Source: a virus
DNA length: 30,196 bases
IMG/VR virus record: IMGVR_UViG_3300048797_000039
Span: 1-30,196 of that record
Direction: 5' to 3' (one strand)
The notes beneath the pieces were generated by a model that saw only the letters and a list, made by a program, of their open reading frames with translations, searched no databases and had not been told where the DNA came from. Position 1 is the first letter of the stretch. Each line of letters starts with the position of its first letter. A program made the translations under genes and the position numbers. This document shows, piece after piece, positions 1 through 30,196 of the stretch.

Positions 1-735
1 CTTTGGGGTAGCGCCGCTGCCGGTGCCGCCGCTGGTGGTGGTGCTGCCGTACAGGAAAACTCTCAGGCTCAGGAAAAAGAGTTGATCCAACAACAAATGG
101 AAATCGCAACTGAGATGCGCCACATGAGTCAGGCCGCGTCAATACGTGACCAAGTGATCACTCCGATAATGAAAACGGAGGTTCCGCAGGTTCTTGCTGA
201 AAATAAACAGGTGATGACGCAAGCAGAATTACAATCGCATATTGCTGCCGGAGATAAAGATTGGACTGTGGCCAAACCTATTGACATACAGATCGCACAA
301 TCCGTCGCGCTTGGAAATCATGGCTGGAACCCAGACCAAGTGCAAAAGATCGGTGGGGAAGTTTCCGGTGCGAAGGAAAAAGGCGAAGATTATATTCTTG
401 GATACAGTGCAGGCAATCAGAACCGCGCTGCCGGAACAGTCAAGGCTGCAGAGATCGGCGCTGGCGCAAAGAATCACGCAACAGATACTAGGTCATCTGA
501 TGCAGCAGCAAAGATGACCAATGACCTGATGTTGGCCAAGACAAAATACGCTGGCACAAGCGCAGTGCAAGCACAAAAAATGATGGGCGAAATTACATTT
601 GGTGTATTGCCACTTACCGAGCAATCAGCCATTCGTGAAAGGGCAAGCCAATCAATTGAACCGGGTTCTCCGGGCGCAATACAAAGTACCGCACCTGCTG
701 CAGCCCCCGTGTCGTGGAACTCACTACAACCATAA
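1..735 (+). CDS. Putative internal virion protein, 5'-truncated
   Basis: The reading frame is open from the first base of the window, so the gene begins upstream; about 244 residues are visible. The first residues are almost only Ala and Gly, followed by a Gln/Glu-rich helical stretch (ELIQQQMEIATEMRHMSQ) and a soluble Ala/Gln/Lys-rich remainder with no recognised catalytic motif. It stops three bases before the giant polyvalent gene, which has no clear Shine-Dalgarno of its own, so the two are probably translationally coupled. In podophages the gene just before the largest virion protein often encodes a small internal or ejection protein; that role is inferred from position and composition only. 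An internal TTG at 82 is an artefact of the window edge and not a likely start. Confidence 0.6.
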   Translation, partial: LWGSAAAGAAAGGGAAVQENSQAQEKELIQQQMEIATEMRHMSQAASIRDQVITPIMKTEVPQVLAENKQVMTQAELQSHIAAGDKDWTVAKPIDIQIAQSVALGNHGWNPDQVQKIGGEVSGAKEKGEDYILGYSAGNQNRAAGTVKAAEIGAGAKNHATDTRSSDAAAKMTNDLMLAKTKYAGTSAVQAQKMMGEITFGVLPLTEQSAIRERASQSIEPGSPGAIQSTAPAAAPVSWNSLQP

Positions 736-738
736 ATT

Positions 739-3700
739 ATGAATGTCACGCTTCCGTCGGGCAGGATCATAACCGATGTTCCTGAAGATGTAACGCAATC
801 GCAAATCGCTGCGAGGGTTCCGGCTGCGTGGCTGGTAGCACCGAACGAAAATACCCCGGTTCCGGTTCATGACTCTGTTGTGAATGAATCGTTCGCTCCA
901 GAAAACAGAACTCTGTTCGGCCCACAGGATTACGCGGCCACGCCAAACAAAAATCCCGGTATCAACTTCGACAAGAGTGGCAACCCCATTCCAGTCGGCA
1001 TGAACACGACTGTCGAGAATGAAGCACGCGCAACCGGCGCACTCGCATCAACTCCCCAAGACATGATGGCCAAGACTGCGCAATTCCTGCAGCGCGGCAA
1101 TCGCCATGTCTCCCCAACCGTACAGAACGCAGAACAGCTCAAGCCGATCAGTGCGGACGAGATCGCCGCGAACGATGCCACGATGTTCAAGCCAACCGAA
1201 TCGCTACCAGATGTGCCGGTAGATCAGGATGATGTGCGCCATATACCATTAATGATGCGCGGAGCTGCTTCCGCACTCGCTAATAGTGGCGACAATCCGT
1301 TCACGATGGCAGGCATACCAAAGCCTATTGCCGGGATCGCAAATCAGTTCACCATGAAGGCCATCGACTCCGCAACTGACGGACTCGCATCGAGTCAGGT
1401 TGACGGATTCAAGGAAGCAAACACAGCACCCACATCCACCACGCAGCACGTCATGGCCGGTCTTGGCTCGTTCGCCGGGTTCGTGCTTAGCCCAACTACC
1501 ATTGCATCAGTCGGAGCGCCAGCAGCCATCAGTGCGCTGGCTCGCGTGGTTGGCGATTCGGCTATTGTGGATATGGCCAAGATCGTCGCATCACAATCCA
1601 CCGGACTTGGTTTGGCGTTGACTGCTCAATCAATGGGTCAGGCCATAGACAATCCGGATGATGCCAAACAAATACTTGCCGAGGCCGCAAAGAGCGGTGC
1701 CGGTATGGGCGCTATATTCGGCGCGATGTCGAGATTTATGCCAGAGGCAAGCGTATCGCAATTCCTTGGGCGAGCAGTAGGGAACAACGTAGCGCTGAAC
1801 ATGCTGAACGGAACCAGTCCTACAGACAATCGTCCGCTGGAAGATCGCGTGTTCGATGCGGCAGTCAATACATTTTTCTCAATACACGGTGCGGGTGGAA
1901 CAGCACGCAGCCAACTCGATCAGCTTGCCAAGAACATCAAATACGCACAATTCAACACACATCAAGCAGCCATAGACGCGCTCAATCCTGATGGCGCACA
2001 GATGCGCAAGATTACCGAGGCACCAGACCTCGACACCGCAATTGCCGCCGCCAAGGACGCGACCAACGTAGAACACAAAACAGTCTTGCAAATTCTGCAA
2101 GGCATCAAACAACTTCCGGAGGTTAAAAATGTCAGCGGAATTTCTGAAGCTAACGCACCCTCCGGCAATGCTGGAGGCACTGAAGGACGGGGTGATAACG
2201 GAGCGCCAACTAATGATGATCTCAATGGTGGGGGGCAACACGCAACCGGGGATATTCTCGCACGCGGCGCTGGCGGAATACAGGGAAGCGCTGAAGAACC
2301 TCAACCTGTACTGGGACGAGGAGCCGAGTTACATCCCGCAGAGCGTACTGGTGAGCCACAAGGAACTGAAGAATTACCAGCCGCCGACACGCAAGCCGCA
2401 TTAGAGCGCCGCAACCAGCCTGAGCGCGATGCGATGTATGGACTTGCCAAAGGTCTTGCTGAGCGCGTCGGTTCAATTGGCATATCCAAGTTGCGCCGCT
2501 ATTATCCGCAGTTCAACGAAATGACTGCTGCGCGCGTCATCAAACAGTTGGAAGATGACGGTGTTGTTGGAGCACAGAATATCAAAAACGGAAGCCATGA
2601 TTTCATAGGAGAACAAAATGCCATACACAAGCCTGAAGCAGGAGAGGTGGTCAAACAGCCCAACGGGGAAAGCGAAAATGGGGGTAGCGAAGGTGGCGGA
2701 ATTCAACGCGGCCAGCAAGGGAATGAAGTTGCCGAAAGCAACGGGTATGCTGTCAAGCCCGCAGAAAATAACAAAACTGCGCCGTCCATAACAGTACGTC
2801 CGGATAAGCGTATTGACGTAACCGGTAGCACTCCAGAACAACTCAAGGGTGCTCGCGATAGCCTTGGTATCAAAGGCGCGATAATAGGTAATAGCGGCAA
2901 CGCCATATTCCCCAAAGGAACCGACCTTGCGGCACTTAAAAAAGCATTTGGCATGGCTGAAGAGCCAAAACCAAAGCGTGCGTTTATAGCAGCTCAAAGC
3001 CTGATACCTAGATTGAGACAGTTGGGCGGCGTGAATATCGAGCACATGAAAGACATCACAGGAGAATCGGATGTGCGCAAGACCGGCGCAGTTGGGGTGT
3101 TCTCGAAGAACGGCAGAGGATTGGATGATCTGGCGACTACACTTGCTGATGAAGGATTCCCGATTGACACCAGCGATGTTGACGGCGGCGTACAGCAGTT
3201 GCGCGACCATATCAATGACGCGCTTGCTGGACATCCGGTATTGACACACTCCGCACAAGATGCTCAGCTGTCTGCTGACCAAGAGGCAGAACACCGGGAC
3301 AGTATTCGACGCGAAGCAAAAGAACTCGGCATCAATATGGTTGGCAGGAAATTCTCTGATGTAGAGTCAGAAGTATTGAATGCGACCAAGGAAAAAGACT
3401 CCAATACCTACGCAGATTTGTCCGATAAAGATGCACAAAAAGTGGACGACCTGATGCTGAAATTGCAAAACGCAATAGGCGAAGACGGCACGGAAAAGAT
3501 TTTTTCTGAAGTAACGAAGGCATATAAGGATAAATCAGCACAAGAGTATTACGACGAACTCGCAAACAGATTCACGGAGGCACTCAATGAACACGAAAAA
3601 AGCAATGCAGATCGTGGCGCGCAAACTGGCGCTGGAGAGAATGCAGCGCATGGCGAAGATTTCCAGCTCCAAAGTCAAAGCAACGCTGAAGCAATAGCGC

Positions 3701-6700
3701 AGGAACTCAAGACAGCGAAGACCGCGCGCGAGGCCGAAGCAAAGGTCGCAGCAGATCAAGAAGTTGGTGACTTTGCATTGACTGGAAGCAACCGAGAAGC
3801 GGATGTAGCGGCGGCGCATGGGCAGCAGGACTTGTTGGCAAAGCCAGCCCAAGAATCAACCGCACCTATCGCCGACTTCGGCGAGAAGATCGAGGGCGCG
3901 CGCAAAGACCTCGCCGCCGCAATGAAGAAGGAATACAGCGATGATGACATTGCCAGTTTGCCATTAAGCAAAATATGGCCAGCAGATTTAAGTGACAAAA
4001 TTGAAGACCCATACGTCGCCGCAATCGCATTCGCAGCACGTCAAGAACTTCCATCAAGGCCGCGAGTTGCATACAAAGTAGCACGATGGGTAGAGCAAGT
4101 AAAAACACTCCGCTCACTCGCATCTATGATGATAGGCAGCGATACCGTGCGTGCCAAGGCTGAAGCCTTGCTGAACGAGAACAAAGCACTCCAAGTATTC
4201 AAGGCGAAGGTATCGCTGCTTGAGTCGATTGATCGCAGCCAGTGGGGCCGCATCGGTTCTGTTGGGGAATTTCCGAACGCATACCGATATGAGCCGGACG
4301 GCGAAAACAAAAGCAAGGAAGTCCCATCGCCAACGGTTAAGGTGCAAATTGATGGGCGCACCGAATACTATCCAGGTGCAAAATCAGTCGCGGACGTGAT
4401 TGATAAGGTCAATGAGAAACTTGGTGTAGCACCAAAAGAAGTAAAGATGAAGTTTGAGGTTCGCGGACGCGGCGAATCCTACTTCATCAATAAGGCCGGT
4501 GACAGCGAATACCGGCACTTGATGGAATTCAAGACCAGCAAGGAAGCGCTGGACTATCGTAACAGCCATTATGATGATCTGGTAAAGGCGTGGGATGGAG
4601 TCAAGGAACGCGACAACGTAAAAGAAACAGATGTACGCGGAGCAGAAAACAGACCACGTACCGCCCAAGATTGGCGCAAAGGAAAGGACGTTTCCACAGA
4701 ACAATTCTCTGAACAGTTTGGCTTCCGTGGTGGTCAATTCGGCAATTGGGTAAGTCAAGGAAAAAATATCAAAGAGCGTCAAGGTATGCTCAATGGTGCC
4801 TATGATGCACTAATGGACTTGTCAGATATTCTAGGTATACCGCCCAAGGCATTATCGCTGAATGGTGATCTCGGGATGTCGTTCGGCGCGCGCGGCAGCG
4901 GGTCGGCATCAGCACATTATGAATCAGACAATCTGGTTATCAACCTGACCAAGACACGTGGATCCGGGACGCTGGCGCATGAGTGGTTCCATGCCCTCGA
5001 CAATTACTTCCAACGCAACCGCAATGCGCCGATGGATCACACCAATCAGACACGGTTTATTACATACAAACCAGAGCCAATGTTCGTGCGCAAAGATGGC
5101 AAAGGCACTCCAATGACAAGAGCGCAACTCGAAACTCTGCAAAAAAGCAGACCGGACGTTGCAATCTACGATCAGCAATACTGGAAGCCAGACCCTAATC
5201 ACCCACAAGGAGTACGTCCAGAAGTCGAGGAAAAGTTTGCAGGACTGGTGCAAGCATTGAACGATTCTCCAATGACCAAGCGTGCATCCATTATCGACGC
5301 TGGCAAGGCAGAAGGCTACTGGTCGCGCATCATCGAACGTGCTGCACGTTCATTCGAAAATTACATCATCGCCAAAATGGCCGAGAAGGGATACAACAAC
5401 GACTATCTTGCGAACGTGGTGGACATTTCCAACTTCAAGCGCGATGAAGGCAGATACCCATATCTGAAGCAAGAAGAACTCGCACCAGTGGTAGAAGCAT
5501 TTGACAATCTATTTGGTGAAATGCAAACCAAGGAAACCGACAAAGGCACCGCCCTATTCTCCCGCACCAACGACCAAGACGAACAAGTCCACCGCCTACT
5601 CGATGCTCATGCCGGTGAAAAGGATTACACCCGCGAAGATGCAATCCATGACTACACATCCGGAAAGCGTCTTGATGCCAATGGCAAAGAGTACGAGGCG
5701 ATGTACTCACGCGAAACAGACAAAGCCGATGCTGCCGTGCGAAAGATACTCGCGCATACGCCTGACTCACTGAAGCAAACGCTATTGGATGTCCACGAAG
5801 GCAAGGATAAAGAGGCTTTGCAGGCGATGATGGATGCTGGCAAGGTGAAGGTGATTACGGCAGAGCAGGGTAGGGGGATTGTGGGGGATAAGTTGTTTGC
5901 GAAGACGACTGACCAGAATGTGTATTGGCATGGTAGTGCAAGCGGTGACTTGCGCGGTGGCAATACAGGATTGCACCTCGGTACGCGGCTAGCAGCAAAA
6001 CAAGCATTGGAGGCTAGGATAGGGATTCCTGCTACTGGAGAATGGGACGGAACAAGAGAATATGGCAAGACATTATTAGCTGGAGAGGATACGCTTGACC
6101 GTATTCATAGAGAAACAAACTCGTTTCCAAAGTCAGGATTGAATGCTGGTGAGCCGGGCAATCCGGTTCCGAAAGAGGATTACTACCCAAGAAAAGTATT
6201 GAAATACGCCGATGGAACAGACATGCCGATGGATATTAAGCCAAATATCCTTCCGTATAAATTGGACACTGAAATGTCCAATACTGCGTATACACCACGC
6301 CCTGATTGGCATGCCAATGGATACATGCGCAGGCAAATAAAACTAGGGAACGCAAAGAGTGGGTATTACTATAAGAACGAAGGTGAAGATGCTGGCTCAA
6401 TCTCAGTAGTAGTCCCAAACGGTAAGCACGTTGTCGAAGTGAAATATTCCAAAGACGGCAAAGCCCAAGCCTTCTACAACCCATCCGATGCCACCACCTA
6501 TTTCATCGCCGACAATCTACCAAAAGACACCAGCACAGCAGAACTACGTGGGCTTGTCAGGCATGAAATCGCAGTCCACGCCCTAAATCTTGGCCGCGAC
6601 AGCACAGAATTCAAAGGCATCTTGAAGCAACTCGACATCCTGAAAGGTGCTGGGAACAAGGCGGTAAAGGAAGCATTCGCGCGTGTCCCTGAAGGAACCG

Positions 6701-9700
6701 CTCCTGAGCATGTAGCCGAGGAATCGCTTGCTTATCTCGTGCAATATCATCCCGAACTCAGTCTGACCAAGCGCGTGATTGCCTGGTTTAGAAATGCCAT
6801 CCGTTCTATCCTGCCCAAAGGCAAGTTATCCGACTGGGCAAACAGCCTGACCACGGATGACCTGCAATACATGGCACAGACTGCCTTGGCAAAGTCATAT
6901 CAGGCAGAGAGACAGCCTATTGGCGAAGGTGTGATGGCATCCAAACCGCATGAAGCATTCTACTCGCAGTTGAAAGTAGCAATGCGCGATGCTCCGGACA
7001 AAATATTCGGCAATGCTAAGTCTATATCTGATTGGCTGAATGCAAACGCATCAAAACTTGGCATTAAGAAAGCCGAAATCGAAGCGACCGGGCTGGACGA
7101 CTGGCTGAAACTGCAAGGCAAAGTCACCAAGGCTGATGTCCAGAACTTCCTTGACCAGAATGGGGTGCAGGTTAAGGATGTGACGCTTGGCGGATTTAGA
7201 AACGAGTGGGAAATTCTTGACGAGAATACGGGAAAACGCATAGGCAATACTTATGCAAGCGAACGTGAAGCTAGGAATGCTGCAAACTCATCACCTGTCG
7301 GAGAAAATCCGATTGTCAATCAATTGCCATCAAAGGAAACATCTGGAGGTACAAAATTCGCATCATACCAACTCCCCGGTGGCCCGCTATCACGCGATAC
7401 TGAGATTTTGACTCACGAAGGATGGAAGCGTATTGATGCTGTAGAAATTGGGGAGGATGTTCTGACCCGCCGCGATGATGATGCCGGACTGGAATGGTCA
7501 GAAGTCGAAGCCAAGCCAGAGATATATGCAGAAAAGCTATATCACTTCGCTAGTCAATCAATCAACATGCGCGTTACCGCCTGTCATAAAATGGTTGTGA
7601 AACGTCGCCGCAGATCACAAGCTGGTATTTTCCGTGTGACCGCACAAGAGCTTTGGGACATGGCTGAATGCGTGGTGCCGCTCACTGGAAAATGGCAAGG
7701 CAATGCAGCAGATACAATTTACGATCTACCAGCCAAAGATGTTGCTGAATTGATTGGATGGTATATCGCAGAGGGTAGCCCAACGGTGTCACCAACAGGC
7801 CACAAAAGCACACTTGCCATAGCGCAATCACGTAAAGCAAATAGTGCGAAGTGCACTCGTATTGAGGCATTGATTGATCGGCTTGGGTTTAAGTGGAACT
7901 ATAGCGGAGAGCAATATTATCTATCCATAAAAACCATGCCACGCGGTCTAGTAGAAATGCTCCATGCACAAGGAAAGTCTGGTGAAAAATATGTGCCGGG
8001 ATTTATGTTTGACTTTTCACCTGATATATTGCAATCGCTGCTTGATGGATTATTGCTTGGCGATGGCTGTCTAGCGAAACAGGAAAAGAGAAAACCACGC
8101 TGGACATACTTCACAAACTCAAGGCAACTCGCAGACGATGTGCAAGTATTGGCTCTGCTGACTGGCAAGCGTGGCACGGTAAAACAGCGACCTAATGGTC
8201 TATACGCAGTTGGTATCAACTCGAAAGAGTGGGCTGGAATTGACGATGCAAAACACGCTATTGTTGATTACAACGATACGGCATATTGCGTCACCGTAAA
8301 AAACCATTCAATCTATGTTCGCGCGAACGGAGTAGCTGCGTTTACAGGAAATAGCAATTACAAAGAGTTGCTGCTGACGTTGCTGGCTAAACCTAAATTA
8401 CCATGGATGGATGCGCCTGAAATTAAGAAGGCTCAAGACGCTTTATATAATGAATTCCCTGATGCAAAAAACATCGTGATGTATAGACCAAGCAGAGGTG
8501 AATCTGCTAGGTACAATCAATTATATGACGAGCTAGTCAACGCAATACATAACGCAGAGAATAAAAAAGACCAAGAGCAAGGAAGGTTTATCTCCTCCCA
8601 CTTCGACCAACCCAACATCCTAGCCCACATCCGCTTCAACGAGCGCACTGATGCAGAAGGCGCTAAGGTATTGTTTATAGAGGAAATTCAGAGCGACTGG
8701 GGACAACAGGCAAAGAAGAATGGATTTTTACGCGACCCCAAGCCTATCGAAAAAGTAATTCAAGAAAAGTATGGTAGAAAATTACCAGAAGATGTTTATG
8801 ATTGGAGTGCTAAAAAACTTGAATCTGCTGGGGTAGATAGTGCGCTTATTGCTGACTGGTCTGACAGTTTAAAAAAGAGTGGAAGGGTTCTGTCCGCGCC
8901 AATGGTAGGCGACACCAAAGCATGGACTTCTCTGGCACTGAAACGGATGATTCGCTACGCTGCTGAGAACGGTTTTGACAAGATAGCATGGACTACTGGT
9001 GAGCAACAGGCAGCGCGGTATGACTTGAGCAAGCAGGTCGAGTTGGTGAGGGCAGAACACACTAACAAGCAAGGCGTGTTCGACTTGACGTTCTGGGACA
9101 AAGGCGGCAAGCAATTTGATATTGGCTTGATACCCTCGGAAATGCTGGCCGACCATGTTGGTAAAGACTTGGCAGAAAAAATTGTTAAACAACCGCTGAA
9201 TAAGTCTGAGGATTACACTGGCCTCGACCTCAAAGTCGGCGGCGAAGGCATGAAAGGCTACTACGACCAGATAGTGCCGCAGGTAGCGAACGACATCCTG
9301 AAGAAGCTGGGCGGTGGGAAGGTGGAGGATATATCTGTATCGCCTAAAAAAGCAGGTGAGCCTAATATAGAAAAACTGTCAAATCTAAAACAACAAGGCT
9401 TCACTATCACCCCAGAACTGCGCAACAAGGTAATGAATGAAGGGATGCCGCTGTTCAGCAAGACCGCCGACAAACTCAAGGAACACGAAGCCATCAAGGC
9501 CGCTACTGATAGCGCCTCAGAAGCATGGGATGGCATCAAGCGTGCCTTTGCTCCCCAATACCGATCACCGGAGGCTATGGAAGTCGCCAGACAGCTTACC
9601 GAGCACCTTGGCGAGAAGGAAATGGCCGACATCCGCTTCAAGCAGAAGCTCAATGACGCGATCAAGGAAGATGACGGCGCAACGACCATGGCCGAACGCG

Positions 9701-11976
9701 CGCGCGATATGCTTGAAAAAGGCTTGACCGTGGCAGCCGACAAGACCTTCCTGAGAATGTCACCAGAGGAAAACCATGCTTTCATGCAGGCAATGGACGT
9801 TGGAGATACAAAGTATTTCGAGGCTCACCCAGAACTCAAGGGCATGGCCGATGTGATCGACAAGATGTTCACGGACAAAGCCGAGCAAATTCAGAGGTTG
9901 GGCACTGGCGTAATGCAGGAGATCAGGGAAAACTACTTCCCGCACATCTGGGACAGAGAACCCACCGGCGACAAGCTCAAGCAGATTTACATGGGACTGT
10001 CCAAACGCCCTCTGGAGGGCACCAAAGCCTTTAGCAAGCACCGTGTATTCGATGACGTCAACGCAGGTTTGGAAGCTGGTTACAAGCCGATATCGGACAA
10101 TCCGTTGGATCTGGTCGCACTCAAGATGGTAGAAATGGACAGGTACATCGCTGCCCACCAGACCTTAAAAGGCATGGAAGATGCCAATAATGGGGCTTTA
10201 CTGCTGCTCAAGGCGGGCGACAAAGGGCCGCAAGGCTACTCGGACATCAACAAGTACAGCTTTATTACTCGCGATCTTGGGCATGGGCCGGAGAAGCTGC
10301 GCTACGTGGTAAGGGACGATGTGGCCCAGGTCTTGAACAACTACCTTTCGGCCAGTCTGTACCATAACCGCTACATCGGCAAGCCGTTTACTGGCTACAT
10401 GAAGGCCGCCAATACGCTGAACCAGTTTCAATTGGGAGTGTTTTCAGCCTTCCACGCCGGGTTTACCTCGATGGAAGCCGTGATCTCCCATGCTGCATTG
10501 GGAGTCAAGTCATTGTCAGAAGGGAACTTTGCTGGGGCCGGGCATTATTTCGCCACCGCGCCGGCTGCTTGGATCACCAATCCGCGTATGGGCGGCAAGA
10601 TCATGGAAGAAATGCTCAAGCCCGGGTCGCATCCTGAAATGGCACAGATCATCCAAGGACTGCAAATGGCTGGTTTCCGCTGGCAGATGGACAACCGCTT
10701 CCGGACAGACTCAACCAAACAGATGATCGAGGCTTGGAACAAAGGGAACAAGTTGACCGCTGGGCTGCGCTCGATCGGTGCCGTGGTGGAACAGTCTGCC
10801 CGGCCTATCCTTGAATGGCTGGTCCCAAGGCAGAAGTTTGGTGTCTTCGGGGAATTGATGAACAAGTGGATCAAGGAAAATCCTGACGCCAGCCATGAAG
10901 AAATGCGGAATTCAGCCCAGCAAATCTGGAATCGTGTGGACTCCAGACTTGGGCAGGTCGTCTATGACCGCCTGTTCATGCATAACGTCACCAAGAACAT
11001 GCTCCAAATGCTCATTCGAGCCCCGGGATGGACTGGTGGCACGATTCTGGAGGTTGGTGGAGGCATGACTGACCTGGCCAAGTACGCCGCCGCTGTGGTT
11101 CAAGGCAAGAAACCGCCAGGACTGACAGACCGTTCCGCCTATACGCTTTCGATGCTGACCGTCACTGCTTTGACCAATGCGGTACTGACTGCCGCTTTCA
11201 CTGGGGAAAGTCCTCAAGACTGGCGCGACCTGGTAGCTTTCAGATCCGGAAACCTGGACGAATACGGCCGGCCGGAGCGGTTCATGCTGCCAACCTACAT
11301 GAAGGACGTGTACGCCTATTCACAAGCCCCTGCAATGACCTTGGTGCATAAGTCACATCCTCTGCTGTCGCTCGGCGCCGAACTGATCAACAACAAGGAC
11401 TATTACGGCACGCAGATCCGCTCCGAGGACTCAAATCTGTTGACCCAACTCGCACAGTCTGCCGGCCATGTAGCCAAAGCCTTTACGCCGTTCTGGATGC
11501 GCGGGGTAGCGAAGGAACAAGAACGTGGCGGGACATTGCTATCTGAGATGGCTCCGCAGATCGGTGTCATGCCAGCCCCATCAAGCCTGAACAAGACCGA
11601 TGCTGAAAAGCTGGCTAGCAAGTTCGCCGCCGATCGACTCCCACAAGGCTCAAGGACTCAGGAACAAACAGACCAAGCAGATGCCAAGAGATCACTCTAC
11701 GTCGCGCTGCGCAAAGGCGATACAGCCAAGGCTCAGGAACTATTCAAGCAAGGTGAGGCTGATCATGTGTTGACTGCCAAGGACTATTGGGCTGCGGTAA
11801 AGAAGTCTACCAAAGATCCACTGGTCAATTCGTTCAAGAACCTGACTTATGACCAAGCTGTGCAGGTTTATGACGCGGCGACTGATGACGAGAAGAAGAA
11901 GCTACGTCTGCCGTTCATCGAAAAAAAGTTTCAAAATATTCGCCATCAAGCCGCATTAGGAATCAGTGCTGAGTGA
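739..11976 (+). CDS. Giant polyvalent phage protein (3,745 aa) interrupted by an intein
   Basis: A single unbroken frame encodes a virion-type multidomain protein, presumably ejected with the DNA. In order: an N-terminal segment starting MNVTLPSGRIITDVPE; a hydrophobic Gly/Ala segment near residues 240-275; a FtsK-gamma-like winged-helix segment near 563-614 (ISKLRRYYPQ..AARVIKQLEDDGVVG); a motif typical of polyvalent linkers near 1015-1035 (FALTGSNREADVAAAHGQ); a large polyvalent-associated domain near 1300-1450 (FGFRGGQFGNWV, MSFGARGSG, then HEWFH at 1414-1418, a zincin-like HExxH); a conserved domain near 1727-1900 beginning YWHGSASGDLRGG, possibly ADP-ribosyltransferase-like; a second zincin-like motif HEIAVH at 1942-1947; a conserved domain split by an intein at 2216-2538 and resuming with SNYKELLLTL and IEEIQSDW; a long helical region; and an LPD38-like end near 3460-3560. 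Bcep22-like podophages carry comparably huge virion proteins. Exact domain names need a profile search. Confidence 0.9.
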   Translation: MNVTLPSGRIITDVPEDVTQSQIAARVPAAWLVAPNENTPVPVHDSVVNESFAPENRTLFGPQDYAATPNKNPGINFDKSGNPIPVGMNTTVENEARATGALASTPQDMMAKTAQFLQRGNRHVSPTVQNAEQLKPISADEIAANDATMFKPTESLPDVPVDQDDVRHIPLMMRGAASALANSGDNPFTMAGIPKPIAGIANQFTMKAIDSATDGLASSQVDGFKEANTAPTSTTQHVMAGLGSFAGFVLSPTTIASVGAPAAISALARVVGDSAIVDMAKIVASQSTGLGLALTAQSMGQAIDNPDDAKQILAEAAKSGAGMGAIFGAMSRFMPEASVSQFLGRAVGNNVALNMLNGTSPTDNRPLEDRVFDAAVNTFFSIHGAGGTARSQLDQLAKNIKYAQFNTHQAAIDALNPDGAQMRKITEAPDLDTAIAAAKDATNVEHKTVLQILQGIKQLPEVKNVSGISEANAPSGNAGGTEGRGDNGAPTNDDLNGGGQHATGDILARGAGGIQGSAEEPQPVLGRGAELHPAERTGEPQGTEELPAADTQAALERRNQPERDAMYGLAKGLAERVGSIGISKLRRYYPQFNEMTAARVIKQLEDDGVVGAQNIKNGSHDFIGEQNAIHKPEAGEVVKQPNGESENGGSEGGGIQRGQQGNEVAESNGYAVKPAENNKTAPSITVRPDKRIDVTGSTPEQLKGARDSLGIKGAIIGNSGNAIFPKGTDLAALKKAFGMAEEPKPKRAFIAAQSLIPRLRQLGGVNIEHMKDITGESDVRKTGAVGVFSKNGRGLDDLATTLADEGFPIDTSDVDGGVQQLRDHINDALAGHPVLTHSAQDAQLSADQEAEHRDSIRREAKELGINMVGRKFSDVESEVLNATKEKDSNTYADLSDKDAQKVDDLMLKLQNAIGEDGTEKIFSEVTKAYKDKSAQEYYDELANRFTEALNEHEKSNADRGAQTGAGENAAHGEDFQLQSQSNAEAIAQELKTAKTAREAEAKVAADQEVGDFALTGSNREADVAAAHGQQDLLAKPAQESTAPIADFGEKIEGARKDLAAAMKKEYSDDDIASLPLSKIWPADLSDKIEDPYVAAIAFAARQELPSRPRVAYKVARWVEQVKTLRSLASMMIGSDTVRAKAEALLNENKALQVFKAKVSLLESIDRSQWGRIGSVGEFPNAYRYEPDGENKSKEVPSPTVKVQIDGRTEYYPGAKSVADVIDKVNEKLGVAPKEVKMKFEVRGRGESYFINKAGDSEYRHLMEFKTSKEALDYRNSHYDDLVKAWDGVKERDNVKETDVRGAENRPRTAQDWRKGKDVSTEQFSEQFGFRGGQFGNWVSQGKNIKERQGMLNGAYDALMDLSDILGIPPKALSLNGDLGMSFGARGSGSASAHYESDNLVINLTKTRGSGTLAHEWFHALDNYFQRNRNAPMDHTNQTRFITYKPEPMFVRKDGKGTPMTRAQLETLQKSRPDVAIYDQQYWKPDPNHPQGVRPEVEEKFAGLVQALNDSPMTKRASIIDAGKAEGYWSRIIERAARSFENYIIAKMAEKGYNNDYLANVVDISNFKRDEGRYPYLKQEELAPVVEAFDNLFGEMQTKETDKGTALFSRTNDQDEQVHRLLDAHAGEKDYTREDAIHDYTSGKRLDANGKEYEAMYSRETDKADAAVRKILAHTPDSLKQTLLDVHEGKDKEALQAMMDAGKVKVITAEQGRGIVGDKLFAKTTDQNVYWHGSASGDLRGGNTGLHLGTRLAAKQALEARIGIPATGEWDGTREYGKTLLAGEDTLDRIHRETNSFPKSGLNAGEPGNPVPKEDYYPRKVLKYADGTDMPMDIKPNILPYKLDTEMSNTAYTPRPDWHANGYMRRQIKLGNAKSGYYYKNEGEDAGSISVVVPNGKHVVEVKYSKDGKAQAFYNPSDATTYFIADNLPKDTSTAELRGLVRHEIAVHALNLGRDSTEFKGILKQLDILKGAGNKAVKEAFARVPEGTAPEHVAEESLAYLVQYHPELSLTKRVIAWFRNAIRSILPKGKLSDWANSLTTDDLQYMAQTALAKSYQAERQPIGEGVMASKPHEAFYSQLKVAMRDAPDKIFGNAKSISDWLNANASKLGIKKAEIEATGLDDWLKLQGKVTKADVQNFLDQNGVQVKDVTLGGFRNEWEILDENTGKRIGNTYASEREARNAANSSPVGENPIVNQLPSKETSGGTKFASYQLPGGPLSRDTEILTHEGWKRIDAVEIGEDVLTRRDDDAGLEWSEVEAKPEIYAEKLYHFASQSINMRVTACHKMVVKRRRRSQAGIFRVTAQELWDMAECVVPLTGKWQGNAADTIYDLPAKDVAELIGWYIAEGSPTVSPTGHKSTLAIAQSRKANSAKCTRIEALIDRLGFKWNYSGEQYYLSIKTMPRGLVEMLHAQGKSGEKYVPGFMFDFSPDILQSLLDGLLLGDGCLAKQEKRKPRWTYFTNSRQLADDVQVLALLTGKRGTVKQRPNGLYAVGINSKEWAGIDDAKHAIVDYNDTAYCVTVKNHSIYVRANGVAAFTGNSNYKELLLTLLAKPKLPWMDAPEIKKAQDALYNEFPDAKNIVMYRPSRGESARYNQLYDELVNAIHNAENKKDQEQGRFISSHFDQPNILAHIRFNERTDAEGAKVLFIEEIQSDWGQQAKKNGFLRDPKPIEKVIQEKYGRKLPEDVYDWSAKKLESAGVDSALIADWSDSLKKSGRVLSAPMVGDTKAWTSLALKRMIRYAAENGFDKIAWTTGEQQAARYDLSKQVELVRAEHTNKQGVFDLTFWDKGGKQFDIGLIPSEMLADHVGKDLAEKIVKQPLNKSEDYTGLDLKVGGEGMKGYYDQIVPQVANDILKKLGGGKVEDISVSPKKAGEPNIEKLSNLKQQGFTITPELRNKVMNEGMPLFSKTADKLKEHEAIKAATDSASEAWDGIKRAFAPQYRSPEAMEVARQLTEHLGEKEMADIRFKQKLNDAIKEDDGATTMAERARDMLEKGLTVAADKTFLRMSPEENHAFMQAMDVGDTKYFEAHPELKGMADVIDKMFTDKAEQIQRLGTGVMQEIRENYFPHIWDREPTGDKLKQIYMGLSKRPLEGTKAFSKHRVFDDVNAGLEAGYKPISDNPLDLVALKMVEMDRYIAAHQTLKGMEDANNGALLLLKAGDKGPQGYSDINKYSFITRDLGHGPEKLRYVVRDDVAQVLNNYLSASLYHNRYIGKPFTGYMKAANTLNQFQLGVFSAFHAGFTSMEAVISHAALGVKSLSEGNFAGAGHYFATAPAAWITNPRMGGKIMEEMLKPGSHPEMAQIIQGLQMAGFRWQMDNRFRTDSTKQMIEAWNKGNKLTAGLRSIGAVVEQSARPILEWLVPRQKFGVFGELMNKWIKENPDASHEEMRNSAQQIWNRVDSRLGQVVYDRLFMHNVTKNMLQMLIRAPGWTGGTILEVGGGMTDLAKYAAAVVQGKKPPGLTDRSAYTLSMLTVTALTNAVLTAAFTGESPQDWRDLVAFRSGNLDEYGRPERFMLPTYMKDVYAYSQAPAMTLVHKSHPLLSLGAELINNKDYYGTQIRSEDSNLLTQLAQSAGHVAKAFTPFWMRGVAKEQERGGTLLSEMAPQIGVMPAPSSLNKTDAEKLASKFAADRLPQGSRTQEQTDQADAKRSLYVALRKGDTAKAQELFKQGEADHVLTAKDYWAAVKKSTKDPLVNSFKNLTYDQAVQVYDAATDDEKKKLRLPFIEKKFQNIRHQAALGISAE
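2129..2404 (+). CDS. Nested 91-aa protein inside the giant gene
   Basis: This ORF runs in the +1 frame relative to the giant gene. Its ATG has a consensus GGAGG at 2118-2122 with six bases of spacing. The product (MSAEFLKLTHPPAMLEALKD...) has an ordinary globular composition: amphipathic helices, aromatic residues (LYWDEEPSYIP) and a basic end. The giant frame over the same bases is a low-complexity Gly/Asn/Glu/Ala linker with no domain. That contrast, plus the strong ribosome site, argues that the nested frame is the constrained one here. Function is unknown. The alternative is a chance open frame, since long same-strand shadows occur in Gly/Ala-rich DNA. Confidence 0.55.
   Translation: MSAEFLKLTHPPAMLEALKDGVITERQLMMISMVGGNTQPGIFSHAALAEYREALKNLNLYWDEEPSYIPQSVLVSHKELKNYQPPTRKPH
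2618..2791 (+). CDS. Nested 57-aa phage protein inside the giant gene
   Basis: This ORF is too short for ordinary gene callers and lies in the same +1 frame as the nested ORF at 2129. AGGAG at 2607-2611 is followed by six bases and then ATG. The product is basic and begins MPYTSLKQERWSNSPTGKAK; the segment KVAEFNAASKGMKLPK resembles the pattern '(E)F(D/N)xxSKGxKLP' seen in many small uncharacterised phage proteins. The giant protein over this stretch is Gly/Glu/Asn/Gln-rich linker. It ends with TAA just as the giant frame resumes ordinary domain sequence. Function is unknown; both frames may be translated. Confidence 0.55.
   Translation: MPYTSLKQERWSNSPTGKAKMGVAKVAEFNAASKGMKLPKATGMLSSPQKITKLRRP
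3587..3697 (+). CDS. Nested 36-aa basic helical peptide inside the giant gene
   Basis: This is the third ORF in the same +1 frame with a strong ribosome site: GGAGG at 3576-3580, six bases, then ATG. The peptide (MNTKKAMQIVARKLALERMQ...) is Lys/Arg-rich and predicted to be almost wholly helical. Opposite it the giant frame is again linker-like (Ala/Gly/Asn/Gln/Glu). It is short, so coding status is less certain than for the other two. Confidence 0.38.
   Translation: MNTKKAMQIVARKLALERMQRMAKISSSKVKATLKQ
7384..8352 (+). mobile_element. Class 3-like intein with LAGLIDADG homing endonuclease
   Basis: Residues 2216-2538 of the giant protein (323 aa) form a Hint-type intein. Block A reads LSRDTEILTHEG. 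Block B is VTACH with T2280 and H2283. Block F is AYCVTV with Cys2517 at the F:4 position. Block G is FTGN ending in Asn2538, followed by Ser2539 as the +1 nucleophile. The first residue is Pro2216, which cannot act as the usual N-terminal nucleophile. Cys at F:4 and Thr2536 at G:5 match class 3 inteins, in which the F:4 Cys attacks the N-terminal junction; the third class 3 signature, Trp at B:12, is Met2285 here. Two LAGLIDADG motifs are present, LIGWYIAEG (Glu2345) and LLDGLLLGDG (Asp2442), both with their acidic residue, so the endonuclease may be active. Removing the insert restores LPGG-SNYKELLLTL, a conserved-looking phage motif. Confidence 0.88.
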
Positions 11977-12220
11977 TTATCTCTGAATCCGGCAGGATGA
12001 TCGAAGGCAGTGCTTCCTTTAGCCGGTTATCGAAGTCTTTGGCCTCTGCTGCGGTAGCAAGCACCACATGAAGCCCGTCATCCTGAGACACCAGCACAAC
12101 GGTAGGCATGTCCTCAGGCTTCATGGCGTTTAGTGGCTCAATATCCTGATCTGTAATTAGCATCTCGACTATGCCGAGCTTGCGAAAGACGAGTGCTAGA
12201 GCTTTGTGAAATTCGTTCAT
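11963..12220 (-). CDS. Uncharacterised small phage protein (85 aa)
   Basis: This is the last gene of the long minus-strand operon. Its 3' end overlaps the end of the giant gene tail to tail by 14 bases. The protein alternates strand and helix (VEMLITDQDIEPLNAMKPED, then PTVVLVSQDDGLHVVLATAAEAKDF), which looks like a small alpha/beta fold, and it has no membrane segment, Cys cluster or known motif. Its start shares an ATGA overlap with the end of the KTSC-domain gene, so it is probably translationally coupled. Function is unknown. Confidence 0.7.
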   Translation of the reverse strand: MNEFHKALALVFRKLGIVEMLITDQDIEPLNAMKPEDMPTVVLVSQDDGLHVVLATAAEAKDFDNRLKEALPSIILPDSEIITQH

Positions 12221-12438
12221 TTCGCCACCTTCTTGTATGGGTGAGCAGAGTTGCTCTTGAAATGCTGGCCGAAGTGCTTGCCGATCGACGTTGCACTCAT
12301 CAAGTCTTGATGTTGCTTGGCTGTGACGTTATCGTATGAATACGTCGAGCCACCCTTGAATCTGATGTGCATTTGATTGGTTGCAGGATCGTGGCTGATG
12401 GCTTCGATTTGTGAGGATGTTACTGGTTTCATTTCCAT
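12217..12438 (-). CDS. KTSC-domain protein
   Basis: The 73-residue product is almost entirely one KTSC-type domain: PVTSSQIEAISHDPATNQMH is followed by IRFKGGSTYSYDNVT and then a helix with SIGKHF. This is the family pattern 'V-S-S-x-I...L-x-V-x-F-x-x-G-x-x-Y-x-Y-x-x-V...S-x-G-x-x-F'. The domain is common as a small stand-alone phage or bacterial protein; its biochemical role is not established. The chosen ATG at 12438 has AGGAG six bases upstream; a second Met two codons later is less well placed. It overlaps both neighbours. Confidence 0.8.
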   Translation of the reverse strand: MEMKPVTSSQIEAISHDPATNQMHIRFKGGSTYSYDNVTAKQHQDLMSATSIGKHFGQHFKSNSAHPYKKVAK

Positions 12439-12653
12439 GATGTTCTCCTTGCTCTAATTGACCGCCATTTAGCGCGGCGGAGGGCGGCAGCTTTTGCTGC
12501 ATATTTTTTGACAAGTTCATCAAATTTCATCTGAACAAATGGCTCTGATCGAGCATTTATAGCACTGAGCATGTTTCGCATCTGAAGATTCTTCTCTGCC
12601 TGCGCTCGCGTATAAGCAGGATCTCCATATATTGATCTTCCGAAGAGTCTCAT
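12429..12653 (-). CDS. Basic helical protein of unknown function (74 aa)
   Basis: The product is Arg/Lys/Ala-rich and helical (YTRAQAEKNLQMRNML..., FDELVKKYAAKAAALRR) and ends in a strongly basic tail (KWRSIRARRTSWK), which could contact nucleic acid or a membrane surface. Its ATG overlaps the stop of the upstream glycosyltransferase gene (TAATG), and it overlaps the KTSC gene by 10 bases. No family is recognised. Confidence 0.6.
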   Translation of the reverse strand: MRLFGRSIYGDPAYTRAQAEKNLQMRNMLSAINARSEPFVQMKFDELVKKYAAKAAALRRAKWRSIRARRTSWK

Positions 12654-13591
12654 TATAGGACTCCCGGTGTAATGTGGTTGATGTGTAAATCCTTGCGCCG
12701 ATCATGCCATGCGATAGCCTGACCTAACATCATATTCAAAAGTGGTACAAGGTCTTCTTGCGGGATGCCTTCTGGCCTGATCTTCTGGCCGATTTCCAGA
12801 CAGGCACGATACAAACTGAACAATTGGTAGTGGTTGAGTTCACTTAATCTAGCAAGCTCATCGCCTTTAGCCGCCAATAGTTTGCCACCAAAGCCAAGAT
12901 TTTTTTCGCTTGAATGTTGAACGTGAACATGCTGCGGATCGGCCACCACGTAGAACCCTTTGCCAAGTGCTGCGGCATATCCGTAGTACACATCCGGGGT
13001 AACGTCAAATCCGCCAATACGGTTCAAGAACTCAACTGAGTACCCGGCTATCACCGAACCATAAGCCAGACGTGCAATTCCTTCACCAGCCTGGACGTAG
13101 CCCGATTCGGTTGGGTAGCCTGAGACTGATGGTGATATTCCACCGTCAGGTAAAAGATTGCCATTCCAGTCTACGGAAGGATCAGCAAAGTACATCGTTG
13201 TGGCTATGGCATCACATGGATGCTTTTCTACTGCTTCCATGCATACGCGCGCGCGACCGGGAAGACTATAATCGTCTGCGCTACATTGCAGGATGTATTC
13301 CGACTCTGGAAACTTCTCTGCGGATACCTTGGCGGCGAACATGAAATGCTCGCTGAGCGATGCAAAAGTATTGACCCCGGGCATCGGGGTTTTCAGCCAC
13401 GTAACCGAATGATCCGCTCCGCGCGGTGCCTCTCTGACAGCACGCTCGATATGAATCCATGAATCATCAGAAGATTGCATGTCGGTAAACAAGATGTTAC
13501 ACGGGATGTCTTGTGCAAGAGCGCTGGCGCAGGCTTTGTACGTGTGTTCGCTTTTGTTAAAACTGTTGACCCAGAATACCGAGCGTTTCAT
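12653..13591 (-). CDS. Family 2-like glycosyltransferase
   Basis: The 312-residue product has the layout of a GT-A fold transferase. An N-terminal strand and helix region (SVFWVNSFNKSEHTYKAC) leads to an acidic metal-site-like motif, CSADDYSLPGR, with Asp106-Asp107, where GT2 enzymes place the DxD that holds the nucleotide-sugar metal. A later GGFD segment matches the acceptor-side region of the family. No membrane helix is seen, so it is presumably cytoplasmic or peripheral. It lies downstream of the sugar-activating genes and is the most obvious candidate to transfer their product. ATGA and TAATG overlaps couple it to both neighbours. The exact donor and acceptor cannot be read from the sequence. 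Confidence 0.72.
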   Translation of the reverse strand: MKRSVFWVNSFNKSEHTYKACASALAQDIPCNILFTDMQSSDDSWIHIERAVREAPRGADHSVTWLKTPMPGVNTFASLSEHFMFAAKVSAEKFPESEYILQCSADDYSLPGRARVCMEAVEKHPCDAIATTMYFADPSVDWNGNLLPDGGISPSVSGYPTESGYVQAGEGIARLAYGSVIAGYSVEFLNRIGGFDVTPDVYYGYAAALGKGFYVVADPQHVHVQHSSEKNLGFGGKLLAAKGDELARLSELNHYQLFSLYRACLEIGQKIRPEGIPQEDLVPLLNMMLGQAIAWHDRRKDLHINHITPGVL

Positions 13592-14424
13592 TTATGCAAT
13601 CCCTCAATTATGGTTGATGAAGATGTTGCTCGATACTCTTTCTTGTGACCGCCCTCCCGCACGACAACCTTTACACCCAACTCCGCGAGCAATTCATCTT
13701 CAGGAAGATGGTCTTCAATTTTGCCATGAACATAAAAATCCGGTCTGAAGCATTTAATGTTGTCGAAGGGGAAAAGTGAGCGCGTGATGATAACCTTGTC
13801 AACCGCCCTCAGTGAGGCAAGTGTAAAAGCGCGGCTATGTTCGTCCACAATTGGTCTGCCTGGTCCCTTGTCAACAAACCGATCCGCAACCATCGACACA
13901 ATGACATAATCAGCATACATCTTGGCGAGATTGAAAAGTCTGATGTGATCGTGGTGTAGAACGTCAAAAACACCGTGGCACATAGCCACTACTTTTGTTT
14001 TGTCTATCTCGCGGAACTGGTGCATATAGATGAAGTCTTTTGTTCTTGGATGGATATTCAGGGCGTAATTTATCTCATGTTCCCTGTATTGCCCCCATGC
14101 TTGACCCTCATGGAGTTTGAACTTGCTCATCTGATCAGTAACATCAAGATGAAAGATATGGAACACTGCCTCAAGCGGATCGTTAGTGACTTTCATTGAC
14201 CCAAGCAGAACCGCTCCACTTGCGTCAAGTTCGGTTTCCTCAAGCACCTCTCTCACCACGGCTTCATACGGAGTTTCACCATCCTCCATGCGACCGCCAA
14301 ACAATGCCCACATGCCAGGTTCAGGGATGGATGGAATGTCATCGCGCTTCATCAGCAGGTATTTGTCCCCGACCGTCAGGACGCAAAACGCTACCTGTGT
14401 TTTTGGTTCGTAATCTACAATCAT
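13588..14424 (-). CDS. Nudix hydrolase-nucleotidyltransferase fusion
   Basis: Residues 1-135 are a Nudix domain. The box at 44-66 (GRMEDGE...REVLEETEL) matches GX5EX7REUXEEXGU except that the last Gly is Glu. Residues 145-278 are a HldC/glycerol-3-phosphate cytidylyltransferase-type domain: CHGVFDVLHHDHIRL places HHDH at 157-160 where the family has HxGH, and RATSSSTII near the end matches the second nucleotide-binding motif (STS). Known NadM-Nudix enzymes fuse similar activities in the opposite order. The domain pair could make a nucleotide-activated sugar or polyol and hydrolyse a nucleotide diphosphate by-product. The Gly to Asp change in HxGH may alter activity. Its ATG overlaps the stop of the HNH gene. 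Confidence 0.82.
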   Translation of the reverse strand: MIVDYEPKTQVAFCVLTVGDKYLLMKRDDIPSIPEPGMWALFGGRMEDGETPYEAVVREVLEETELDASGAVLLGSMKVTNDPLEAVFHIFHLDVTDQMSKFKLHEGQAWGQYREHEINYALNIHPRTKDFIYMHQFREIDKTKVVAMCHGVFDVLHHDHIRLFNLAKMYADYVIVSMVADRFVDKGPGRPIVDEHSRAFTLASLRAVDKVIITRSLFPFDNIKCFRPDFYVHGKIEDHLPEDELLAELGVKVVVREGGHKKEYRATSSSTIIEGLHK

Positions 14425-14987
14425 TTGATCCCTTGGAAATTATTAGCTTTGGAGCAATTGGCGCTCACGCTGATGATCTGCAAATTTTGGTGGACATGAA
14501 GACCAGACACTTGGCTATTTTGAAGCGGCACTATATGGTCTACATGGCACGGGAAGTACACACGAATTACTGCGGCTGTTCTATAAATCATTTTGATTCT
14601 TTCAATATCTGCCCACGGAGGGCAAGCACGTAGTTTTGCTGCATGGCGCTTCGCCCAACGTGCTGCACATTCCGCAAGATGCGCTTTCTGGTAAGCGGCC
14701 ATATTTGCCTTGAATTTCTCAGGATTGGCTTTCCCCCATGCCGTCGCTTTTGCTGTCATATACGCCGAATATTTTTCATGATTTGCCTTGCGCCATCTCG
14801 CTGTTGCTGCTGCACACATCTCAGGATGTGCTTTCCGGTATGGTGCATCCCGCATAGGAATGCACACAACGCAACCTCTATTTGAGGTTTGGCGCTCCGC
14901 TATATGTCCATTACAGCACGGTTTCCCGGTAAAGTACCGTTTCAGCCCAAGGCGAATCGCATCTTTTCTTAAAATAACGGCTTTCAT
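14421..14987 (-). CDS. HNH endonuclease-like protein inserted in the operon
   Basis: The 188-residue product has an N-terminal segment with GKPCCNGHIAER and CVVC (zinc-binding-like), a middle of repeated R/K-A-N/H-P-E helices, and a C-terminal HNH core (FPCHVDHIVPL...SGLHVHQNLQI...NCSKAN) with the HVDH metal motif. Such free-standing HNH proteins in phages are usually selfish homing endonucleases. It lies between a radical SAM gene and the Nudix fusion. Unlike its neighbours it has a 4-base gap upstream and no Shine-Dalgarno, consistent with later insertion, although its stop overlaps the next start. Confidence 0.78.
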   Translation of the reverse strand: MKAVILRKDAIRLGLKRYFTGKPCCNGHIAERQTSNRGCVVCIPMRDAPYRKAHPEMCAAATARWRKANHEKYSAYMTAKATAWGKANPEKFKANMAAYQKAHLAECAARWAKRHAAKLRACPPWADIERIKMIYRTAAVIRVYFPCHVDHIVPLQNSQVSGLHVHQNLQIISVSANCSKANNFQGIK

Positions 14988-14991
14988 ATTT

Positions 14992-16125
14992 TTAACAAAT
15001 GAAATTTTTATGAAGTGGCTCTGGCCCGGTTGGCTTTGAGATTAGCTCAATACCCTTAGCGTGACGATCAAGAGCTACGTTTATGTAAAAAGCATGAGGT
15101 AATGTACCCATCATCGTCTGCGCATCAAATGCCGGCGAGGCGAGGTAATCCATGACGCGCTTGTACCGTGCAGATTTGAATATGTCGATGAACCGTTCCT
15201 CGGTATAGTTGCCGATATGGAACTTGGAATATCGCGCATTGAAGAACTGGCCGGCCGGTGCAACCAACCCACTCCCGCTTAACTGCAAAAGGAATTGTGG
15301 GCCGTAAGCTCTCTGATACGATGCCTTGCCATTGATCTTGTTCCACTTCACCACGATCTTGGTCTGGTCATTGCTCATGGCCTCGGCTTGGTGCAGCAGA
15401 CCTTGCAGTGCGTCATAGCCGGCATAGTTCATGCCCAGTGTGCCTTGCTCATCATCTGCGCAGTGCTTGATCATTGCAAAGTCAACACCCAAGTCCAAGC
15501 CAAGCTGCGCGAACGGAATGATCTCATTTGCCCATTCAGGCATGAGCACCATCTGTATGCCTAAAGTCACTTTCAGCCCGAGCCGCTTCTTTAACTCAAC
15601 CGCATAGCGAATATGACTCATGGCGCGGTCGAAGACGTGGGTATGCTCTTTGCCTTTGTACATGATCTCGGCGTATCCTTCCGGCGTTCCTGCAGCAACA
15701 GTGAAGCGCACCCAGGACAAGTGCGGCAAGACCTGTTCCATCTTCTCAGGCTTAAGTTCCCATCCGTTTGTTGCGTTGGCGACATTGATGCCTAACGTGG
15801 CAGCGTGCTGGATGAATGGGACGTAGGCTTTTGACAGAGTGGATTCACCATCTGATGTGAGCTCGACAGCCTTGATTCCGATTTCGGCAAAGTCATCAAG
15901 TAAATCTAGAGCTTGTTTAGTTGTGATATTTGGGCGTTCTTGCGTTTCTTGAATGGCGGCGTAACAGAAGCGGCACATGCTTCCACAACCTCGCGTCAAA
16001 GCCATATCAACCCCAATTGGAGCAATCTGTTCACCGGCTTCCCACGCATTGACACGATCCATGTGCCAACCCAACTTATGCTCATCAAGCATAAGCAAAC
16101 CATCTTTTGTTTGTATCCCGCTCAT
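14992..16125 (-). CDS. Radical SAM enzyme
   Basis: The 377-residue protein has the radical SAM cluster motif CGSMCRFC (Cys47, Cys51, Cys54), followed by a TIM-barrel-like pattern with ELTSDGE (the GGE-equivalent SAM-binding strand) and later VRFTVAAGTPEGY. The C-terminal third lacks an obvious second Cys cluster. Radical SAM proteins use a 4Fe-4S cluster to cleave SAM and start radical chemistry; the substrate here is unknown. The N-terminal segment (HKLGWHMDRVNAWEAGEQIAPI) resembles the start of the second radical SAM enzyme at 19833, so the two are likely distant paralogues working on related substrates. Its ATG overlaps the preceding stop. Confidence 0.85.
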   Translation of the reverse strand: MSGIQTKDGLLMLDEHKLGWHMDRVNAWEAGEQIAPIGVDMALTRGCGSMCRFCYAAIQETQERPNITTKQALDLLDDFAEIGIKAVELTSDGESTLSKAYVPFIQHAATLGINVANATNGWELKPEKMEQVLPHLSWVRFTVAAGTPEGYAEIMYKGKEHTHVFDRAMSHIRYAVELKKRLGLKVTLGIQMVLMPEWANEIIPFAQLGLDLGVDFAMIKHCADDEQGTLGMNYAGYDALQGLLHQAEAMSNDQTKIVVKWNKINGKASYQRAYGPQFLLQLSGSGLVAPAGQFFNARYSKFHIGNYTEERFIDIFKSARYKRVMDYLASPAFDAQTMMGTLPHAFYINVALDRHAKGIELISKPTGPEPLHKNFIC

Positions 16126-16445
16126 TTCATTACCATGCCTCTCAAATGCCTTAGACTATTTCGATCCCCGAGCGGAGCAAGCCAGACGGTGATGCCTGGG
16201 TCAAGATTTTCTTTTAGATAATCTTCAATATCTAACAGTATTTGGCCACGTAAAGATGCTGATAATTCTTTTGTTAATTTCAGAATAACTTTACAATCAT
16301 CATCGCATGAAATGACCTTTGCATAAACGTGGCCAATATGATTCTGGACAAGAGCTATCTTAATAACTTCTGGAGTATTAGATAGTGTTTTTACTTTATA
16401 GGTCGGCACTGCTGCGAATTCAATTGTCACGATATTTATCTCCAT
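16122..16445 (-). CDS. Unknown 107-aa protein of the sugar cassette
   Basis: This is a small alpha/beta protein with a strand-rich N-terminal half (INIVTIEFAAVPTYKVKTL) and a C-terminal helix with a conserved-looking tail (LDIEDYLKENLDPGITVWL, then GDRNSLRHLRG). There are no cysteines beyond one CDDDC, no membrane helix and no recognised catalytic motif. It is wedged between the TPP enzyme beta subunit (26-base overlap) and a radical SAM gene (ATGA overlap), suggesting a partner or assembly role for one of them. Function is not assigned. Confidence 0.65.
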   Translation of the reverse strand: MEINIVTIEFAAVPTYKVKTLSNTPEVIKIALVQNHIGHVYAKVISCDDDCKVILKLTKELSASLRGQILLDIEDYLKENLDPGITVWLAPLGDRNSLRHLRGMVMK

Positions 16446-16953
16446 ATTCGACCATGATTACCGGTCCTGGCATTTCAAGAGCATTTCGATAAAGCGGCAC
16501 GATAGAACTCGGCCCATCTAATTCGATCACCGGGATAGTGGTTAGCATCTTCCTGAATGCGGCAACGTGATTCTGACAATGCTGCGGTCCAGGATGAAGT
16601 GGCTTTGTGGAACCAACTGCAGTCCTGATAATTACCTTTGGCCGAAAGCCACTGAGTTGCGCAATCTTGTCCAAGTGGTTCACAAGTTGGTCAAGTGCCA
16701 GCAGCAGAAAATCCATTCTTGGGTAAACGCAAATTGGGATATATCCTTCAAGAGATAAACCAGTACAGAAACCCATCTGCATCTGTTCAGCAACGGGGAA
16801 CTCAATGCGGCGATCCATTGGTATGTTTGCAAACGTGGGACACATCGCCTGCCCACCATAGACAACATTCTGGCCGACGAATAATGTCTTTGGATGACGC
16901 GCAAGCATGGTCATTGCCTCAGTCAAAGCCTCAATGTATTTAGATTGCGGCAT
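16420..16953 (-). CDS. TPP-dependent dehydrogenase E1 beta-like subunit
   Basis: The product (177 aa from the ATG at 16953) matches the pyrimidine-binding half of E1 enzymes. RIEFPVAEQMQMGFCTGLSLEG holds the Glu that activates TPP; PRMDFLLLALDQLVNHLDK follows, then PKVIIRTAVG and PGPQHCQN as in E1 beta subunits. It is much shorter than usual E1 beta (about 325 aa) and lacks the C-terminal transketolase domain. A TTG three codons upstream touches the GGAG at once, so the ATG, nine bases from it, is the better start. It overlaps the alpha subunit gene, consistent with a 1:1 complex. The substrate is unknown; sugar or keto-acid chemistry in the cassette is likely. Confidence 0.75.
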   Translation of the reverse strand: MPQSKYIEALTEAMTMLARHPKTLFVGQNVVYGGQAMCPTFANIPMDRRIEFPVAEQMQMGFCTGLSLEGYIPICVYPRMDFLLLALDQLVNHLDKIAQLSGFRPKVIIRTAVGSTKPLHPGPQHCQNHVAAFRKMLTTIPVIELDGPSSIVPLYRNALEMPGPVIMVEYGDKYRDN

Positions 16954-17638
16954 TTGTGGCAACTCCGTAGTGAGGATAGGTGCGCGTGTAAGTGTAATAA
17001 ATTATATTTTGTATATTATTCAAAATTGATTTGGTTTGCTCTATATCTCCCACTGCTCCCCATACTTTGTCGGTTGGCGTGTTCGTTGAAAGTCCGTTAT
17101 CCTCAATAATGAATGTGATCGGCAAATGTTGCCCCAGAGAATATCTATAAGCCTCGCTGAATATCCCCGTCGTGGCGCACATATCTCCGACAAAGCACCA
17201 GACCTTTTCACTTCCACCGCGCCGCTTGATTCCAGCAGCCACACCGACCGCAATAGGGCATATCCCGCCGACGATGGCAGATGTGAAGAACTTGTGCTCA
17301 TGGTTCATGATGTTCATGGAGTGTCCGGCCATAATCTCTTGGCGGAGCCAGTCCTCTGGTATGCCATGGAGTAAGGCGTGGTAATGATTTCTCCAAGTTG
17401 AAAATACATAGTCCTCTGGTGAGATGTCCTTGAATATCTCGATCAACTGAGATTCGTTGCCACCGGATAAGTGTACAGGCCCATGAATCTCCCCACGCTC
17501 AAAAGCATCGGCTATGGAGCGTTCAAAGGCGATGAGCTGCTGCGCATTTATACCATCGGGATATGTTTTTGTTATAGTCCCGTCTTTGTGACGACAAAAA
17601 CTATATGGATGATTGCCTTTTGTAATTGGTTTATTCAC
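16940..17638 (-). CDS. TPP-dependent dehydrogenase E1 alpha-like subunit
   Basis: The 232-residue protein carries the TPP/Mg motif region GDMCATTGIFSE...IIEDN (Gly151-Asp152 and Asn181), the GDG-X(n)-N pattern of TPP enzymes with Met in place of the second Gly. Upstream it has RNHYHALLHG and IVGGICPIAVGVAAG, matching the E1 alpha order. Transketolase and keto-acid E1 enzymes move two-carbon or acyl units; the split alpha/beta form resembles pyruvate or acetoin dehydrogenase E1. The start is GTG at 17638 and overlaps the stop of a 57-aa gene (GTGA). No E2 or E3 gene is present, so it may work as a decarboxylase, ligase or transketolase-like enzyme instead. Confidence 0.8.
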   Translation of the reverse strand: MNKPITKGNHPYSFCRHKDGTITKTYPDGINAQQLIAFERSIADAFERGEIHGPVHLSGGNESQLIEIFKDISPEDYVFSTWRNHYHALLHGIPEDWLRQEIMAGHSMNIMNHEHKFFTSAIVGGICPIAVGVAAGIKRRGGSEKVWCFVGDMCATTGIFSEAYRYSLGQHLPITFIIEDNGLSTNTPTDKVWGAVGDIEQTKSILNNIQNIIYYTYTRTYPHYGVATNAAI

Positions 17639-17808
17639 TCCTCACCATCCACCCAATTAGTTAGATAGTATTTACCACGCCAGTAATACATCGTTACTGT
17701 GCCACCTGAGTCTTGCGCTACTCTCTTTACACCAAACATCCTCGCAAGCAGAAGCTCATACCAACTTGCCTTTAAGGTATGTAATGCCGCAATTATAGGC
17801 TCATTCAT
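17635..17808 (-). CDS. Small 57-aa cassette protein
   Basis: A short ORF fills the gap between the E1 alpha and isomerase genes exactly. Its ATG overlaps the isomerase stop (ATGA) and its TGA overlaps the GTG start of E1 alpha. The product (MNEPIIAALHTLKASWYELL...) has an N-terminal helix and a beta-like C-terminal half with aromatic residues (GTVTMYYWRGKYYLTNW). Both couplings argue that it is a real gene. Function is unknown. Confidence 0.7.
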   Translation of the reverse strand: MNEPIIAALHTLKASWYELLLARMFGVKRVAQDSGGTVTMYYWRGKYYLTNWVDGEE

Positions 17809-18269
17809 TTCAACCCTTTCAATTCCCGATAAATCTGATGGATCAAAGTCAGATGATGGTTTTCTGCATCCTGCATGTTCTCGCCGTGCTGGATGCAGTA
17901 AGTTGCCAACACGCTTGCCGCGTTCTTTTCAAAATTCCCGACAATCGCAAATGTGCGCATGCCGATCTTGTTTGCCGCGACAATGGCCTTGATGATGTTG
18001 GGTGAGTTGCCGCTGCCGGATAGGGCGATAAGCAAATCCTCTGGATCGCACAGCAAGTTAATCTGCGAAGAAAAGATGTGCTCGAAGCCGTAGTCATTGC
18101 CGATAGCAGTCAGTGTTGCCGTATCGGCAGGAATTGCCTGCGCCCGGATGCCGCACAGAATCAAGTCATTCGCGATGTGCAAAGCGTTTGCAGCAGAGCC
18201 GCCATTGCCGATGATATAGACCCGTTTGGCAACCTTGACTGCCGCCAGTAATTCTTTGTATGTGTTCAT
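17805..18269 (-). CDS. gmhA: SIS-domain sedoheptulose-7-phosphate isomerase-like protein
   Basis: The 154-residue protein is a SIS domain of the GmhA type. GNGGSAANALHIANDL holds the sugar-phosphate loop, LIALSGSGNSPNIIKA the second phosphate-binding loop, and QDAENHHLTLIHQI the C-terminal His-bearing helix. GmhA converts sedoheptulose 7-phosphate to D-glycero-manno-heptose 7-phosphate, the first step to ADP- or GDP-heptose. The protein is shorter at the N-terminus than E. coli GmhA (about 192 aa). Where E. coli has HFAEEL this has HIANDL, so the catalytic Glu appears to be Asp, as in other phage and capsule-cluster relatives as far as I can judge. It is followed in pathway order by kinase and nucleotidyltransferase genes just upstream, coupled by TAATG. 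Confidence 0.82.
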   Translation of the reverse strand: MNTYKELLAAVKVAKRVYIIGNGGSAANALHIANDLILCGIRAQAIPADTATLTAIGNDYGFEHIFSSQINLLCDPEDLLIALSGSGNSPNIIKAIVAANKIGMRTFAIVGNFEKNAASVLATYCIQHGENMQDAENHHLTLIHQIYRELKGLK

Positions 18270-19159
18270 TAAAATACATCCTTCTCGTTAATTGCTACCG
18301 TCCCGAAATACCCAACAGATAACCCAGATGCCTTGGCTGAATAGTGGGTTGCCTCCATGTAATCAAAGCCTTTAGCCAGAGCAACAGCGAAAGCACTTAT
18401 AGCTACATCGCCAGCACCACAGACATCAAACACTTCATGCGCCATTGATGGGACATGGACAGGATCGCAACCACCCATGAATAATGTCATGCCATCAGCA
18501 GCACGAGTCAGTAGCACAGCCTTGAATCCGCATTGCCTTATGAGTGCTTGTGCCTTATTGCCCAACTCAACTTCGTCATCCCATCCGCCGACCAGTTCCC
18601 GCATTTCGTCAATGTTCGGCTTAATCAGATCCGCGCCACGGTATTTGTCGTAGTTGTGACCTTTCGGGTCTACCAAAACAGTCTTGCCGAAGTTCTTGGC
18701 CATGTTAATCATCGAACGGATATGCTTCAATGTGCCTTTGCCATAGTCGGAAAACACGATAATGTCAGAGGACATCACATCCAGGAAGAACTGATCGCGC
18801 AACTGATCAGCCAAATTATTCGATGGGGCATGATCAAAGTCGATGCGGGTGATCTGTTGTTGCCGTCCTATGATGCGCAATTTCTGCGTAGTTCCATTTT
18901 CCCAGTCATAGATTAATGTTGAGCATGGCACAAGGTCAGCAAAGTGTTTCCCGTATTCGTCATTCCCGACAATAGACAGGAGCGAAGCATCGGCACCCAT
19001 GGACACACAGTTGCGGGCAACGTTTCCAGCCGCACCGGCGCGGCGTTCTTCCCTTAAGTGCTTAACCACCGGCACGGGAGCCTCTTGGGATAGCCTTGAT
19101 ACGTCACCGTACCAATAACGATCCATCATTGAGTCACCGACTACAAGAATTTTAAGCAT
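18269..19159 (-). CDS. hldA: HldA-like heptose-7-phosphate kinase (PfkB family)
   Basis: The 296-residue protein matches the N-terminal kinase domain of HldE/RfaE. VVGDSMMDRYWYGDVSRLSQEAPVPVV is the family signature at the N-terminus; RAGAAGNVARN follows, then SDYGKGTL, VDPKGHNYDKYRGADLIKPN and the PfkB catalytic loop VCGAGDVAIS with the catalytic Asp. HldA phosphorylates heptose 7-phosphate at C1 using ATP, in the cytoplasm. Length is close to the family's separate kinase form. It overlaps HldC by 8 bases and the isomerase by TAATG, so the three steps are cotranslated. In the second half of GAGDT, Thr is Val, a minor deviation. Confidence 0.88.
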   Translation of the reverse strand: MLKILVVGDSMMDRYWYGDVSRLSQEAPVPVVKHLREERRAGAAGNVARNCVSMGADASLLSIVGNDEYGKHFADLVPCSTLIYDWENGTTQKLRIIGRQQQITRIDFDHAPSNNLADQLRDQFFLDVMSSDIIVFSDYGKGTLKHIRSMINMAKNFGKTVLVDPKGHNYDKYRGADLIKPNIDEMRELVGGWDDEVELGNKAQALIRQCGFKAVLLTRAADGMTLFMGGCDPVHVPSMAHEVFDVCGAGDVAISAFAVALAKGFDYMEATHYSAKASGLSVGYFGTVAINEKDVF

Positions 19160-19688
19160 TCTTATCCAATTTATTTCGTATTTGAGTTTCTAGTGGCGTA
19201 TATTGGGTACGCAAAATATCAACTTCTTTAATCAATTCATTCCAGTGTTTATTAACGCAGGTATCTTGTGCTTGTTTCTCCCTCAGCATTTCACCATTCA
19301 TAATCGCGGTAGAACTGAAAACTCGTCCAGTATGAAACCTTACTTGACCGCCAAAAGACTCAACCAAGTCTTGCTCTGGTAATCGCCCGTGATACTCGAT
19401 TCCCTTGACGTAAAAATCAGGTTGAATTAGTGTGATAGCAGACTCCCATCCGTTATGCAAAAACACTTCATCTACGCAACGCAATTCACGCAACATCGCC
19501 AACCGATCATCTTGATTGAATAATGGCCTGCCTTTGCCGCGTAGGGTTAGCGAATCGCCACCATTGATTGCATGATCTGGAGTCACAGCTACAAACAATT
19601 TATCGCCAAGCGATTTTGCGAATTTTAGATATTCGAGATGGCCTGGATGGAGGATCTCGAAACAGCCTAGTGCGAGGACTGTAATCAT
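19152..19688 (-). CDS. hldC: HldC-like heptose-1-phosphate nucleotidyltransferase
   Basis: The 178-residue protein begins VLALGCFEILHPGHLEYL with the HxGH nucleotide-binding motif intact, followed by PDFYVKGIEYHGRLPEQDL and FSSTAIM, the second motif of cytidylyltransferase-fold enzymes. This matches the C-terminal domain of HldE, which makes ADP-heptose from heptose 1-phosphate. A C-terminal extension of about 45 residues (INKHWNELIKEV-type helices after REKQAQD) is unlike the minimal domain. In the standard pathway a phosphatase (GmhB) acts before this step and is not encoded nearby. The start overlaps the stop of a 54-aa gene. Confidence 0.85.
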   Translation of the reverse strand: MITVLALGCFEILHPGHLEYLKFAKSLGDKLFVAVTPDHAINGGDSLTLRGKGRPLFNQDDRLAMLRELRCVDEVFLHNGWESAITLIQPDFYVKGIEYHGRLPEQDLVESFGGQVRFHTGRVFSSTAIMNGEMLREKQAQDTCVNKHWNELIKEVDILRTQYTPLETQIRNKLDKNA

Positions 19689-19849
19689 ATAAAATCCGTA
19701 GGTTTGATCCGCTTAAAGTAAATTAACCCTTTTATCCAGCGCATTGGGTTATACCATTTCCGACATGCAGTTTTGTAAATTCCTGTGCCGGTTGTAACAC
19801 AATCCTTAAATACGGCAGCAGAAATTTGATCTTCAAATGAAGTTTTCAT
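19685..19849 (-). CDS. Small 54-aa basic cassette protein
   Basis: This short ORF lies between the second radical SAM gene, which it overlaps by 17 bases, and hldC, which it meets with ATGA. The product (MKTSFEDQISAAVFKDCVTT...) is basic and contains two cysteines and an aromatic, Lys/Arg-rich C-terminal half (KWYNPMRWIKGLIYFKRIK) that could be an amphipathic membrane-surface helix. The tight coupling supports translation. No family is recognised. Confidence 0.65.
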   Translation of the reverse strand: MKTSFEDQISAAVFKDCVTTGTGIYKTACRKWYNPMRWIKGLIYFKRIKPTDFI

Positions 19850-20864
19850 GAGGCACCCCGTTAATCAATTCTTCCAAGTACAGATTGCTCTGATGCATTC
19901 TGCAATTTATTCGGCATTCAGAAATGTCCAATTCGTTTCTGACATACTCCCAATTAGCCTTGCGCCGGTCCGAATGCCAAATTTCACGGAACGTCTGCTT
20001 GTTCACATTTCCGAGGATAAACTTCTCGTCCAGCAAGTGATTGGCAGAACACGAGTACAAGTCACCCTGCTCCATCAAAAACGCCCAGATGTATGGTGTG
20101 GCATGGCATTTTGTGTATGGGAATTCATGCGTAGCAAAAGCATTTCCTCTCACAATCAGGTTGTCTACAGACTTGGGTGCATCAATGATGTCTGCATATT
20201 GTGGCTTGATGGACTTGATGCTTTGCGTGAAAGGCTTGACCACCACGTAGTCGAGGCCGATGTCCTTGCCGATCTGTTTCAGCGTTTCAACTTCGTGCTG
20301 GTTCTCAGGAAGCAATACCATCTGCGCGCCGATCACGCAATCGCCTTTGCGCTGCACCGCATCCGCCAAGTTAGACAGCACACGGTCAAAGTCTTCAGGC
20401 TTGGTTCTATGAACACGGGCATACGTCTCTCTGGTCCCGGCATTGAGCGAGACTTTTATCCACTTAATCTGGTCAATCGGATGGAGCTTGTTCAACAGTA
20501 CGCCATTGGTGGTGAAGGCGACATCTATCCCGGCGGTCAGGCAAGACTCAACCATGTTGTTGATCTTCGGGTGGACGAGAGGTTCACCATTGCCGGCAAA
20601 CATGATCGACTTCACGCCGAGGAATGACATTTCATGCACAAGGTCATCGAACTTTGCGACATCAAGGAAGTCTGATTTGTAGCCTATGTAATCTACGCTA
20701 CAAAAGGTACAGCGATGCTGGCACACTCCGGTTGGTGAGACTTCCAGATAAATTGGGTAGATATGCTTTGCCTTCTCCCATGAATCCATGCCATCGAGCA
20801 ACTGCGCCACACGATGCGGGTGGAAAACCAGCTTTTGCGAATCAAGGCGATAAGGATCGTTCAT
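19833..20864 (-). CDS. Radical SAM enzyme with SPASM-like C-terminus
   Basis: The 343-residue protein has the SAM-cluster motif CQHRCTFC (Cys48, Cys52, Cys55), the GGE-equivalent FAGNGEP, and VSLNAGTRETYARVH in the barrel. Its C-terminal part carries additional cysteines (YSCSANHLL...SECRINCRMHQ) typical of SPASM-type auxiliary cluster binding. It is the first enzyme gene of the operon and overlaps the RHH regulator (ATGA). The N-terminal segment HPHRVAQLLDGMDSWEKAKH resembles that of the radical SAM at 14992. Homologous-looking proteins occur beside polysaccharide genes, but the reaction here is unknown; radical dehydration, epimerisation or C-C chemistry on a sugar or peptide are options. 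Confidence 0.87.
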   Translation of the reverse strand: MNDPYRLDSQKLVFHPHRVAQLLDGMDSWEKAKHIYPIYLEVSPTGVCQHRCTFCSVDYIGYKSDFLDVAKFDDLVHEMSFLGVKSIMFAGNGEPLVHPKINNMVESCLTAGIDVAFTTNGVLLNKLHPIDQIKWIKVSLNAGTRETYARVHRTKPEDFDRVLSNLADAVQRKGDCVIGAQMVLLPENQHEVETLKQIGKDIGLDYVVVKPFTQSIKSIKPQYADIIDAPKSVDNLIVRGNAFATHEFPYTKCHATPYIWAFLMEQGDLYSCSANHLLDEKFILGNVNKQTFREIWHSDRRKANWEYVRNELDISECRINCRMHQSNLYLEELINGVPHENFI

Positions 20865-21022
20865 TTGATTGCCTTCACACTAAGCATTAACGCCATCCGT
20901 ATCCCAGCACTCAAATTACCATTACCAAGTTTGCGCAGCCGAGTTGCAACCTCAGGGGGCAGCGAGACGTTATATCTCACCACTGGGGATTTGCCTATCA
21001 TTGGGCGGTTTATTTTTTTCAT
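20861..21022 (-). CDS. Ribbon-helix-helix regulator (53 aa)
   Basis: The small protein reads MKKINRPMIGKSPVVRYNVS, then LPPEVATRLRKLGNGNLSAG and a final helix. A beta-strand with alternating Arg/Tyr/Val (VVRYNVSLP) followed by two helices is the Arc/CopG/MetJ-like RHH DNA-binding fold. It is the first gene of the sugar operon and sits directly on its promoter, so autorepression is likely (inference). There is no Shine-Dalgarno before the ATG; the -10 box is only five bases upstream, so the mRNA would be leaderless. It ends in ATGA with the radical SAM gene. Confidence 0.75.
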   Translation of the reverse strand: MKKINRPMIGKSPVVRYNVSLPPEVATRLRKLGNGNLSAGIRMALMLSVKAIK

Positions 21023-21027
21023 AAGTC

Positions 21028-21056
21028 AGAATACACAAGCGTTGCACAAGTGTCAA
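21028..21056 (-). promoter_or_regulatory. Sigma70-type promoter of the sugar operon, leaderless
   Basis: On the minus strand TTGACA (21056-21051), a 17-base spacer and TATTCT (21033-21028) form a promoter with a perfect -35 and a 4/6 -10. The expected start of transcription falls on or next to the first base of the RHH ATG at 21022, giving a leaderless transcript as for lambda cI from PRM. No Shine-Dalgarno precedes the ATG. Confidence 0.7.
21034..21050. promoter_or_regulatory. Direct-repeat operator candidate for the RHH protein
   Basis: CACAAG occurs at 21034-21039 and again at 21045-21050, exactly 11 bases apart (one helical turn), filling the spacer between the -10 and -35. RHH repressors commonly bind tandem sites on one helix face, so this is a good autorepression site. 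It is short, so chance cannot be excluded. Confidence 0.45.
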
Positions 21057-21068
21057 GCATCAAACGTG

Positions 21069-21100
21069 AAAATGGCCAACCTCGATCAAAGGCTGGCCAT
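21069..21100 (-). terminator. Rho-independent terminator-like hairpin
   Basis: An inverted repeat, ATGGCCA at 21072-21078 and TGGCCAT at 21094-21100, with two further CC/GG pairs inside the loop, is followed on the minus strand by four T residues. It lies after the last gene of the early operon and before the sugar-operon promoter, so it would separate the two transcription units. The T run is short, so efficiency may be moderate. Confidence 0.55.
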
Positions 21101-21186
21101 CTAAGCTGATGTGTCGGATCGTCTGCTCACAAAGTGGGCTATGAAGCGATTTCAGCAGTGCACATGCGCGCCTTATACGCTTAATA

Positions 21187-21519
21187 TCAAGTCTTTACAA
21201 GCCCTAATTCGATCCACCACGCCATGGTTTTCTTGGCCGCCTTCTGGTGATACTCCCGTTTTTTCTCGCGAGTCCAGTTTCCAGCCCTTCCGTCCACCAA
21301 ACCATGACAAGTGTCACAGAGAATCGCCCCAGTGCTGTCAATCGCTTTTAGACCCCTTCCTTTTCCGTCTATCAGCCGATTCGAGTGCGCCAAGCAAAGC
21401 ATGTTCCGGGTTGGGTTCTCCAAGCCGCAGCCCATGCAGTGTGGGCAATACTCGGCTGAGTCGCGTAATTTCTGATTCACGCGGTCTGGTGTCTTCTGGA
21501 TGATTGGGCGGAGGTTCAC
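21187..21519 (-). CDS. DUF1364-like phage HNH nuclease
   Basis: The 110-residue product shows a zinc/HNH arrangement: YCPHCMGCGLENPTRNMLCLAH, then GAILCDTCHGLVDGR. The start MNLRPIIQKTPDRV and this Cys/His spacing match the small DUF1364-type phage nucleases found in lambdoid nin regions. It closes the early minus-strand operon beside a methylase and NinB, so a recombination or DNA-end-processing role is plausible. Its ATG overlaps the stop of the HNH homing-type gene. Confidence 0.62.
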   Translation of the reverse strand: MNLRPIIQKTPDRVNQKLRDSAEYCPHCMGCGLENPTRNMLCLAHSNRLIDGKGRGLKAIDSTGAILCDTCHGLVDGRAGNWTREKKREYHQKAAKKTMAWWIELGLVKT

Positions 21520-21935
21520 GCGAATATCTTTCGAGCTTTATAACGACGTACTGCTTCTAAATTGCAAGACCTACAGCCTCTATTGCCATCCGATCTTATG
21601 TATGTATTTTTTTCATCAAATAAATGACCATTCTTGCAGTATTTTTGTTTGGCTTTCATGGCGGCAGGTCCAATACCCCTATGAACATTTTCTTTTCTAG
21701 TGGTTGGTTCTAAATGATCTGGATTGACACAATTACGAACACGGCAAAGGTGATCTAAATCTAATCCGATAGGAATTGGCCCAGCAACTAACTCATAAGC
21801 CACTCTGTGTGCTCTTAACATTTTCCCGTCAACGTAAAATTGCCCATAACCGCCACGATTATGACTTGCAGTCCAAATCCAGCAACCATTTTCATGCTTA
21901 TATACTTTATCCCAAAATCTAGCTCGAATGTCCAT
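21516..21935 (-). CDS. HNH homing endonuclease-type protein
   Basis: The 139-residue product from the ATG at 21935 (RARFWDKVYKHENGCWIWTA..., then GYGQFYVDGKMLRAHRVAYEL, LDHLCRVRNCVNPDHLEPTT and KENVHRG) is a textbook HNH_3-type selfish endonuclease. A C-terminal zinc-like tail (KYCKNGHLFDEKNTY...CRSC) resembles that of the HNH protein at 14421. The start overlaps the methylase stop as TAATG; a 16-codon longer reading from 21983 would lie inside the methylase and is less likely. It interrupts an otherwise functional early operon. Confidence 0.85.
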   Translation of the reverse strand: MDIRARFWDKVYKHENGCWIWTASHNRGGYGQFYVDGKMLRAHRVAYELVAGPIPIGLDLDHLCRVRNCVNPDHLEPTTRKENVHRGIGPAAMKAKQKYCKNGHLFDEKNTYIRSDGNRGCRSCNLEAVRRYKARKIFA

Positions 21936-22615
21936 TACGCAAATAGCCTCTGCTGTTTTGTGGCTTGCTCTACCCGTTTGCATGCGTCGTTAAAGTAATC
22001 ATTATCCACTTCACAAATTACCGACTCGAATCCCAAGTTATTGCACGCGATAGCCGAACTCATGCTGCCACCATGCGTGTCAAGGATGCGCTGCCCCGGC
22101 TTCGCGTAGTTTGTCAAAAGCCATTCGTAGAGCTTTACGGGCTTTTGGGTGGGGTGAATTCTGGTATCGTTCTTTGACTTGTTGCCGTGAAACCCTTGAA
22201 TCATTCCGTTCCATGGGTAATCGAATTTCCTTACTGCAGTTTTGAATGAGGTGTAAGCCAGCTCACAGTCAGCGAATCCGCCTGATGTGAACTTGTCCCA
22301 CACAATCCAGCATGGCGAACTCTTGCCAATCGCTGCAGCCAAATGATTACCACCCCATACGATTTGATTTTCGCTGACCCGTTCAAGTTCACGGAAGTAG
22401 TCAGCGTCCGGTGCTGATTGATCCCATAGCGCCTTGTTGTAGTTTGTGGAGACAGCCAACTTGCTCCGATTATTTTCACGATGCCCGTCCTGTTTGATGC
22501 CATACGGCGGATCTGTAATCGCCAATGCGAAAGCCTTGTCCGGCAAGGTTGCCATGTACTCCATGCAGTCCGCCAAATACAGCGTGGCCTTGCCGATGAG
22601 GATAGGCTCGATCAT
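21935..22615 (-). CDS. Phage DNA methyltransferase (N6-adenine or N4-cytosine)
   Basis: The 226-residue enzyme has the catalytic motif IV TDPPYGI (Asp35-Pro-Pro-Tyr38) before the SAM-binding motif, which appears late as ILDTHGGSMSSAIA, so the order is that of the beta group of DNA amino-methyltransferases. IHPTQKPVKLYEWLL is the usual segment before motif I. No restriction enzyme is adjacent, so it is an orphan methylase, as usual in phages, and may protect phage DNA from host restriction. It is coupled to NinB by ATGA. Confidence 0.85.
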   Translation of the reverse strand: MIEPILIGKATLYLADCMEYMATLPDKAFALAITDPPYGIKQDGHRENNRSKLAVSTNYNKALWDQSAPDADYFRELERVSENQIVWGGNHLAAAIGKSSPCWIVWDKFTSGGFADCELAYTSFKTAVRKFDYPWNGMIQGFHGNKSKNDTRIHPTQKPVKLYEWLLTNYAKPGQRILDTHGGSMSSAIACNNLGFESVICEVDNDYFNDACKRVEQATKQQRLFA

Positions 22616-23004
22616 TCCCCCACCCCGTCGTGAAAAATAACCTTGTGTTCAATCCCAAATGACGTAATCAACTCGATCATGTCCGACATTTCCCGTATGC
22701 TCATTTTCGATGTGGACAGCCCCAATGCCACAAAGCCAGTCCCGTCCAGATTCGGCACAACCTCCAACTTTCTCAGGCTTGAACTGAATACGTGCTTCCA
22801 GTCCTCTGGCGTGAGCTTCTTGCCATACCACTCGACCTGGTTGGCAATGTCGGTAAGAGATGCCCACATCTTCGCATTCTGCTCGAGATTGCGGGTAGGC
22901 TCTGTGATGCGCACATGGTAACCAAGCGGCGCAAGCATACATTGGGCAGCGGCCAGCTTTCTGGCTGTGTCGTGGGCTAGGATGTAGTGGCGGTTGTCGC
23001 TCAT
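22612..23004 (-). CDS. ninB: NinB/Orf-family recombination mediator
   Basis: The 130-residue protein contains the family core RNLEQNAKMWASLTDIANQV, EWYGKKLTPEDWKH, VPNLDGTGFVALGLSTSKMS and MSDMIELITSFGIEH. Lambda Orf (NinB) binds ssDNA and SSB and stands in for RecFOR in phage recombination. Length is near that of lambda NinB (146 aa). It sits with RusA and the methylase as in lambdoid nin regions and overlaps both neighbours by ATGA. Confidence 0.88.
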   Translation of the reverse strand: MSDNRHYILAHDTARKLAAAQCMLAPLGYHVRITEPTRNLEQNAKMWASLTDIANQVEWYGKKLTPEDWKHVFSSSLRKLEVVPNLDGTGFVALGLSTSKMSIREMSDMIELITSFGIEHKVIFHDGVGE

Positions 23005-23219
23005 GTCAATATTGAATCCATCGCAATACCATCAGTAAAGTGCTGAGCCATGTGGCCATCCTCTTCTTGCGGCGTTAGCCATTTCCCACAGCGTTTGCAA
23101 CGGAATTGTTTAATACCAGCCTTGTGTTGCACGTCTGCCCATTCATGCCATTCCAAATATCCTTTAGGTGGAAGATCACCAGGCTTGTATTCTTTTTGCT
23201 CTATCAAGCAAACTATCAT
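23001..23219 (-). CDS. Small zinc-binding phage protein
   Basis: The 72-residue product has FRCKRCGKWLTPQEEDGHMAQHF, a Cys-X2-Cys followed by His-X3-His, which is a plausible single zinc site (C2H2-like). The N-terminal half (EYKPGDLPPKGYLEWHEWAD) is typical of small early phage proteins that sit between NinB and RusA. It overlaps both. Its specific function is unknown. Confidence 0.65.
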   Translation of the reverse strand: MIVCLIEQKEYKPGDLPPKGYLEWHEWADVQHKAGIKQFRCKRCGKWLTPQEEDGHMAQHFTDGIAMDSILT

Positions 23220-23551
23220 GTCACAATCACCCTAACCTCACCGCCCTTGATAACTGCGCCCATTTCGATTATCAACCGGAATCTCCTGTCATCAACTTTA
23301 AGTCCGTCCGCGATGCCATCAAGTCCGCTTTTTATGCTCGCCAGACGATTATCGAGGTCATAACGACGTTTATCAGGCGGATAGAACACAACGTATAGGT
23401 CAATCAAGCCATCGCCCTCAACCTTGTCCTTGGAATTGATTGTGGCTACCCAAGCCTCTTTCCTATAGGATTTTACGGCTTTAGCTCTAGTGGCCCAGAA
23501 TATGTGAGCGTTTGGGCTTAGGGCGGCAGGAGGCCAGGAAAGTAAAATCAT
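23216..23551 (-). CDS. rusA: RusA-like Holliday junction resolvase
   Basis: The product is 111 aa from the ATG at 23551 (MILLSWPPAALSPNAHIFW). The RusA core is FYPPDKRRYDLDNRLASIKSG, then LDGIADGLKVDDRRF: the Asp residues of DLDN and the later DD, with the Lys, correspond to the acidic active site that cuts four-way junctions. A 14-codon longer reading lies in the preceding gene and is rejected because ATG 23551 forms an ATGA overlap with its stop. RusA enzymes resolve recombination intermediates formed during phage replication. Confidence 0.87.
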   Translation of the reverse strand: MILLSWPPAALSPNAHIFWATRAKAVKSYRKEAWVATINSKDKVEGDGLIDLYVVFYPPDKRRYDLDNRLASIKSGLDGIADGLKVDDRRFRLIIEMGAVIKGGEVRVIVT

Positions 23552-23775
23552 AATAAATAACCTTTCTCTTGCGTCACAATCCGGTAATACCACAAATCCC
23601 CACGTCGCTCACAAGTGATGTTTATGCCATTTTCTTTTAACTCAGCAATCACAGAATTCACGGCACAAATCGAGGCTTTGCGAATCAAGTCTCTTGTTGT
23701 GTGTTCTTTACCATCAAGCAGAACCTTGAAGGTGCGTTGCAATCGTGGACTGATAGATAATTTCGCTGCGTGCAT
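23548..23775 (-). CDS. Winged-helix phage protein (75 aa)
   Basis: The protein reads as a compact winged helix: RLQRTFKVLLDGKEHTTRDL, a recognition-type helix CAVNSVIAELKENGI and a wing NITCERRGDLWYYRIV. Such proteins occur in phage early operons as DNA-binding accessory factors. GGGAG lies before its ATG and it is coupled downstream to RusA. A target site cannot be told from the sequence. Confidence 0.68.
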   Translation of the reverse strand: MHAAKLSISPRLQRTFKVLLDGKEHTTRDLIRKASICAVNSVIAELKENGINITCERRGDLWYYRIVTQEKGYLL

Positions 23776-23777
23776 GA

Positions 23778-24032
23778 TTATTCTCCCGATGCTAGTAATT
23801 TGCCGTCACGTTTGCCGGAATGGCGTTTCATTTTTTGAGCCAGCGCAAGATCACGAATATGCGCAACCCTGTCACCAAAGCTGTCAGGCTTCGGTATTTC
23901 TTCGCTCTGCATCACGAAGAATTTTCTTGCCTCTTTGTCGTTCCTACAAGTCTCCAAAACTTCACCAATAACATCTGGATCAGTTTCGCCGATGAATTTG
24001 AGCCATTCAAGTACCCTCTCGCGGTCTGTCAT
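23778..24032 (-). CDS. Uncharacterised early phage protein (84 aa)
   Basis: A helical, acidic-then-basic protein (MTDRERVLEWLKFIGETDPD...; tail KMKRHSGKRDGKLLASGE) without recognised motifs. DRERVLEWLKFIGETDP is similar in style to small proteins next to phage replication genes. Its start overlaps the stop of the P-position gene (ATGA), so it is cotranslated with the replication proteins. Confidence 0.62.
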   Translation of the reverse strand: MTDRERVLEWLKFIGETDPDVIGEVLETCRNDKEARKFFVMQSEEIPKPDSFGDRVAHIRDLALAQKMKRHSGKRDGKLLASGE

Positions 24033-24406
24033 ACTTCCACCTTGACCGTTTTATTCTTAGCAAGAATATCGCGCATCTTAGCAATACGTTTCATTCCTTC
24101 GTCGATATTTTTGTCATGCAGTTTTGGAATTAACTTCTGATGCATGGGTAAAACTTTTTGCGCTTTGCATAACTGATAAAATTCAGGTGCGCTCGGTGGG
24201 TAAGCGCAAGTCCGGCCACACTCAATCAATGCCGCTTTAATCTGCTCACCGGTCATGCCGGCTAAAGTTTCAGCCCACACGCGCTTGACATTCTGTGAAT
24301 CAATGCCGTTCCATTTCGCGGTAAAAGCTGTCCCGTAAAGCGATGACAACCGTTCAAAAATCTTTTCAATCCACGAGTCTGGTAGGCGTAATATCAATTG
24401 GTTCAC
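24029..24406 (-). CDS. Putative helicase-loader-type replication protein (P position)
   Basis: The 125-residue product begins with GTG at 24406, preceded by AAGGA. The pattern WIEKIFERLSSLYGTAFTAK...VKRVWAETLAGMTGEQI...CAYPPSAPEFYQLC matches a helical domain of phage replication proteins found in the position of lambda P, which delivers the host DnaB helicase to the phage origin. It directly follows the O-position gene with a 41-base overlap. The family match is by eye, and the shorter length than lambda P (233 aa) means only a part of that architecture may be present. Confidence 0.55.
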   Translation of the reverse strand: MNQLILRLPDSWIEKIFERLSSLYGTAFTAKWNGIDSQNVKRVWAETLAGMTGEQIKAALIECGRTCAYPPSAPEFYQLCKAQKVLPMHQKLIPKLHDKNIDEGMKRIAKMRDILAKNKTVKVEV

Positions 24407-25094
24407 GGCTCTTTCCTTTCCCTGTTAGTCCAGCAAGCGTTTTGGCATGTTGGTCTGCTTTGGTTTTTATAGATTGCTTTGGTTCAAATAACCCTTGCCA
24501 TCCAGCAGCCGCAGAATCTGCGAGTGCTTTGCAATGATCCAATCCTTCATCTCGCCACTTCTGCAATTTTATAACCTGGGCTTGCATCTGTGCCGGGATC
24601 ATCTTTTTGCCTTTGCGGGTTTTTAACCATAATTCCCATTGCGTTTTATCAATCCAGTCTGGCAATTCAAATTTGGGGTGAGCCTGTTTTGTTTCGGTTA
24701 CGGTTTTAGTTACGGTTTCGGTTACGGTTACGGTTACGGGCAGCATTTGCATACGTTTGTATACATCTGCGGACGGGTCAGGGAATTTGCTCGCTGCAGC
24801 ACGCGGTTTATTGTCCCATTTTGCGATCTGCAGGTATGGTTTACCTGCTACCTCGTAAAGTCCAATTAACCTAGCAAAATCAAGCATTTTTAACCATTGC
24901 ATACAGTTGTCCGCACTTGCGCGCAAACGTATAGGGAAGCACGCAGACTTGACCATAAGTGGTCTTGCATCGGTGCGCCCGAAGTCATCAACCACGATCA
25001 GCAGCCGGTAAAACAAAATTTCGGCATCTGGGTTCAAAACGGACTCAATTCGATCAGAATCCCGAATCCCGGGTTTGAGATAGCGAGTTGGCAT
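24366..25094 (-). CDS. Phage replication initiation protein (O position)
   Basis: The 242-residue product has an N-terminal DNA-binding-type domain (PTRYLKPGIRDSDRIESV, AEILFYRLLIVVDDFGRTDA, then YLQIAKWDNKPRAAASKFPD), a Thr-rich linker near residues 118-135 made of (V/E/K)-T dipeptides, and a C-terminal segment (WELWLKTRKGKKMI...WQGLFEPKQSI) common to phage replication proteins. This N-domain, linker, C-domain layout and its place before a P-position gene parallel lambda O, whose linker region contains the origin iterons. An AGGGG site precedes the ATG. The exact family is not certain. Confidence 0.65.
   Translation of the reverse strand: MPTRYLKPGIRDSDRIESVLNPDAEILFYRLLIVVDDFGRTDARPLMVKSACFPIRLRASADNCMQWLKMLDFARLIGLYEVAGKPYLQIAKWDNKPRAAASKFPDPSADVYKRMQMLPVTVTVTETVTKTVTETKQAHPKFELPDWIDKTQWELWLKTRKGKKMIPAQMQAQVIKLQKWRDEGLDHCKALADSAAAGWQGLFEPKQSIKTKADQHAKTLAGLTGKGKSREPIDITPTRLVD
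24691..24738. repeat. Eight tandem hexamers (GTTACG type) inside the replication gene
   Basis: Eight consecutive 6-base units read GTTTCG, GTTACG, GTTTTA, GTTACG, GTTTCG and then GTTACG three times on the plus strand. They encode the Thr-dipeptide linker of the initiation protein. Position in the linker of an O-type gene is where lambda keeps its origin iterons, so this is an origin candidate; it could equally be a simple microsatellite. Confidence 0.6.
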
Positions 25095-25097
25095 GAA

Positions 25098-25280
25098 CTA
25101 CCCCTGAGCTTCTAATCGTGCCTTTTTGATATGCTGCCCCATTCGCTCCCCAGTCATGCCGTGAAGCCGACCGAACTTAACTAAGGTCATTTTAGCTTTC
25201 ACCTTTTCCCATTCCTTAAGGAACTTAGCGCGGCGCTTTTGTGCCTCTGCCACAATATCTTCCATATCTCTGCGTGCCAT
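25098..25280 (-). CDS. Small helix-turn-helix-like protein (60 aa), first gene of the minus early operon
   Basis: A basic helical protein: MARRDMEDIVAEAQKRRAKF, then KVKAKMTLVKFGRLHGMTGE followed by RMGQHIKKARLEAQG. The latter looks like a helix-turn-helix with a basic recognition helix. It is the promoter-proximal gene of the replication operon, and GGAG lies five bases before its ATG, the position of Cro or CII in lambdoid phages. A regulatory role at the divergent promoters is plausible but inferred. Confidence 0.6.
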   Translation of the reverse strand: MARRDMEDIVAEAQKRRAKFLKEWEKVKAKMTLVKFGRLHGMTGERMGQHIKKARLEAQG

Positions 25281-25312
25281 GATTACTCCAAAGTTGATTT
25301 ATTACAGACGTT

Positions 25313-25340
25313 ATTCTAAAGATATTTTCTAACTTGTCAA
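25313..25340 (-). promoter_or_regulatory. Leftward early promoter
   Basis: On the minus strand TTGACA (25340-25335), 16 bases and TAGAAT (25318-25313) make a near-consensus sigma70 promoter. It would start transcription about 25 bases before the HTH gene and drive the whole replication operon down to the hairpin near 21070. Confidence 0.75.
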
Positions 25341-25367
25341 CTTTATTTGCAAAGGCGTATTGACAAG
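25333..25367. promoter_or_regulatory. Inverted-repeat operator overlapping both -35 boxes
   Basis: CTTGTCAA at 25333-25340 and TTGACAAG at 25360-25367 are perfect 8-base inverted repeats with a 19-base gap. Each arm contains the -35 box of one of two divergent promoters, so a protein bound to the arms would block both. Part of the symmetry follows simply from two TTGACA boxes facing apart; the extra shared bases go beyond that. Confidence 0.5.
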
Positions 25368-25387
25368 CCGGTCTGGATAGCGATAAT
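25360..25387 (+). promoter_or_regulatory. Rightward early promoter
   Basis: TTGACA (25360-25365), 16 bases and GATAAT (25382-25387) form a near-consensus sigma70 promoter just upstream of the repeat-protein gene, whose GGGAG ribosome site and ATG at 25413 follow closely. It would drive the plus-strand recombination operon. Confidence 0.75.
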
Positions 25388-25412
25388 GGCAACTCAACAA
25401 CGGGAGAACAGA

Positions 25413-26180
25413 ATGAAATATGAACTAATAGCTGAAAAGAGTATTGACTTTTTTGGCACTAAACTTTTCCGCATTCGCGCGCTTGTCAGTTTTGGTAGTG
25501 TAACCAAAGGTGACGAAGGCGGATATGTGCAAAGCGAGAAAAATCTTTCTCAGGTGTACGGTGATGCTTGGGTGTCCGGTAATGCTCGGGTGTCCGGTGA
25601 TGCTCAGGTGTTCGGCAATGCTCGGGTGTCCGGTAATGCTCAGGTGTTCGGCAATGCTCGGGTGTCCGGTAATGCTTTGGTGTCCGGTGATGCTTTGGTG
25701 TCCGGTGATGCTTGGGTGTACGGCAATGCTTTGGTGTACGGCAATGCTTTGGTGTACGGTGATGCTCAGGTGTTCGGCAATGCTCGGGTGTCCGGTAATG
25801 CTCAGGTGTTCGGCAATGCTCGGGTGTCCGGTAATGCTCAGGTGTTCGGCAATGCTCGGGTGTCCGGTAATGCTCAGGTGTCCGGTGATGCTTGGGTGTA
25901 CGGTGATGCTCGGGTGTCCGGCAATGCTTTGGTGTACGGTGATGCGTCAATACTCTGGTTTAGTAAAGTAGGTAGCGCTTTAGGAACACTGACCGCATGC
26001 CGAGGCAAAAATGGTTCGATCATTGTAACGAGAGGGTGTTTAACTGGCACACTCGCCGAGTTTCGCGCATCAGTCGCTAAAACACATGGTGGCACACTTC
26101 ACGAAAAAGCGTATCTCGGTCTGGCTAATTACATCGAGTTTCATTTTACCGAATTACATCCGTTTGAGTCCGACAAATGA
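25413..26180 (+). CDS. Hexapeptide-repeat (beta-helix-like) phage protein
   Basis: The 255-residue protein has a short N-terminal domain (KYELIAEKSIDFFGTKLFRI), then 22 tandem hexapeptides of the form V-(S/F/Y)-G-(N/D)-A-(R/Q/L/W), then a C-terminal domain (GSALGTLTACRGKNG, TGTLAEFRASVAKTHGG). Six-residue Val-x-Gly-x-Ala repeats form parallel beta-helix or polymer-forming structures. Homologous-looking proteins of this layout occur in other phage genomes, function unknown. The start is ATG 25413, which has GGGAG seven bases upstream; upstream in-frame TTG and ATG codons lie on the promoter itself and are rejected. It is the first gene of the rightward operon, so it is made early. Confidence 0.82.
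   Translation: MKYELIAEKSIDFFGTKLFRIRALVSFGSVTKGDEGGYVQSEKNLSQVYGDAWVSGNARVSGDAQVFGNARVSGNAQVFGNARVSGNALVSGDALVSGDAWVYGNALVYGNALVYGDAQVFGNARVSGNAQVFGNARVSGNAQVFGNARVSGNAQVSGDAWVYGDARVSGNALVYGDASILWFSKVGSALGTLTACRGKNGSIIVTRGCLTGTLAEFRASVAKTHGGTLHEKAYLGLANYIEFHFTELHPFESDK
25554..25949 (+). repeat. 22 tandem 18-bp repeats
   Basis: Twenty-two nearly identical 18-base units encode the hexapeptides. Third-position and synonymous bases are shared across units as well, so the DNA itself has been copied recently rather than only the protein being conserved. Larger 36-bp and multi-unit blocks (the V-S-G-N-A / V-F-G-N-A pair) recur, consistent with slippage or unequal exchange. The lack of stop codons also leaves long empty shadow frames on both strands. 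Confidence 0.95.
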
Positions 26181-26410
26181 GCCGCGAATCCGTAACAATC
26201 GAACGGACAGCCAAGCAACTGAAGAAATTGCAGCCGTTATTTGATGAAATCAATGCCGCAGCTCCGGGCAAGCGCGAATGGGAACGCGATGGGCTGCTCG
26301 GCCAAGTTTACACGTATGGTATGACTGTTCGCTATGTTGAGAACAGGGAAGTATTGAGAATCCAGAAAGTAAACCACATCGCGCAAAAACAAGGGAGGCA
26401 GATTAAATGA
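26177..26410 (+). CDS. Uncharacterised small phage protein (77 aa)
   Basis: A charged, mostly helical protein (ERTAKQLKKLQPLFDEIN, then GQVYTYGMTVRYVENREVLRI strand-rich). It is joined to the repeat protein and to the following tail-anchored peptide by ATGA overlaps on both sides. No known domain is visible. Confidence 0.68.
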   Translation: MSRESVTIERTAKQLKKLQPLFDEINAAAPGKREWERDGLLGQVYTYGMTVRYVENREVLRIQKVNHIAQKQGRQIK

Positions 26411-26556
26411 ACCGCGATCATTATTTGCTCAAGGAAGCATTGAACCACCGCGCTGCCCAGAATCGCCGCATGGCCGCATTGGAGAAGAAATACACGCCGC
26501 TATTCTGGTGCGTGATTGGTGCGTTAATAGTTTTACTTTTACTGATAAGAAAATAA
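26407..26556 (+). CDS. Tail-anchored small membrane peptide (49 aa)
   Basis: The product has a basic soluble N-terminal half (MNRDHYLLKEALNHRAAQNR) and one C-terminal hydrophobic helix (LFWCVIGALIVLLLLI) ending in RK, so it is predicted to be a single-pass, tail-anchored inner-membrane protein with its N-terminus in the cytoplasm. ATGA overlap with the previous gene and its position before the recombination genes indicate an early gene. It might block superinfection or tether a partner; that is speculation. Confidence 0.68.
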   Translation: MNRDHYLLKEALNHRAAQNRRMAALEKKYTPLFWCVIGALIVLLLLIRK

Positions 26557-26568
26557 AGGAGAAATGAA

Positions 26569-27429
26569 GTGAATGAAATTATCGAATACCAGCAACCCTT
26601 AACCGCCGTGGCCATCCGTGCCCAAGTCAACCTCGTCCAAGAGGTGATGAAGGCCGTGATGAAGGATGGCACCCACTACGGGACTATCCCTGGCACTCCC
26701 AAGCCTTCCCTGTGGAAACCTGGTGCCGAAGTCCTTGCCGCTACCTTCCGCATTGCGGTGAGCTACAAGATCGAGGACTTATCCACGCCGGATGCTTGTC
26801 GTTACCGCGTTACAGCAATCGGCACCCACCAGACCAGCGGCATCGTGATGGGCGAGGGCATGGGCGAATGTTCGTCAGGGGAAGGTAAGTACAAGTGGCG
26901 CAAAGCATCCAGCAAAAAGGAATTTGAAGCCATGCCGGAAGATCGCCGCCGTGTGCAGTATGGCAAGTCATACGATGTTGAGCAGGTCCGTACCGAACCT
27001 GCCGACCTTGCCAATACCATCCTTAAGATGGCCTGCAAGCGCGCACAGGTTGCCATGATCCTGAACGTCACCGCTGCCAGCGATTGCTTTACACAAGACA
27101 TCGAGGACTTGCCGGAAGAGTTGCGTCCGGTGGACACCGAAACTGGCGAGATCCACGGCAAGCAGCCAATCGTTATCCCGCCGCTATCAGCCGAAGAGTT
27201 TGCCAAACATTCTCCGAAGTGGAAGACCGCTGTGGTGACCGGCAAGAAGACACCGGAAGCAATCTTTGCTTGGTTCAATGCGCTGAACCTCGCCACCCTG
27301 ACGGATGGACAGATTGCCGAGATTAAAAGCTGGACTACTCCAAAGAAGGAAGCGCCAGCCGAGAACATGGATGCCGAGCCAGTAAAGGCTCCGGCGATTG
27401 ACGAAGCAGATTTACCTTGGAAGGATTAG
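26569..27429 (+). CDS. Putative phage single-strand annealing protein
   Basis: The 286-residue protein starts with GTG at 26569 after AAGGAG. The conserved block KDGTHYGTIPGTPKPSLWKPGAEV, then MGEGMGECSSGEGKYKWRK and ADLANTILKMACKRAQVAMI, is a phage family usually next to exonucleases and linked to Rad52/Sak-type annealing proteins. The acidic tail ends in DEADLPWKD, as in many annealing and SSB-type proteins. The YqaJ exonuclease three genes later completes a RecT/Exo-like pair. The fold assignment is inference; a transcription- or metabolism-linked role is possible if the family match fails. Confidence 0.62.
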   Translation: MNEIIEYQQPLTAVAIRAQVNLVQEVMKAVMKDGTHYGTIPGTPKPSLWKPGAEVLAATFRIAVSYKIEDLSTPDACRYRVTAIGTHQTSGIVMGEGMGECSSGEGKYKWRKASSKKEFEAMPEDRRRVQYGKSYDVEQVRTEPADLANTILKMACKRAQVAMILNVTAASDCFTQDIEDLPEELRPVDTETGEIHGKQPIVIPPLSAEEFAKHSPKWKTAVVTGKKTPEAIFAWFNALNLATLTDGQIAEIKSWTTPKKEAPAENMDAEPVKAPAIDEADLPWKD

Positions 27430-27431
27430 CC

Positions 27432-27779
27432 ATGAAAGCCACGTTATTTCGCGTAAACAGCACTTCCGAAGTTACCGAGGTCGCTACCACGAAGGATTAT
27501 GCCGCCATTAAGGCAATTGTTGCGCCGTTGCTTGGCTTCAGGCCGAATGAGTATCCAACTATAGAGCATGTCACTGTCTGGCATGACGGCAAACTGACAG
27601 ATATGTTCGTTGATGAAGTTGGACACCAAAAACTACTCCACAGGAATGATGCTGCTACTGAGATTTACCGAGCAGCAACGATGGCCGGCAAGATAAGAGA
27701 ACCTGTGCCTGATGATCCAGAAACGCTGCCATGGATAGCTGGTGATGCTGTGCTATTTGATGAGCGCGTCTGGAAGTAG
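27432..27779 (+). CDS. DUF3846-like phage protein (115 aa)
   Basis: The chosen start is ATG 27432 (MKATLFRVNSTSEVTEV); a TTG five codons earlier overlaps the preceding gene and lacks spacing. The C-terminal half (FVDEVGHQKLLHRNDAATEI...IAGDAVLFDERVWK) matches the DUF3846 layout, where a strand-rich domain is followed by a 'N-x-x-A-T' helix and a G-D-x-x-L segment. Proteins of this family occur near phage recombination genes and have unknown function. Confidence 0.6.
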   Translation: MKATLFRVNSTSEVTEVATTKDYAAIKAIVAPLLGFRPNEYPTIEHVTVWHDGKLTDMFVDEVGHQKLLHRNDAATEIYRAATMAGKIREPVPDDPETLPWIAGDAVLFDERVWK

Positions 27780-27781
27780 CC

Positions 27782-27976
27782 ATGAGCCAGCAACTTTCCA
27801 TTAACACCATGGTGATGCGCATCAGCGGCCTAAAAGACACGTCTGATGTAACGCCATGGGAAAATAAGTTTATCACTGACATAGTTGAAAAAACGAACGA
27901 TGGCGAACGTACCAGCCATTTGTCAGGTAAACAAGTTGAGATTATCGAGCGCATTCACGACAAACATTTCGCATAG
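27782..27976 (+). CDS. Small conserved-type phage protein (64 aa)
   Basis: The product (INTMVMRISGLKDTSDVTPWENKFI..., ending LSGKQVEIIERIHDKHFA) has a helical core with WENKFITDI and a C-terminal 'K-Q-x-E-x-I-E-R-I-H-x-K-H-F' segment common in small phage proteins near annealing proteins and exonucleases. GGAAG lies before the ATG. It lies two bases after the previous stop. Function is unknown. Confidence 0.68.
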   Translation: MSQQLSINTMVMRISGLKDTSDVTPWENKFITDIVEKTNDGERTSHLSGKQVEIIERIHDKHFA

Positions 27977-27985
27977 GAGACAGCA

Positions 27986-29626
27986 ATGCAAGTACACTCA
28001 CTGATTCAAGGCAGCAAAGAATGGCACGAATTCCGCGCCAAGCATTTCGGCGCAAGCGAAGCCGCTGCGATGCTCGGCCTGTCCAAGTACACCACACGCT
28101 CGGAATTACTTCACCAGAAGCACACCGGCATCAGCAAGGATGTCGATCCAGCCACGCAAGCCAGATTCGACAAAGGGCATGAAACCGAAGCACTTGCCCG
28201 GCCTATCATCGAGGCGCGCATCGGCGAGGCGTTATCGCCTGTCACCTGCTCAGATGGCGTTCTGTCTTGTTCCTGCGATGGCATTACCTTTGGCGATGAT
28301 ATTGCTTGGGAGCACAAGCAGTATAACGACGAACTGTTCCAATCAGTCCGTCGCGATATTTTGCCCTTGGAACACATGCCACAATGCCAGCAAGTGCTGA
28401 TGATTACCGGCGCTGACAAGCTGATATTCACGTGCTCTAATGGCACACAGGAAGCCATGGTTAGCATGGATGTACTGCCAGACCAATCATGGTTTAACAA
28501 GCTCACGGCCGGATGGGCGCAGTTTCAACTCGACCTTGAGAACTACGTCCCGCCCGAGGTCATCGAAAAGCCCATAGCCGAGGCCATCATGCAACTACCT
28601 GCCGTGGTTATCAATGCCACCGGCGGACTGTCTGTGTGCAATCTGGGCGACATCACACCACAATTCGACGCATTCCTGTCCAGGGCGAAAACCAGCCTTG
28701 TGACGGATGATGATTTTGCCAATGGCGAGGCTACCGCAAAATTCAGCCGCACCACAGCAAAGACGCTCAAGCTCAAGGCCAAAGAGGTCGTAGATCAGAT
28801 CGCCACGGTGAGCGAGGCAGTACGGACACTGGAACTTTATGCGGACAAGTTCGATTCGCTTGGATTGAAACTGGAAAAATTGGTCAAGTCCGAAAAAGAG
28901 GCGCGCAAGCTGGCGATACTATCCGAAGTGCGAACCGCATACTATGCTCACGTTGCGGCGCTTGAGGCCGAGACTAACCCGATCAAACTGAACATCGCAA
29001 CCCCGGACTTCACCGCTGACATCAAAGGGCTTAGTAAGTTGGACAGCGTACAGAACGCGGTCAACACCGCTTTAGCCAACGCTAAAATATCATCAGATGC
29101 CGTGGCGAAGGATATTCGCGGAAAGTTGGCTTGGATAAATGAATACTGGTTCAATAATGGCGGCGATTACAAATTCCTGTTTGCAGACCTGCAGCTGATC
29201 ATCGGCAAGCCAGAGGGCGACTTCAAACTACTGGTGACAACACGCATTGACATATACAAGCGTGAAGAAGCCGCCAAGGTTGAGCGCATCCAGGCTGAGG
29301 CCGATGCCAAGGCTCGGGCGAAGGTTGAGGCAGAACAGGCCAGGGCAGCAGAAGTGTTTGAGGCTGCGCGCATCAAGGCTGAAACAGACCAACGGGTGAA
29401 GAGCGGAGAAGCAGATGCTAAACGTGAGCCAATGCCCCAGGCACCTTCGGTTAATAGCCCACCAGTTACAGAGCCGACAAGAGTAACCATTAACCCATCA
29501 ACCATACGTACTCGCCGCCCTACCCGCATAGAGATCATTGAAGCAGTCGCCGAGCATTTCCACATGAGCGTACTATCGGCGGATGAATTGCTGCGCAGTG
29601 AGTTTGGCGAGGAGGTGTTATTTTGA
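27986..29626 (+). CDS. YqaJ-type phage exonuclease with C-terminal extension
   Basis: Residues 1-210 are a YqaJ/lambda Exo-type PD-(D/E)XK nuclease: SLIQGSKEWHEFRAKHFGAS, FDKGHETEALARP (Glu68), CDGITF (Asp98) and AWEHKQ (Glu109, Lys111). Residues 230-480 resemble the DUF1351 region of longer phage nucleases, followed by a Lys/Glu/Ala-rich coiled coil near 415-470 and a Pro-rich spacer before a small acidic C-terminal helix. Such enzymes degrade the 5' strand to give ssDNA for the annealing protein encoded upstream. AGGAG lies six bases before the ATG. Confidence 0.87.
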   Translation: MQVHSLIQGSKEWHEFRAKHFGASEAAAMLGLSKYTTRSELLHQKHTGISKDVDPATQARFDKGHETEALARPIIEARIGEALSPVTCSDGVLSCSCDGITFGDDIAWEHKQYNDELFQSVRRDILPLEHMPQCQQVLMITGADKLIFTCSNGTQEAMVSMDVLPDQSWFNKLTAGWAQFQLDLENYVPPEVIEKPIAEAIMQLPAVVINATGGLSVCNLGDITPQFDAFLSRAKTSLVTDDDFANGEATAKFSRTTAKTLKLKAKEVVDQIATVSEAVRTLELYADKFDSLGLKLEKLVKSEKEARKLAILSEVRTAYYAHVAALEAETNPIKLNIATPDFTADIKGLSKLDSVQNAVNTALANAKISSDAVAKDIRGKLAWINEYWFNNGGDYKFLFADLQLIIGKPEGDFKLLVTTRIDIYKREEAAKVERIQAEADAKARAKVEAEQARAAEVFEAARIKAETDQRVKSGEADAKREPMPQAPSVNSPPVTEPTRVTINPSTIRTRRPTRIEIIEAVAEHFHMSVLSADELLRSEFGEEVLF

Positions 29627-29868
29627 ATAACGATCCAAACAGCGGAGAAAGGGATTACCTGATACCACCGCATCAGCGCGATGCTCTACGCAAGTGTGGT
29701 GACTGCGGGCATATCTGGGTAGGGAATTTATTTTCCGCTTGCCCGGCATGTGCTCAACTCAGAGCAAAGTTTACAGCCGTGCCACCTTGGGTTGAAGATG
29801 CAGCAAAGGACTTGACTGACTATAGCCATTTAGTTGTAGTAGATGGTGATTTCAAGGAGGCAACATGA
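29623..29868 (+). CDS. Zinc-ribbon phage protein (81 aa)
   Basis: The start is TTG 29623, which overlaps the exonuclease stop as TTGA and has GAGGAGG eight bases upstream. The product has CGDCGHIWVGNLFSACPACA, two Cys pairs forming a zinc ribbon, and a short acidic tail. It is probably a small DNA- or RNA-binding accessory protein. Function is not known. Confidence 0.7.
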   Translation: MNNDPNSGERDYLIPPHQRDALRKCGDCGHIWVGNLFSACPACAQLRAKFTAVPPWVEDAAKDLTDYSHLVVVDGDFKEAT

Positions 29869-30059
29869 GTGATTATAGACAACAGCAAGCGGAAGTTGAG
29901 TGGTATCAAAAATTCGGCAGATACCAGCAAAGAATTATTTTAGATCGCGATGGTCAGCCTTATGTAATTGGTGATCTTGGTTGGAATAAATTAAGGCCAG
30001 CAAGAATTGAATATATTGAAGGACTGATGCCTGTAGTAAGGTTTAGGTTTAGGAAATAG
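29865..30059 (+). CDS. Small basic phage protein (64 aa)
   Basis: The product (MSDYRQQQAEVEWYQKFGRY..., tail PVVRFRFRK) is rich in aromatic and basic residues and looks like a small beta protein. AAGGAGG precedes its ATG, and ATGA couples it to the zinc-ribbon gene. No family is recognised. Confidence 0.6.
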   Translation: MSDYRQQQAEVEWYQKFGRYQQRIILDRDGQPYVIGDLGWNKLRPARIEYIEGLMPVVRFRFRK

Positions 30060-30067
30060 AGCAAGCC

Positions 30068-30130
30068 ATGAGTGATGCCGACAAAGCCTTCGTGAAGGAA
30101 ACGTATCCTGATGCTACGCCGCACAATTAG
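30068..30130 (+). CDS. Very short ORF (20 aa), possible truncated duplicate
   Basis: A 20-residue ORF, MSDADKAFVKETYPDATPHN, lies between two operon genes. Its start (MSDADKAF) resembles that of the next gene (MSDSREAF), so it may be the 5' remnant of a duplicated gene or a genuine micropeptide. The ribosome site is weak. Confidence 0.3.
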   Translation: MSDADKAFVKETYPDATPHN

Positions 30131-30143
30131 TAGGAGAAAAGAA

Positions 30144-30196
30144 ATGAGTGACTCACGGGAAGCGTTTGAGAAATACATAAATTCACGGTTTGTAAT
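30144..30196 (+). CDS. Phage protein cut by the window end
   Basis: An ATG at 30144 with AGGAG upstream opens a frame (MSDSREAFEKYINSRFV) that runs off the window. The opening resembles many phage proteins that begin with MSD/MTD-REAFE(K/E). Only 17 residues are visible. Confidence 0.6.
   Translation, partial: MSDSREAFEKYINSRFV

Follow-up and report, generated by a model that had tools for sequence, protein, structure and literature searches.

A phage-borne cassette with radical SAM enzymes and a repeatedly exchanged thiamine enzyme as a candidate pathway to a C-branched heptose-type sugar

The window, a stretch of 30,196 nucleotides from the virus record IMGVR_UViG_3300048797_000039, carries a gene unit whose most likely role is to make an unusual activated sugar, lengthened in its carbon skeleton by a thiamine (ThDP) enzyme, and to attach it. 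The cassette at its core is common to dozens of otherwise unrelated environmental (metagenomic) phages. It joins heptose-type enzyme families to radical SAM and ThDP enzymes, keeps a conserved gene order, exchanges its ThDP enzyme and has a near-complete version on at least one bacterial chromosome, within a cluster for surface sugars. We give about an even chance to the fuller reading, namely a phage-borne, laterally exchanged nucleotide-sugar pathway, similar in type to those of bacterial surface-polysaccharide loci, that makes a C-branched heptose-type sugar, with the radical SAM enzymes modifying the ring.

An ORF check of the window confirmed 17 ORFs at 11963-21022, all on the minus strand (Table 1). 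Adjacent ORFs overlap by 1-26 nt at 15 of the 16 junctions, the remaining one being a 4 nt gap before the HNH gene. This layout agrees with a first-pass annotation of the DNA, and profile matches bear out the families named there (GmhA-, HldA- and HldC-like enzymes, two radical SAM proteins, a split E1 enzyme, a Nudix fusion and a glycosyltransferase). The pathway order that it described is found as GmhA-HldA-HldC along the plus strand, whereas the order of transcription is rSAM1-HldC-HldA-GmhA. One of the 17, 14421-14987, is an HNH-type ORF by motif and not a sugar gene. From its sequence, A53 is perhaps a regulator. A promoter-like 10/12 match lies just upstream of it (21056-21028), in a scan whose number of matches did not exceed chance. 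Replication-type genes (O-like, P-like, NinB and RusA) share the leftward region in which the unit lies, and the unit converges on a giant LPD gene.

Table 1. Genes of the 17-ORF unit, in order of transcription
Feature	Position	Strand	Basis
A53, first ORF of unit; ribbon-helix-helix-like by eye	20861..21022	-	sequence; no Pfam match
rSAM1, radical SAM + SPASM, all auxiliary cysteines kept	19833..20864	-	Pfam, alignment
B54, small ORF	19685..19849	-	no relatives among fetched loci
HldC-like nucleotidyltransferase, HPGH motif	19152..19688	-	CTP_transf_like; TIGR02199
HldA-like heptose-7-phosphate kinase, canonical-type motif SQEAPVP	18269..19159	-	PfkB; TIGR02198; PDB 4e84
GmhA-like SIS isomerase, altered putative metal-ligand set H-D-E-H	17805..18269	-	SIS; PDB 5i01
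C57, small ORF	17635..17808	-	no relatives among fetched loci
E1a, ThDP-binding subunit of mini-E1, GTG start	16940..17638	-	E1_dh; phrog_34187; conserved motif
E1b, pyrimidine-domain subunit, TTG start	16420..16962	-	Transket_pyr; phrog_34187; catalytic Glu59
X, small conserved protein directly before rSAM2	16122..16445	-	homologues in 62 loci
rSAM2, radical SAM, all four auxiliary-cluster cysteines lost	14992..16125	-	Radical_SAM; alignment
HNH-type ORF	14421..14987	-	motif DHIVPL...HVHQNLQ; no Pfam match
Nudix fused to second HldC-like nucleotidyltransferase	13588..14424	-	NUDIX + CTP_transf_like
GT2-type (GT-A) glycosyltransferase	12653..13591	-	profile match to SpsA 1h7l
O74, small ORF	12429..12653	-	ORF reading
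KTSC-domain ORF	12217..12438	-	PF13619, 63 bits
Q85, adjoins GT and giant LPD gene also in L212	11963..12220	-	50% over 62 aa (L212)

The search for the same gene order in phages, proposed with the first-pass annotation, recovered the exact order kinase(HldA/C)-GmhA-E1a-E1b-X-rSAM2 in 18 of 80 viral loci carrying rSAM2. Because this order is kept while the flanking genes are almost unshared between the window phage and the other cassette phages, the unit moves as one. The bacterial version (locus L235, Pseudomonadota genome G072) reads rSAM1-epimerase-GmhA-HldC/HldA-E1a-E1b-X-rSAM2 and lies amid polysaccharide genes; of the 74 genomes from that family, one carries such a locus. Identity between window and L235 is 69% for rSAM2, 52% for X, 49% for rSAM1 and only ~30% for E1a. 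Both hold rSAM1, GmhA, HldC/HldA, E1a, E1b, X and rSAM2 in one run, the last without auxiliary cysteines, but L235 differs in its full-length E1 subunits, its fused HldC-HldA and its epimerase gene. In many related phages the cassette adjoins a recurrent putative major capsid protein family, a GT2 gene and a methyltransferase gene. These neighbours would suit the same chemistry directed at the virion, with the sugar decorating capsid or tail proteins during assembly and not the host surface. We consider that target unlikely: the cassette of the window sits among replication-type genes, converging on the giant LPD gene and outside any structural operon, and the bacterial counterparts are located in polysaccharide loci.

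The ThDP position of the cassette is occupied by enzymes of two kinds. Among the 80 rSAM2 loci, 52 contain an E1 enzyme, 18 an acetolactate-type enzyme, none both and 10 neither, a mutual exclusivity (Fisher p 4e-11) counted with loci as independent, kinship ignored, and on loci of limited length, many of them truncated. At least seven switches of ThDP type are required on the rSAM2 tree, five of them forced by well-supported branches; the enzyme has thus been swapped at least about 5-7 times. The acetolactate-type enzyme of locus L190 has as its nearest PDB entry 8rph (E 3e-108), the structure of the YerE-like ketone carboligase JanthE (PMC12188165). In L212 this slot, next to the same giant LPD gene as in the window, is taken by an SDR and an acetolactate-type enzyme. 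The ThDP classes acting on ketones are the YerE-like enzymes, transketolase and the E1-type alphaKADH2 enzymes, and keto-sugars are branched with keto-acid-derived units by the YerE-like and alphaKADH2 enzymes (review, PMC12247030). With the thiamine enzyme as a repeatedly exchanged core, a C-branched or chain-extended sugar is favoured over a plain heptose. The activated heptose-like sugar proposed earlier is supported.

The enzyme encoded in the window is a minimal E1. E1a matches E1_dh (Pfam, 55 bits) and phrog_34187 (E 4e-57), and E1b matches Transket_pyr (Pfam, 34 bits) and the same phrog. At 180 aa, E1b consists of Transket_pyr only, without the C-terminal transketolase domain; fused E1 versions total ~400 aa, and full-length subunits are found in some cassettes, L235 among them. 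Both subunits are only distantly similar to characterised E1 enzymes. The E1 family keeps its ThDP-binding and catalytic residues throughout: Glu59 and His128 are each present in 118/118 E1b sequences, and Gly151 and Asn181 each in 122/122 of E1a. In several loci E1 occurs without GmhA, HldA or HldC nearby, which, like the missing domain and the distant similarity, weighs against the C-branching reading.

The heptose-type enzymes depart from their models to different degrees. The HldA-like kinase scores 317.5 bits against TIGR02198 (heptose-7-P kinase), just short of the NCBI cut-off of 345, and matches Burkholderia HldA (PDB 4e84) over its whole length (E 5e-74). The HldC-like protein at 19152-19688 keeps both His of its HPGH motif and reaches 93.8 bits against TIGR02199 (cut-off 181.5). 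The GmhA-like protein gives 92-96 bits with GmhA models, well under the cut-offs of 209-276, and E 1e-21 with PDB GmhA 5i01. It carries H31-D35-E136-H144 at the positions of the canonical H-E-Q-H metal site, positions which we take to be metal ligands, and the altered residues are kept across cassette GmhAs (D in 61/68, E in 66/68). With H-D-E-H in place of H-E-Q-H, the substrate may differ from sedoheptulose-7-P. GmhB (TIGR00213) was not found in the window, as noted before, or in six related phage records, and this step may be supplied by the host. Compared with the ADP-heptose pathway of Gram-negative LPS (GmhA, HldA, GmhB, HldC), the phage unit shares three of four enzyme families, lacks GmhB, has an HldC far under cut-off and a shorter GmhA-like protein with altered putative ligands, and adds ThDP and radical SAM steps.

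The main rival is that the operon only boosts ADP-heptose for the LPS core, mini-E1 acting as a transketolase to feed sedoheptulose-7-P to GmhA, HldA and HldC, with the radical SAM enzymes as accessories. HldA is near-canonical, E1a weakly matches split transketolase and DXS (6yak, E 1e-6), and the counterparts in cyanophages carry the annotation 'transketolase central region'. We nevertheless rate this boost as rather improbable, since E1a is far nearer pyruvate dehydrogenase E1-alpha (E 1e-18), its slot is repeatedly taken by acetolactate-synthase/YerE-type enzymes, users of 2-oxo acids, the GmhA ligands are altered and the canonical kinase motif, of which the window has a canonical-type form, is present in only 7/73 cassette kinases.

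The two radical SAM enzymes differ in their auxiliary clusters. In rSAM1 (Pfam Radical_SAM 69.9 bits, SPASM 34.9 bits) the aligned auxiliary Fe-S cysteines beside CxxxCxxC are conserved. Its nearest solved relatives are BlsE (7vob, E 7e-12) and BtrN (4m7t, E 3e-11), and it is 49% identical to the bacterial protein of L235 and 51% to that of phage locus L150. For rSAM2 (Radical_SAM, 45.2 bits) they are SkfB and PqqE. The core CxxxCxxC is present in 88/88 aligned rSAM2 sequences and the four auxiliary cysteines in 85/88, the window, L134 and L202 having none; they are also absent from rSAM2 of L235 and L240. For rSAM2 of the window, clade support is 100. Protein X, with a homologue in 62 loci and directly preceding rSAM2 in most cassettes, gave no Pfam match and no significant fold match, including to an RRE-like (PqqD) fold.

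This position of X, the SPASM-like cysteines and the relatedness of rSAM2 to SkfB and PqqE would fit RiPP-like or SPASM-maturase-like enzymes whose target is a peptide or cofactor; X would then serve for recognition or be the substrate itself, and the sugar genes would be separate passengers. Such a role is quite improbable given the fixed linkage to sugar kinase, nucleotidyltransferase and isomerase in unrelated phages and in a bacterial polysaccharide locus, the nearness of rSAM1 to the sugar enzymes BlsE and BtrN, and an X that lacks an RRE-like match. That the phage carries a viperin-like system, or another nucleotide-based one directed against phages, is most unlikely: both enzymes weakly match PADLOC pVip models (52 and 49 bits) but reach 40 and 47 bits with the NCBIfam viperin model (cut-off 180), the match is limited to the radical SAM core, and the neighbours are sugar genes.

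For the pathway favoured here, a C-branched heptose-type sugar, we infer the following substrates, reaction order, C2 branching and target. The GmhA-, HldA- and HldC-like enzymes would produce an activated heptose-type sugar, with the host providing the 7-phosphatase (GmhB) step. A radical SAM enzyme would oxidise or otherwise modify a ring position, as the nearness of rSAM1 to BtrN and BlsE suggests; ketone formation on the sugar is proposed by analogy only. Mini-E1 would then join to it carbons taken from a keto acid, probably a C2 unit of pyruvate, to give the C-branched sugar. Alternation with YerE/AHAS-type enzymes lends indirect support to such carboligation onto a keto-sugar. A further change may be made by rSAM2 with its partner X, and the GT2 enzyme would attach the sugar either to a glycan on the host surface or to a component of the virion.

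Known sugar-branching pathways of the YerE-like and alphaKADH2 types (yersiniose, erwiniose, aldgamycin, kibdelomycin) likewise place a ThDP enzyme of either superfamily beside nucleotide-sugar genes. The two types alternate in the phage cassette, a likeness drawn at the level of superfamily. Like alphaKADH2 enzymes, phage E1 has separate alpha and beta subunits, the ThDP motif and the catalytic Glu, but it is a minimal two-domain version whose beta subunit lacks the C-terminal transketolase domain. Relative to these pathways the phage unit is new in its radical SAM enzymes and in its heptose-type front end, and the literature found on these pathways held no report from viruses. The cyanophages S-SM2 and P-TIM68 share an E1-type enzyme, HldA-like kinase, HldC-like nucleotidyltransferase, phosphoheptose isomerase and glycosyltransferases; they differ in having no annotated radical SAM gene, a Zn-alcohol dehydrogenase before E1, and E1 as one fused ORF. 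The statement that no phage pathway with this set had been described holds for the whole set in isolates, where rSAM2 found four weak matches (22-27% identity) among 50,697 phage records. It does not extend to the E1-kinase-nucleotidyltransferase-GmhA clusters of S-SM2 and P-TIM68, or to the dozens of metagenomic phages with the cassette. Given these partial counterparts, the kind is already known and the variant is new. With somewhat less than even confidence, we propose an undescribed nucleotide-sugar pathway, present in phages as well as bacteria, that combines radical SAM chemistry with an exchangeable ThDP carboligase to make a C-branched heptose-type (~nine-carbon) sugar and that phages carry to alter host or virion glycans, one of the radical SAM enzymes having lost its entire auxiliary iron-sulfur cluster in one clade.

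Downstream of rSAM2, the fusion at 13588-14424 matches NUDIX (52.7 bits), CTP_transf_like (42.9 bits) and rfaE_dom_II (76 bits); a counterpart of its Nudix half was not found in any fetched locus. The glycosyltransferase (12653-13591) has no Pfam match, and a five-row profile (A5) finds GT-A enzymes (SpsA 1h7l, E 2e-7; chondroitin synthase, 1e-6). Its relatives in L212 and L190 are about 40-42% identical. The HNH-type ORF, with relatives in L179 and L212, is probably a mobile homing-type insertion outside the pathway.

Seventeen minus-strand genes with overlapping ends had been claimed by the first-pass annotation, and the operon indeed consists of 17 ORFs, with overlaps at 15 of the 16 junctions. 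As transcribed, they run A53, rSAM1, B54, HldC-like, HldA, GmhA-like, C57, E1a, E1b, X, rSAM2, an HNH-type ORF, a Nudix-nucleotidyltransferase fusion, a glycosyltransferase, O74, KTSC and Q85. Here rSAM1 and rSAM2 are radical SAM proteins, E1a and E1b the subunits of a mini-E1 thiamine-diphosphate (ThDP) enzyme, X a small protein and A53, B54, C57, O74 and Q85 small ORFs. The enzyme families proposed (heptose-type, radical SAM, E1, Nudix fusion and glycosyltransferase) are backed by hits in Pfam, NCBIfam, PHROGs and the PDB. In the 30,196-base virus record that makes up the window, a giant polyvalent protein is encoded left of the operon, and to its right come genes that serve phage replication and recombination (for O-like and P-like replication proteins, NinB, RusA and a RecE-like protein). 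The LAGLIDADG_3 match of the giant protein sits within a stretch that reads like an intein (SRDTEILTHEGWKRIDAVEIGEDVL ... VAAFTGN|SN).

Coordinates of features in the window and in compared loci
Feature	Location	Strand	Observation
Giant gene	739-11976	+	3,745 aa; LPD5 and LPD1; LAGLIDADG_3 match at aa 2433-2497
Sugar operon	11963-21022	-	Transcribed from 21022 to 11963
Nudix-nucleotidyltransferase	13588-14424		Two-domain fusion
HNH-type ORF	14421-14987	-	Within the sugar operon
Intergenic region	25313-25387		Between leftward and rightward gene blocks; divergent sigma-70-like promoter matches, 11/12 each; scan overall at or below chance
YdcK-type beta-solenoid ORF	25347-26180	+	Rightward region; PF18836, 5 repeats; matches phage families of unknown function
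Related HNH ORF	L212:8175-8954		Interrupts an acetolactate-type ThDP gene
NeuA-, NeuC- and NeuB-like genes	L023:6607-11284		Phage contig; nonulosonic acid pathway directly adjoining the sugar cassette
Acetolactate-type ThDP ORF	L190:3649-5850		Phage cassette; ~130 residues, cupin-like in appearance and with no Pfam match, stand ahead of the enzyme within the ORF
Third radical SAM family	L118:6626-7489		Shorter; adjoins E1-rSAM group
Third radical SAM family	L100:11669-12499		Shorter; adjoins E1-rSAM group
Third radical SAM family	L114:1525-2409		Shorter; adjoins E1-rSAM group

No phage matched the window directly at the nucleotide level. When viral contigs were searched with rSAM2, a single-sequence scan returned nothing and an alignment scan returned 87 relatives, 80 of which were kept; relatives of E1a were detected at 108 viral loci. 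The gene order proved recurrent: kinase, GmhA, E1a, E1b, X and rSAM2, hereafter the cassette, are co-stranded at 23 of the 80 viral rSAM2 loci, and 18 of the 80 show the exact order of the window. Beyond the cassette, the window has almost nothing in common with the cassette-bearing viral contigs, except for locus L212, which also contains the giant gene, with the cassette at the same site next to it, and the same glycosyltransferase and Q85. Since the closest relatives of its genes fall in different loci (L185 and L182 for E1, L212 for GmhA, L150 for rSAM1, and L134, L202 and L235 for rSAM2), the window unit is a mosaic. If the branched-sugar reading set out below is true, phages exchange such pathways as compact cassettes. 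HNH ORFs occur both in the window operon and in L212, and cassettes seem to be favoured sites of homing endonucleases.

The ThDP enzyme is the exchangeable component. It is of the E1 type at 52 of the 80 rSAM2 loci and acetolactate-synthase-like at 18; both types never occur together, and neither is present at 10 loci, several of them short contigs. For this exclusivity Fisher's exact p is 4e-11, with the caveat that related loci are not independent. On the rSAM2 tree the two types alternate at least 7 times, and branches with support of at least 95 force at least 5 gains or losses of the acetolactate type. Exactly where E1a and E1b stand in the window, L212 has an SDR together with an acetolactate-type enzyme that is split by an HNH gene. 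Across ~120 relatives, the E1 pair keeps its active-site residues, and the acetolactate-type enzyme of L190 has as its closest PDB entry 8rph (E 3e-108), which is JanthE, a YerE-like aldehyde-ketone carboligase (PMC12188165). According to a review (PMC12247030), just three ThDP superfamilies are known whose members act on ketones: the YerE-like decarboxylases, the transketolases and the alphaKADH2 enzymes of the E1 type. YerE-like enzymes produce branches on LPS sugars and alphaKADH2 enzymes C2 branches on antibiotic sugars. Both alternating types belong to two of these three superfamilies. The recurrent swap is a natural experiment pointing to the reaction class, and we take it as the best single clue to cassette chemistry, not as proof.

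Of the two radical SAM enzymes, rSAM1 retains the SPASM cysteines. The closest matches to its profile are two enzymes with sugar or cyclitol substrates, BlsE (E 7e-12) and BtrN (E 3e-11). BtrN converts an alcohol to a ketone, and a ThDP carboligase would depend on ketone formation of this type. A branched heptose-type nucleotide sugar built in this way, if true, would add a radical SAM and thiamine pathway to the known routes to branched surface sugars. In rSAM2, the CxxxCxxC motif is present in 88 of 88 relatives and four auxiliary cysteines in 85, that of L185 being one cluster-bearing example; all four are gone in the window, L134 and L202. The same four are missing from L235 and L240, and these five proteins form one clade (support 100). 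Their joint absence fits the loss of one whole cluster, and the clade offers a direct test case for the purpose of that cluster. X (65-115 aa), sited before rSAM2, has a predicted structure (pLDDT 66.6) with a confident core; its top PDB match, DUF59, is not significant (E 0.07) and a lead only; that X is a partner of rSAM2 is a guess. A53 was ruled out as a relative of X (profile score -1.7).

In the heptose front end, the kinase is near canonical HldA, and its canonical-type motif is found in just 7 of 73 kinases of the cassette type. GmhA has diverged from its family; its putative metal ligands form a different set, conserved across cassettes. GmhB, previously reported as missing, is absent from the window searched. 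For these reasons the window is likely to make some sugar of the heptose type. NAD synthesis by an NMNAT-Nudix fusion was discarded, the nucleotidyltransferase half being best matched by HldC, not NMNAT.

Cellular counterparts bear on the target. Relatives of rSAM2 at E <= 1e-60 were found in 19 of 398 genomes of a Pseudomonadota sample. One of these chromosomes, L235, carries rSAM1, an epimerase, GmhA, an HldC/HldA fusion, E1a, E1b, X and rSAM2 inside a polysaccharide region, with identities to the window of 69% (rSAM2), 52% (X) and 49% (rSAM1). It is the sole carrier of the locus among 74 genomes of its family, as expected for a laterally gained surface-glycan locus. Most likely the cassette would serve to alter a surface glycan of the host: polysaccharide loci are where the bacterial homologues lie, and the sugar genes of the unit close with a glycosyltransferase. 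Alternatively, the sugar may decorate the virion, since at many related loci the cassette adjoins a recurrent family read here as the major capsid gene. DNA glycosylation was set aside, as none of the window proteins scanned was identified as a base-hydroxymethylating enzyme; viperin-like defence was rejected for the radical SAM genes, as was QueE-like deazaguanine chemistry (only 16.5 bits). If the branched-sugar reading is true, the cassette would provide a defined gene set for asking which new sugar is made and whether phage adsorption is blocked or redirected.

Phages with LPS-type sugar genes are already known. The earlier claim that no phage pathway with such a set has been described holds for the literature searched (open-licence papers), where no phage or bacterial cluster with the full gene combination is described, and for a collection of 50,697 phage isolate records, which has no good rSAM2 match; it is qualified by cyanophages S-SM2 and P-TIM68, partial counterparts of the window cassette. 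Three MAGs, one each from Desulfobacterales, a deltaproteobacterium and Nanoarchaeota, carry related E1-rSAM groups. The loci with the third radical SAM family are both cellular and phage, and are without heptose genes.
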